Below are positions 1-64,000 of a DNA stretch of 64,000 bases, one piece after another. A program made the position numbers and the translations under genes. Position 1 is the first letter of the stretch; each line of letters opens with the position of its first letter. Source of the DNA: Lycium barbarum (lineage: Eukaryota > Streptophyta > Magnoliopsida > Solanales > Solanaceae); NCBI RefSeq assembly GCF_019175385.1, contig NC_083337.1, positions 47,158,938 through 47,222,937 on the forward strand, read 5' to 3'. Under the pieces are notes generated by a model, which saw only the letters and a program-made list of their open reading frames with translations, was not told where the DNA came from and did not search any database.

Positions 1-415
1 GTAGACACCTCAAAAGGTTTGATCGACTCCGGCTCCACTCTAAATTGACCCGCAATATATGGAGTAACATATGACAACGTGGAGCCCGGATCAATCAAAG
101 CATATATATCATGAGAGAATACCGATAATATACCTGTGACCACGTCAGGGGAAGACTCAAGATCTTGGCGTCCAGCCAAAGCATAAACACGGTGCTGAGG
201 ACCGCTAGAACTGGGAGCTCTCCCTCTACCTCTACCATGGCCGACTGGCGCATGTGAACCTGGCCCCATAGGGCGTATAGATGCTGAAGATCCGGCTATC
301 GACCCTGAAGGCTGGGTCCTACCTCTACCATGAACTGAGGGGCAATCACACATGATATGACCTAGACGACCACATGAATAGCAAACATCCGAACCCAATC
401 GGCATCGACCCCAAT
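1..415 (-). pseudogene. Element C gag C-terminus and protease start (partial)
   Basis: Read on the minus strand this is the 3' part of a Ty3/Gypsy gag followed without a stop by the aspartic protease. Visible are a zinc knuckle CX2CX4HX4C (CYSCGRLGHIMCDC) with all ligands present, a basic Gly/Ser-rich tail, the YALAGRQDLESS junction and the protease active-site region ALIDPGSTLSY. The junction codon is CAA (Gln); the related element A has TAA at this codon. The segment is cut at position 415 by the insertion of element A and continues at 13786. The left end runs out of the window, so the rest of pol and the 3' LTR of C are not visible. This stretch is open, but the gag half at 13786-14884 carries a nonsense codon and a frameshift, so the element is dead. 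Confidence 0.85.
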
Positions 416-420
416 GTAAC
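416..420. repeat. TSD of element A, left copy (GTAAC)
   Basis: GTAAC directly precedes the 5' LTR of element A and recurs at 13781-13785 directly after the 3' LTR. The interrupted minus-strand gag of element C continues on both sides. A 5-bp duplication is the normal Gypsy integrase footprint. Confidence 0.93.
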
Positions 421-689
421 TGTTACACCTCGGAAAAAATTTCCATTGGTACGTAAGTGAACGAACTAGTGATAAGTATGGGTGTATGATGTCCATGAGC
501 AAGAAACGACGTTTGATGACCTTAGGCGAGATTTCAAAGGAATCCGACGTAAGACGAGAAAGTTGGCTAAGATAAGGCAAGGTGAGGTAAGCAATGCATG
601 TGCATGGATATGGGTGATTAAAATGAGAAGTCTAAGAAATATGGAAAGTTGCAGAATTGCAATCTGCCCAGTGGTCGTAAAGTGCAAAT

Positions 690-946
690 ACGGATCGTAA
701 ACTGGTATACAGTCCGTAAACTGCCAGGTCGTAAACTGGCATGCAAGCCTTCAACTTTCTGCCAGTTGAGGAAATGGTAAAATATGATCTGGTTTACGGA
801 CCCTAAAGTGATTTACGGCCCGTAAACCATGGTCGTAAATCACCATGCCAGCAGCCAAAGTTTCTGGTTTTTGAAAAGGTTAAAGACGACCGCAAGGGAC
901 GAACCGTAAAATGGAATATGTGGTCGTAAACTCAGTTTACGACCAC
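690..946. repeat. ACGG-N-CCGT palindrome cluster in LTR A
   Basis: Repeated short inverted repeats occur here. A perfect one, TTTACGG-C-CCGTAAA, is at 812-826. A 27-bp one has 13-bp arms around a single C (arms 920-932 and 934-946, core GTCGTAAAC/GTTTACGAC). Single half-sites occur between them. The 3' LTR keeps the 27-bp palindrome at 11904-11930. Comparable clusters with different arms lie in the LTRs of C (20190-20345) and G (45540-45780). Confidence 0.8.
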
Positions 947-2318
947 AGTTCACCGCAACACTGATTTTGCAATTCATTAAATAAAGGGACCAACACTTGT
1001 TTTATTTCATTTCCACATTACACACCTTCTCTCTAAAACCTCTCTCTACATTTATTATCGAAGCTTTCAAGGATCATAAGTCATCAACAACATAAAACAA
1101 AGTGAATCAAGAGTAAGAACATCATCAAAGGTCATCCAAGTCAAGAAATCCAAATGGAGAAAAACTAGGGTTTTGCTCAAGGTGGAGTATTATCAACTAA
1201 AGCTTGTTCCTACAAATTCTAAGGTAAGATTCATGATATTTATATGATGTTTAAGATATTGGAGAGTTGAAATGCATGGATTGTAGAAAATATGGTCAAC
1301 TAGGTCATGAATGATGAATAGTGACATTTTGAGGAATAGTTTGAATTGAATCACGAATGTTGTTGTGTTGTGATATGAATGTGTTATAAATGGTATTAAG
1401 ATCATGAACTAGACACTTTAGATGGATGGACGAAGTTGGGTGTTATACCCTTGAATATGGATGAATTAGAAGCAAGTTGAGAAATCTAGATAATGTGGAT
1501 AATGTGAATGACTAATGGCCATTGTTATGATATTAATGAAGGTAGAAACGCTAACATTGGAAGGGGACGTACAAGTGTATAATAGTCCGACAAAAAGGTA
1601 TGTAAGGCTAACCCTTCTTTCACAAGGTATGGTTCTTTGGCCAAATTCCTAAATCCTCTATACGAGTATGTTGTCTCCAAATGATTGATCTCCGAGCTCA
1701 TAAGCTCACAATCCTCGATATGTACTACGTTTGTACTACGCTCCTCATATAACGAGTAAGCCTATGATATAGATGTAACGATAATGATGATGATAGTCAT
1801 GATAATGATAATAATAATGATGCTAAAGGTGCCTCCGGGCTATTAGATGTATGTGTGCCTATAAAGGGCTATAATGAAACCCCGAGCCTATGGTGCCAGG
1901 TCGAGTATATGTTTATATATATGTATGTGTATGATTACGTAACGCGCGCACACATCTGCAGATGGTACGGATAACCCTGAAGCCTTGGTAGGGCCAGGTA
2001 GATATAACATTGAGCCTTGGTTGGCCAAGTATGTTTGAAACACCGAACCTTATGGTCGGGTACGGTACGTATGTATGTATATAAGTGTATGGCTATGTAT
2101 ATAATATGAATATGAATGTGAAAAGACTATGTATATGAATGCGAACAGGGGCATGTATACTAATACGATCACTATTATTAAATACGCATGAGAAATGGGA
2201 ATTTCCTATGAAAGGTAGGTAAGTGCCATGATGATGACATTATTGTCTTCCCCTCCTATGCTACTTCACATGTTGTTTACTATGCTTATATATCGATGTT
2301 GATCATGCTTTACATACT

Positions 2319-2515
2319 CAGTACATTCTTCGTACTGACGTCCTTTTATTTATGGACGTTGCGTCATGCCCGCAGGTGCACAGGGAGATAGACTTGATCC
2401 AGAGCTGCTTATTCAGAGATTGCATAGCAGAGCTCGTTTTCTTCCGGAGCCATAGCTTTTGGGTACTTATTCTTTTGTGTATATAATTATGGGCATAGCG
2501 GGGTCCTGTCCCGCT
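2319..2515 (+). promoter_or_regulatory. Conserved LTR hairpin cassette (element A)
   Basis: Three stem-loops: CAGTAC/GTACTG (2319-2324 with 2332-2337), ACGTCC/GGACGT (2338-2343 with 2354-2359) and AGCGGG/CCCGCT (2497-2502 with 2510-2515). Between the second and third lies the conserved TCATGCCCGCAGGT. The same order occurs in the other long LTRs with compensating base changes. The role is unknown; an RNA structure near the transcript ends is one possibility. Confidence 0.65.
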
Positions 2516-2822
2516 CATATGTTTTGTTATACTCTTAGAGGCTCGTAGTCACGTGTATACGGTTAGATATGTCTGGCCTTGTCGGCCTATATTTTGTACA
2601 CCTTATGGTAGCCTTGTCAGCTTATGTACATCTGATGTGGCATAAATGCCAATGATGATTTAAAGATGTGATTGTCCGATGGGACTAGTTTGATGAATGA
2701 AAGAAAATGCATGTCTAATTATGTGGCTCACCTAGATGTAAGCATAAGTATAAGTCAAGGGGTGCCCGGGTGGGCTAGCACCGGGTGCTCGTCGCGGCCC
2801 CCTAGGCGGGTCGTGACAAAAG

Positions 2823-2834
2823 TGGTATCAGAGC
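2823..2834 (+). other. Primer binding site of element A (tRNA-iMet type)
   Basis: TGGTATCAGAGC lies four bases after the LTR end. It is the usual plant retrotransposon site pairing with the 3' end of initiator tRNA-Met, where minus-strand cDNA synthesis starts. Confidence 0.93.
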
Positions 2835-2882
2835 AGTTCAGTCCTAGGGTGTGTCTACGAGCCGTGTCTAGTTGAGTCTTGG

Positions 2883-2912
2883 TTATGGGTGTGTTGCGCG
2901 CCACACTTATAA
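2883..2912 (+). promoter_or_regulatory. Leader hairpin with GCGCGC loop (element A)
   Basis: Positions 2883-2893 pair with 2902-2912 in 11 consecutive pairs (two G-U). The 8-nt loop TTGCGCGC contains a self-complementary hexamer. It lies about 50 nt after the primer site and 115 nt before the gag ATG. Equivalent hairpins occur in B, C, D and G. The shape resembles a retroviral dimer-initiation loop; function is inferred. Confidence 0.6.
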
Positions 2913-3027
2913 ATAAGAGGCTGCGGACATTTTAGGAATAAATGACCTTCTTCTTCATAAGAATCGTGCGATAGAGCTATCATGTAAGAAATTCTTGCTC
3001 CTTAATCGTGTGTTGTGCATTTCAGAG

Positions 3028-4383
3028 ATGCCTATGAAGAAAAAGGCTACAGCAGCCCAAAAGGGCAAGACGGTGGCAGAAAAGCGGGCTAAAAGAGCAC
3101 CGCCACCGGTAGTAGAGGAAAGTGAGTCCCGGAGTGCGGCTCAATCTCAGTCCTCCCAGACAGTGCCTGTTTCTGAGGAGCGTGAGGGGGCCTCAGCCCC
3201 AGCTCCAGCACCTCCAGCTCCTCCGCCGGATGGTTCTAGCCAAGATGTAAAAGAGGCCATTAATTTTTTGACTCAATTGGTTGCGACCCAGACTCAGAGG
3301 AAAAGTTCAGGGCTTGGTGATAGGGATATTAGTGCAAGGGACCGTGATTTTATTACATTAAACCCTTCGGAATTCTTTGGGTCAAAGCCGGAGGAGGATC
3401 CTCAGGATTTCATTGATGGTATGCTAAGGACGCATCGGTTGATACATGCTTCAGACACCGAGTCGATGGAACTAGCGTCATATAGATTGAGAGATGTCTC
3501 AATCCAGTGGTATATGGTATGGATGGCTTCACGGGGGGCCAATATACCTCCCCCAGTATGGCAAGAGTTTGTCGATGCTTTTCTCCGTCATTATATGCCC
3601 CCAGAAGTTCGGCGAGCCAGGGCCGATAAATTCTTGAATTTAAGGCAAGGTAGTATGAGTGCCCTAGAGTATAGCCTCCGCTTTAACTCCTTTGCTAGGT
3701 ATGCTTCGGCCATGGTAGCGAATATGGGCGACCGGGTACACCAATTTGTAAAGGGCCTAGGGCCACACTTGATGGATAAATGCTTGACTGCGTCGCTTCA
3801 GGATGGTATGGATATTGCAAGCATTCAAGCACATGCTCAGAACTTAGAAGATAGCCTACAGCAGCAGAGGAGTGAGCGTGAGAAAGATCGGGGACATAGC
3901 AAGAGGGCCAGATCCTCAGGCCCGATGAGTGAGTCCAGACGCGGACACAAGCAACAGCTTTCTAGGCATTCAGGCTATTCCATGACCAGTGCCCCTCCAT
4001 GGTTTCCACGCCAGAGCCTTGATAGATCTGCTCGTTTAGGGTCGAGTCCGAGCTATTCAGGACCTCAGTTCAGAGATGATTCAGGCCAGTCAAGGCCACC
4101 TGCACCACGATGTTCCCAGTGTGGGAAGTCGCATTGGGGTCGATGCCGATTGGGTTCAGATGGTAGCTATTCATGTGGTCGACCAGGCCATATTATGCGT
4201 GATTGCCCCTCAGTACATGGTGGAGGTAGGACCCAACCATCAGGGTCGGTAGCTGGATCTTCGGCATCTGTACGCCCTACGGGGCCAGGTTCACATGCGC
4301 CAGTTGGCCCTGGTATGGGTAGAGGCAGAGCTCCCAGTTCTAGCGGTCCTCAGCACCGTATCTATGCTTTGGCTGGACGCTAA
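3028..4383 (+). CDS. gag: Gag polyprotein of element A
   Basis: A 451-residue Gag that would form the nucleocapsid-like particle. The first real ATG in frame is at 3028 (MPMKKKATAAQKGK); upstream in-frame codons lack an ATG. The order is a basic N-terminus, a Pro/Ala/Ser-rich linker, the retrotransposon gag core from about residue 114 to 224 (FFGSKPEEDPQDF to FNSFARYA), a Glu/Arg/Gln-rich stretch, and a zinc-knuckle region at about 360-394. The knuckle reads SYSCGRPGHIMRDC, so the first Cys of CX2CX4HX4C is Ser; element C keeps it. The frame ends at TAA right after YALAGR, where C and G have a Gln codon and run on into protease. The frame is intact, but the lost ligand and broken pol make an active product unlikely. 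Confidence 0.88.
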   Translation: MPMKKKATAAQKGKTVAEKRAKRAPPPVVEESESRSAAQSQSSQTVPVSEEREGASAPAPAPPAPPPDGSSQDVKEAINFLTQLVATQTQRKSSGLGDRDISARDRDFITLNPSEFFGSKPEEDPQDFIDGMLRTHRLIHASDTESMELASYRLRDVSIQWYMVWMASRGANIPPPVWQEFVDAFLRHYMPPEVRRARADKFLNLRQGSMSALEYSLRFNSFARYASAMVANMGDRVHQFVKGLGPHLMDKCLTASLQDGMDIASIQAHAQNLEDSLQQQRSEREKDRGHSKRARSSGPMSESRRGHKQQLSRHSGYSMTSAPPWFPRQSLDRSARLGSSPSYSGPQFRDDSGQSRPPAPRCSQCGKSHWGRCRLGSDGSYSCGRPGHIMRDCPSVHGGGRTQPSGSVAGSSASVRPTGPGSHAPVGPGMGRGRAPSSSGPQHRIYALAGR

Positions 4384-6434
4384 GATCTTGAGTCTTCTCC
4401 TGACGTGGTCACAGGTATATTATCGGTATTCTCTCATGATGTATATGCTTTGATTGATCCGGGCTCCACATTATCATATGTTACTCCTTATATTGCGAGT
4501 CAATTTATAGTCGAGCCGGAGTCGATCAAACCTTTTGAAGTGTCTACACCCGTGGGTGAATCGGTAATAGCTAGCTGAGTAGTTATGATTTGTGACCGTC
4601 GTACCATGATTGATTTGCATGAGCTAGAAATGATAGATTTTGACGTCATTATGGGCATGGATTGGTTGGCTTCTTGTTATGCCAATGTTGATTGTAGAAT
4701 GAAGATGGTTCAGTCTTAGAATGGAAAGGGAATACGGTGTCACCAAAAGGTAGGTTTATTTCCTATCTAAAGGCAAGGAAGATGATCACGAAAGGATGTA
4801 TTTATCATCTAGTGCGAGTTCAAGATATAGAAGTTGAATCGCCGACTCTTCAGTCAGTTCCCGTAGTGAATGAATTTCCGGATGTGTTCCCGAAAGAGCT
4901 TCCAGGCCTTCCTCCCGAGTGGGAGATTGACTTTGCTATTGATGTGTTGCCAGACACTAAACCTATATCTATTTCTCCTTATAGAATGGCACCCGCCGAA
5001 CTGAAAGAATTGAAAGAGCAATTGAAAGACTTGCTTGAGAAAGGCTTTATTAGGGCTATTTCATCCCCGTGGGGAGCGCCCGTATTGTTTGTCCGAAAGA
5101 AAGATGGCTCTTTGCAAATGTGCATTGATTATAGGCAATTGAATAAGGTGACGATTAAGAATAAATATCCCCTCTCGAGGATTGATGACTTGTTTGATCA
5201 ATTGCAAGGTGCCAAATGGTTTTCAAAGATTGATTTGCGGTCCGGGTATCATCAAGTGAGAGTTAGGGAAAAAGATATCCCTAGGACAGATTTTAGAACA
5301 AGATATGGTCATTTTGAATTCCGGGTAATGTCATTTGGGCTAACTAATGCGCCAGCGGTATTTATGGATTTGATGAATAATGTGTTCAGACCCTTCCTGG
5401 ATTTATTTGTGATAGTATTTATCGATGACATCTTGTTGTATTCTAGATCCGAGGCGGAGCATGCGGATCATTTGCGTACTGTCCTTGGAGTTCTTCGAAC
5501 TCGAGAGTTATTTGCAAAGTTTTCCAAATGCGAGTTTTGGTTGAACTCGGTAGCATTTTTAGGGCATATCGTTGCAGCCGATGGCATTCGAGTGGATAGC
5601 CAAAAGATTGAGGCCGTGAAGACTTGGCCAAGGCCCACAACTCCGGAGGTTCGTAGCTTTCTGGGCTTAGCAGGTTATTACAGAAGATTTGTTGAAGTTT
5701 TTTCTTCTATTTCTGCACCACTCACAAAGTTGACCCAGAAATCGGCAAATTTTCAATGGACAGATGTTTGTGAACGTAGTTTCCAAGAGTTAAAGGGTAG
5801 ATTGAATTCTGCCGCAGTTCTGACACTTCCAGAGGGATTGGAAGGATATGTCGTTTATTGTGATGCTTCAGGCGTTGGGCTAGGCTGCGTATTGATGCAA
5901 CATAGCAAAGTGATTGCGTATGCTTCAAGGCAATTGCGGAAACCTGAGCAGAATTATCTTACCCATGATCTAGAATTGGCCGCGGTGGTTCATGCATTAA
6001 AGATATGGAGACATTACTTATATGGTGTCCACGTGGATATTTATACAGATCATAAGAGTCTTCAATACATCTTCAAGCAGAAAGAGTTGAATTTGCGGCA
6101 ACGACGATGTTTAGAATTGCTGAAAGACTATGATGTGGATATCTTGTATCACCCCGGAAAGGCAAATGTTGTGGCTGATGCTCTTAGTCGTAGATCGATG
6201 GGAAGTCTAAGTGATGTACGACCAGAAAAGAGAGAAATGGCCCGTGATCTCCAACAGTTAGCTAGCCTAGGAGTCCGAGTAATGGACTCAGGTAGTAGCG
6301 GAGCTACTATCGAAAATACAGCAGTCTCGTCGCTAGTAACAGAAGTGAAAGAGCGACAATATGAGGATCCCATGCTAATACAATATAGAGACACACTCCC
6401 TCAAAAGGAGGGGTCATCGTTTGACGTTTCGTGA
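4384..6434 (+). pseudogene. pol: Element A pol: protease, reverse transcriptase, RNase H (broken)
   Basis: It follows gag in the same frame after the TAA. The protease half shows ALIDPGSTLSY and FDVIMGMDWLAS but has TGA at 4576-4578. About 22 nt are missing near 4710 relative to element G, which shifts the frame. From there one frame stays open to 6434. It contains RT ([24 protein letters not shown], catalytic FIDD near 5417-5428) and RNase H ([42 protein letters not shown]), then the tether toward integrase, where TGA replaces the expected Ala codon (6432-6434). RT and RNase H catalytic acids look intact; the protein as a whole could not be made without bypassing several lesions. Confidence 0.9.
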
Positions 6435-6733
6435 GACGGAGTTCTCCGATGCCGAGGCAGACTATGTGTCCCTGATGTGGCAGACCTACGCCACCAGATT
6501 TTGAGAGAAACTCATTGCTCCCGTTATTCTGTGCACCCTGGAGCAATGAAAATGTATCATGACCTTAAGACTATATATTGGTGGAATGGGATGAAAAAAG
6601 ATATAGCAGGATTCGTAGCTCAATGTCCTAATTGTCAACAGGTGAAAATCGAGCACCAAAAGCCGGGCGGATTATTGCAAGCTATAGAAATCCCAACGTG
6701 GAAGTGGGAAGTGATTAATATGGACTTCATTAC
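6435..6733 (+). pseudogene. Element A integrase, N-terminal zinc-binding part
   Basis: In frame with the upstream pol after the TGA at 6432. It shows the HHCC zinc domain (ETHCSRYSVHPGAMKMYHDLK ... FVAQCPNCQQVK), followed by HQKPGGLLQ and WKWEVINMDFIT, where solo LTR S cuts it. Joining 6733 to 10152 restores the codon order, which confirms the insertion point. Confidence 0.88.
6729..6733. repeat. TSD of solo LTR S, left copy (ATTAC)
   Basis: ATTAC is repeated at 10147-10151 on the far side of the solo LTR, inside the integrase coding sequence. Confidence 0.93.
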
Positions 6734-8318
6734 TGTTATATCCCGCATTTTGTACATTCGGATAATTTAAGATAATTGCGGGAAGTTAAGAGCCAAGCTA
6801 TATTTTTAATTTTGTTTAGCACACAAGTTTCTTATGAAAATTTTGATGTGGAAATATTAAGAGAGGCTAGGGGTAAAAAGGGGAAATTCGCAAGATGGCT
6901 CATAAAAATATTACGGAAGCCTAAGGGCAAATTTGCAATTTGGAAAATAAATTTCCATAAATCACAAAAAAAAATGGGCTTGGACTTAAAGGGCCATTTG
7001 GCCATCCAAGGGAGAAAAAGAAAATATAAATGGGCCAAGGCCCATGTGGGAGCTAAATACTAGTGGATAAAAGATGACTTATGGATCATTTTTGTCAACT
7101 TTAACACAAGAATCTTCAAGAAGCTTGGAAAAAAAAAAGAGAGAGAGACACCACCCATTCGGCCAAGAGTAAAAAATTTGAAGACCAAAAATCTTGATTC
7201 AAAAAAATTGATTCTTCTAGTATTCCTACTAATTCAAAGGTCCTCTTCAACGTGGTATAATTATTTAAGCAAGAAAACCACTCTTGGTGGCAAGTGGAAA
7301 ATTGAAGAAAAGGTAAGAATTTCTCTTCTTTCATATATTATAGAAGGTTTATGTATGTTATAGTATGTAGAAATGAATGAAAAGTATGAAAATAGTGTGT
7401 TGTGGGTGTGGCCGTGTGTGTGGTGTCATGGCCGTGTATATGTGTGTGTGTAGGAATAATGATCCAATTATTTTATCTAATGTTTTGGTTGTTGTTGTTG
7501 TGGATTCTATATTGATAATGAGGGTCTAATGATTCAAGTTGAAGTTGTAAGTGTTGGAGAGTTGTTTTAGAAGTTGATGTGATTTGAATGTAGTCTTCTT
7601 GTAATTATGAAAAATGATGTTGCTAGTATGTGAATTATTGGTGTAGTTCATGAAATTGGAAGAAGGAAATGTGTTGTTATTGTTCTTGTTGCATTTGGAA
7701 GGTTTCGGATGATGTAGAGTGTTGGTTGAATTGTTTGAACATTGTATGGATTGTTTGAAGTATTTTTGGATGTTATTTGAATAGTTGCGAATTAGTGTTT
7801 GAATATGTAAATAATTATGAGTTGAACGTAAATGGAAAGTCGTCAAAGTTTGTGGGAAGAAGTTGTTAATGTTAGTATGCTTTTTGAACTTATTGTGGAT
7901 ATTGTTGGAATAATTGTTGGCATTGTTGTTGCTAAGTTGGCCGAGTTAAATTCTCGGATTTGTTGTTGTATTTTTGGCGGGGTTGAATTCTCAGGGATGT
8001 TGTATTTACAGGGGAAATGCTGCCAAAATTTTTGTAGAAAAAGTGTTGGTTTGGAATTGGATTCTAAGTGTTTATGACTAATGTTTGGTATGTGTGAATA
8101 TTGTTGTAGATCTTGTGGAACCAAATACTTAAGTTCGGGTTAGCGTAGGAAGCGGGCGAGGTATGTAAGGCTTAACCTTTCCTTCTTTGGCATGATCCTT
8201 ATGAAACAAGTATATGACGTATTTGTATGACTTCAGAAAGATTCTTACTCTTAGAGCCATTAGGTTGGCTACCGTCCTTGATTTCCCATAAGCTGTTCCG
8301 TATGGTTTTGCTATGTAT

Positions 8319-8378
8319 CTATGATGTCCGGTGACGTGTATCTATGATGTCCAATGATGTGTATTTATGATGTCCGAA
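8319..8378 (+). repeat. Short tandem repeat TCTATGATGTCCG in solo LTR S
   Basis: About three copies of a 23-bp unit (TATCTATGATGTCCGATGA type). The D LTRs hold comparable copies at 57175-57235 and 63710-63775 in different number, suggesting slippage. Confidence 0.7.
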
Positions 8379-8950
8379 GTTTGGCCAATACGTCTCCGAA
8401 TGACATTTGAGAAACAAATGATATGACTATAGTTTTGACCTTTCAAATGTTAACACATTCGATTATTCCATCGAGCCCTTGATATGTTTTGATATGTACA
8501 TATAGTTTCAAAAGCTCTATTTGATTCGATTCATAACAACATCCAAAAGGTACTTGACATGATTATGGCTCCAATTTCCCAAATTAGTTCCGGAAATGCT
8601 TATAGAGCGTTCTGTACTTCAAACGCTCGTAACTTTCTCAGACTAAGTCGGATTGACCCGAAACTTGTTTCTGAGCCTTCAGGGGTCGGTGAGTATACTT
8701 GTTCATCGAGTCTTAGAATTGATTTATATACATATGGTTCTTGATACTCCGCTCGTGCGTGCTACTATTATTTCGTCCGCCGAGCCTCGGGCTGGTTATA
8801 TTATTGTGGGCCCTATATTATACTCGCCACTAGCATGTTATGTTATATATGGATCGGAGCCGACGCCTCGGCAACGTGATATGTTCTATTTTCTGTATAT
8901 GTATGAACAAGAAATGTTTTTCAAAGGAAGTGTTACTATGGACATGTATA

Positions 8951-9350
8951 TGTTATATATATGGATCGGGCTGCACGTTCCGCAGCAGTATGTATATGTA
9001 TGGATCGGGCTGCACGTTCCGCAGTAGTATATATATATTTATGGATCGGGCTGCACGTTCCGCAGCAGTATATATATTTATGGATCGGGCCGAACGTTCC
9101 TCGGCAGTATATGTTATATATATTTATGGATCGGGCCGAACGTTCCTCGGCAGTATATGTTATATATATTTATGGATCGGGCCGAACGTTCCTCGGCAGT
9201 ATATGTAATATGTATATGGATCGGGCAGAACGTTCCTTGGTAGTATATGTTATATGTATATGGATCGGGCCATACGTTCCTCGACACTAATATGTTATAT
9301 ATGGATCGGGCCGTACGTTCCTCGGCATTATCGCATTACATATGGATCGG
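8951..9350 (+). repeat. GATCGGGC minisatellite in solo LTR S
   Basis: About nine units of roughly 40-50 bp share ATGGATCGGGC, then CGAACGTTCCTCGGCAG or TGCACGTTCCGCAGCAG, then a TATATGTTATATAT spacer of variable length. The first units are of the TGCACGTTCCGC type and later ones of the CGAACGTTCCTC type, so variants are grouped. A single ancestral-looking unit (GATCGGAGCCGACGCCTCGG) lies at 8850-8870. Confidence 0.85.
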
Positions 9351-10146
9351 TTATATGTATACGTATATGATGGCATATGATGTCGGCACGTATGATCTGT
9401 GCTTGGAAAGTAAGTATTTTGGTACTTTTCTGACACATGACATTGGTAAGAATGATTTACGTTCGGAAAGTAAACACCTTGGCGTTCTGACTAATGCACT
9501 TATTTTTTGTACCATTGTTCCAGTTATATTTCTATTTTTTTTTTGTATTCCATGCCTTACATACTCGGTACATATTCCGTACTGACCCCCTTTCTTCGGG
9601 GGCTGCGTTTCATGCCCGCAGGTACAGACGCACGTGTGAGTGGTCTGCCAGCTTAGGACATCCATCTTGCTGTGTTGAAGTGCTCCTTCGTTCCAGAGCC
9701 CACACTATTGGTACAGACCTTTCTGTTGTACATATTTATGTATATATATGACTATTTCAGGGGTACGACGGGGCTCTGTCCCGTCATATGGTTCTGTTAT
9801 GTTTGTTAGAGGCCAGCAGACATATATGTGGGTCATGGGTCGTTATTGTCCGGTTATGTCTGTGATTTGTGTCTAAGCGGTCCTATTTGCTAAGACAGCC
9901 TTAACGGCTTGTAAGTATATTTAGTTATGTATATGTTTTGGATAATATGTTCCACGATAGCCTCGGCGGCTTCTATATGACATGTATGACATATATGACT
10001 GCTTAAGACGACATTTGTTCCCAGTATCCATATAAACTGATATATGGTTGATATGAATGAGCTATGGATATAACGATTTGGTAAGTAAGTGTGTATGGGT
10101 GTCCAGTTCGGGCACTAGTCACGGCCCACGGGGCTGGGTCGTGACA

Positions 10147-11208
10147 ATTACGGGGTTACCTCGTTCTCGACGTAAGTATGACTCTATATGGGTGATTGTG
10201 GATAGACTCACAAAGTCAGCCCATTTCTTACCGGTCAGAACGACCTATGCGGCAGAAGATTATGCAAGGCTTTACCTTATAAAGATAGTGAGAGGCGTTC
10301 CGGTATCTATTATCTCTGATAGAGGTACTCGGTTTACAGCAAAATTTTGGGAGTCTTTCCAAGAGGGTTTAGGGACCCGAGTTAGCCTTAGTACGGCATT
10401 TCACCCACAGACCGATGGGCAAGCCGAACGTACTATTCAGACTCTTGAAGATATGTTACGGGCATGTATGATAGATTTTGGAGGAAATTGGGATGATCAT
10501 TTGCCACTCATTGAATTTGCTTACAACAACAGTTATCATTCCAGTATTCAGATGGCACCGTATGAAGCTCTATATGGGCGAAAGTGTAGATCCCCAATCG
10601 GGTGGTTTGAAATCGGAGAAACTAAGTTAATAGGGCCAGACTTGGTCCAGCAAGCTATAGAGAAAGTTAAGCTCATACAAGATCGGTTGTTAGCAGCCCA
10701 AAGTCGTCAAAAGTCCTATGCGGATAATCGTCGAAGGGACATAGAGTTCGGAGTGAAAGATTGAGTGTTCTTGAAAGTGTCGCCAATGAAGGGCGTTATG
10801 AGATTTGGCAAAAAGGGGAAACTTAGTCCCCGGTATATTGGGCCATATGAGATTGTGCGCAAAATAGGCAAGGTGGCCTATGAATTAGAACTACCTCCGG
10901 AATTGTAGTCAGTCCATCCAGTGTTTCACGTCTCGATGCTCCAAAAATGCATTGGAGATCCTACTAGGATCGTCCCAGTAAATGATGTACAAGTGACAGA
11001 GAAATTGACTTATGATGAAATACCCATTGCCATATTAGATAGGCAAGTACGGAGGCTTAGAAATAAAGAAGTGGCCTCAGTTAAAGTTTTGTGGAGAAAT
11101 AACCACCAAGAGGAAATGACGTGGGAAGCGGAAGAAAGTATGCGATCCAAATACCCACATTTATTTCAGCCCTTGGAAGAAGCCCAAGATGAGACGTCAA
11201 GATCATAA
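10147..11208 (+). pseudogene. Element A integrase core and chromodomain-like tail (broken)
   Basis: Continues the integrase after the solo LTR (10147-10151 is the repeated TSD). The DDE core is visible: IWVIVDRLTKSAHF, IISDRGTRFTA and GQAERTIQTLEDML carry the three acids. Then come PYEALYGRKCRSP and, toward the C-terminus, [31 protein letters not shown] and a chromodomain-like segment (LDRQVRRLRNKEVASVKVLWR ... EEMTWEAEESMRSKYPHLF). TGA at 10762 and TAG at 10906 interrupt it in frame; the terminal stop is at 11206. The chromodomain-type tail is the basis for calling the family a chromovirus. Confidence 0.9.
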
Positions 11209-11376
11209 GGTATGTATGTTTTCCTTTTATGCTTTTGGGTAATGTGTGGCCAAACTTTTATGTTATTATGTTGTGGCCCTGTGTAGCATCGATATTATGG
11301 GTTGTTGTGGCAGGATGGTAGTGCCATGTTATAGGAGAAACTTAGGCGAAATTTTTGTAGAATTCCCGAGCACCTT
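11209..11376 (+). other. Element A 3' untranslated interior
   Basis: Noncoding stretch between the pol stop and the PPT hairpin. I see no conserved coding or repeat in it. Confidence 0.6.
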
Positions 11377-11412
11377 AACATTCGGGGATGAATGTTCTTA
11401 AGGGGGGAAGAA
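11377..11412 (+). promoter_or_regulatory. Pre-PPT hairpin and polypurine tract of element A
   Basis: AACATTC (11377-11383) pairs with GAATGTT (11390-11396), followed by AAGGGGGGAAGAA (11400-11412) abutting the 3' LTR. The purine tract would prime plus-strand DNA. The hairpin recurs at the same place in B, D and E. Confidence 0.85.
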
Positions 11413-13780
11413 TGTTACACCTCGAATTTTTTTTCCGTTGGTACGTAAGTGAACGAACTAGTGATAAGTATGGGTGTATGATGTCCATGAGCAAGAAACG
11501 ACGTTTGATGACCTTAGGCGAGGTTTCAAAGGAATCCGACGTAAGACGAGAAAGTTGGCTAAGATAAGCCAAGGTGAGGTGAGCAATGCATGTGCATGGA
11601 TATGGGTGATTAAAATGAGAAGTCTAAGAAATATGGAAAGTTGCAGAATTGCAAACTGCCCAGTGGTCGTACAGTGCAAATACGGACCGTAAACTGGTAT
11701 ACGGTCCGTAAACTGCCAGGTCGTAAACTGGCATGCAAGCCTTCAACTTTCTGCCAGTTGAGGAAATGGTAAAATACGATCTGGTTTACGGACCGTAAAG
11801 TGCCCGTAAACCATGGTCGTAAATCACCATGCCAGCAGCCAAAGTTTCTGGTTTTTGAAAAGGTTAAAGACGACCGCAAGGGACGAATCGTAAAATGGAA
11901 TATGTGGTCGTAAACTCAGTTTACGACCACTGTTCACCACAGCACATATTTTGCAATTCATTAAATAAAGGGACCAACACTTGTTTTATTTCATTTCCAC
12001 ATTACACACCTTCTCTCTAAAACCTCTCTCTACATTTATTATCGAAGCTTTCAAGGATCATAAGTCATCAAAAACATAAAACAAAGTGAATCAAGAGTAA
12101 GAACATCATCAAAGGTCATCCAAGTCAAGAAATCCAAATGGAGAAAAACTAGGGTTTTGCTCAAGGTGGAGTATTATCAACTAAAGCTTGTTCCTACAAC
12201 TTCTAAGGTAAGATTCATGATATTTATATGATGTTTAAGATATTGGAGAGTTGAAATGCATGGATTGTAGAAAATATGGTCAACTAGGTCATGAATGATG
12301 AATAGTGAAATTTTGAGGAATAATTTGAATTGAATCATGAATGTTGTTGTGTTGTGATATGAATGTGTTATAAATGGTATTAAGATCATGAACTAGACAC
12401 TTTAGACGGATGGACGAAGTTGGGTGTTATAACCTTGAATATGGATGAATTAGAAGCAAGTTGAGAAATCTAGATTATGTGGATAATGTGAATGACTAAT
12501 GGCCATTGTTATGATATTAATGAAGGTAGAAACGCTAACATTGGAAGGGGACGTGCAAGTGTATAATAGTCCGACAAAAAGGTATGTAAGGCTAACCCTT
12601 CTTTCATAAGGCATGGTTCTTTGGCCAAATTCCTAAATCCTCTATACGAGTATGTTGTCTCCAAATGATTGATCTCCGAGCTCATAAGCTCACAATCCTC
12701 GATATGTACTACGTTTGTACTACGCTCCTCATATAACGAGTAAGCCTATGATATAGATGTAACGATAATGATGATGATAGTCATGATAATGATAATAATA
12801 ATGATGCTAAAGGTCCCTACGGGCTATTAGATGTTTGTGTGCCTATAAAGGGCTATAATGAAACCCCGAGCCTATGGTGCCGGGTCAAGTATATGTTTAT
12901 ATATATGTATGTATATGATTACGTAACGCGCGCACACATCTGCAGATGGTACGGATAACCCTGAAGCCTTGGTAGGGCCAGGTAGATATAACATTGAGCC
13001 TTGGTTGGCCAAGTATGTATGAAACACCGAACCTTATGGTCGGGTACGCTACGTATGTATGTATATAATGAATATGAATGTAAAAAGACTATGTATATGA
13101 ATGCGAACAGGGGCATGTATACTAATACGAGCACTATTATTAAATACGCATGAGAAATGGGAATTTCCTATGAATGGTAGGTAAGTGCCATGATGATGAC
13201 ATTATTGTCTTCCCCTCCTATGCTACTTCACATGTTGTTTACTATGCTTATATATCGATGTTGATCATGCTTTACATACTCAGTACTTTCTTCGTACTGA
13301 CGTCCTTTTGTTTGTGGACGTTGCGTCATGCCCGCAGGTGCACAGGGAGATAGACTTGATCCATAGCTTCTTATTCAGAGATTGCATAGCAGAGCTCCTT
13401 TTCTTCCGGAGCCATAGCTTTTGGGTACTTATTCTTTTGTGTATATAATTATGGGCATAGCGGGGTCCTGTCCCGCTCATATGTTCTGTTATACTCTTAG
13501 AGGCTCGTAGTCACGTGTATACGGTTAGATATGTCTGGCCTTGTCGGCTTATATTTTGTACACCTTATGGTAGCCTTGTCGTCTTATGTACATCTAATGT
13601 GGCATAAATGCCAATGATGATTTAAAGATGTGATTGTCCGATGGGACTAGTTTGATGAATGAAAGAAAATGCATGTCTAATTATGTGGCTCACCTAGATG
13701 TAAGCATAAGTATGAGTCAAGGGGTGCCCGGGTGGGCTAGCACCGGGTGCTCGTCGTGGCCCCCTAGGCGGGTCGTGACA
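11413..13780 (+). repeat. 3' LTR of element A
   Basis: TGTTACACCTCG to GGGTCGTGACA, 2368 bp, the partner of 421-2818. Relative to the 5' copy it lacks about 9 nt near 11805 and about 22 nt near 13065. It is followed at once by the GTAAC TSD and the resumed gag of element C. Confidence 0.93.
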
Positions 13781-13785
13781 GTAAC

Positions 13786-14884
13786 TTCCCACACTGGGAA
13801 CATCGTGGTGCGGGTGGCCTTGCCTGACCCGAATCATCTCTGAACTGAGACCCCGAATAACTCTGACTCGGCTCGGAACGAGTAGATCTATCGAATCTCT
13901 GGCCTGAAAACCGCGGAGGCGCACTAGTCATAGAATAGCCTCAGTGCCTGGACATCTGCTATTTGTGCCCACCTCTAAACTCACTCATCGGACCTGAAGA
14001 TCTGGCCCTCTTACCATGACCCGTATCCTGCTCGCGTTCACTTCTCTGCTGTTGTAGGTTTTCTTCTAAGTTCTGAGCATGAGCTTGAATGCATGCAATA
14101 TCCATATTGTCCTGAAGGGACGCAATCAAGCATATATCCATCAAATGTGGCCCTAGGCCTTTCACAAATTGGTGTACCCGGTCACCCATATCCGCTACCA
14201 TGGCGGAAGCATACCTAGCCAAGGAATTGAAGCGGAGACTGTACTCTAAAGCACTCATGCTACCTTGCCTCAAATTTAAAAACTTATCGGCTCTAGCTCG
14301 CCGAACTTCTGGAGGCATATAATGTTGGAGAAAAGCATCAACAAACTCTTGCCATACCGGGGGAGGTGCATTGGCTCCCCGTGAAGCCATCCAGACTGTG
14401 TACCATTGGATCGAGACATCTCTCAACCTATACGACGCTAACTCCACCGACTCGGTGTCCGAAGCATGTATCAATCGAAGCGTCCTCAACATACCATCAA
14501 TGAAATCCTGAGGGTCCTCCTCTAGCTTTGATCCAAAGAATTTCGGAGGGTTCAAAGTAATGAAATCACGGGCCATTGCACTAGCAGCCCTATCCCCTTG
14601 CCCTGTACTTTGTCGCTGAGTCTGAGCAGCAACCAACTGTGTAAGCAAATGTATGGCTTTTTTACATCTTGGCCTGAAGCATCCGGTGGAGGAGCTGGAG
14701 GTGCTGGAGTTAGGGCTGAGGTTCCCTCACGCTCCTCTAGTATAGGTACTGAACGGGAGGACTGAGATTGAACCGCACTCTGGGACTCACTATCCTCTAC
14801 TACCGGTGGCGGTGCTCATTCAGCCCGCTTTTCTGCCACCGTCTTGCCCTTTTGGGCTGCTGTAGCCTTTCTCTTTACAGGCAT
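13786..14884 (-). pseudogene. gag: Element C gag, N-terminal and core part
   Basis: Minus-strand Gag starting at the ATG 14884-14882 (MPVKRKATAAQKGK type) and running left until cut by element A, then resuming at 415. The gag core (FFGSKLEEDPQDF to FNSLARYA) and the Gln/Glu/Arg-rich stretch are clear. Lesions: an in-frame TGA in the N-terminal basic/Pro-rich part (near 14817, where A has AGA) and a one-base loss near 14660 in DVKKAIHLLTQLV that shifts the frame. Downstream of that the frame is open for 229 residues. It cannot make an intact Gag. Confidence 0.9.
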
Positions 14885-15000
14885 TTCTGAAATACACAAC
14901 ACACAATTAAGGAACAAGAATTTCTTATATCATGGCTCTATCGCACGATTCTTATGGAGAAAGAAGGTCAATCATTCCTAAAATGTCCGCAGCTTCTTGT

Positions 15001-15030
15001 TTATAAGAGTGGCCTGCAACACACCCATAA
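15001..15030 (-). promoter_or_regulatory. Leader hairpin of element C
   Basis: On the minus strand TTATGGGTGTG pairs with CACTCTTATAA with one mismatch around the loop TTGCAGGC. It sits at the same place as in element A, but the loop hexamer is no longer self-complementary, consistent with decay. Confidence 0.5.
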
Positions 15031-15078
15031 CCAAGACTCTACTAGACACGGCTCATAGACATACCCTAGGACTAAACT

Positions 15079-15090
15079 GCTTTGATACCA
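15079..15090 (-). other. Primer binding site of element C
   Basis: The minus strand reads TGGTATCAAAGC, one mismatch from the initiator tRNA-Met site of A and B, four bases from the LTR end at 15095. Confidence 0.85.
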
Positions 15091-15964
15091 CTTTTGTCAC
15101 GACCCGTCTAGAGGGCCGCGACGAGCGCCCGGTGCTAGCCCACCCGGGCACCCCTTAACTTACACTTAAGCTTACATCTAGGTGAGCCACATAATTAAAC
15201 ACATAATTCTACTCATTCATCATGCTAGTCCCATTGGACGACAATGCCTTTATATCATAATTGGTATCTATGCCACATCAACGAACATGAGCCAACAAGG
15301 CTATCAAAATTACATACAAAATATAGGCCGACAAGGCCAGACATATCTAACCATATACACGTGACTACGAGCCTCTAAGAAGAGTATAACATATCACATG
15401 GGCGGGACAGGACCCCGATATGCCCATAATTATATACACAAAAGAATGAGTACCCAAAAGCTATGGCTCCGAATGAAATGGAGCTCTGCTATGTAATCTC
15501 TGAGAAAGCAGCTATGGATCGAGCCTGTCTCCCTGTGCACCTGCAGGCATGACGCAGCGTCCACAAACAAAAGGACGTCGGTACGAAGAATGTACTGAGT
15601 ATGTAAAGCATGATCAATATCAACATAGAAGCATAAATAGAAACATAAGAAATAGCATAGAATGGGAGATGGCAATATCATCGTCATATGCACTTACTTG
15701 TCTTTCTTAGGAACTTTCCATTTCTAATACGTGTTTGTGTACATACATCATTATCCGCATTCATAATAGTACCCGTACCATATTTGTGCTCGTATTCGTA
15801 TACATGCCCCTTATTCACATTCATATACATAGTCATATCATATTCGTATTCATATCATACACACAATCATATCATATACATAGAGCATTTACATAGCATA
15901 CCCGACCACGTAGTATAAGTGTTTCGTACATACTTGGCCAACCAAGACTCAAGGTTACTCATAC

Positions 15965-16052
15965 CTGGCCCTACCAAGGCTTCAGGGTTACATCTACCTG
16001 GCCCTACCAAGGCGTCAGGATCATATCTACCTGGCCCTACCAAGGCGTCAGG
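15965..16052 (-). repeat. Triplicated CTGGCCCTACCAAGG unit in LTR C
   Basis: Three units of about 31 bp (CTACCTGGCCCTACCAAGGC...TCAGG) in tandem; LTRs A and H have one. Local slippage duplication. Confidence 0.8.
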
Positions 16053-16497
16053 GTTATCCGTACCATCTGCAGAGGTGTGCGCGCGTTACATAATCATATA
16101 CATACTTATTTATATATCTTACCCGGCCTTATAAGCTCGAGGTTCCATAATAGTCATACATAGATACATATACATAATAGCTCATAAGCATCTTTACTAT
16201 CTACATCATCATCATAATTGTCATCAACATCATTATTACTATTATCGTCATTCATCACATTTACCTTAATAGGCCTACTCGTCATACGATGAGTTTAGTA
16301 CTATCATAGCGTATCAAGAAGCGTGAGCTTACTAGCTTGGAAGATCAAATCATTTGAAGGATATCATAGTCTCATAGAAGATTTAGATATTTAGCCAAAG
16401 AACCATGCCTTATGAAAGAAGGGTTAGCCTTACAGACCTTTCCGCTCAACTATTCTATACTTGCGCTTTCTCCTCCAATGCTAGCGTTTCTACCTTC

Positions 16498-16502
16498 ATT
16501 AA
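16498..16502. repeat. TSD of solo LTR F, left copy (ATTAA)
   Basis: ATTAA recurs at 19467-19471 after the solo LTR; both flanks belong to LTR C. Confidence 0.88.
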
Positions 16503-16821
16503 TGTCACGACCCGACTAGGGGCCGCGACGGGTACCCAGGGCTGACCACCGAGCACCCCTTACTTCTTCACTCGTCGGAGTCATTCTACCTTTCTTTACC
16601 GTTTAGTAGAACCTAGTCGTATAATAACCAAATTCAATATAACCTGATGCATACAAAAATATATGACTGACTTACATATGTACATAGGCCTCTAAAGGCT
16701 AACAAAATAACGTGCACAAATATGCCATAGTCATGTAGTGAGACCATCTACCCCACACTGCGTATCTACGAGCCTCTACTGAGATACCGTACATATAGAC
16801 GGAACAAGGCTCCGTCATACC

Positions 16822-16898
<77 letters not shown>

Positions 16899-19466
16899 TA
16901 CCAAAAGAATAAGCATAAGCTCCTCCGAATGATGGAGTGCTCTCAGTCAGCTGGCAGCTACTATGAATCTGGATCAGGGTCACCTCCCTGTCTACCTGTG
17001 GGCATGAGCACAGCGTCCAAAGAAAACGGACGTCAGTACAAATATTGTACTGAGTAAGAGAGGCATGAACAGTGAAATAAGACAATAATGAAAAGAAAGA
17101 CATCAATACGAAACGTCATAACCAAGTTGTCAAGTATAAAGAGAATAAGCCAAACTGCCTTACTCTTACTCATCCCCGTACCACATATGCAAAGTGTATA
17201 AGCTGCCCGTCCAAATAGGAACGGTGTATAAGCCCGCGTCCGGGGTATAAGCTGCCCACTATAGTGGTGTATATAACTGCCCGCCTATATAGGTGCGGTG
17301 TAATACTATCATCATATGTTAACCATAGAACATGCAGAAAGACACAAGGATAGCTATACTTGATCGGGGTGACGTAAGGTCGGTAACCTCCGAATATATT
17401 ATGGCATAATCATCATGGCTTTGTCTCACCTTGAAGGAACAATTATTATAAGATGAGACTAGCAACGAATAACAACGTTAAGAGAACATGAACTAAGATC
17501 ATAAATCTCATAAGGTGTCGCTTCATATACATATGCACATAGAAGAAATTTTTAAGACTCGATGGGTACGTACATAAATCGACACTTGAAAGGCTCAGAA
17601 ACAAGTTTCGGGTCAATCCGACTTAGTATAAGAAAGTTAGGAGCGTTTGAAGTACAGAACCTTCTATGAACGTTTCGGAAGCTATTTTTGGAAAATCAAA
17701 GCAGTAGCCATACCAAGTACCTTTAAACATGAAATCATTCTTATCATAGTCATCATAGAAATATTCTCATCCTCGACATCATCAATGTCATTGTAAAACA
17801 TATCCATCGTTATTGTCATAAGATCTTACAAAATCATAAGCCTCTGTTTTGGTAGAATCCGGACACTTTGGAAAAACATTTACGAGGTATCGGGAAGAGA
17901 ATCATGCCTTCGAATTATAAACACCTAACTTTCGAAAACAAGGAAAATATGGAAACAATTATGAACTCATAACATCGGAATCATGCCTTTGAAAGAAAGG
18001 GACGAGCCTCAACATACCTGCTCCACGTCCTATTAGCTACGCTTATTTATCCAAGCTTGCTAGTCTACATTCAAAAGAGCCACACAATTATTAGATTCGT
18101 CGTCATACACTTGCCTTAGTTCTCAAATAAATTCACTTATGATCTGCCGAAATTTCGGCAGCATTTCCCCTATAAATACACCATCCCCGAGAATCTAACT
18201 CGGCCAATTTTATCAACAACAATCCGAGAATTCAACTAGGCCAAACTATCAACAACAATACCAACAATCGTACTAACAACTTCAACAACCAATCCAAAAT
18301 ATATTCTCACATTAGAAACCTTCGTCACACAGTTCAACGACATTTCATTTACATTCAATTCAATCATATATAATCCAACTAACACCAATGATCTCGCATT
18401 CAAGTATTAATCCGAAATCTTTCTAACATGATTCAATAATACTTCAAACATTTCACATAACATTCAAAACAACCCAATAAACATACTACTTCACCTAAGA
18501 CCTTCCAAATTCAACAAGAACAATAACGACACATTTCCTTCTTTCAAGTTCATAAACCATACCAACAATTTACACACTAACAACATCAATTTCCATGAAT
18601 ATAAGAAATGATTCTTAACATTACATAAGCTTCCAAACAACTCTCCAACACTTACAACTTTAACTAGAATCATTAAACTTTCATTCCCTTCATAGATTCC
18701 ATTACAACAACAACCAAAACGCGAAGTAAAATTGACTCATTTTCTTCCACACCAAACCATATCCACACGGCCACATACTATATATACACGGCCACATATA
18801 GCATCCCTATTTTCATGAATTTCATCCACTTTTACATACTACAACATACATAATCATCCATAACATATAAGAAAATGATTAAACCGTACCTTTTTCCTTA
18901 ACTTCTCACTTGGTTAGAATTTGTAACTTGCAAGAATATGTGTTTTTCTTGCTCCAATGACCACTTCACTTGCTAAGGACCCTTCAATGGATTGTTTAGC
19001 TAGAAGAAAATAATTTTTGATAAATTTTTCTCCAAGGTTCTTGTTGGTTTGGACATGGCCGAATGGCCCCGTGTGTTGGCTTCTCTAAGTTTCTTGAAAT
19101 TTCTAGGAATGAGATGAATAATATGACTTATTTGGACTTATTTATTTTGTTCTTATATGGGCTTTGGCCAATTTACTATGGACGGCCAAATGGCCCTTTT
19201 TAATTCCAAGCCTATTTTTTTTTTTTGCTTTGAACTTCATGAAAATTTATTATTTTTTCCAAATTCCAAATTTGCCCGTAGCCTTCCTCTATATTTCCGT
19301 GAGTCATATTGCGAATTTCCCTTTTTACCCCTATCCTTTCTTAATACTTCCACTTCAAAATTTTCATAAACAACTTGTGTCTTAAACAAGACCAAAATAT
19401 AGCCTTGTCCTTAACTTCTTGCAATTGTCTTGAATTATTCGAAGGCACAAAGTGCGGGATATAACA
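16503..19466 (-). mobile_element. Solo LTR F (3.0 kb, minus strand)
   Basis: Plus-strand ends are TGTCACGACCCG and GCGGGATATAACA, the reverse of the S/D/E type (TGTTATATCCCGC ... CGGGTCGTGACA). It has no interior, primer site or PPT, and is flanked by ATTAA. It carries a long TA microsatellite, hairpins at 17034-17052 and 16798-16816, and the ATTTCGGCAG region near 18150 shared with S, B, D and E. No coding potential. Confidence 0.9.
16825..16891. repeat. (TA)n microsatellite in solo LTR F
   Basis: About 65 bp of nearly uninterrupted TA dinucleotides; low complexity only. Confidence 0.95.
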
Positions 19467-20189
19467 ATTAAAGTCATACTATCATTAGAATCGATAGCTA
19501 GTACATATATGACTAAAGCTAGAGAAAATGGGACAGCATCTCCTCTATTTATACGACATTCCTCCACAACGTATATCAACTCACAAACGTCAATAATACA
19601 TTCACAATACCATAGCAATAGTCATTATTCATCCACATTATCCACATTTCTCAATTTGCTTTCAATTACTCCTATCCATGGCTATAACACACGACTATGT
19701 CCATTCACGTACATTGCTCATCTCATGTTCTCAACATCATTTATAACATGATTATATTCACAACGTATTAGGAATCATAACTCATTCCAAACATTTACTC
19801 AAAAGTGACACTATTGAACATTCGTGACCCATTTCTTATATTCTTTGGTACTTCGAGTGTTTCAACTTCACAATACTTTAAACAACATGGAAACATCATA
19901 AAACTTACCTTATATGGTGTAGGATTTAACCATGGGTGCAAATACCTCCCTTGAGAAAAACCCTAGTTTTCCCTTCACTTGAATTTCTTGCCTTTGATGA
20001 ACTTTAATGGGTTTTCTTACTTTGATTCACTTGATTTGACGATAATGACCTTTGATTTCCCTTAGTTTCTTGTGTATGAAATATATGTAATGATCTAGAG
20101 GCTTTAGAGAGAAGTGGAGAAGTGTTGGAAAGGAAATAAGGAAGTTGGGAACACATTTAAAGTCTTGGAACATTTCAGTCCATCGGGAG

Positions 20190-20345
20190 TTCCACGAACT
20201 GTTCAACGGTCCGTGGAACATGATGTCGTCCGTGAAACTGGTCGTGGTTCATGACCAGCCATCCGTCTTCTCTTCTGACAGTTCCAAGAACCCATCCACG
20301 GCCCGTGGATCAGGGTACTGTCCGTGCAACCTGGTCGTGGAACTC
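20190..20345. repeat. Palindrome cluster in LTR C
   Basis: Contains the perfect ATCCACGG-C-CCGTGGAT (20294-20310) plus AACGGTCCGTGGAAC and several GTCCGTG and GGTCGTGG half-sites. Same core as the cluster in LTR A but with different arms. Confidence 0.75.
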
Positions 20346-20685
20346 ACAGTTCCACCAAAGTTGATCCCGTCGTCTCGTTTGATCTCTGATCCTTATGGAA
20401 CCTTCTTAGCACTTCTTCATCACTTCATTAACAATCTAAGGGGCGTTATAACTCTACCCCAACACATCATTTAGTTACCATCAACTTGCTACTCATAAAT
20501 CCCTTTCGATACTTATCGAATACATGGCCCTCTCTTGGCAACTTCCTCGCCTAACATCGAATGTCATTAAAACCCTATTTAGAATCATCAAATGCTATTT
20601 CTTACTCATGGAAATATCATATACTCTTGCTCCTCACTAGTTCATTTACTTAGGCAACAATGGAGGATTATTCCGAGGTGTAACT

Positions 20686-22031
20686 GTCTCGTCGGCGGTT
20701 GTCCGCATAAGATTTTTGGAGACTTTGGGTTGTCAACAATCGGTCTCTAATAAGCATAATCTTTTCCACTGCTTGCTGGATTAATTCTGGACCTATTAAT
20801 TGTGTCTCCCTGACTTCGACCCATCCAATTGGCGACCTACACTTCCTTCCATACAAAGCTTCATACGGGGCCATCTGGATGCTGGAATGATAACTGTTGT
20901 TATAGGCAAATTCAACAAGTGGCAAATGATCCTCCTAACTACCTTCGAAGTCTAGTATACATGCCCATAGCATATCTTCCAAGGTTTGAATAGTGCATTC
21001 AGCTTGCCCATCAGTTTGTGGATGAAATGATGTGCAAAGTCTCACTTGAGTACCTAAACCTTCTTAGAAAGACTTCCACAATTTAGCAGTAATTTGTGTT
21101 CCTCGTTCTGTGATAATAGACACCGGGTTACCATGAGTCGCACTATCTCCTTAAGATACAACCTTGCATAATCTTCTACTGAATATGTGGTTTTGACAGG
21201 AAGAAATGGGCTGATTTTGTGAGTCTATCAACAATCACCAATATGGAGTCATACTTACGCCGGGAACGAGGAAAACCCATAATAAAATCCATGTTGATCA
21301 CTTCCCATTTTCAGGATGGAATTTCCACGGCTTGTAACAATCCTCCTGGCTTTTGATGCTTAATTTTCACTTGTTGACAATTTGGACATTGAGCTACAAA
21401 TTCTGCTATGTCCTTCTTCATTCCATCCCACCAATATATTAGCTTAAGATCATGATACATCTTTGTCGCCCCTGGGTGAATAGAATACCGGGAATAATGA
21501 GCTTCTTCCAAAATCTGATGACGTAGCCCTGCCATATCTGGCACACATAGCCTGCCTTGATACCTGAGAACTCCATCTGCAGAAACTCCAAATGGAAACT
21601 TCTCTTTCTCAGGAAATGTATCTCTATAGTGACTCAACTAGGGTTTTCATATTGGCACTTTCTTACTTCCGTGTCTAAAGAGGAAATAGCTTAATTATGA
21701 ATATCAACCCCTGCATTGCCTGAATCAATTAGACGAACTCCGAGGCTAGCTAGCTGGTGAAGCTCACGGATTAATTATTTCTTCTCCGGAGGGACCTCAC
21801 ATAGACTTTCCATTGATTTGCGGCTAAGTGCATCAGCTACTACAGTCACCTTTCCAGGGTGATATAAAATACTCACATCATAATCTCTTAATAATTTTAA
21901 CCACCGTCTTTGTCACAGGTTGAACTCCTTCTGCTTGAAAATATATTGGAAACTCTTGTGATCTGTATAAATATCAACATGCACACCGTACTAGTAATGT
22001 CTCCACATTTTTAATGCATGAATAACCATAG
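20686..22031 (-). pseudogene. Element G pol: integrase and RNase H end (broken)
   Basis: Minus-strand pol. From right to left: the RNase H end (VIHALKMWRH onward), the tether, the HHCC zinc domain (EEAHYSRYSIHPGATKMYHDLK ... FVAQCPNCQQVK at about 21330-21530), and the integrase core (MPLVEFAYNNSYHSSIQMAPYEALYGRKCRSPIGW at about 20800-20925). Many lesions are present; for example TGA follows LLQAVEIPS where A has a Trp codon. The left edge is cut inside SYADNRRRD by the LTR of element C. The right edge is cut by solo LTR H, and the reading resumes at 40426 as NYPTHDLEL. Confidence 0.88.
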
Positions 22032-22036
22032 CCAAT
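22032..22036. repeat. TSD of solo LTR H, left copy (CCAAT)
   Basis: CCAAT recurs at 40421-40425, inside the RNase H coding sequence of element G. Confidence 0.93.
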
Positions 22037-22547
22037 TGTCACGACCCGACAAGGGGGCCGCGACGAGCACCCGGTGCTAGCCCACCCGGTCACCCCTTAG
22101 CTTACACTTATGCTTACATCTAGGTGAGCCACATAATTATACATGCATTTCCATTCATTCGTCAACTAGTCCCATTTGGACAACAACACATTTATATCAT
22201 CATAGGCATCTATGCCACATCAATGTACATGGGCCAACGTGGCCGACAAAATGATACACAAAACATAGGCCGACAAGGCCAAACACATCTACCCACACAC
22301 ACACATGTCTACGAGCCTCTAAGCGTATAACATATCACATTAGCGGGACAGGACCCCGCTATGCCCATAATTATATACACAAAAGAATGAGTACCCAAAA
22401 GATATGGCTCTGAAGGAAATGGACCTCTCTATGTAATCTCCGAATAGGCAGCTATGGATCAATTCTGTCTCCCTGTGCACCTGCGGGCATGACACAGCGT
22501 CCACAAACAAAAGGACGTCAGTACGAAGAATGTATTGAGTATGTAAG
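22037..22547 (-). mobile_element. Solo LTR H, left part
   Basis: Plus-strand start TGTCACGACCCGACAAGG; a minus-strand LTR of the A/C type. It is interrupted at 22547 by array B and resumes at 38482. The hairpin cassette is at 22497-22537. Confidence 0.9.
22543..22547. repeat. TSD of tandem element B, left copy (GTAAG)
   Basis: GTAAG recurs at 38477-38481. It flanks the whole three-LTR array, so the array behaves as one insertion into solo LTR H. Confidence 0.95.
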
Positions 22548-25500
22548 TGTTATGTCCCGTGTTTTCGTGTAATTGGAAATCGAGAAATAATTTCGACTTG
22601 TGTGTTTTAAGGACATAACTTGATTTTAGTAAATATGACTATGTTGGTTATGGAATCATTAATGTCAAGACCTCGGGGAAGGCCGAGGGTAAATTTGGAA
22701 TTTCGGAAATTAGTTTCGGGAATTACAAAACGGGACTTTTAATGAATCGGGCCAAGAAAATTGAATACAAAAATTGAGGCCCAAAGAGTGAAGTGGCCGG
22801 CCAAGGGAGCAAGTCCAAGCCCATTTCATTAAGGTCATGTGCTATGCACATGACCTATAAGTGGATATATATCATGTTGGTCCTTAGAATTATCAAGAAC
22901 TTAATCAAAAATTCAAGAACAAAAAGAGAAAGGGGGTTCGGCCGAATAGAGAAAAGGAGAAAGAAATAATTTTCCAAGCTTTGTTGTTAATCCAAAATTC
23001 TTAATTTCTACATAGTTGTGAAGTACTCAAGACGCTCTCCGACGTGATACAAGTAGTTTGGAGAAAGAGCGACGTTTGCGACAAGTCGGAAATTCAAGAA
23101 AAGGTATGAATTTTGTCCTCTTAATGTTATGAAATGGATATGTATGTGTTAGTGATTGGATTAGCATGAAGATTATGGGATGGGGTCGTGTTTGTGCATG
23201 GCGTGTGTGTGTGAAAAGGGTGTGTTTGGCCGTGTGCCTTAGATGGTAAAACAAGTGTGAATTGATTTCGTTTAAGGTTGTTAGTTGTGTCGTCATGGCC
23301 TTTATAACGTAAATGATTGATTGAAGAATTGATTTGGTGTTAGAAAATGATTTCGGAACGTTATCGGAAAGTGTATACCTTTGGTATATTTGTGTATATC
23401 ATAGTATATTTATGATACTAAAGACTTTAAATATGATTTATGGTTGATGATAATGAATTCGGAATGAAACGACGCAAGTTAGAATGTTCGTCGTAACTTT
23501 TGGTGTTTTGAATGAAATATGGAAAGTAATGAACTTTGGGGAAATTTGTATGTGGTTTGGAAATTGTTGGTGGTGTGTTTGAATAATTGTGAATGAATAG
23601 ACTAGTGTGGAAATAGATTTGGAATTTTGAAGTTTGAATATAGAATTACCAACTTATGTAATAAGGTGCAATTTTGAAGTTAGTGTGGTTGATTGTGGTT
23701 TGTATTGTGTAATGATGTTTGGGATTGTTGTTGTTGTTGTATTTTGAGCCGAGCCAAGTCTCGGGGATGTTAGATTTATAGGGGAAATGCTGCCGAAATT
23801 TCGGTAGCCAAGTATAGCCCCAAAGATGAAAATGCTAACTCTCATGAATAGTAACTGGTAAAAGTGACCATTTGCAGTTTTCGGACGAAACGGGAATCGC
23901 GATTTGACGAGCGTAAGGCGCCAACCAGGTATGTAAAGCCTACCTATCCTTCTTTTGGCATGTCCTAGTCATACTAGGTTAATATCGGAATCTCGGGGGT
24001 AACCCTGCTCTTGGAAGTTCAAGTTTGGGTACTATTCATCCAGCGCAATTGAACCCTTTTGTGGCATTTGGTCAAAGGAATGTTCGAATCGTCATAACTT
24101 TTGTGGTGTTGTCCGAAACCCTCCGAAACTTTCGTAGATGGCTCTAGGGAGCCTAAGGTCTGTGATTTGCGTCTGCCGCCTCAATTTGACTCGAGGTGGG
24201 CCCACGAGCCCCGAGGCTCCCCTTATTCGGTTTGTTTGGTTCGTTTGCGTCCGCTATGACCAGTGATCGTTTGTTTATGACTCAATGGTGCGTTTGAAAC
24301 TTTCTATGCCGTTAGTGAACGTTTTGTACTTTGAATAATGTGAGATTTTCGGAAAATGACCTATAAACAGCTTTTTTCTAAAGATTTGGCAGTTTGGAAC
24401 TTCGTAACTTTTATACACAAATTTTGTTCAATCTGATTCCTACTCCGAGCCTTCTGGCGTCGGTATATACCTATATGTAAACTATATGTTGAGTCCGGTA
24501 AATTATTTTTGATATGCATATGGTTTCTGCACTACTCTGTTCGTGCTGTCTGCTATGAGTTCGTTCGTCGGTACCCGGGCCGACTTTGTGATCGTGCGCG
24601 CTATAACATATTCGGGAGTTATGATGTGTTACGGTTTCCGAGGCCTCGCCATAGGGCCGGTTACCGTTTATGGAGTTGTGATGTGATATGGCATTTGATA
24701 TGTTCTGATAATGTGATGTGTGTGTGATATGATGTGTCTGGAGACTGTACGGAGATTTGAAAACTTCTGGAGTTATGATGTGTTGTGGCACCAGCGTCGG
24801 GGGGTGACCACGTTCCTAAACCCTATACATGATTTGATTGCATTTGTACGTTCGCCTCCCGCACAGGTTTGCTTTGTTTACGTTGGCGGTGTGTTTGTTC
24901 TTTCTGACTCCAGCTGTGTTTGTGATTTCTGTACCTTCTGCTTTACATACTCAGTACTTCTCCCGTACTGACCCTCGTTTCTTCGGGGGCTGTGTTTTAT
25001 GCCCGCAGGTACTGAAGCTCGTTTGGGTGGTCCTCCAGTTTAGGCTACTCATTCTGCTGTGTTGGAGACCTCCCCTTGATTCGGAGCCTACTTTTGGTAC
25101 ATATCTTCTGTTGTATGTGTGTGTTCGGTACATTTGTGGATGTGTGGGTACGGCGGGGCCCTGTCCCGTCATATGTTCATATGTTCTGTTTTGTTTAGAG
25201 GCCTGTAGTCAGATTTGTGGGTCGTGGGTCCGGTGTGTTTGTATGTGAGTCTGTTTTGCGATCTTAAGCGGCGCGTACGCTACTATGGCCAAGTCGGCCT
25301 CTGAGTTTGTATGTGTGTGTGTGCATTTGGGCGATGTACATTCCGCCCCTTTCTGATGTGTGTGTGTGCATTTGGGCGACGTATATTCCGCCATCTTTCT
25401 GATTTTTATTTGGCTAATCTGAACGGGCGACCGCTTAAGATAATTGTTCGATAAATGTTTGTGTCTGGCGTGTGCTGCTCATTTTCAGTTCGGATAACGC

Positions 25501-25602
25501 ATGCTGAGTTTGATTGAGTTTGAATACGATGATCGGGTTGTGAGTTGGTTTGGGGTGCCTAAGTAGGGCACCAGTCGCGGCCCACGGGGTTGGGTCGTGA
25601 CA
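22548..25602 (+). repeat. LTR1 of element B
   Basis: TGTTATGTCCCGTG to GGGTCGTGACA, 3055 bp. Private bases in the 5' part separate it from LTR2 and LTR3 (for example C at 24004, T in the other two). Hairpin cassette at 24952-24989. No coding region. Confidence 0.95.
24952..24989 (+). promoter_or_regulatory. LTR hairpin cassette (element B, LTR1)
   Basis: CAGTAC/GTACTG (24952-24957 with 24965-24970) followed by CCCTCG/CGGGGG (24972-24977 with 24984-24989), then ATGCCCGCAGGT. In LTR3 the second stem is perfect CCCCCG/CGGGGG. Confidence 0.65.
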
Positions 25603-25606
25603 AAAG

Positions 25607-25618
25607 TGGTATCAGAGC
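25607..25618 (+). other. Primer binding site, interior 1 of B
   Basis: TGGTATCAGAGC four bases after LTR1; initiator tRNA-Met type, no mismatch. Confidence 0.93.
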
Positions 25619-25661
25619 GGTTTGTCCTCGGAATGTCTACAGGCCATGTCTAGTAGAGTCT

Positions 25662-25697
25662 TGTTTATCGATGTGTTGTGCACCACATCTATAAACA
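25662..25697 (+). promoter_or_regulatory. Leader hairpin with GTGCAC loop (B, interior 1)
   Basis: Positions 25662-25675 pair with 25684-25697: 13 pairs and one mismatch. The loop TTGTGCAC holds a self-complementary hexamer. It is equivalent to 2883-2912 in A, with an A-T for G-C swap in the stem and GTGCAC for GCGCGC in the loop. Confidence 0.65.
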
Positions 25698-25812
25698 GGA
25701 AGCTACAGGACATCTAGGATGTTGTGTTACCCTTTCTTTGGAATCTTAGATCGTGCGATAGAGCTGTGCTATTAGGGTCATTCTGATCTGACCCGTTGTT
25801 GTGTTTGCAGTG

Positions 25813-27264
25813 ATGCCTCCGAAGAAGGCAACGGCGGCCCAGAAGGGCAAGGCGAAGGTGGGAGAGACCAGTCAGGCACAACGAGCTACTCGGGCTCGTG
25901 TCTATGATTTGCCTGAGGTTGCACCTCATTCTGAGGGGTCTGCTACACCCCCATTAGTACAGCCTGGAGCAGGACCTTCAGCAGCTCCAGAGGTCCGTGT
26001 ACCCGCTCCTGAGACTCCAGCTCCTCAGCCAGGGGCGGAGGATAGGTCCCTGAGGGAGGCTGTACAGTTGTTGACCACGATAGTAGCGGGGCAGGCTCGC
26101 AGGCGCGGGCGGAGGGACGATGATGATGAGGACAGGCGGGACAGCCTGAGGGTTCGGGAGTTCTTGTTATGTGGCCCTCCCGAGTTTTTCGGGTCTAAGC
26201 CCGATGAGGACCCCCATGACTTCATTCGGGGGATGCGGCGTGCATTAGACTTGGTCAGGGCTTCAGAGACCGAGTCGGTTGAGCTAGCTACGCATAGACT
26301 TCGGGATGTTGCCGCGCATTGGTATGAGACTTGGGAGCTATCCCGGGGTGAGGGTGCTCCTCCAGCTATGTGGGATCAGTTTGTGACTGCTTTCACCCGC
26401 CACTTTCTGCCCCCAGAGTTACGACGGGAGCGAGCTGATCGGTTTTTACATCTGCAGCAGAGGGGTCGAAGTGTTCGTGAATATAATTTGGAGTTTGATT
26501 CCCTGGCCCGGTATGCCCCTGCCGTGGTGGCAGATATGACAGACCGGATGCATAGATATGTTATGGGGTTGGATCGTTACCTGATTGACGGCTGTATGGC
26601 GGTGTCATTGCAGACAGATATGGATATTGCCCGTCTACAGGCCTACGCCCAGGGGATGGAGAACCGGCACCGAGCAGATCGGCCCAGCAGAGAGTATGAT
26701 GGGAGACTGCCGAAGAGGGCCAGATCAGCGGGGCATTTTGGAGATTCTCGGGGCGGGCAGCCTCAGTATCAGTCCAGTGGGTACTTTCCTCCGTCAGGCC
26801 GGGACACACAGTCTGTTAGCAAGAGATTTGATGGCGCAGGACCGTCCAGGGCAGACCAGAGTTCCAGAGCCCCAGGTCCTCAGGCGAGCAGGGGTCCCAG
26901 TCAGACTTGGCCACCTATGCCCCCGTGTTCGTATTGTGGAAGATCGCACCCAGGTGAGTGCTTCAGGGCCACAGGGGCCTGTTTTGCTTGCGGCCGCCAG
27001 GGCCATATCATGCGGGATTGTCCGTGGGCAGGCGGTTCCGGTAGCGCAGCACCGCCGATGAGATCCGTTGCTGGTTCTTCATCTACCCCTTCGGCCATGC
27101 GCTCCACGGGGCGAGGTATGCCAGCACCGGCGGGCCGCGGTAGAGGCCGTGGTGGGGGTTCAGATTCTAGCGGTCCCTCGAACCGCATTTATGCTTTGAC
27201 TGGTCGGCGGGACCCAGAGGCATCCCCAGATGCAGACCCAGGTATATTACTAACCTTTTTCTGA
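25813..27264 (+). CDS. gag: Gag of element B, copy 1 (intact)
   Basis: A 483-residue Gag beginning at ATG 25813 (MPPKKATAAQKGKAKVGE). The order is a basic N-terminus, a Pro/Ala-rich linker, an Arg/Asp-rich patch, the gag core at about residues 125-234 (FFGSKPDEDPHDF to FDSLARYA), a Ser/Gly/Gln-rich region, then at about 372-402 a CSYCGRSHPGEC cluster and an intact CX2CX4HX4C knuckle (CFACGRQGHIMRDC). The tail is RGRGRGGG-rich. Where A and D stop after YALAGR, this frame has CGG and runs on for DPEASPDADPGILLTFF before TGA. No pol follows. The protein is identical to copy 2. It is the best candidate for a functional product in the window, presumably packaging its own RNA with a partner's pol. 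Confidence 0.93.
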   Translation: MPPKKATAAQKGKAKVGETSQAQRATRARVYDLPEVAPHSEGSATPPLVQPGAGPSAAPEVRVPAPETPAPQPGAEDRSLREAVQLLTTIVAGQARRRGRRDDDDEDRRDSLRVREFLLCGPPEFFGSKPDEDPHDFIRGMRRALDLVRASETESVELATHRLRDVAAHWYETWELSRGEGAPPAMWDQFVTAFTRHFLPPELRRERADRFLHLQQRGRSVREYNLEFDSLARYAPAVVADMTDRMHRYVMGLDRYLIDGCMAVSLQTDMDIARLQAYAQGMENRHRADRPSREYDGRLPKRARSAGHFGDSRGGQPQYQSSGYFPPSGRDTQSVSKRFDGAGPSRADQSSRAPGPQASRGPSQTWPPMPPCSYCGRSHPGECFRATGACFACGRQGHIMRDCPWAGGSGSAAPPMRSVAGSSSTPSAMRSTGRGMPAPAGRGRGRGGGSDSSGPSNRIYALTGRRDPEASPDADPGILLTFF

Positions 27265-27555
27265 ATGAATATGCACAATGATAGGTCTGTACCTCAGTAT
27301 TATGCGATATTCTCTTTTTGTGTGTCAGTAAAAGTAGGGTAAGAATCCGAGTTAATGAAAATATCCGAGGCAGTTATCTGTGCATGTGGGAGGGAAAATA
27401 TATGGAATTTGGAAGGCTAGAACGATAAACCACGCAGCCAGAAAAGCAAACGACCTCTTTGGGTCAGAGTGGGACCCGCTACGAAAAATTTTCGAAAAAT
27501 TTACTAAGACCCTGTTTGGCCTAAAATTACGTGACAAAGGTCGTGCGGGGGCAAT
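27265..27555 (+). other. Conserved block between gag and the 5S-like cassette (B1)
   Basis: Noncoding. The last 110 bp (GTGGGACCCGCTACG ... AAAGGTCGTGCGGGG) is also found just before the cassette in D, and its final part in E, so the cassette travels with an upstream flank. Confidence 0.7.
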
Positions 27556-27658
27556 TGACGAAATTATATCAGCCCTAACGCGTCAAAATGCGTAAAAGTT
27601 TCGGGGTTAAGCGTGCTCAAGCCAGAGCAATTCTGGGATGGGTGACCCCCTGGGAAGT
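27556..27658 (+). ncRNA. 5S rRNA-like cassette, copy 1 of B
   Basis: Aligned by hand with a plant 5S rRNA recalled from memory, this is colinear without gaps over positions 1-103. Matches concentrate at GTTAAGCGTGCT (box A region) and GGATGGGTGACCCCCTGGG (box C region). The middle of helices II and III is diverged and the last 16 bases of 5S are missing. It is not a 5S gene but a captured derivative. It begins 291 bp after the gag stop. Confidence 0.8.
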
Positions 27659-28189
27659 GATGCAAAGTTTTTCATGAGTGAGAGTATGATTAAAATAAAT
27701 GGAAATTTGGGGTAACCAAAAGGTAAATAGAATGTGTGTGGAATAATTAGCGCCCTTTCGGGAGTCACGCGGAACGAGGCGGACTAAACGGGCAAAAAGA
27801 AAAAGGGTATAACACTGCTTGGGAAATTGAATGAACTTGAATAACAACCAGAGATATTCGCCAGTAAGGTCCGAATAAGTGTGTGTATGTGTACGTGTAT
27901 GTGTATGTGTGTGTATGATTTCCATTCAGTGCCATGTGGGCTAAGAGCCGAGCCCCGGCAACTAATGTTGCGATAAATAAAAGATAAGCAGTGTGAGTAA
28001 TTGGAATCTTTGAAGGAGTCGATACGGGAGACGCAAGACAATTTGTGTGATAACGTGGCGGATAAGGTTACGAATAAAGGGAAATTCTCATGAATTATTG
28101 GAGCCTTAATAGGAATGATTTGATCCTAAATTGACAATCTATCTCTGGTGCTTCTGCACTTCCGATTCCGATGAGGCTCTGCCTAGTAC
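27659..28189 (+). other. Noncoding interior of B between 5S-like cassette and 42-bp repeats
   Basis: No open frame of note. It has a short TGTGTATGTGTA run at 27880-27915. No domain or relic of pol recognised. Confidence 0.6.
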
Positions 28190-28660
28190 GCCTATATATC
28201 TCTGAGTTCGACTATGTTCCCGTCTGATGAATCTTTGTGTGTTTGATCCTGAATACGTTTCTGTCTGGCACACCTCTGTATGTCTGACTCTGGATATAAG
28301 TCCGTCTGATATGCTTCTGTGCGTTTGATTTTGACCGCGCGTGTGTTTGATACATTTCGGTTTGTCTGATCACGACTGTGTATGAGATAATTCTGTACGT
28401 TTGATTCTGATTTCGAATCTGTTCGATATGATTCCGTACGTCTGACCTCGATTATGAATCTGTCTGGTGTATCTTCGTGTGTTTGATTCTGCTTACAAAT
28501 TCGTCCGATACGCCTTTGTACGTCTAACTCCGATCCCAGATTTGTTTGACACATTTCAGTCTGTCTGATATACTTCTATACCTTTGATGTTGACTATGAA
28601 TCTGTCCGATATGCTTATGTGCGTCCGGCTTTAGTTCTGAATCTGTTTGGCATGAAGTGT
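28190..28660 (+). repeat. Degenerate 42-bp tandem repeat in B, interior 1
   Basis: About eleven imperfect copies of a 41-42 bp unit of the type TCTGATATGCTTCTGTGCG then TTTGATTCTGATTATGAATC. Because 42 is a multiple of 3, the minus strand reads as a 14-residue periodic open frame (28192-28554). No transcription or start signal supports a gene there. Confidence 0.75.
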
Positions 28661-28948
28661 CTGATATGAAGTAAAGTGAGATTACGACGATGCGGTAAGG
28701 AAACTCAGGAGTGTGACAAGAAAATGATATTGACTATGATGTCTGGAAAGCGTTCGTCCATTACAAGAATATAGCGTGTGGTCCGGTAATCACGTGGGGT
28801 ATGAGAAAGTGTATTATGAAGGCATTTGAGTCAGTGACGTGAAAATTTTCCCCCTAATGTTGGTAAAGGAGCCATGTCGGAAAAATCAATAAAGGACAAC
28901 TATCAAGAGAACCCTCCCGGAGTAGTACGACACCCATGAGGTCGATTC

Positions 28949-28984
28949 AACATTCGACGACGAATGTTCTTAAGGGGGGGAGAA
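28949..28984 (+). promoter_or_regulatory. Pre-PPT hairpin and polypurine tract, B interior 1
   Basis: AACATTCG (28949-28956), loop ACGA, CGAATGTT (28961-28968), then AAGGGGGGGAGAA running into LTR2. Confidence 0.9.
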
Positions 28985-31900
28985 TGTTATGTCCCGTGTT
29001 TTCGTGTAATTGGAAATCGAGAAATAATTTCGACTTGTGTGTTTTAAGGACATAACTTGATTTTAGTAAATATGACTATGTTGGTTATGGAATCATTAAT
29101 GTCAAGACCTCGGGGAAGGCCGAGGGTAAATTTGGAATTTCAGAAATTAGTTTCGGGAATTACAAAACGGGACTTTTAATGAATCGGGCCAAGAAAATTG
29201 AATACAAAAATTGAGGCCCAAAGAGTGAAGTGGCCGGCCAAGGGAGCAAGTCCAAGCCCATTTCATTAAGGTCATGTGCTATGCACATGACCTATAAGTG
29301 GATATATATCATGTTGGTCCTTAGAATTATCAAGAACTTAATCAAAAATTCAAGAACAAAAAGAGAAAGGGGGTTCGGCCGAATAGAGAAAAGGAGAAAG
29401 AAATAATTTTCCAAGCTTTGTTGTTAATCCAAAATTCTTAATTTCTACATAGTTGTGAAGTACTCAAGACGCTCTCCGACGTGATACAAGTAGTTTGGAG
29501 AAAGAGCGACGTTTGCGACAAGTCGGAAATTCAAGAAAAGGTATGAATTTTGTCCTCTTAATGTTATGAAATGGATATGTATGTGTTAGTGATTGGATTA
29601 GCATGAAGATTATGGGATGGGGTCGTGTTTGTGCATGGCGTGTGTGTGTGAAAAGGGTGTGTTTGGCCGTGTGCCTTAGATGGGAAAACAAGTGTGAATT
29701 GATTTCGTTTAAGGTTGTTAGTTGTGTCGTCATGGCCTTTATAACGTAAATGATTGATTGAAGAATTGATTTGGTGTTAGAAAATGATTTCGGAACGTTA
29801 TCGGAAAGTGTATACCTTTGGTATATTTGTGTATATCATAGTATATTTATGATACTAAAGACTTTAAATATGATTTATGGTTGATGATAATGAATTCGGA
29901 ATGAAACGACGCAAGTTAGAATGTTCGTCGTAACTTTTGGTGTTTTGAATGAAATATGGAAAGTAATGAACTTTGGGGAAGTTTGTATGTGGTTTGGAAA
30001 TTGTTGGTGGTGTGTTTGAATAATTGTGAATGAATAGACTAGTGTGGAAATAGATTTGGAATTTTGAAGTTTGAATATAGAATTACCAACTTATGTAATA
30101 AGGTGCAATTTTGAAGTTAGTGTGGTTGATTGTGGTTTGTATTGTGTAATGATGTTTGGGATTGTTGTTGTTGTTGTATTTTGAGCCGAGCCAAGTCTCG
30201 GGGATGTTAGATTTATAGGGGAAATGCTGCCGAAATTTCGGTAGCCAAGTATAGCCCCAAAGATGAAAATGCTAACTCTCATGAATAGTAACTGGTAAAA
30301 GTGACCATTTGCAGTTTTCGGACGAAACGGGAATCGCGATTTGACGAGCGTAAGGCGCCAACCAGGTATGTAAAGCCTACCTATCCTTCTTTTGGCATGT
30401 CCTAGTCATACTAGGTTAATATCGGAATCTCGGGGGTAACTCTGCTCTTGGAAGTTCAAGTTTGGGTACTATTCATCCAGCGCAATTGAACCCTTTTGTG
30501 GCATTTGGTCAAAGGAATGTTCGAATCGTCATAACTTTTGTGGTGTTGTCCGAAACCCTCCGAAACTTTCGTAGATGGCTCTAGGGAGCCTAAGGTCTGT
30601 GATTTGCGTCTGCCGCCTCAATTTGACTCGAGGTGGGCCCACGAGCCCCGAGGCTCCCCTTATTCGGTTTGTTTGGTTCGTTTGCGTCCGCTATGACCAG
30701 TGATCGTTTGTTTATGACTCAATGGTGCGTTTGAAACTTTCTATGCCGTTAGTGAACGTTTTGTACTTTGAATAATGTGAGATTTTCGGAAAATGACCTA
30801 TAAACAGCTTTTTTCTAAAGATTTGGCAGTTTGGAACTTCGTAACTTTTATACACAAATTTTGTTCAATCTGATTCCTACTCCGAGCCTTCTGGCGTCGG
30901 TATATACCTATATGTAAACTATATGTTGAGTCCGGTAAATTATTTTTGATATGCATATGGTTTCTGCACTACTCTGTTCGTGCTGTCTGCTATGAGTTCG
31001 TTCGTCGGTACCCGGGCCGACTTTGTGATCGTGCGCGCTATAACATATTCGGGAGTTATGATGTGTTACGGTTTCCGAGGCCTCGCCATAGGGCCGGTTA
31101 CCGTTTATGGAGTTGTGATGTGATATGGCATTTGATATGTTCTGATAATGTGATGTGTGTGTGATATGATGTGTCTGGAGACTGTACGGAGATTTGAAAA
31201 CTTCTGGAGTTATGATGTGTTGTGGCACCAGCGTCGGGGGGTGACCACGTTCCTAAACCCTATACATGATTTGATTGCATTTGTACGTTCGCCTCCCGCA
31301 CAGGTTTGCTTTGTTTACGTTGGCGGTGTGTTTGTTCTTTCTGACTCCAGCTGTGTTTGTGATTTCTGTACCTTCTGCTTTACATACTCAGTACTTCTCC
31401 CGTACTGACCCTCGTTTCTTCGGGGGCTGTGTTTTATGCCCGCAGGTACTGAAGCTCGTTTGGGTGGTCCTCCAGTTTAGGCTACTCATTCTGCTGTGTT
31501 GGAGACCTCCCCTTGATTCGGAGCCTACTTTTGGTACATATCTTCTGTTGTATGTGTGTGTTCGGTACATTTGTGGATGTGTGGGTACGGCGGGGCCCTG
31601 TCCCGTCATATGTTCATATGTTCTGTTTTGTTTAGAGGCCTGTAGTCAGATTTGTGGGTCGTGGGTCCGGTGTGTTTGTATGTGAGTCTGTTTTGCGATC
31701 TTAAGCGGCGCGTACGCTACTATGGCCAAGTCGGCCTCTGAGTTTGTATGTGTGTGTGTGCATTTGGGCGATGTACATTCCGCCCCTTTCTGATGTGTGT
31801 GTGTGCATTTGGGCGACATATATTCCGCCATCTTTCTGATTTTTATTTGGCTAATCTGAACGGGCGACCGCTTAAGATAATTGTTCGATAAATGTTTGTG

Positions 31901-32039
31901 TCTGGCGTGTGCTGCTCATTTTCAGTTCGGATAACGCATGCTGAGTTTGATTGAGTTTGAATACGATGATCGGGTTGTGAGTTGGTTTGGGGTGCCTAAG
32001 TAGGGCACCAGTCGCGGCCCACGGGGTTGGGTCGTGACA
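28985..32039 (+). repeat. LTR2 of element B (recombinant middle LTR)
   Basis: 3055 bp. Up to 30441 it shares the diagnostic bases of LTR3; from 30727 on it shares those of LTR1. It has one private G-to-A change near 31808. It serves as 3' LTR of the first unit and 5' LTR of the second. Confidence 0.95.
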
Positions 32040-32043
32040 AAAG

Positions 32044-32055
32044 TGGTATCAGAGC
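32044..32055 (+). other. Primer binding site, interior 2 of B
   Basis: TGGTATCAGAGC, identical to copy 1. Confidence 0.93.
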
Positions 32056-32098
32056 GGTTTGTCCTCGGAATGTCTACAGGCCATGTCTAGTAGAGTCT

Positions 32099-32134
32099 TG
32101 TTTATCGATGTGTTGTGCACCACATCTATAAACA
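32099..32134 (+). promoter_or_regulatory. Leader hairpin with GTGCAC loop (B, interior 2)
   Basis: Same sequence and structure as at 25662-25697. Confidence 0.65.
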
Positions 32135-32249
32135 GGAAGCTACAGGACATCTAGGATGTTGTGTTACCCTTTCTTTGGAATCTTAGATCGTGCGATAGAG
32201 CTGTGCTATTAGGGTCATTCTGATCTGACCCGTTGTTGTGTTTGCAGTG

Positions 32250-33701
32250 ATGCCTCCGAAGAAGGCAACGGCGGCCCAGAAGGGCAAGGCGAAGGTGGGA
32301 GAGACCAGTCAGGCACAACGAGCTACTCGGGCTCGTGTCTATGATTTGCCTGAGGTTGCACCTCATTCTGAGGGGTCTGCTACACCCCCATTAGTACAGC
32401 CTGGAGCAGGACCTTCAGCAGCTCCAGAGGTCCGTGTACCCGCTCCTGAGACTCCAGCTCCTCAGCCAGGGGCGGAGGATAGGTCCCTGAGGGAGGCTGT
32501 ACAGTTGTTGACCACGATAGTAGCGGGGCAGGCTCGCAGGCGCGGGCGGAGGGACGATGATGATGAGGACAGGCGGGACAGCCTGAGGGTTCGGGAGTTC
32601 TTGTTATGTGGCCCTCCCGAGTTTTTCGGGTCTAAGCCCGATGAGGACCCCCATGACTTCATTCGGGGGATGCGGCGTGCATTAGACTTGGTCAGGGCTT
32701 CAGAGACCGAGTCGGTTGAGCTAGCTACGCATAGACTTCGGGATGTTGCCGCGCATTGGTATGAGACTTGGGAGCTATCCCGGGGTGAGGGTGCTCCTCC
32801 AGCTATGTGGGATCAGTTTGTGACTGCTTTCACCCGCCACTTTCTGCCCCCAGAGTTACGACGGGAGCGAGCTGATCGGTTTTTACATCTGCAGCAGAGG
32901 GGTCGAAGTGTTCGTGAATATAATTTGGAGTTTGATTCCCTGGCCCGGTATGCCCCTGCCGTGGTGGCAGATATGACAGACCGGATGCATAGATATGTTA
33001 TGGGGTTGGATCGTTACCTGATTGACGGCTGTATGGCGGTGTCATTGCAGACAGATATGGATATTGCCCGTCTACAGGCCTACGCCCAGGGGATGGAGAA
33101 CCGGCACCGAGCAGATCGGCCCAGCAGAGAGTATGATGGGAGACTGCCGAAGAGGGCCAGATCAGCGGGGCATTTTGGAGATTCTCGGGGCGGGCAGCCT
33201 CAGTATCAGTCCAGTGGGTACTTTCCTCCGTCAGGCCGGGACACACAGTCTGTTAGTAAGAGATTTGATGGCGCAGGACCGTCCAGGGCAGACCAGAGTT
33301 CCAGAGCCCCAGGTCCTCAGGCGAGCAGGGGTCCCAGTCAGACTTGGCCACCTATGCCCCCGTGTTCGTATTGTGGAAGATCGCACCCAGGTGAGTGCTT
33401 CAGGGCCACAGGGGCCTGTTTTGCTTGCGGCCGCCAGGGCCATATCATGCGGGATTGTCCGTGGGCAGGCGGTTCCGGTAGCGCAGCACCGCCGATGAGA
33501 TCCGTTGCTGGTTCTTCATCTACCCCTTCGGCCATGCGCTCCACGGGGCGAGGTATGCCAGCACCGGCGGGCCGCGGTAGAGGCCGTGGTGGGGGTTCAG
33601 ATTCTAGCGGTCCCTCGAACCGCATTTATGCTTTGACTGGTCGGCGGGACCCAGAGGCATCCCCAGATGCAGACCCAGGTATATTACTAACCTTTTTCTG
33701 A
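32250..33701 (+). CDS. gag: Gag of element B, copy 2 (intact)
   Basis: 483 residues, identical in protein sequence to copy 1 at 25813-27264. One silent change is visible (AGC to AGT, Ser, near 33257). Same core, zinc knuckle and Gly/Arg-rich tail. No pol follows. Confidence 0.93.
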   Translation: MPPKKATAAQKGKAKVGETSQAQRATRARVYDLPEVAPHSEGSATPPLVQPGAGPSAAPEVRVPAPETPAPQPGAEDRSLREAVQLLTTIVAGQARRRGRRDDDDEDRRDSLRVREFLLCGPPEFFGSKPDEDPHDFIRGMRRALDLVRASETESVELATHRLRDVAAHWYETWELSRGEGAPPAMWDQFVTAFTRHFLPPELRRERADRFLHLQQRGRSVREYNLEFDSLARYAPAVVADMTDRMHRYVMGLDRYLIDGCMAVSLQTDMDIARLQAYAQGMENRHRADRPSREYDGRLPKRARSAGHFGDSRGGQPQYQSSGYFPPSGRDTQSVSKRFDGAGPSRADQSSRAPGPQASRGPSQTWPPMPPCSYCGRSHPGECFRATGACFACGRQGHIMRDCPWAGGSGSAAPPMRSVAGSSSTPSAMRSTGRGMPAPAGRGRGRGGGSDSSGPSNRIYALTGRRDPEASPDADPGILLTFF

Positions 33702-33992
33702 ATGAATATGCACAATGATAGGTCTGTACCTCAGTATTATGCGATATTCTCTTTTTGTGTGTCAGTAAAAGTAGGGTAAGAATCCGAGTTAATGAAAATA
33801 TCCGAGGCAGTTATCTGTGCATGTGGGAGGGAAAATATATGGAATTTGGAAGGCTAGAACGATAAACCACGCAGCCAGAAAAGCAAACGACCTCTTTGGG
33901 TCAGAGTGGGACCCGCTACGAAAAATTTTCGAAAAATTTACTAAGACCCCGTTTGGCCTAAAATTACGTGACAAAGGTCGTGCGGGGGCAAT

Positions 33993-34095
33993 TGACGAAA
34001 TTATATCAGCCCTAACGCGTCAAAATGCGTAAAAGTTTCGGGGTTAAGCGTGCTCAAGCCAGAGCAATTCTGGGATGGGTGACCCCTTGGGAAGT
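33993..34095 (+). ncRNA. 5S rRNA-like cassette, copy 2 of B
   Basis: Same as 27556-27658 except C to T at 34087, in the box C region (5S position 95). Confidence 0.8.
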
Positions 34096-34626
34096 GATGC
34101 AAAGTTTTTCATGAGTGAGAGTATGATTAAAATAAATGGAAATTTGGGGTAACCAAAAGGTAAATAGAATGTGTGTGGAATAATTAGCTCCCTTTCGGGA
34201 GTCACGCGGAACGAGGCGGACTAAACGGGCAAAAAGAAAAAGGGTATAACACTGCTTGGGAAATTGAATGAACTTGAATAACAGCCAGAGATATTCGCCA
34301 GTAAGGTCCGAATAAGTGTGTGTATGTGTACGTGTATGTGTATGTGTGTGTATGATTTCCATTCAGTGCCATGTGGGCTAAGAGCCGAGCCCCGGCAACT
34401 AATGTTGCGATAAATAAAAGATAAGCAGTGTGAGTAATTGGAATCTTTGAAGGAGTCGATACGGGAGACGCAAGACAATTTGTGTGATAACGTGGCGGAT
34501 AAGGTTACGAATAAAGGGAAATTCTCATGAATTATTGGAGCCTTAATAGGAATGATTTGATCCTAAATTGACAATCTATCTCTGGTGCTTCTGCACTTCC
34601 GATTCCGATGAGGCTCTGCCTAGTAC

Positions 34627-35097
34627 TCCTATATATCTCTGAGTTCGACTATGTTCCCGTCTGATGAATCTTTGTGTGTTTGATCCTGAATACGTTTCTG
34701 TCTGGCACACCTCTGTATGTCTGACTCTGGATATAAGTCCGTCTGATATGCTTCTGTGCGTTTGATTTTGACCGCGCGTGTGTTTGATACATTTCGGTTT
34801 GTCTGATCACGACTGTGTATGGGATAATTCTGTACGTTTGATTCTGATTTCGAATCTGTTCGATATGATTCCGTACGTCTGACCTCGATTATGAATCTGT
34901 CTGGTGTATCTTCGTGTGTTTGATTCTGCTTACAAATTCGTCCGATACGCCTTTGTACGTCTAACTCCGATCCCAGATTTGTTTGACACATTTCAGTCTG
35001 TCTGATATACTTCTATACCTTTGATGTTGACTATGAATCTGTCCGATATGCTTATGTGCGTCCGGCTTTAGTTCTGAATCTGTTTGGCATGAAGTGT
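34627..35097 (+). repeat. Degenerate 42-bp tandem repeat in B, interior 2
   Basis: Copy of 28190-28660 with two base differences noticed (C/G to T at 34627 and A to G near 34822). The stretch 34096-34626 before it is noncoding, like its partner in interior 1. Confidence 0.75.
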
Positions 35098-35385
35098 CTG
35101 ATATGAAGTAAAGTGAGATTACGACGATGCGGTAAGGAAACTCAGGAGTGTGACAAGAAAATGATATTGACTATGATGTCTGGAAAGCGTTCGTCCATTA
35201 CAAGAATATAGCGTGTGGTCCGGTAATCACGTGGGGTATGAGAAAGTGTATTATGAAGGCATTTGAGTCAGTGACGTGAAAATTTTCCCCCTAATGTTGG
35301 TAAAGGAGCCATGTCGGAAAAATCAATAAAGGACAACTATCAAGAGAACCCTCCCGGAGTAGTACGACACCCATGAGGTCGATTC

Positions 35386-35421
35386 AACATTCGACGACGA
35401 ATGTTCTTAAGGGGGGGAGAA
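35386..35421 (+). promoter_or_regulatory. Pre-PPT hairpin and polypurine tract, B interior 2
   Basis: Identical to 28949-28984; abuts LTR3. Confidence 0.9.
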
Positions 35422-38400
35422 TGTTATGTCCCGTGTTTTCGTGTAATTGGAAATCGAGAAATAATTTCGACTTGTGTGTTTTAAGGACATAACTTGATTT
35501 TAGTAAATATGACTATGTTGGTTATGGAATCATTAATGTCAAGACCTCGGGGAAGGCCGAGGGTAAATTTGGAATTTCAGAAATTAGTTTCGGGAATTAC
35601 AAAACGGGACTTTTAATGAATCGGGCCAAGAAAATTGAATACAAAAATTGAGGCCCAAAGAGTGAAGTGGCCGGCCAAGGGAGCAAGTCCAAGCCCATTT
35701 CATTAAGGTCATGTGCTATGCACATGACCTATAAGTGGATATATATCATGTTGGTCCTTAGAATTATCAAGAACTTAATCAAAAATTCAAGAACAAAAAG
35801 AGAAAGGGGGTTCGGCCGAATAGAGAAAAGGAGAAAGAAATAATTTTCCAAGCTTTGTTGTTAATCCAAAATTCTTAATTTCTACATAGTTGTGAAGTAC
35901 TCAAGACGCTCTCCGACGTGATACAAGTAGTTTGGAGAAAGAGCGACGTTTGCGACAAGTCGGAAATTCAAGAAAAGGTATGAATTTTGTCCTCTTAATG
36001 TTATGAAATGGATATGTATGTGTTAGTGATTGGATTAGCATGAAGATTATGGGATGGGGTCGTGTTTGTGCATGGCGTGTGTGTGTGAAAAGGGTGTGTT
36101 TGGCCGTGTGCCTTAGATGGGAAAACAAGTGTGAATTGATTTCGTTTAAGGTTGTTAGTTGTGTCGTCATGGCCTTTATAACGTAAATGATTGATTGAAG
36201 AATTGATTTGGTGTTAGAAAATGATTTCGGAACGTTATCGGAAAGTGTATACCTTTGGTATATTTGTGTATATCATAGTATATTTATGATACTAAAGACT
36301 TTAAATATGATTTATGGTTGATGATAATGAATTCGGAATGAAACGACGCAAGTTAGAATGTTCGTCGTAACTTTTGGTGTTTTGAATGAAATATGGAAAG
36401 TAATGAACTTTGGGGAAGTTTGTATGTGGTTTGGAAATTGTTGGTGGTGTGTTTGAATAATTGTGAATGAATAGACTAGTGTGGAAATAGATTTGGAATT
36501 TTGAAGTTTGAATATAGAATTACCAACTTATGTAATAAGGTGCAATTTTGAAGTTAGTGTGGTTGATTGTGGTTTGTATTGTGTAATGATGTTTGGGATT
36601 GTTGTTGTTGTTGTATTTTGAGCCGAGCCAAGTCTCGGGGATGTTAGATTTATAGGGGAAATGCTGCCGAAATTTCGGTAGCCAAGTATAGCCCCAAAGA
36701 TGAAAATGCTAACTCTCATGAATAGTAACTGGTAAAAGTGACCATTTGCAGTTTTCGGACGAAACGGGAATCGCGATTTGACGAGCGTAAGGCGCCAACC
36801 AGGTATGTAAAGCCTACCTATCCTTCTTTTGGCATGTCCTAGTCATACTAGGTTAATATCGGAATCTCGGGGGTAACTCTGCTCTTGGAAGTTCAAGTTT
36901 GGGTACTATTCATCCAGCGCAATTGAACCCTTTTGTGGCATTTGGTCAAAGGAATGTTCGAATCGTCATAACTTTTGTGGTGTTGTCCGAAACCCTCCGA
37001 AACTTTCGTAGATGGCTCTAGGGAGCCTAAGGTCTGTGATTTGCGTCTGCCGCCTCAATTTGACTCGAGGTGGGCCCACGAGCCCCGAGGCTCCCCTTAT
37101 TCGGTTTGTTTGGTTCGTTTGCGTCCGCTATGACCAGTGATCGTTTGTTTATGACTCAATGGTTCGTTTGAAACTTTCTATGCCGTTAGTGAACGTTTTG
37201 TACTTTGAATAATGTGAGATTTTCGGAAAAAGACCTATAAACAGCTTTTTTCTAAAGATTTGGCAGTTTGGAACTTCGTAACTTTTATACACAAATTTTG
37301 TTCAATCTGATTCCTACTCCGAGCCTTCTGGCGTCGGTATATACCTATATGTAAACTATATGTTGAGTCCGGTAAATTATTTTTGATATGCATATGGTTT
37401 CTGCACTACTCTGTTCGTGCTGTCTGCTATGAGTTCGTTCGTCGGTACCCGGGCCGACTTTGTGATCGTGCGCGCTATAACATATTCGGGAGTTATGATG
37501 TGTTACGGTTTCCGAGGCCTCGCCATAGGGCCGGTTACCGTTTATGGAGTTGTGATGTGATATGGCATTTGATATGTTCTGATAATGTGATGTGTGTGTG
37601 ATATGATGTGTCTGGAGACTGTACGGAGATTTGAAAACTTCTGGAGTTATGATGTGTTGTGGCACCAGCGTCGGGGGGTGACCACGTTCCTAAACCCTAT
37701 ACATGATTTGATTGCATTTGTACGTTCGCCTCCCGCACAGGTTTGCTTTGCTTACGTTGGCGGTGTGTTTGTTCTTTCTGACTCCAGTTGTGTTTGTGAT
37801 TTCTGTACCTTCTGCTTTACATACTCAGTACTTCTCCCGTACTGACCCCCGTTTCTTCGGGGGCTGTGTTTTATGCCCGCAGGTACTGAAGCTCGTTTGG
37901 GTGGTCCTCCAGTTTAGGCTACTCATTCTGCTGTGTTGGAGAGCTCCCCTTGATTCGGAGACTACTTTTGGTACATATCTTCTGTTGTATGTGTGTGTTC
38001 GGTACATTTGTGGATGTGTGGGTACGGCGGGGCCCTGTCCCGTCATATGTTCATATGTTCTGTTTTGTTTAGAGGCCTGTAGTCAGATTTGTGGGTCGTG
38101 GGTCCGGTGTGTTTGTATTTGAGTCTGTTTTGCGATCTTAAGCGGCCCGTACGCTACTATAGCCAAGTCGGCCTCTGAGTTTGTATGTGTGTATGTGCAT
38201 TTGGGCGATGTACATTCCGCCCCTTTCTGATGTGTGTGTGTGCATTTGGGCGACGTATATTCCGCCATCTTTCTGATTTTTATTTGGCTAATCGGAACGG
38301 GCGACCGCTTAAGATAAGTGTTCGATAAATGTTTGTGTCTGGCGTCTGCTGCTCATTTTCAGTTCGGATAACGCATGCTGAGTTTGATTGAGTTTGAATA

Positions 38401-38476
38401 CGATGATCGGGTTGTGAGTTGGTTTGGGGTGCCTAAGTAGGGCACCAGTCGCGGCCCACGGGGTTGGGTCGTGACA
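35422..38476 (+). repeat. LTR3 of element B
   Basis: 3055 bp. Its 3' half has about 14 bases that differ from both LTR1 and LTR2 (first at 37164), while its 5' half agrees with LTR2. Followed by the GTAAG TSD and the rest of solo LTR H. Confidence 0.95.
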
Positions 38477-38481
38477 GTAAG

Positions 38482-40420
38482 GCATGAGCAACATCAATAA
38501 ATAAGCATCACGAACAACATATGAAATAGCATAGGAGGGGGAGACAATAATATCATCGTCATAGCACTTACCTGCCTTTCGTAGGACTTTCCATTTTCCA
38601 TACGTATTTGTACACCTACGTCATCATCTGTATTCCATAATAGTACTCGTACCATACTTGTGCTCATATTCGTATACATGTCCTTATTCGTATTCTTATA
38701 CATAATATTATCACATTCATATTCATATTATATACATAGTCATTTCATATACATAGCATTTATATAGCATACCCGACCTCATAAGATCAGTGTTTCATAC
38801 ATACTTGGCCAACCAAGGCTCAAGGTTACTCATACCTGGCCCTACCAAGGCTTCAGGGTTATCTGTACCATCTGCAGAGGTGTGCGCGCGTTTCGTAATC
38901 GTATACATACTTTATACGTATTCATATACATATATCCTACCTGGCGTTATAAGCTCGGGGTGTCATTATAGCCCTTCATAGGCACATGTAAGTATAATAG
39001 CCCGTAGGTACCTTTAGCATCATTATTATTATCATCGTTATCACTATCATCATCATTTTCGCTACATCTATATCTTATGCTTACTCGTCATATGGGGTGC
39101 GTAGTACAATCGTAGCACATATCGAGGATCGTGAGCTTATGAGCTCGGAGTGTCAATCATTTGAATACAACATACTCATATAGAGGATTTAAGAGTTTGG
39201 CCAAGGAACCATGTCTTATGAAAGAAGGGATAGCCTTACATACCTTTTCGTCGGACTATTCTACACTTGCACGCTTCCTTCCAATGCTAGCGTCTATACC
39301 TTCATTAATATCATAACAATGGCCATTAGTCATTCACATTATCCACATTATCTAGATTCCTTAATTTGCCTCTAATTCACCCATATTCATGGTCATAACA
39401 TCCAACTTCGTCTATTCGTCTAAAGTGTCTAGTTCATGATCTTAGTACCATTTATAATGCATTCATATCACAACACAACAACATTCATGATTCAATTCAA
39501 ACTATTCCTCAAAATGTCACTATTTATCATTCATGACCTACTTGACCATATTTTCTACAGTCCATGTATTTCAACTCTTCAATACCTTAAACATCATGTA
39601 AAAATCATGAATCTTACCTTAGAAGTTGTAGGAACAAGCTTTGGTTAATAATACTCCACTTTGAGCAAAACCCTAGTTTTTCTCCATTTGGATTTCTTGA
39701 CCTAGATGATCTTCGATGATGTTCTTACTCTTGATTCACCTTGTTGTATGTTGTTGATCCTCAAATATCCTTGAAAACTTGTATAATAAATGTAGAGAGA
39801 GGTTTTAGAGAGAAGTGGTGAAATGTTGTAATGAAATAAAACAAGTGTTGGTCCCTTTATTTAATGACTTGCAAAATCTGTGCTGAGGTGAACAGTGGTC
39901 GTCCATCGTGGTTTACGGCCCGTATTGCAGTTTACGGACCGTCCCTCGAGATCGTCTTTAACCATTTCCAGAACCAGAAGCTTTGGCTGCTTGCATGGTG
40001 ATTTACGACCATGGTTTACGGGCCGTAAATCACTTTACGGTCCGTCCTCCAGGTCGTATTTTACCATTTCTCGGCTGGCAGAAAGTTGAAGCCTTGCATG
40101 GCAGTTTACGACCTGCTAGTTTACGGACCCGTATACCAGTTTACAGTCCGTCCTAGCACTTTATGACCACTGGGCAGTTGCAATTCTGCAACTTCCCATA
40201 TTTCTTAGACTTCTCATTTTAATCACCCACGTCCATACACATGCATTGCTCACCTTATATCTCATCTTAATTTAGACAACTTTCTCATCTCACACCGGAT
40301 ACCTTTGAAATCCCGCCTAAGGTCATTAAACGTCGTTTCTTGCTCATGGACATCATGCACTCATACTTATCACTAGTTCGTTTACTTACGTACCAACGGA
40401 AAAAATTTCGAGGTGTAACA
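38482..40420 (-). mobile_element. Solo LTR H, right part
   Basis: Continues 22037-22547 after array B (38477-38481 is the B TSD) and ends GAGGTGTAACA at 40420, then CCAAT. It is close to LTR A in reverse, including the TTTACGG/CCGTAAA cluster at 39905-40150. With the left part it totals about 2.45 kb; it has no interior, so it is a solo LTR. Confidence 0.9.
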
Positions 40421-40425
40421 CCAAT

Positions 40426-41555
40426 TCGAGATCATGAGTTGGATAATTCCTTTCATGCTTCCGCAACTGCCGGGAAGAATTGGCAAAGAATTTACCGTGC
40501 TGCATCAGCACCCAGCCCAATCCGACACCGGAGGCATCACAATAAACAACATAGTCTTCTGACCCTTCTGGAAGTGTCAGGACTGGGGCCGAAGTTAATC
40601 TATCCTTCAATTCCTGAAAACTGCGTTCGTAGGCATCGGTCCACTGAATTTTTTCTAACCTCTGAGTTAGCTTCGTTAATGTTGTTGAAATAGAAGAAAC
40701 CCCTTCCATAAATCTCCTATAGTAACCTGCCTAGCCCAAGAAGCTACGGACCTCGGTAGGCGTTGTAGGCAAGGCCAAGTCTTCACAGCTTCAATTTTCT
40801 GAGTATCAACTCGAATACCATCAGCTGAGATAATATGGCCCAGAAAGGTCATTGAATTCAGCCAGAACTCATATTTTGAAAATTTGGCATATAGTTCACG
40901 AGTCCGAAGAATTCCAAGGACAGTACATAGATGATCCGCATGCTCTGCTTCCGACCGAGAATATACTAGAATTTCATCAATGAATACTATCACAAATAGA
41001 TCTAAGAAAGGCCTGAACACATATAAGAAAGGCCTGAACACATTATTCATTAAATTCATGAACACCGCTGGGGCATTTGTCAACCCGAATGACATTACTC
41101 GGAATTCATAATGACCATATCTGGTTCTGAAAGATGTCTTCGGAATATCTTTTTCTCTAACTCTCACTTGATGATAACCTGACCGCAGATCTATTTTGGA
41201 AAACCACTCGGCACCCTGTAATTGATCAAACAAATCATCGATTCTCAGAAGAGGATATTTATTATTTATCATCACCCTGTTCAACTGCCTATAATCGATG
41301 CACATTCGTAAAGAACCATCTTTCTTTCTCACAAATAAGATAGGTGCTCCCCATGGCGATGAACTGGGTCTAATGAATCCCTTCTCGAGAAAATCTTTCA
41401 ATTACGCCTTTAGCTCTTTCAATTCTGCTGGAGCCAATCTATAGGGATGAATAGATATAGGTTGGTATCCGGCAACACATCGATAGCGAAATCAATCTCC
41501 CGTTCCAATCGAAGGACTAGAAGTTCATCTGGAAATACATCTGGGAAATCATTGA
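40426..41555 (-). pseudogene. pol: Element G pol: RNase H start and reverse transcriptase (broken)
   Basis: Minus-strand RT from [22 protein letters not shown] through [49 protein letters not shown] and [10 protein letters not shown] to AVKTWP, then RNase H ([25 protein letters not shown]). The RT catalytic motif is FIDE, not FIDD, so a catalytic Asp is lost. A 21-bp tandem duplication repeats VFRPFLY just before it (about 41000-41045). A frameshift near 40780 and a stop in the following LGLAGYY region separate RT from RNase H. Confidence 0.9.
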
Positions 41556-42060
41556 CTACCGAGACGGATTGAAGAGTCGGCGGCTTTGCTTCGGTGCTAG
41601 ATGATAAATATAGCCCTTTGCAATTATATTTCTTGCTTTGACGTAGGAAATAAACTTATCCCTTGGGGACGCTGTATTGCCCTTCCATTCGAGCACTGGT
41701 TCTCCTGGAAATCGGAATCGAACTATTTTTGTTCTACAGTCCATATTAGCATAGCACGAGGCCAACCAATCCATGCCCATAATCACATCAAAATCTAACA
41801 TTTCTATCTCAGCCAAATCAACTTTAGTCTGACGATCTCATACCACAATCATACAATTCTTATACACTTGTCTACCTATTACTGGATCACTAACTGGTGT
41901 AGATACCTCGAAGGGTTTAATCGGCTCGGGTTTCACCCCAATTCGGCCAGCAATATAAGAAGTGATATAAAACAATGTAGAACATGGATCAATCAATGCA
42001 TAAACATCATGAGAGAATATGGATAATATACCTGTAACCACATCCGGGGAGGACTCAAGA
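41556..42060 (-). pseudogene. Element G protease (broken)
   Basis: Minus strand: TGILSIFSHDVYALIDPCSTLFY (the active-site loop has DPC where A and C have DPG) and, after a stop replacing the Cys codon in MIVV-DRQTK, MAEIEMLDFDVIMGMDWLASCYANMDC and [13 protein letters not shown]. The second part is the intact reference for the roughly 22 nt missing from element A. It is in the same frame order as gag and RT. Confidence 0.85.
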
Positions 42061-43426
42061 TCCTGACGTCCAGCTAAAGCATAAATACGGGGTTGGGTGC
42101 CACCTGAACTGGATGCTCCCCCTCTGCCCCTACTGTGACCTGCTGGAGTCTGGGGAGTCTACCCTACCGGACGCACAGACGAGGAAGAACCAGCTGCGGA
42201 TCCTGTGGGCTGAGCCCCAACTCTACCACCCATCGTCGGGCAATCACGCATCATATGCCCCACCTGACCATAGGCATAGCAAGCGTCTGAGCCCTGACGA
42301 CACGAACCCGAATGTAACTTTCTACACTGGCTGCATCATGAAATCGGTGGCCTCCTTCGACTATAATCACTTCCAAATTGGGAACCCAAAACTCTCGAGC
42401 TCTGTCCCTGATTTGTCCCTAACCTGAATAACTAGGGCGATCAAATCTCCTACTCGTAAATCGAGGGGGTGCACTAGTCGCGGACTGACCCAAATACCTG
42501 GAATACTGTTGATGACCCCCTTTGTACTCACTACTACAAAATCTGGCCCTCTTACTCTGCCCTCTATCAATATCGCGCTCACCCTTCTGCGGCTGTTGCT
42601 GTTCTTCTAGATTTTGAGCGTGGGCCTGAATATGGGAGATATCCATCCCCTCCTATAGTGAAGCTGTCAAGCAATCTTTGAACAAATGTGGCCCTAAGCC
42701 ACTCACAAATCTATGTACTCTATCTCCCATGTCAGCCACCATAGTCAGAGCATATCGAGCTAATGAATTCAAGTGAAGGCTATACTCCCGGGCACTCATA
42801 TTCCCTTGCTTAAGATTCAAGAATTTATCAGCTCTGGCCCGACGGACCTCGGGTGGCAGGTAGTGACAAACAAAAGCTTTCACAAACTTTTGCCAAACCG
42901 GGGGAGGTGCATCCTCTACTCTCGAAGAAATCCAATAATCGTACCAAAGGACCGATACATCCCGGAGTCTGTAAGATCCCGACTCCACAGATTCAGTATC
43001 GGAGGCATGGATGATTTTCAACGTCCTCAACATTTCATCTATAAAACCTTGCGGGTCTTCCTCCAACTTTGACCGGAAAAATTCTAGAGGATTTACACTC
43101 ATGAAATCACGAGCCCTTGCACTAGTGGCTCTATCACCAGGACCCGTACTTTTCCGTTGAGCCTGAGCGGAAACTAACTGAGTTAATAACTGAATGACCT
43201 CAATCATTTGTTGACCCGAAGCACCCGATGGAGGAACTGGAGGCATAGGAGCTGGAGTAGAGACCCCTCCTTGCTCTTCTAGAGTAAGCAGAGTGTGAGA
43301 GGTATTGGATAAAGCCTCAATATGGGATTCCACTTCTTCTACATTCATTGGAAACTCCCTTTCCATCCGCCTTTTTGTTGTATCCTTGCTTTTCTGGGCG
43401 ACGGTGGCTTTTCTCTTTACCGGCAT
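42061..43426 (-). pseudogene. gag: Element G gag (broken)
   Basis: Starts at ATG 43426-43424 (MPVKRKATVAQKSK). The core (FFRSKLEEDPQGF to LNSLARYA) is open down to TAG at 42655-42653, where A has CAG in SLQDGMDI. The same frame then resumes as EGMDISHIQAHAQNLEE and stops again at 42419-42421. The zinc-knuckle region is frameshifted. The gag-protease junction reads YALAGRQDLESS with CAG. Gag is dead, but the element is the oldest chromovirus with a recognisable full gag-pol here. Confidence 0.9.
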
Positions 43427-43540
43427 CGCTGAAATCATACGCACAATTAGAGAAGAGGAAATCTTATAACATGGCTCTAGCGCACGATCTAATACGAAGA
43501 AAGATAGTCATTTTTCCTAAATGCCCCGCAACCTCTTGTT

Positions 43541-43570
43541 TATAAGTGTGGCGTGCTTCACAATCATAAA
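43541..43570 (-). promoter_or_regulatory. Leader hairpin of element G
   Basis: Minus strand TTATGATTGTG pairs with CACACTTATAA with one mismatch; loop AAGCACGC. The stem is kept but the loop hexamer is not self-complementary. Confidence 0.5.
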
Positions 43571-43617
43571 AAAGACTCTACTGGACATGGCTCGTAGACA
43601 CACCCTAAGACGGAACT

Positions 43618-43629
43618 GCTCTGATACCA
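43618..43629 (-). other. Primer binding site of element G
   Basis: The minus strand reads TGGTATCAGAGC, next to the LTR edge at 43634. Confidence 0.9.
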
Positions 43630-43877
43630 CTTCTATCACGACCCGACTAGGGGCCGTGAAGGGTACCTAGAGCTGACTACCGAGCACCACCCATTATGCT
43701 AGTTATCATACCCAACCTGAACACACATAATCTCCAAGGCTATACATATATATATATATATACATAAGCTCTCACGGCTGCAAAATGATATACAAAATAT
43801 ACACTGATGTATCCACGAGACAACTACTACCCACACATATGTATCTATGAACCTCTACTAGAATACTGAGACATAAG

Positions 43878-43915
43878 GGCGGGACAGGACCCCGCGGCGG
43901 GACAGGACCCCGCCA
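43878..43915. repeat. Duplicated hairpin unit in LTR G
   Basis: GGCGGGACAGGACCCCGC occurs twice in direct succession. It corresponds to the third hairpin of the LTR cassette, single in A, H and C. Confidence 0.85.
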
Positions 43916-45539
43916 TACCCAAATATCTACACAAAAGAATGCATCAATAACTGGAACCTCTGGAGTAATGGAGTGCTCCTGTGTAGCTGCTAAGAATCTG
44001 GGCCACCTCCCTGCCTACCTGTGGGTATGAACACAGCGTCCAAAAAGAAAGGACGTCAGTACGAACAATGTACTGAGTATGTAAGGCATATACGATAACA
44101 TAATAAGGAAACATAGAAAGCATAAGAGGGAAAGATAATTGTAGCTGCTTGCCTCTTGAGGCAGAATCATGCATGCTCACTTTTACCTTTCAAACATGTC
44201 ACACATACATACATAATCTGTCTGAATCGATAACATCATTAGCCCACATCCGGGGTAATCGTATCATGTCGGCCACTAGTGGTGTCATGTCCGGCCAAAT
44301 AGGCACGACGTTATCATAAGCCGCCCGCCTTAGCGGTGTCATGCCCGGCCATCTAGGAACGGTGTAATCTTACATATATACTTATCATGAAGCATGCATA
44401 AGAGCTTAAGTAAGCACTGTAACTCTATTGGAGTGACGTAAGGTCGGTAACTTCCGATTACATTATGGAAAATCATGATCGTCATGTCTCACCTTGAAGG
44501 AACTAGCACTATAAGGTGAGGCTATCAATAATGAATAGCACCAAGGAATCATGTAAAGATCATTAACATCATATCATTATCAAGGAACATATCTCATCTC
44601 CATCTCGTAGGAGGCTTTTAATACTCTTTAGCTTTCGTCTTTTGGAATGTAAGAAGGTCATGGGAATTACCGGAAATGAGTTATAACATATATACGAATC
44701 ATGCCTTTGAAGGAAGGGCTAGCCTTACATACCTTTATATCTTTTTAAATCTATTGCCTACTTGCTTGCCTTTCGAGCTCGCGATGCTTCCTTCACTAGA
44801 ATTTTGTACTAAAATTAGACAACTAGAAACATACATAAGCTTAAGCTAAAGAAACTAAAAGTTAATGGAAATTTGGCGACACTTCCTTTGTCTCGACAAC
44901 TTCTTCCATGAAATAAGATAACCCTCAAACATCAATAAGAACACTCATGATAACATAATCGATAGATTCTTTAAGTTAAACATTGTTTACTTCTTAAATC
45001 CACCTTCAAGATCATCCATAACCATACCTATATTACAACATCATATTCATTCTCATAGAATACTCCTTTAATATCATTCGTATCATTCACCACAAGTTTG
45101 TACTCATAACATTTCATGAACTATTATTCAAGTTAAGTCATTAATCAAGAGTATCACTATTTCCATATTTGTATTCCATATTCTCCTCCCTTCCATAATC
45201 TAGGTCTTTTAACTTCTCAATACTCTTAATAACATAAATTGAACATAAAACTTACCTTTGATTATGTAGGAATGGACTTTGAATGGAACTACTTCACTTG
45301 GCGAAAACCCTACTTCAACACCAAAGAGATTCTTGGTTTTCACAAACCCTAGAGAGTATCCTTGCACTATATTCTACTAATTTTTGGTGTTTACTCCTTG
45401 ATTTCCCTTGGATATATGATGATATGATGAGAGAATTTTTCTAGAACCTTCAAGACTTAGAGAGAGACTCAAATCTGAAAATTTGGAGCTCAACTCGTCT
45501 ATTTATAACTAAAACTGGAAAGTTCCAGAGAAGCAGTTC

Positions 45540-45780
45540 GACGAGCGGGTTGACGGTCACGTCGACGTGTCGATGGTCCATCGACTTGCTCCGTCAACCT
45601 GCTTCTGTAGATCAGAAGTTACAGAGTCCTATTGACGGTGGAGATCGACGGCCCGTCAATGTGTCGATGGTCCGTCGACGTATCTCGTTGATCTGCTTCT
45701 ACAGATTAGAATTTTCAGAACATAGTGTCGGTGTATATTGACGGTCCGTCGACATGATCGATGGTCCGTCGATAATGGCT
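45540..45780. repeat. Palindrome cluster in LTR G
   Basis: Repeated GTCGATGGTCCGTCGAC, ATCGACGGCCCGTCAAT and TTGACGGTCCGTCGAC motifs: an ACGG-N-CCGT or ATGG-N-CCGT core with TCGA-type arms. It lies about 280-520 bp from the outer LTR end, the same place as in LTRs A and C. Confidence 0.75.
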
Positions 45781-46058
45781 GATGTCTGCAGACTTCTCTA
45801 AATCTGGTCAGCCTACGTCGGTTCAATCCGTCAACTTCTAACCTCGCAAATTACCAGGAATACCTACTGGTACATTGTGTTCAATATTCTCAACCTTAAC
45901 TTTCTCTAACAAGCTTTCTTCTTTTCTTTCCCCAAATGTCTTTGGAATCTTAATTAGAATCATTAAGTATCCCTTCTTACTAGTAGGGACATCATATACA
46001 CCTTAATCTACGTTAGCCTATTCACCACACAATTACATGAAATTTTCAGGGTGTAACA

Positions 46059-46688
46059 TATGGAATTTAGGGAAACAGACCCACAAGGGTAAAACGGGAA
46101 ATTTGAAAGTAAAATATGCAATTCAAGTCTAAGTGATCAAAACCCACTAATCAATTCCTAAAACAACTCAATATTAAGCTAAATTTGTATTTAAAGAGAA
46201 ATCCCCAATTTTGGGTATGAACCCTAACTCTCAAATTCATAAATTGGTTTACTAATAAAGAAGGATTCATGTTTATATAGCTACTACCCATCTATTCCAT
46301 AATAATATAAGCTTATTCCATCAACAAATCAAGGTTTGGTAATCAAAAGTTCATTCTAGAAAGAAACCCCAAAAATCCTCTTTAATCTTATGTTATTGGA
46401 AAACTCTAGAATGAATTAGGGAGATTCTAAGGTGGATTATGAATCATAAATGAAGAATAGGGTTGGATGAACTTACCCCAATGAAGAATTGCCTCAGAAT
46501 CTTTTGTTTTTTCTCTCAAAATTGCTCTAAAACCTAGAGTGATGAATGACGACTGATAGGGTTTAAAAAAGGATTTAAGTAATTTAAGTCCCCGTCGACC
46601 GCTACAGTAGTAACATGACCGCCATGGCGGTCACTCACATTTACTATACACCACTTTAGTGGCATAGCCATCACCACGACGATACCGT
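46059..46688 (-). mobile_element. LTR-like fragment I
   Basis: The first 130 bp resemble 48310-48460 of solo LTR J (GATCAAAACCCACTAATCAA and neighbours), so this is probably an older LTR of a family related to J. It was cut by G on the left and J on the right. No coding region. Confidence 0.55.
46684..46688. repeat. TSD of solo LTR J, left copy (ACCGT)
   Basis: ACCGT recurs at 48471-48475. Confidence 0.85.
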
Positions 46689-48470
46689 TGTCACGACCCA
46701 ATTTAGCTAAGTCGTACGGACACTTATCTTTCCCACTTCGGTAAGCAAACCCTCAACCCAGAGATAATAAAAACGTGAATAGTTAACTAAATAAGTGGAA
46801 GAGAATAAATCACGTAAGTCTGACGATAATAATATAAATAAGAAAATACGGAAGTAAATGAAATCCGCCTTAGTATCTGATCTAGTCATACAAGAGCATC
46901 TAACTAAAATCTACAAGTCTGGAATATCAATTATGTCTCAGAATAGAAATAAGACATAAATAAAAAGAATCTTCAAGGCGGCGGACGTCTTGTGCGCACC
47001 TTGTAGACTCTAACCAACTCTCGAGACGACTATTAGCTACGAGAAACAGAAGTAGATCCAACTTGGAATTCTGCATTCATAAAAGAATGCATCAAGTGCA
47101 GGTCAGTACAAAGCCACAGTACTGGTAGGTATCATAGGTCGACTAAGTATAGCTAACATAATTCAGACAATAAAGCATGATAGGCAGATAAATCAATAAG
47201 TATAAGTCAAACACAATCAGAACCAAGTACACGTCATCACCTAGGTCGAAGCATCTAAACCCAAGTGTGCCAAGTCTCAATATATCTAATTTGAAACCAA
47301 CAACACAAGTAAAACACCAGATTATTACAATACAAGCCATAATGCAATGCAATGCAATGCAATGATGTAAGAATGCAAATACAATGCAATGATGTGTACA
47401 CATATTCTCGGGATAGAAGTATCGACGTCCCGGTAGCACAATCCATGGGGGACTCGTGAAGTCCATGTACTCACTCAATCCACGATTTCGAGACAATCAT
47501 CGGACCTCAGACTCTCACATCACTCCACACAATCCACGATTCCGGGACAACCATCAAAAATCGGACTACTCACATCACTCGGACACGATTTCGGGACAAC
47601 CGTTGGTAATCGGACTACTCACATCACTCGCACACAATCTAGAATTCTGGGACAACCATCGGATATTGGACTACTCACATCACTCTCATGCAAACTAAGC
47701 TCAGCTCATCACAGTAATATCAACAATGTATCAACAATATATCATGGGAGATGTGAATGCATGCGATGTATGAGTCAACATGAATAATCAGATCAATATC
47801 ACAAGTACCAAGCATGGGTATGCCAACAATATCATAAAAGACTACGCGAGTCATATAGAGCAATATCCTTGTAATCAATGCCAACAAGTGAGGCACCATA
47901 CTATCATGAACAAGATATATCAATAATCTCTGATATCTACCATCACTACGCAACATCAAGCCCATAACAATGGAACAAATCGAATCACAACACAACTGGG
48001 TGGCTACACCTAATCACACAACAGTGCCCAACCTAATACAATATCCAACCTAACTTCATACCCGAAGGTTTACATGATTTCTCTGACAATATAGTCTAAA
48101 TATATGCTTCGCTACACGATGTCTCACCAAGGGTAAGCCATCACCTACCTGGATGGCCAAACAACAATACACCAACAATCACTCCTTAGCCTTGCCCTTC
48201 TGTTGAGCCTCAAGATCAAGAAAGTCCAGGCATATTCAAAATCTAGATTAAAAATCATGAAGATTGATACTGATATTGCTATCATTCGAATTGGGTCAAA
48301 ACCAACCCTAGAATTTGGGAAAACGAGGCCCACAAGAGCAAAATGGGAAATTCGGGGGTAAATTATCCAATTAAACACCAGGTGATCAAAACCCATAAAC
48401 TAATTGCTAAATTAACTCAAGGATTCATTCAATTTTGAAATCCAAGCAAAACCCCCAATTTTGTGTTACA
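46689..48470 (-). mobile_element. Solo LTR J (1.8 kb, minus strand)
   Basis: Plus-strand ends TGTCACGACCCAATTT and TTTTGTGTTACA, flanked by ACCGT. It is a different LTR family from the others, without their hairpin cassette. It contains a tandem repeat at 47474-47690 and a short AATGC run at 47340-47362. No coding region recognised. Confidence 0.85.
47474..47690. repeat. About 58-bp tandem repeat in solo LTR J
   Basis: Four imperfect units, each with GGGACAACCATCGG-like and CGGACTACTCACATCACTC segments. The short open frame at 47456-47698 merely follows the repeat. Confidence 0.8.
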
Positions 48471-48496
48471 ACCGTAGTTTTTATACGTTGAGATTT

Positions 48497-50488
48497 ATGA
48501 GTGTTGATTGTTTTAAGTATGGACGTTAGAGTTACCTTCAAGAATATATGAGATTATATGCGCCAATCTTATGATTATGAGGGTTTAAGTGCATATAATA
48601 AGATATGGGAGGATTGGAGAGCAAGTGAATCAAGAGAATTAAGTTTGTTGAAATTTTGGAAGAAAGGATGGGGGACAATTTTGGTCCAACTTGGGGAGAG
48701 AATATCTTTTAGTATATGAGAAGTTTTGAGGTAAATCAAAAGCCTAAAATGAAGTTCGTCGAGTCTAGTTTCCAACACAACAAACCGCTCGTCGATACAA
48801 CTTGGAGTAGAGAATTATGAACATTACAAGCCAGGCTGACAGAGCATAAATGCGCTGCTACAATAATCGAGCTACTACAGTAACCGACTCTAAAATGCTA
48901 TAGAAGGGGGTTTAACCCCTCATTTTCATTCCAAACACCCCTCCAACTATCCCAACTTCTCTAGAATGTTCCCTAACTTCCATCCACTAAATTTTACTGC
49001 AAATTAAGTGGAATCTCCGGGTTTAGGGTCGGATAGCGACTAGTGTGATTATAGTATCGTTTTGCAGTGGATTTCGGCTTGGATTCAAGGTGGATATTGG
49101 AGATATTATTGTTCTAACAAGGACAAGGTATGAATCTCTCCTTATTGATATTATATTCATAGTTGGACTTCTTGGCCTTGTTTTGCCGTTTGAGACATAG
49201 AGGATGCAAGTTATCAGTTGGTTCGCTCGATTTTCGTAAGGTGTCGGGTGCCAATCAGGCCTCAACAAGGTTAGGGCGTGACATAGTGGTATATGAGTGT
49301 TGATTCATTTAAGTATGAATGTTGGAGTTACCTTCAGGAACATAAAAGATTATATGCGCCAATCTTATGATTATGAGGGTTTAAGTTCATATAATAAGCT
49401 ATGGGAGGATTAGAGAGGAAGTAAATCAAGAGAATTAAGTTTGTTGGAATTTTGGAAGAAACGATGGGGGATAATTTTGGTCCAACTTGGAGAGAGAATA
49501 TCTTTTAGTTCATGAGGAGTTTTGAGGTAAATCAAATGCCTAAAATGATGTTCGTCGAGTCTAGTTTCCAATGCAATAAACCACTCGTCGAAACAACGTC
49601 GGAGTAGAGAATTATGGACGTTACAAGCCAGGCTAACAGTGCAGAAACGTGCTGCTACAATAACCGTGCTGCTACAGTAACCGACTCAAAAATGCTATAC
49701 AAGGGGGTTTAACCCCTCATTTTCATTCCAAACACCCCTCCAACCATCCCAACTCCTCTTGAATGTTCCCCAACTTCCATCCACTAAATTGTACAGCAAA
49801 TTAAGTGGAATCTCCGGGTTTAGGCCCGGATAGCGACTAGTGTGATTATAGTATCGTTTTGCAGTGGATTTTGGCTAGGATTCAAGGTGGATATTGGAGA
49901 TATTATTGTTCTAACAAGGACAAGGTATGAATCTCTCCTTCTTGATATTATATTCATAGTTGTCCTTCTTGCCCTTATTTTTCAGTTTGAGCCATAGAGG
50001 ATGCGAGTTCTCAGCTGGTGCGCTCGGTTTCTGTAAGGTGTCGGGTGCCAATCACGCCTCACCAAGGTTGGGGCGTGACAAAGTGGTATATGAGTGTTGA
50101 TTGTTTTAAGTATGGATGCTGGAGTTACCTTCAAGAATATATAAGATTATATGCGCCAATCCTATGATCATGAGGGTTTAAGTTCATATAATAACCTATA
50201 GGAGGATTGGAGAGCAAGTGAATCAAGAGAATTAAGTTTGTTGGAATTTTGGAAGAAACGATGGGGGACAATTTTGGTCCAATGTGGGGAGAGAATATCT
50301 TTTAGAATATGAGGGTTTTGAGGTAAATCAAATGCCTAAAATTAAGTTCGTCAAGTCTAGTTTCCAACACAAAATTGCTCGTTGATACGACGTCAAAGTA
50401 GAGAATTATGGACGTTACAAGCCACGCTGACAGAGTAGAAACGCGCTGCTACAGTAACCGAGCTCTAAAATGCTATAAAAGGGGGTTT
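48497..50488 (+). repeat. 797-bp tandem repeat (2.5 units) carrying LTR-end/primer-site junctions
   Basis: Units at 48497-49292, 49293-50089 and 50090-50488 (cut by element E). Each complete unit ends GGGCGTGACA-(T/A)AGTGGTAT, which looks like an LTR terminus followed by the first bases of a tRNA-iMet primer site, then restarts at ATGAGTGTTGATT. It therefore seems to be amplified LTR sequence of another family. No coding region. 48476-48496 is a short single-copy lead-in. Confidence 0.85.
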
Positions 50489-53400
50489 TGTCACACCCCG
50501 ATCTTACTAGGGTGTGATGGGTACCCGACCCCATATTCGGAGCCGAGCGAACCCGCTGACTCTTATTACATACATAACCTCTTTGGACTTCTAACTTAAA
50601 TTAAATGAAATACACAATTAGACCTTTCAGAAATATTCTTTTTCGTTGTTCCCAAATCAAACAAAATCTATAATCATTTGGAACTTATCACATACACAGA
50701 ATGACACATCGGCTGATGGATCCGCTTACATGACCGACATCCTACACCCACAACTCTGTCTGCAAAGTCTCTAACTTCAACCAAGACATCATGGCATAAT
50801 ACTCTGACCCGGCAACTCTCCAGGGGCAAATGGAGCTTGCCAACTTCGCTGGAACATCTCCTATAATGGCTTCTACTCATCTAGGTGTACCTGCGCGGCA
50901 TGAAACGCAACCCCCCAAAGAAAGGGGGTCAGTACGACCAATGTACTGAGTATGTAAGGCATGAATAGTAACATAGTAAGAGATGTAATTATGAATAATA
51001 ACAGAATTGAGATATAGAGCATATCATGGGGTAAAAGAGTAACCTGTACATCTGAGTGCCCTTTTAGGTGGGTACCATGCATGCTTAGCTTTCTTTGAAA
51101 AACATTTCTTTTTCATATATATGGAAAATAGAACATATCATATTGCCGAGGCGTCGGCTCCGATCCATTTAAACACATATATCCCGCGTCCGGGACGATA
51201 TTAACCGATGTGGGATTTGCTTGAACCAATGTGGGATTTGCCTAAATCAATGTGGGATTCGCCTAAATCAATGTGGGATTCGCCCCCCTTTAGGACTCAG
51301 CGTTCTTGCTGAGGTTTGCCCCACCATTGGGTTTGCCCCACCACCGGCTCTGATACCAACTGATCAGGTGGCAATGCGTCTATAGCGCCTCACCTTTTCC
51401 CTTGCCCCATATACTTATACATATATCATGTTCATCTATCATATACACATATCATATACATATATCATGTAAGCAGCATGCAAGAGAGCCCAAAGAATGT
51501 TATGTCTCTATCGGAGTGACGTAAGGTCGGTAACCTCCGAATATATTATGGAATAATCATCATGGCTTTGTCTCACCTTAAAGGAACAATTATTATAAGG
51601 TGAGACTAGCAACGAATAACAGCGTTAAGAGAACATAGAATAAGATCATAAATCTCATAAGGCGTCGCTTCATATACATATGCACATAGAACAATATTTC
51701 TTTTTAAAACTCGATGGGTACGTACATAAATCGACACTTGAGAGTCATAAACACGTTTCAAGTCAATCCGAGTTAGTATGAAAACGTTATGGACGTTTTA
51801 GTACAGAACCTTCTATAAACGTTTCAGAAGCTATTTTTGGAAAATCAAAGCAATAATCATATCAAGTACTTTTCGAATATCGCTTTGGATCAAATCAACA
51901 TAGAACTCTTGGAACCACACACCCGTACCAAACATAGCAAAATCGTTCCTCGGAAGTCAAGAACATTAGCCATCCTAGTGGCTCTAAGAATAGGAGGTTC
52001 TTTGAAATCATACATATACTTTGTCTGTTTGTTTCACAAAGATCATGCCAAAAGAAAAAAGGGTAAGCCTTACATACCTGCTCCACGTCCTATTAGCTAC
52101 GCATAATTGTCCAAGCTCGTTATCGCTAGTCTACATTCAAGAAGATTTACATAATCATTAGATTCATTGTCACATACATTTGCCTTAGTCTTTCAAATAA
52201 ATTCACTTATGATTTGCCGAAATTTCGGCAGCATCTCCCCTGTAAATACACCATCACCGAGAATCTAACTCGGCCAAGTCATCAATCAACAATCCGAGAA
52301 TTCAACTTGGCCAAACTATCAACAACAATACCAACAATCATGCCAACAACATCAATATTCAACTCAAGACGCATTCTAACATTAACAACCTTTGTCATAC
52401 AATTCAACGGCATTTCATTTATATTCAATTCAATTCACATAATATTCAAACAACCCAATCAACATACTACTTCACCCGAAACCTTCCAAATTCGACAAGA
52501 ACAATAACAACCTATTTTCTTCTTCCAAATTCAATTACAACAACCCAACTTACAATCTTCCAAACACATGTCTCACTTCCAAATTCATGAATTATATTTA
52601 CAACCTATACATTAACATTATCATTCATACAATATAAGAAACCATACTAATGTCACACTAACTTCTTCCATAATCCACAAACGATCACAACTTCATTTCC
52701 AACCATTAAATTCTAATTTTACATCATAGAATCCACAACTACAACAATCAAATTACTAAATAAAATCAATTCATCATAGCTACACAACATAACCTTCATT
52801 CGGCCATCACTCCAACATACCTATTTTCATGTATTTCATCCATTTCTGCATGCTACAACATAGACAAATCATCCATAACATGTAAAAGAAGATTGAACCT
52901 TACCTTTCTCCACTTGTCTTCTTACTTAGCAAGGGTTTGTAAATCACCCAAATAAATGCTTGGCTTGTTCTAACAACTCCTTCATGTTAATGAGGACCTT
53001 CCATTTGGTGGAAATACTAGAAGAAAAATATTTTTCTTGATCAATTTCTATGACCTCATTTCTCCTATCCATGGCCGAATGGCCTTATTTTTTCCTCTCC
53101 AAGTTTTCTTCTTGAAATTTCATGAATAATTTGTCTTGCCTTAGTCATCTCTCTACATATATATATATATATATATATATCTCCTTCCAATACCAAGTGG
53201 ACACATGCCCTCTTTCTTGATTTCTTAAATTAAACAAATATGACCACTTGTCTTGCTATATAAGCTTGGTCCATATATATTTATATAATTAGCCCCTATT
53301 AAATAAAAATGTGGAAATATGCTTATATGCCACACGGCCAACATGGCCCCTTCAAGAACCTTCTTGAATATTTTGTGAAATTCCCATTTTGCCCCTAGCC

Positions 53401-53577
53401 TTCCACAATATTACCATGAACCAATTTGTGAATTTCCCTTTTTACCCTTAGCCTTTCTCAATATTTCCATACTAATGAATAACTTGTTTACTAAAAAAAT
53501 TTTTGGAAAATAGTCTTGCCTTTGACTTCTCGCAATTATCTCGAATTATCCGAATGTACAAAATACGGGATATAACA
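50489..53577 (-). repeat. 3' LTR of element E (minus strand)
   Basis: Plus-strand ends TGTCACACCCCG and ACGGGATATAACA; 3089 bp. Related to S, D, F and B (ATTTCGGCAG region near 52220, GCCGAGGCGTCGGCTCCGAT near 51148). It has hairpins at 50911-50948 and an embedded unrelated segment at about 51190-51400. It inserted into the third 797-bp unit; the candidate TSD GGTTT at 50484-50488 cannot be checked because the other end is outside the window. Confidence 0.88.
51205..51400 (-). other. Foreign segment in LTR E with short repeats and a PBS-like motif
   Basis: Four near copies of AATGTGGGATTTGCCTAAATC-type 20-bp units (51205-51290). These are followed by a GTTTGCCCCACCA duplication and GCTCTGATACCA (51347-51358), whose reverse strand is the tRNA-iMet primer-site sequence TGGTATCAGAGC. 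The other LTRs of this type lack the segment. It may be the edge of another retroelement. Confidence 0.5.
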
Positions 53578-53613
53578 TCCTCCCCCCCTTTAGAACATTC
53601 GTCCTCGAATGTT
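53578..53613 (-). promoter_or_regulatory. Polypurine tract and pre-PPT hairpin of element E
   Basis: Minus strand: AACATTCG-AGGA-CGAATGTT, then CTAAAGGGGGGGA abutting the LTR. This fixes the LTR as the 3' LTR and the element as minus-strand. Confidence 0.88.
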
Positions 53614-55297
53614 CAACTGGCCTCATGGGGTGTTATGATACTTCGGGAGGGTCCCTCTTATAGTTGTCCTTTTCTTCATACTCATTCCTTATCTTTCACC
53701 CTGTTTCCTTTATAGTCGAACTCTTCGGTCTTTACATGAATCCTCATTCAGTGTCATGGGTTTTCTAATCCATTGCGCCATCTCATTATCCTTGACCTTC
53801 CCAGGTCATTTCTTGACACAAGTATACTTGTCTTTGATTTCTTTGTATTGGCGCTCGTTTCGTCCATCGTTATTTCTTGTTGGCTCTCCGGTGTGGATCC
53901 CCTACAAATATGATTGAACTGTTCACGTCGATGATTCATTTAATTTCATAGCGCATATTCTCATATTCCGTATAATCAAAGGTCCATGAACTATTTTCTA
54001 GTGTCCGATGAACTCTTTTGTTTCATTCATAGGCACTGCGTTCTTTCTTTCTTTCAAAAATTCTCAGACTACCAATTGTTGATGCTTTCGTTATAATAGT
54101 CGACGTCGTTCGAAACATCCTTTAAATCTTGTCGTTTTCTCCATCATCCGTTGTGAACTTCGCTTGTAGCTCTTTCCTGCTCTTTTTATTACTCTTTAAA
54201 ACATGTCGCTGCGTATTTAGGTACGGCGCCAATTGACCGATATGAGGGATTCAAATCATGGCATAAACATATCATAATTCATGTTGGCATGAAGCATTCT
54301 CTTAAGGTGTCTTCCATCCTTCCCCTTCATGTCGGCCTCACGGTACCCTCATTGTCAATTCGTTTCTACTCCTTTCATGTATTCTTTTGATATGCCGCTA
54401 TGTTTCGAACTCTGGACCCGAGCTAATAAATTTCCTCCTTTGGACTTGAAGCCTAATATAATATGTTCTCCCCCGCCCCCCCCCCCCCCCCTTTTTAAGG
54501 GGCTCCTTATACGCCAGCAGTCCTTTTGCGAAGTCTTCGTTTATACCTCACTCCTCATCTTCCTTCCCAACTCTGTGCCTAACATATCGAAAACTTCTTA
54601 TCCTAAGTTTTTCTTTTAATTTCTGTCGTCCACATTTCCATACCCTTCCATCCACTATTCGTCCTTTCACTGGCTTAGCTCACTTGCTCGTAATTCTTCT
54701 TTAACTACGCGTTTGTGTTGTAGATGTGCGTCCATATTTCTCAAGCGTTCCGCTACATTTGTTCTTAGCACAGAATCCCTACAGATTATACTTCTCACCT
54801 TAACATCATCGCAAGGCCTAAGCATTCTTTCTCTTACTTCACATCCCCCTGTCCTAGTCACTATTCCTTTAGCCCCACTTATTGAAATTGGTTCTTGAAC
54901 CTCACACACTCCTCTTTTGTTCCATTTTACCACGCTCTATCCTCTTCACGCGCCTATCCTTGAGTTTTTACCCAAGTAGTCTCATGCTTTGCCGATAGTT
55001 TCTCTCGGGGGTTTCACTCACCGAGGTTTCTTACCTTTTATCATTTTTTCGACATTTTGATCTCCTTGCCTTCTATTTACTCACTCTCTTTCTTTTTCAA
55101 ATATCGTTGTATTAGAACTTTCCAATCTTAACCTGTAGTGAGCATAGCATTAGTTTAGCTCGTAACGCTTGTTCCGTTTATTTTTGTTGTCACTTGAACT
55201 CCGGTACCCTTACTCGATTGATGCCTTCCATACCGTAACACCGGTTGCTGGGATACATATGCCCACCGATACAATCACATATGGGATATCATACGCA

Positions 55298-55301
<4 letters not shown>

Positions 55302-55340
<39 letters not shown>
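55302..55340. repeat. (TA)n microsatellite in element E
   Basis: About 38 bp of TA dinucleotides; low complexity. Confidence 0.93.
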
Positions 55341-55551
55341 TATCAACTAGCCCAAAAAATACTTCCAAACGCTATTCAAGCCTATCTTAATTCCAGAGCT
55401 GTGATGCACTTTCTATCTCTTCACCAGTCTAGTCTGTCTCGTCCTACGCGACCTCTCATGGTCTCCAACCATCCCATATACTCTAGTTGCCCTTAGGCCA
55501 CTCTAGCTTCTCATTTGTCTCTTATGTCTGGATATATAGAATTTCTTGCAC

Positions 55552-55654
55552 CCTTCCCAGGGGGTCACCCATCCTAAGATTTCTCCCACCTTATCACGCT
55601 TAACCTCGAAACTTCGATGGAATCCGGTGCCTTAATGCTGATATAATCGCGTCC
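55552..55654 (-). ncRNA. 5S rRNA-like cassette of element E
   Basis: On the minus strand it aligns without gaps to 5S positions 1-103 by my hand comparison. It is the least diverged of the four, keeping GCGATTATATCAGC, GGCACCGGATTCCATC, GGTTAAGCGTG and GGATGGGTGACCCCCTGGG. The upstream flank AAAGGTCATGCGAGGAAGTG matches D. It lies in the interior of a gag-only type element, not in an LTR. Confidence 0.82.
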
Positions 55655-55833
55655 ACTTCCTCGCATGACCTTTATTACATGATCTAGAGCAAGTCGAAGT
55701 CTTATAGATTCCGAGACATTTTCATAACACGTCCTTCCCTTTACAATTACTATTTTACCTTTTTCAATCCTCAATATTCACCCTTCATCTTCGTGTATCA
55801 CTTCCTTTCGTCCTAGATTCCCAGATTCCTGAT

Positions 55834-55838
55834 GGTAA
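55834..55838. repeat. Candidate TSD of element D, left copy (GGTAA)
   Basis: The five bases preceding LTR D. The right copy lies past the window, so this is a prediction. Confidence 0.6.
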
Positions 55839-58800
55839 TGTTATATCCCGTATTTCGCACCTCTGGATAATTTGAGATAATTGTGATTAATAAGAGATAA
55901 GGCAATATTTTTGATTTAATTTAATACATAAGTTGTTCATGAAAATATTAATGCGGAAATACTGAGGAAGGCTAAGGGCAAAATTGAAAATTTGGAAAAT
56001 AGTTTCATGAATTACAAAAAAATTGGTCATGGATGATTGGGCTTGGAAAAAAAAAAGGGGACAAAGCCCAAGTGTGGCCGGCCAAGGCATGGGTCAAGCC
56101 CACTTGGGAATTTTGATCTAAATGAATAAAAGGGATAAATCCCCCATAAATTGTCATTTTCCTTCAAGAACCTTCAAGAAAAGAAAAACTTGAGAGCCAA
56201 AAATAGGCCATTCGGCCAAGTGGAGAAAAGAAGAATAAAATTTTGAAGCTTCAACTTTGATCCAAAAATTTATTTCTCCTAGTATTTCCACTAATTCAAA
56301 GGTCCTCTTCAACGTGGTATAATTGTTGAAGCAAGAAAACTATTTTGGTGGCAAGTTCAAAATTCTAGTCAAGTGGAAAATTAAGGGAAAAGGTAAGAAT
56401 TCATATTCTTTTATATGTTATGCAAGGTTTATATATGTTGTAGTAAGTAGAATTGAATGAAAAATCATGGAAATATTATGTGTTGTGTGTGGGCCGTGTG
56501 GGTGTGTGTGTATAATTGTGGCGTGTGGTTGTTGAATGGTGGAGGAGTGGTGAATTAATTTTATTTAATATGTTAGTTGTGTTGTTGTGGACTCTATGAT
56601 GCCAATGAAAGACTAATGGTTCAAGTTGGCATGGAAATTTGTTGTAGGTTGTTGTAGGAAATTATACGATTTTAATATGGTTTTATGTAGTTGTGAGAAT
56701 GAAGTTGCTAAAGTATAAATTGTTGTTGTAGTTTATGAATTTGAAAGAAGAAAATGTGTTGTTGTAGCTTTTGTTGCATTTGTAGAGTTTCGGGTGGAAT
56801 GGAGTTTGGTTGGATCGTTTTGAATGTTGTTCGGGTTACTAATGTTAAAATATGTTCCAAAATTATTGTTGGTATGGTTGTTGATGAATTTGGCCGAGTT
56901 AAATTCTCGGGGTTGTTGTATTTACAGGGGAGATGCTGCCGAAATTTCTGTAGACAAGTACTAGTTAGAATTGAATTTCTAAGTACTTGTAGCTAACGTT
57001 TGGCAATTAATGACGTTACTGTAGATCTTGGGGAGCCCAAGACTTGAGTTGGGATTAGCTTAGGAGGCGAGTGAGGTATGTAAGGCCTACCCTTTTCTTC
57101 TTTGGCATGATCCTTATGAAATAAGTATATGACGTATTTGTATGACTTCAGAAAGATTCTTATTCTTAGAGCCATTATGATGTCCGATGATGTGTATCTA
57201 TGATGTCCGATGACGTGTATCTATGATGTCCGAAGTTTGGCCAATATGTTTCCGAATGGCATTTGAGAAACAAATGATATGACTATAGTTTTGACCTTCC
57301 AAATGTTAACACATTCGATTATTCCATCAAGCCTCTGATATGTTTTGATACATACATACAGTTCCAAAAGCTCTATTTGATTCGATTCATAACGATATCC
57401 GAAGGCACTTGACATGATTATGGCTCTAATTTCCCAAAAATGGCTCCTGAAATGCTTATAGAGCGTTTTGTACTTCAAACGCTCGTAACTTTCTTATTCT
57501 AAGTCGGATTGACCCGAAACTTGTTTCTGAGCCTTCAGGGGTCGGTGAGCATACTTGTCCATCGAGTCTTAGAATTTATCTATATACATATGGTTCTCGA
57601 CACTCCGCTCGTGCGTGCAACTACTATACCTTCCGCCGAGCCTCGGGCCAGTTATATCATTGTGTGCACTATGTTATACTCGCCGCTAACATGTTATGTT
57701 ATATATGGATCGGAGCCGACGCCTCGGCAGCATGATATGTTCTGTTTTCTCTACATATATGAGTAAGATATGTTTTTCAAAGGAAGTATTATTATGGATA
57801 AGTATATAGTATATTGATGGATCGGGCTACATGTTCTGCAGCAGTAAAATATATGTATGGATCGGGCTGCACGTTCCGCAGCAGTATATATTATATTTAT
57901 GGATCGGGCCAAACGTTCCTCGACAGTATATGTTATATGTATATATGGATGGGGCTGAACGTTCCTCGGCAGTATATGTTATATTTATGGATCGGGCCGA
58001 ACGTTCCTCGGCAGTATATGTTATATGTATATATGGATCGGGCCGAACGTTCCTCGACAGTATATGTTATATTTATGGATCGGGCCGAACGTTCCCCGGC
58101 AGTATATGTTATATTTATGGATCGGGCCGAACGTTCCTCGGCAGTATATGTTATATATATATATATATATATATGGATCGGGCCGAACGTTCCTCGGCAG
58201 TATATGTTATCTGTATATATGGATCGGGCCGTACGTTCCTCGGTACTAATATGTTATATATGGATCGGGCCGTACGTTCCTCGGCACCATCACATTACGT
58301 ATGGATCGGTTATATGTATATGTATATGGTGGCGTACGATGTCGGCACGTATGATCTGTGCTTTGAAAGTAAGTATTTTGGTACTTTGGATGTTTTACCC
58401 ATTTTCGGTACTTTTCTGACATATGATATCGGTAAGTATGAATTACGTTCGGAAAATAAACGCCTTGGCATTCTGTCTAACGCACTTACTTTTTGTACCA
58501 TTGTTCCAGTTATGTTTCTGTTTTCTGTATTCCATGCCATACATACTCGGTACATATTCCGTACTGACCCCCTTTCTTCGGGGGCTGCGTTTCATGCCCG
58601 CAGGTACAGACGCGTACGTGAGTGGTCTGTCAGCTTAGGTCATCCATTCTGCTGTGTTGAAGTGCTCCCTCGTTCCGGAGCCCACACTTTTGGTACAGAT
58701 CTTTCTGTTGTACATATTCATGTATATATGACTATGTTAGGGGTACGGCGGGGCCCTGTCCGGTTATGTATGTGGGTCATGGTTCATTGTTGTTCGGTTA

Positions 58801-59091
58801 TGTTTGTTTGATATGCGCCCTAAGAGATTCCAATTGCTATGATAGCCTTAACGGCTTGTGCGTATGTATATGTATGTATATGTTTTTGGGCGATATGTCT
58901 TTCGACAGCCTTGGTGGCTTCCGTATGATATTCTTACAGGTGACCGCTTAAGACGACGTCTGTTCTCAGTATCTGTATGAATTAAAATATGTTGGATACG
59001 GATAAGTTACTGATATGTCAAATTGGTGAGCAGGTGTGTACGGGTGTCCAGCTCGGGCACCTGTCACGGCCCACGGGGTTGGGTCGTGACA
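55839..59091 (+). repeat. 5' LTR of element D
   Basis: TGTTATATCCCGTA to GGGTCGTGACA, 3253 bp. It is closest to solo LTR S, sharing the GATCGGGC minisatellite and TGATGTCCG repeats. Hairpin cassette near 58550-58590. Confidence 0.93.
57810..58312 (+). repeat. GATCGGGC minisatellite in LTR D
   Basis: About eleven units of 40-55 bp with ATGGATCGGGCCGAACGTTC then CTCGGCAGTATATG. The first two are of the TGCACGTTCCGC type, as in solo LTR S. All three forward frames stay open through much of it, producing 200- and 326-codon frames that are repeat artefacts. Confidence 0.87.
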
Positions 59092-59095
59092 AAAG

Positions 59096-59107
59096 TGGTA
59101 TTCGGGC
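59096..59107 (+). other. Degenerate primer binding site of element D
   Basis: TGGTATTCGGGC compared with TGGTATCAGAGC in A and B: the first six bases match and the rest is diverged. Priming by initiator tRNA-Met is probably impaired. Confidence 0.75.
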
Positions 59108-59150
59108 GGTTTGTCCTCGGAATGTCTACAGGCCGTGTCTAGTAGTGTCT

Positions 59151-59186
59151 TGTTTATCGGTGTGTGGTGCACCACATCTATAAACA
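59151..59186 (+). promoter_or_regulatory. Leader hairpin with GTGCAC loop (element D)
   Basis: Positions 59151-59164 pair with 59173-59186 with one mismatch and one G-U; loop TGGTGCAC. A G-for-A change in the stem keeps pairing as G-U. Confidence 0.62.
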
Positions 59187-59295
59187 GGAAGCTACAGGAA
59201 ATTTAGGGTGTTACCTTTTCTTTCGATCTTAGATTTTGCGATAGAGCTGTGTTATTAGGATGGTTCTTTTCTGACGAAATGTTATGTTTTCAGCG

Positions 59296-60618
59296 ATGCC
59301 TCCGAGGAAAGCAACAGCTGCCCAGAAGGGCAAGTCAGTAGCAGTTGGAGAGACTAGCCAGAGCCAGAGAGTTACCAGGGCCCGTGCCCAGACTATGCCC
59401 GAGGTTATGCCCCAGTCAGTGGGCTCTGCTACGCCACCATTACTAGAGGAGCCTAGAGCAGCAGCCGCTGCCACTATGGATCAGGAGGCGGCTCCACCAT
59501 TAGCTCCAGAGGCCCCAGCGCCCGTGCCTCCAGCTCCACAGCCAGGGGCGGAGGACAGGGCGATGAGAGAGGCAGTACAGTTGTTGACTAGACTAGTAGC
59601 AGGGCAGTCTCGCAGACGCGGGCTAGGGGGTGATGATGTGAATAGGTATGACAGCTTGAGAGTTCGTGACTTTTTGACCTGTAATCCCCCAGAGTTCTAC
59701 GGGTCAAAGCCCGAGGAGGATCCCCAAGACTTTATTCGACAGATGCAACGTACGCTGAGATTAGTCAGAGCTTCTGAGACTGAGTCTGTCGAGCTGGTTT
59801 CATATAGATTGCGTGATGTAGCGGTTAATTGGTATGAGTCCTGGGAGCTATCTAGAGGCGAGGATGCTCCTCCAGCTGTTTGGGACGAGTTTACAGCAGC
59901 CTTTCTCGGCCATTTTCTGCCGCCCGAGATGCGACGAGCGAGGGTTGACAGATTTTTACAGCTGAGACAGAGGGGCAGGAGTGTTCGAGAGTACAGCCTA
60001 GAGTTTCACTCCCTAGCCAGATATGCGCCCACCATCGTGGCTGATATGACTGACAGGATGCACCGATATGTGATAGGGTTGGATGACTACTTGATTGATA
60101 GTTGTATGGCGATGGCATTTCAGTCCAGGATGGATATTGCACGGCTGCAGGCATACGCACAAGGAATGGAGGATCGACATAGAGGGCGTCAGCCTGATAG
60201 AGATCGTGATAGGAGGCAGCACAAGAGGGCTAGATCAACTGGATATTTTGGGGAGTCTCGAGGTGGCCGGCCTCAGCAGCAGTATAGCAGATACCCTCCC
60301 CAGTCAGCACGGAGCACACCCCCACAGTCTACGGGCAGGACACCAGATAGTGCAGGGTATTCAGGAGCAGGTCAGAGCTCCGGGGCTTCGGGCTCTACGG
60401 GTTCTTGTTTTACTTATGGCCGTCAGGGCCATTTTATGAGGGATTGTCCGCTTAGGAGGGGTTCAGCTAGTGCAGCTCAGCCTACCGGGTCAGTTGCTGG
60501 TTTATCTTCCCCTTCTGTAGCTATGCGTACGACACCGGCAGGTCGCGGTAGAGGTCGAGGAGGAGCTCCCGGTTCTAGCGGTCCTTCGAACCGCTTATAT
60601 GCTTTGGCCGGCCGATAG
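59296..60618 (+). CDS. gag: Gag of element D
   Basis: 440 residues from ATG 59296 (MPPRKATAAQKGKSVAVGE); another in-frame ATG lies four codons upstream at 59284. The order is a basic N-terminus, a Pro/Ala-rich linker, the gag core at about 133-240 (FYGSKPEEDPQDF to FHSLARYA), a Gln/Arg/Ser-rich region, then the knuckle CFTYGRQGHFMRDC, in which the second Cys is Tyr. The extra CSYCGRSHPGEC segment of B is deleted. A Gly/Arg tail ends at YALAGR followed by TAG, the same codon where A has TAA and C and G have Gln. The open frame is long, but the damaged knuckle suggests reduced nucleic-acid binding. No pol follows. Confidence 0.9.
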   Translation: MPPRKATAAQKGKSVAVGETSQSQRVTRARAQTMPEVMPQSVGSATPPLLEEPRAAAAATMDQEAAPPLAPEAPAPVPPAPQPGAEDRAMREAVQLLTRLVAGQSRRRGLGGDDVNRYDSLRVRDFLTCNPPEFYGSKPEEDPQDFIRQMQRTLRLVRASETESVELVSYRLRDVAVNWYESWELSRGEDAPPAVWDEFTAAFLGHFLPPEMRRARVDRFLQLRQRGRSVREYSLEFHSLARYAPTIVADMTDRMHRYVIGLDDYLIDSCMAMAFQSRMDIARLQAYAQGMEDRHRGRQPDRDRDRRQHKRARSTGYFGESRGGRPQQQYSRYPPQSARSTPPQSTGRTPDSAGYSGAGQSSGASGSTGSCFTYGRQGHFMRDCPLRRGSASAAQPTGSVAGLSSPSVAMRTTPAGRGRGRGGAPGSSGPSNRLYALAGR

Positions 60619-60962
60619 GACCAGGAGGCATCACCAGACGTGGTTACAGGTATACTGTTGACCTTTTTCTGAAATGTGTATGCATTGATAGACCCAGACT
60701 CTATTTTACTATATATATTTCTCTCCCCCGATTGCTAGTAAAACTGGGGTAAGAACCCGAAACTGATAGGACCGTTTGTGGTAGTTATTCATACAGATAA
60801 AAAGTGAATGTTGAGAATTTAAAAGGCTAACTCGATAATTACATAATCAGAAAAATAAAAGACCCTCTCTAGATCGGAGTGGGACCCGCTACGAGAACTT
60901 TCCGGAAATTGTTAAGACCCCGATTTACCCTAGATTATGTGAAAAAGGTCGTGCGGGGAAGT
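60619..60962 (+). other. Post-gag block before the 5S-like cassette (D)
   Basis: Starts with a short protease-like remnant (DQEASPDVVTG, then noncoding). Ends with the GTGGGACCCGCTACG ... AAAAGGTCGTGCGGGG flank shared with B. Confidence 0.65.
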
Positions 60963-61065
60963 GGGTGCAATTGTACCAGCATTAACGTATCGAAATGCAT
61001 TGGAGTTTCAAGGTTAAGCGTGCGAGGGCCAGAGCAATTTTGGGATGGGTGACCCCCTGGGAAGT
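60963..61065 (+). ncRNA. 5S rRNA-like cassette of element D
   Basis: Exactly 103 bp, aligned without gaps to 5S positions 1-103. By my hand count against a recalled plant 5S it matches about three quarters of positions, with GGGTGC at the start and complete agreement at GTTAAGCGTG (51-60) and at 81-103. Missing are the last 16 bases, so helix I cannot close. Confidence 0.82.
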
Positions 61066-62080
61066 GTACTAAAATTTTCACAAATGTAGATATGAGAGAC
61101 AAATGGGGAGTTGGGATAACCCAAAGGAAATTAGAATATACAGAGTGGTTAGAAACCTTAAAGGGATCGCGTAGGTTAAGGCAGACCGGATTGGTGGAGA
61201 GAAGAAAGCACGACGCAGCTTTGGAATCAGAATAAGTTTGGATAGCGTTTGGAAATGTTTTGTGAGCGAAATGGTAGTAAATGTATGTATATGCGTATGA
61301 CATTCCATTTGTAAGTCGTATTGCTCAATAGGTGAAGCCTGGAAACTAGTGTTGCGATGTACAGAAGACATTAACTGGGCGGAATTCAAGAGACAAAGCG
61401 AAAGGTACGGTACGAAGGTTATGAAATAGACTGATATTGATTTCACTACAGGTAAGATTGGAAAATTTTAATACAACGATATCTGTAAAAGAAAGATAGT
61501 AAGTAAATGAAAGGTAAGAAACATGATTGAGCAAAACCTCCAGAAGAGCCGACGGGCAAGTATGAAATTATTCGCGTAGAAATTTAAGGGACAGGTCTGT
61601 AAAAGGACTAGAATGTGATAGTATAGGACAACAAGGAGGAACAAACTTGAGGAAGGTCGACGGTGGAAAAAGGGCAAGCATATGGAAGTACGGAGAATAT
61701 TTTAATAAGTTGGCGATAGCCGACTGACTACTTATCAAAGGAAGGATAATTCCACAGCCATGTTGGTATAGTTGATTTGAGCATAGAGAAGCCTTTCTAG
61801 AGGGTGACTTAAGAGTGGAGCCGATTCGCGCGAATAAAAGTAATATCTTACGAACTTCAGAGCTGATGCTACACACAATAAGAGAAGAAAGCTACTCCCC
61901 AAGAAAGAGGTTAAGGATACTGATGGCTTAATTGAAGGAAGAAGAGAGTGGTTAGAAAAAGTGAACGGAAACGGATACGCACCAGAAGGGTAATGACACC
62001 GTTGGACATAAAGGATAGTATAGGGAGTAAATATGGAAGACACATGGGGAGGTCAACAAATATAAAAAGAGCAGTCCGAA
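61066..62080 (+). other. Noncoding interior of element D
   Basis: Stop-rich on the plus strand. Part of it matches the interior of E in reverse. Several 60-120 codon minus-strand frames occur but have no recognisable domain; I treat them as chance. Confidence 0.6.
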
Positions 62081-62205
62081 ACGACGCCATATGAGGCTCT
62101 ACATGCCAGAAAGTGCAAGTCACAGATCGGTTGGGTTGATACTGTCGGAACTAAGTTAATTAGCAGATATGATTCAGCAGGCAGTCGATAAAGTGAAACC
62201 CACAC
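62081..62205 (+). pseudogene. Integrase relic in element D
   Basis: Encodes TPYEALHARKCKSQIGW and, further on, GTKLIS, matching PYEALYGRKCRSPIGW and ETKLIG in the integrase of element A (10555-10640), then decays with stops. It is a leftover of pol at its expected place before the PPT, showing that this gag-only element descends from a pol-bearing chromovirus by internal loss. Confidence 0.8.
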
Positions 62206-62278
62206 GGGGATGGTATGTGATAAAAAGGAGATTCCCCCCCCCCCCCCGAAGTGTTATAAGACCCCACAAGGCTAGCTT

Positions 62279-62323
62279 AACATTCGAGGACGAATGTTTT
62301 AAAGAGGGGGGGGGGGGGGAGGA
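62279..62323 (+). promoter_or_regulatory. Pre-PPT hairpin and polypurine tract of element D
   Basis: AACATTCG-AGGA-CGAATGTT (62279-62298), then AAAGA and a long G run to 62323. A separate poly-C run lies at 62226-62238. Confidence 0.88.
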
Positions 62324-64000
62324 TGTCATATCCCCTATTTCGCACCTTCGGATAATTTGAGATAATTGTGATTAATCAGAGATAAGGCAATATTTTTGAT
62401 TTAATTTAATACATAAGTTGTTCATGAAAATATTGATGCGGAAATACTGAGGAAGGCTAAGGGCAAAATTGAAAATTTGCAAAATAGTTTCATGAATTAC
62501 AAAAAAATTTGTCATGGATGATTGGGCTTGGAAAAAAAAAAGGGGACAAAGCCCAAGTGTGGCCGGCCAAGGCATGGGTCAAGCCCACTTGGGAATTTTG
62601 ATCTAAATGAATAAAAGGGATAAATCCCCCATAAATTGTCATTTTCCTTCAAGAACCTTCAAGAAAAGAAAAACTTGAGAGCCAAAAATAGGCCATTCGG
62701 CCAAGTGGAGAAAAGAAGAAGAAAATTTTGAAACTTCAACTTTGATCCAAAAATTTATTTCTCCTAGTATTTCCACTAATTCAAAGGTCCTCTTCAACGT
62801 GGTATAATTGTTGAAGCAAGAAAACTATTTTGGTGGCAAGTTCAAAATTCTAGTCAAGTGAAAAATTAAGGAAAAAGGTAAGAATTCATATTCTTTTATA
62901 TGTTATGCAAGGTTTATATATGTTGTAGTAAGTAGAATTGAATGAAAAATCATGGAAATATTATGTGTTGTGTGTGGGCCGTGTGGGTGTGTGTGTATAA
63001 TTGTGGCGTGTGGTTGTTGAATGGTGGAGGAGTGGTGAATTAATTTTATTTAATATGTTAGTTGTGTTGTTGTGGACTCTATGATGCCAATGAAAGACTA
63101 ATGGTTCAAGTTGGCATGGAAATTGGTTGTAGGTTGTTGTAGGAAATTATGCGATTTTAATATGGTTTTATGTAGTTGTGAGAATGAAGTTGCTAAAGTA
63201 TGAATTGTTGTTGTAGTTTATGAATTTGAAAGAAGAAAATGTGTTGTTGTAGCTTTTGTTGCATTTGTAGAGTTTCGGGTGGAATGGAGTTTGGTTGGAT
63301 CGTTTTGAATGTTGTTCGGGTTACTAATGTTAAAATATGTTCCAAAATGATTGTTGGTATGGTTGTTGATGAATTTGGCCGAGTTAAATTCTCGGGGTTG
63401 TTGTATTTACAGGGGAGATGCTGCCGAAATTTCTGTAGACAAGTACTAGTTAGAATTGAATTTCTAAGTACTTGTAGCTAACGTTTGGCAATTAATGACG
63501 TTACTGTAGATCTTGGGGAGCCCGAGACTTGAGTTGGGATTAGCTTAGGAGGCGAGTGAGGTATGTAAGGCCTACCCTTTTCTTCTTTGGCATGATCCTT
63601 ATGAAATAAGTATATGACGTATTTGTATGACTTTAGAAAGATTCTTATTCTTAGAGCCATTAGGATGGCTACCGTTCTTGATTTCCCATAAGCTGTTCTG
63701 TATGGTTTTGCTATGTATCTATGATGTCCGATGATGTGTATCTATGATGTCCGATGATGTGTATCTATGATGTCCGAAGTTGGCCAATATGTTTCCGAAT
63801 GGCATTTGAGAAACAAATGATATGACTATAGTTTTGACCTTCCAAATGTTAACACATTCGATTATTCCATCAAGCCTCTGATATGTTTTGATACGTACAT
63901 ACAGTTCCAAAAGCTCTATTTGATTCGATTCATAACGATATCTGAAGGCAGTTGACATTATTATAGCTCTAATTTCCCAAAAATGGCTCCTGAAATGCTT
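62324..64000 (+). repeat. 3' LTR of element D (partial)
   Basis: Starts TGTCATATCCCCTA (TGTTATATCCCGTA in the 5' copy) and matches 55839 onward nearly base for base until the window ends. It retains about 65 bp at 63663-63728 that the 5' LTR has lost. Confidence 0.93.

What the first reader, a model, noticed from the sequence alone, without database searches (positions are those of the whole stretch)
27556..61065. 5S rRNA-derived cassette inside gag-only LTR retrotransposons (four copies)
Seen: at 27556-27658, 33993-34095, 60963-61065 (plus) and 55552-55654 (minus) a 103-bp stretch aligns without gaps to plant 5S rRNA positions 1-103. The box A region (GTTAAGCGTG) and the box C region (GGATGGGTGACCCCCTGGG) are kept almost unchanged while the rest is roughly 60-80 percent similar by hand count; one B copy has a single change in box C. 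It always lies about 300 bp after gag in an element without pol. Known: Cassandra TRIMs carry 5S sequence in their LTRs, and plant TFIIIA genes carry a 5S mimic (P5SM) that binds ribosomal protein L5. Inference: here the cassette is in the interior of a gag-bearing Gypsy element, a different arrangement. Selective retention of the TFIIIA-contact boxes hints at a role: internal Pol III start, TFIIIA or L5 binding, nuclear export or packaging. I cannot tell whether it has been described.
Basis: partly seen in the sequence, partly recalled or inferred. Interest (0 to 1): 0.92.

Follow-up and report, generated by a model that had tools for sequence, protein, structure and literature searches.

The report
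5S gene fragment inside plant retrotransposons
In a genome that appears to be wolfberry, several families of incomplete jumping genes carry a piece of the 5S ribosomal RNA gene in their middle, and while most of what surrounds it has changed, the two short stretches that switch 5S genes on have stayed nearly unaltered, which suggests that the piece still does something for the element.

Summary
All four stretches are 5S-derived, gap-free over 5S positions 1-103 (70-79 of 103 against a recalled Arabidopsis 5S; next best place in the window 47). Against the host's own 5S gene, A, B and C match at 73, 77 and 81. Copies 27556 and 33993 are one tandem element, so the window holds three lineages. 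Other tiles (199 kb) gave ten more cassettes. "Gag-only" is partly wrong: of 14 cassettes in 262,937 bases, 6 follow gag and 8, including the minus copy, lie in elements without a gag match; none has a reverse transcriptase match in its interior. Best reading: the 5S internal control region is kept as a TFIIIA/TFIIIC-binding, Pol III-type module, as in Cassandra but in the interior of non-autonomous chromovirus relatives. An RNA role is not excluded; in A and B the cassette lies in a predicted intron. Binding and transcription are untested. New variant of a known kind.

The parts
22548..25602 (+). Element A array, LTR 1 (3055 bp); preceded by target duplication GTAAG
25607..25618 (+). Primer-binding site TGGTATCAGAGC, unit 1
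25792..27264 (+). gag frame, unit 1 (490 codons stop to stop; Retrotrans_gag, CCHC knuckle)
27238..27243 (+). Predicted splice donor CCAG|GT at the gag/protease junction (intron from 27242)
   Evidence: inferred with the protein tails
27556..27658 (+). 5S-derived cassette, unit 1 (5S 1-103)
27605..27615 (+). Box A block GGTTAAGCGTG (5S 50-60), second longest invariant run among A, B, C
27636..27657 (+). Box C block GGATGGGTGACCCCCTGGGAAG (5S 81-102), longest invariant run; same letters as host 5S
28972..28984 (+). Polypurine tract
28985..32039 (+). Element A array, LTR 2; predicted splice acceptor GCAG|GT with exon start 31446
32044..32055 (+). Primer-binding site, unit 2
32229..33701 (+). gag frame, unit 2
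33993..34095 (+). 5S-derived cassette, unit 2 (one change in box C, C95T)
35422..38476 (+). Element A array, LTR 3; followed by target duplication GTAAG
55839..59091 (+). Element B, LTR 1 (preceded by duplication GGTAA)
59275..60618 (+). Element B gag frame (447 codons, ends earlier than in A)
60963..61065 (+). 5S-derived cassette of element B
62078..62198 (+). Short integrase-like remnant in B before the 3' LTR (E 8e-8)
62324..64000 (+). Element B, LTR 2 (runs out of the window)
55552..55654 (-). 5S-derived cassette of element C (no gag match), closest of the three to host 5S
51510..53578 (-). Element C 3' LTR, approximate far end; its 5' LTR and PBS lie beyond the window

Best explanation
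A stretch of 5S (positions 1-103) was captured once by a pol-less relative of a chromovirus and is now carried by a set of non-autonomous LTR retrotransposons, some with gag, some without. What is kept is most of the 5S internal control region: box A and box C in their original spacing. The most likely mechanism is at the DNA level: host TFIIIA and TFIIIC bind the cassette and either start a short Pol III transcript (about 115 nt where a T run follows) or hold the element body open against silencing. Shown here: 5S origin, shared descent, retention of the boxes and, in six of seven lineages, of their spacing. Inferred: protein binding, any Pol III transcript, the benefit, and the single capture. 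Unlike in Cassandra, Pol III starting in the interior could not make the full genomic RNA, which would still have to come from the LTR.
For: Box C and box A blocks are the two longest invariant runs (22 and 11 nt) in the A/B/C alignment of the post-gag region. Seven lineages: mean pairwise divergence 0.052 in box A core, 0.032 in box C, 0.27 in 1-49, 0.27-0.38 in flanks; the box mask ranks 3 of 251 circular shifts. Six lineages: 4 of 35 block sites vary against 40 of 68 others. No indel in the cassette in six lineages against 6 and 4 in the 100 nt before and after it. The letters 81-103 equal the host's own 5S in five of the six lineages compared (C differs at 103), including C at 93 where the recalled Arabidopsis 5S has T. 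Five changes from host 5S (10, 34, 43, 44, 75) are shared by all six, which points to one origin. The Cassandra box motifs with 18 nt between them (PMC7215508 section 5) fit A and B, and C but for the last letter of box A (read by eye). Variable stretches beside the boxes are also reported for Cassandra (PMC10853983 section 16).
Against: The intermediate element (67-72) is not conserved (divergence 0.34), though the promoter is described as having three motifs. The upstream flank does not resemble the host 5S spacer clearly (A's score equals the best of 300 shuffles, B and C lie within them). The 5S 3' end is gone, and a T run of 4-5 follows in only 4 of 7 lineages. Conservation runs past box C to 102. 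L032 has a 9-nt deletion between the boxes. The control on recent A-type copies has the expected direction but is not significant (p 0.11, or 0.27 on substitutions alone). No transcript or binding data.
Confidence: 0.45

Rival explanations
1. The cassette works as RNA. In the full-length element RNA the box C region forms a hairpin (5S helix IV, lengthened), recognised by a 5S-binding protein (TFIIIA, L5) or by Gag, and serves export, stability or packaging of the unspliced genomic RNA.
For: RNAalifold on seven lineages without a template finds 5S-like helices II, III and IV; the extended helix IV pairs in the six lineages that have letters there, with changes on one side only that keep the pair. 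Covariation score on the 5S pairs reached by 20 of 500 shuffles (the tool warns that related sequences can exceed shuffles without structure). The cassette lies 313-314 nt inside a predicted intron in A and B, so only unspliced RNA would hold it. It occurs in elements with and without gag.
Against: No pair changed on both sides; other measures reached by 56 to 96 of 500 shuffles; pair retention against random placement of the same changes not significant (0.20-0.38 of nulls as good). Single folds are not 5S-like as a whole, though that of C holds the helix IV hairpin; only A is somewhat more stable than its shuffles (16 of 200 as stable). Positions 33-44 (loop C, recalled as the L5 side) are mostly changed in A and B.
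Confidence: 0.3
2. A cis signal with no 5S-related partner: the captured stretch was recruited for a new use, such as a Gag-binding site private to these pol-less elements, and the kept letters coincide with the 5S boxes only because that part was useful.
For: Conservation reaches beyond box C and skips the intermediate element; no cassette was found beside the reverse transcriptase matches in the tiles.
Against: Kept blocks fall on box A and box C with their spacing, and the box C letters match host 5S.
Confidence: 0.15
3. A passive relic: a 5S fragment carried along in the stretch that replaced pol, with no role.
For: The cassette outside the blocks diverges nearly as much as the flanks; some copies have changes inside the blocks (A2, L006, L010, L033; L031 and L032).
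Against: 35 block positions are 91-100% identical between lineages whose flanks are 47-88% identical; Fisher p 2.6e-6 for blocks against the rest between six lineages, though sites and lineages are not independent and the block limits were drawn after seeing the data; with the textbook box limits p is 0.003 on three lineages.
Confidence: 0.1

Closest known systems
Cassandra (TRIM with 5S promoter in its LTRs)
   Same: 5S-derived sequence in non-autonomous plant LTR elements; box A and box C kept with 18 nt between them; variable stretches beside the boxes; same PBS letters; tandem arrays occur (PMC7215508, PMC10853983).
   Different: Here the 5S part is in the interior and not in the LTR; LTRs are about 3.0-3.3 kb; some carriers have gag; relatives with pol are chromoviruses.
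Ajax (nemertean TRIM with partial 5S in its LTR; PMC10886601, passages)
   Same: Partial 5S covering the promoter motifs.
   Different: LTR position, animal host, small size, no gag.
LARDs (large derivatives that encode no protein; PMC7215508, passage)
   Same: The members without gag have long LTRs and an interior without coding matches.
   Different: I recall no 5S part in described LARDs; members with gag are not LARDs.
P5SM, the 5S mimic in plant TFIIIA pre-mRNA (recalled)
   Same: 5S-like stretch near splice sites.
   Different: P5SM is part of a host gene; no sequence comparison was made here.

Membership tests
Cassandra | 5S-related sequence inside the LTR | tested here: not met
   Cassettes lie between PBS and 3' LTR
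[quoted passage not shown]
   A and B fit; C differs at the last letter of box A (read by eye; motif from PMC7215508 section 5)
Cassandra | Miniature, non-coding element | tested here: not met
   Unit 6437 bp with 3055-bp LTRs and gag in A; carriers without gag also have LTRs of about 3 kb where both were seen (L032, C)
Ajax | Partial 5S in the LTR of a TRIM | tested here: not met
   Interior position, long LTRs
LARD | Long LTRs, interior without coding capacity | tested here: inconclusive
   No gag, RT or integrase match at E 1e-8 in the interiors of the gag-less carriers; A, B, L018, L029 and L033 carry gag
Functional 5S rRNA gene | Whole 5S sequence and structure, Rfam gathering score 38 | tested here: not met
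   34.3 bits at best; positions 104-120 not 5S-like
Ty3/Gypsy chromovirus (relatives with pol) | Chromodomain at the integrase C-terminus | tested here: met
   One related element, L027, has protease, RT, RNase H, integrase and Chromo matches; the clade name Tekay is recalled and was not tested
Pol III transcription unit | TFIIIA/TFIIIC binding and a Pol III transcript | not testable with these tools
   No expression or binding data
P5SM | Homology to the 5S mimic exon of plant TFIIIA genes | not tested
   No TFIIIA gene was fetched

The most novel reading that the evidence does not exclude
The cassette is a 5S-mimicking transport or packaging tag. Gag mRNA is spliced from the gag end into the 3' LTR and so loses the cassette, while unspliced genomic RNA keeps it; 5S-binding host proteins, or Gag itself, then recognise the tagged RNA, which lets carriers with gag and their gag-less passengers share one pathway, apart from the relatives with reverse transcriptase.
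Probability: 0.13. Interest if true: 0.88.

Novelty: new variant of a known kind. Interest (0 to 1): 0.66.

Why it matters
It suggests that capture of the 5S promoter region by LTR elements is not confined to the LTR of miniature elements. An interior position separates the possible uses of a 5S module: it could not supply the genomic transcript, so its retention would have to pay in another way, and carriers with gag, carriers without gag and relatives with pol in one genome allow a direct comparison. It also warns annotators that 5S-like hits in such genomes may be retrotransposon interiors.

Tried and rejected
Rejected: chance similarity and a functional 5S gene. Not supported: descent of the upstream flank from the host 5S spacer (A's local score of 23 equals the highest of 300 shuffles, B 20 and C 16 lie within theirs). 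The fit starts near 5S +1 and stops near 103, which would suit capture from 5S RNA; this is inference.

Led nowhere: viral contigs by pattern (0 places) and by gag (1 stretch, not confirmed). Genome-wide counts of cassettes: only the best 40 were scored, so first-look numbers 1998 and 2745 are unscored candidates. A first version of the within-lineage control counted what I read as a one-base insertion in L010 as five substitutions (p 0.002); with that taken as one event p is 0.11, or 0.27 on substitutions alone. One search printed donor-side translations in a wrong frame; only donor letters and acceptor tails are used from it. No literature hit explained the cassette (see full report).
Full report
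Host and setting. The window lies in a 1.67-Gb, 164-contig genome. Four contig lengths (134,699,017, 133,540,852, 106,533,526, 149,041,705) equal those printed beside Lycium barbarum proteins in the gag search; others differ by a few kb (C1 171,831,605 against 171,835,435). I take the host as wolfberry (inference). In the gag search the named hits are Solanaceae except one Malus protein at rank 59 of 60; the best is 72% identical (only the 7988 candidates sharing most words were scored).

The cassettes. All four places align without gaps to 5S 1-103 at 70-79 of 103, against 47 for the next best place. No Rfam match reaches the gathering score; with E up to 10 the minus copy has E 0.0027 and the other three 0.89, 1.2 and 2.5. 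The best-scoring host 5S genes form an array on contig C6 with units of about 392 bp. A, B and C match that gene at 73, 77 and 81 of 103. Positions 81-103 are the same letters as in host 5S in A, B, L018, L026 and L031; C differs at 103. Five changes (10, 34, 43, 44, 75) are shared by all six, which points to one capture.

Elements. A is a tandem array of three LTRs and two interiors, LTRs 99.4-99.8% alike, with a PBS in each interior and one 5-bp duplication around the whole. B has its LTR at 55839, gag at 59275-60618, the cassette, and a short integrase-like remnant before the 3' LTR; B is itself an array whose last unit, beyond the window, has no cassette match, and it is bounded by GGTAA. 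B sits inside C, an element on the minus strand. From C's PBS to its cassette is about 880 nt (702 nt beyond B and about 180 nt in the window), with no gag match. A and B gag differ at dN 0.20 and dS 1.26, ratio 0.16, so gag has been under purifying selection; how much of that came after pol was lost is not known.

More copies. 199 kb of tiles gave ten further cassettes. With the window that is 14 in 262,937 bases: 6 follow gag (A, A2, B, L018, L029, L033); 8 have no gag match (C, L031, L032 and five in the L025/L026 array; for one of the five the PBS lies outside the tile). The tiles lie beside the window and around two A-type hits on C7 and C8, so these are not frequencies. No reverse transcriptase match (E 1e-8) lies in the interior of any of the 14. 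Of eight stretches with a reverse transcriptase match of 90 aa or more, none has a cassette beside it, but only two were seen with both ends (window 421-13780, broken by a solo LTR, and L027); the others are partial or nested. In the shortest unit, PBS to cassette is 502 nt and cassette to 3' LTR 550 nt, so the cassette remains when little else of the interior does. Target duplications can be read for three tile elements (TGAAG, TGGCC, TGTCA). LTR pairs differ by 0.2-1.5% in the five elements measured and by about 5% in the part of B seen. In the whole genome at least 40 A-type and 40 C-type matches of 98% or more exist (40 is the scoring cap).

Conservation. Seven lineages (A, L018, B, C, L031, L026, L032) were compared. 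Mean pairwise divergence: upstream 0.35 and 0.27, positions 1-49 0.27, box A core 0.052, 61-66 0.37, intermediate element 0.34, 73-79 0.22, box C 0.032, 98-103 0.048, downstream 0.34-0.38. Textbook boxes A and C against the rest of the cassette: Mann-Whitney p 2.6e-4; circular shifts 3 of 251. The 22-letter box C block is intact in 12 of 14 cassettes (exceptions A2 and L032). L032 also lacks 9 nt between the boxes. Box A G56 is changed to A in L006, L031 and L033, so single copies do lose it. Recent A-type copies (19 sequences) show 3 events in 35 block sites against 7 variable sites in 68 others, while lineages differ at 4 of 35 against 40 of 68; this contrast has p 0.11, so the neutral control is suggestive only.

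RNA. On the 5S pair list (eight rows, one the recalled 5S) 87.9% of cells pair, reached by 96 of 500 shuffles; covariation score reached by 20 of 500. RNAalifold on the seven lineages finds helices II, III and a lengthened IV, with no pair changed on both sides. Single folds are not 5S-like as a whole, though C's holds the helix IV hairpin.

Splicing. The gag end carries CAG|GTATA in A, B and relatives with pol, and LTRs carry GCAG|GT followed by a short in-frame tail (GTEARLGGPPV in A, GTDAYVSGLSA in B, GTDDRFADPPA in the 3' LTR of the C7 element with pol). Lycium proteins from NCBI end in such tails (P0005 TGTDDRFADPSV), and so does one of Solanum dulcamara (P0013). I infer a gag mRNA spliced from the gag end to the 3' LTR, whose intron (4204 nt in A) contains the cassette. 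This rests on gene models and letters, not on reads seen here.

Prior art. Seen: Cassandra evolution (PMC10853983, outline and sections 14, 16, 21), Cassandra arrays (PMC7215508, passages and section 5), Ajax and Helenus (PMC10886601, passages), host factors of plant LTR elements (PMC12786077, passages; it says such elements generally lack introns, with Ogre and EVADE as exceptions), and pepper LTR elements (PMC7076952, passages). Searches (20 of 53 papers listed; 20 of 240; 16 of 16; 1 of 1; 8 of 8; 12 of 16) listed no paper that I could see, by title and start of abstract, to describe a 5S part in the interior of a Gypsy element; 41 (9 of 9) and 109 (10 of 134) none on this gag-to-LTR splice. 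Subscription papers are mostly not held, and no repeat database was searched.

Noticed in passing
window 27238 (donor) to 31446 (acceptor); similar signals at 60646 and in LTRs of the tiles: Predicted splice of gag into the 3' LTR, with a short in-frame tail, in carriers of the cassette and in relatives with pol; matched by tails of some NCBI proteins of Lycium and Solanum.
   Followed up: partly
L037 (C11, near 94.07 Mb): Second 5S locus with units of about 253 bp, some places holding only the 3' part of 5S; TAGTTAAGCGTGG, like box A, lies in its spacer.
   Followed up: no
C6:25.569-25.587 Mb: Host 5S array: the listed genes switch strand near 25.584 Mb.
   Followed up: no
window 57801-58286: Internal tandem repeats in the LTR of element B, overlapping a 333-aa open frame without Pfam match.
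   Followed up: no
window 48485-50488: Three tandem copies of a unit of about 796 bp.
   Followed up: no
L025 and L026 (C1:47.243-47.263 Mb): Tandem array of a carrier without gag, at least five cassettes with a period of about 4.4 kb; compare the tandem arrays of Cassandra (PMC7215508).
   Followed up: partly
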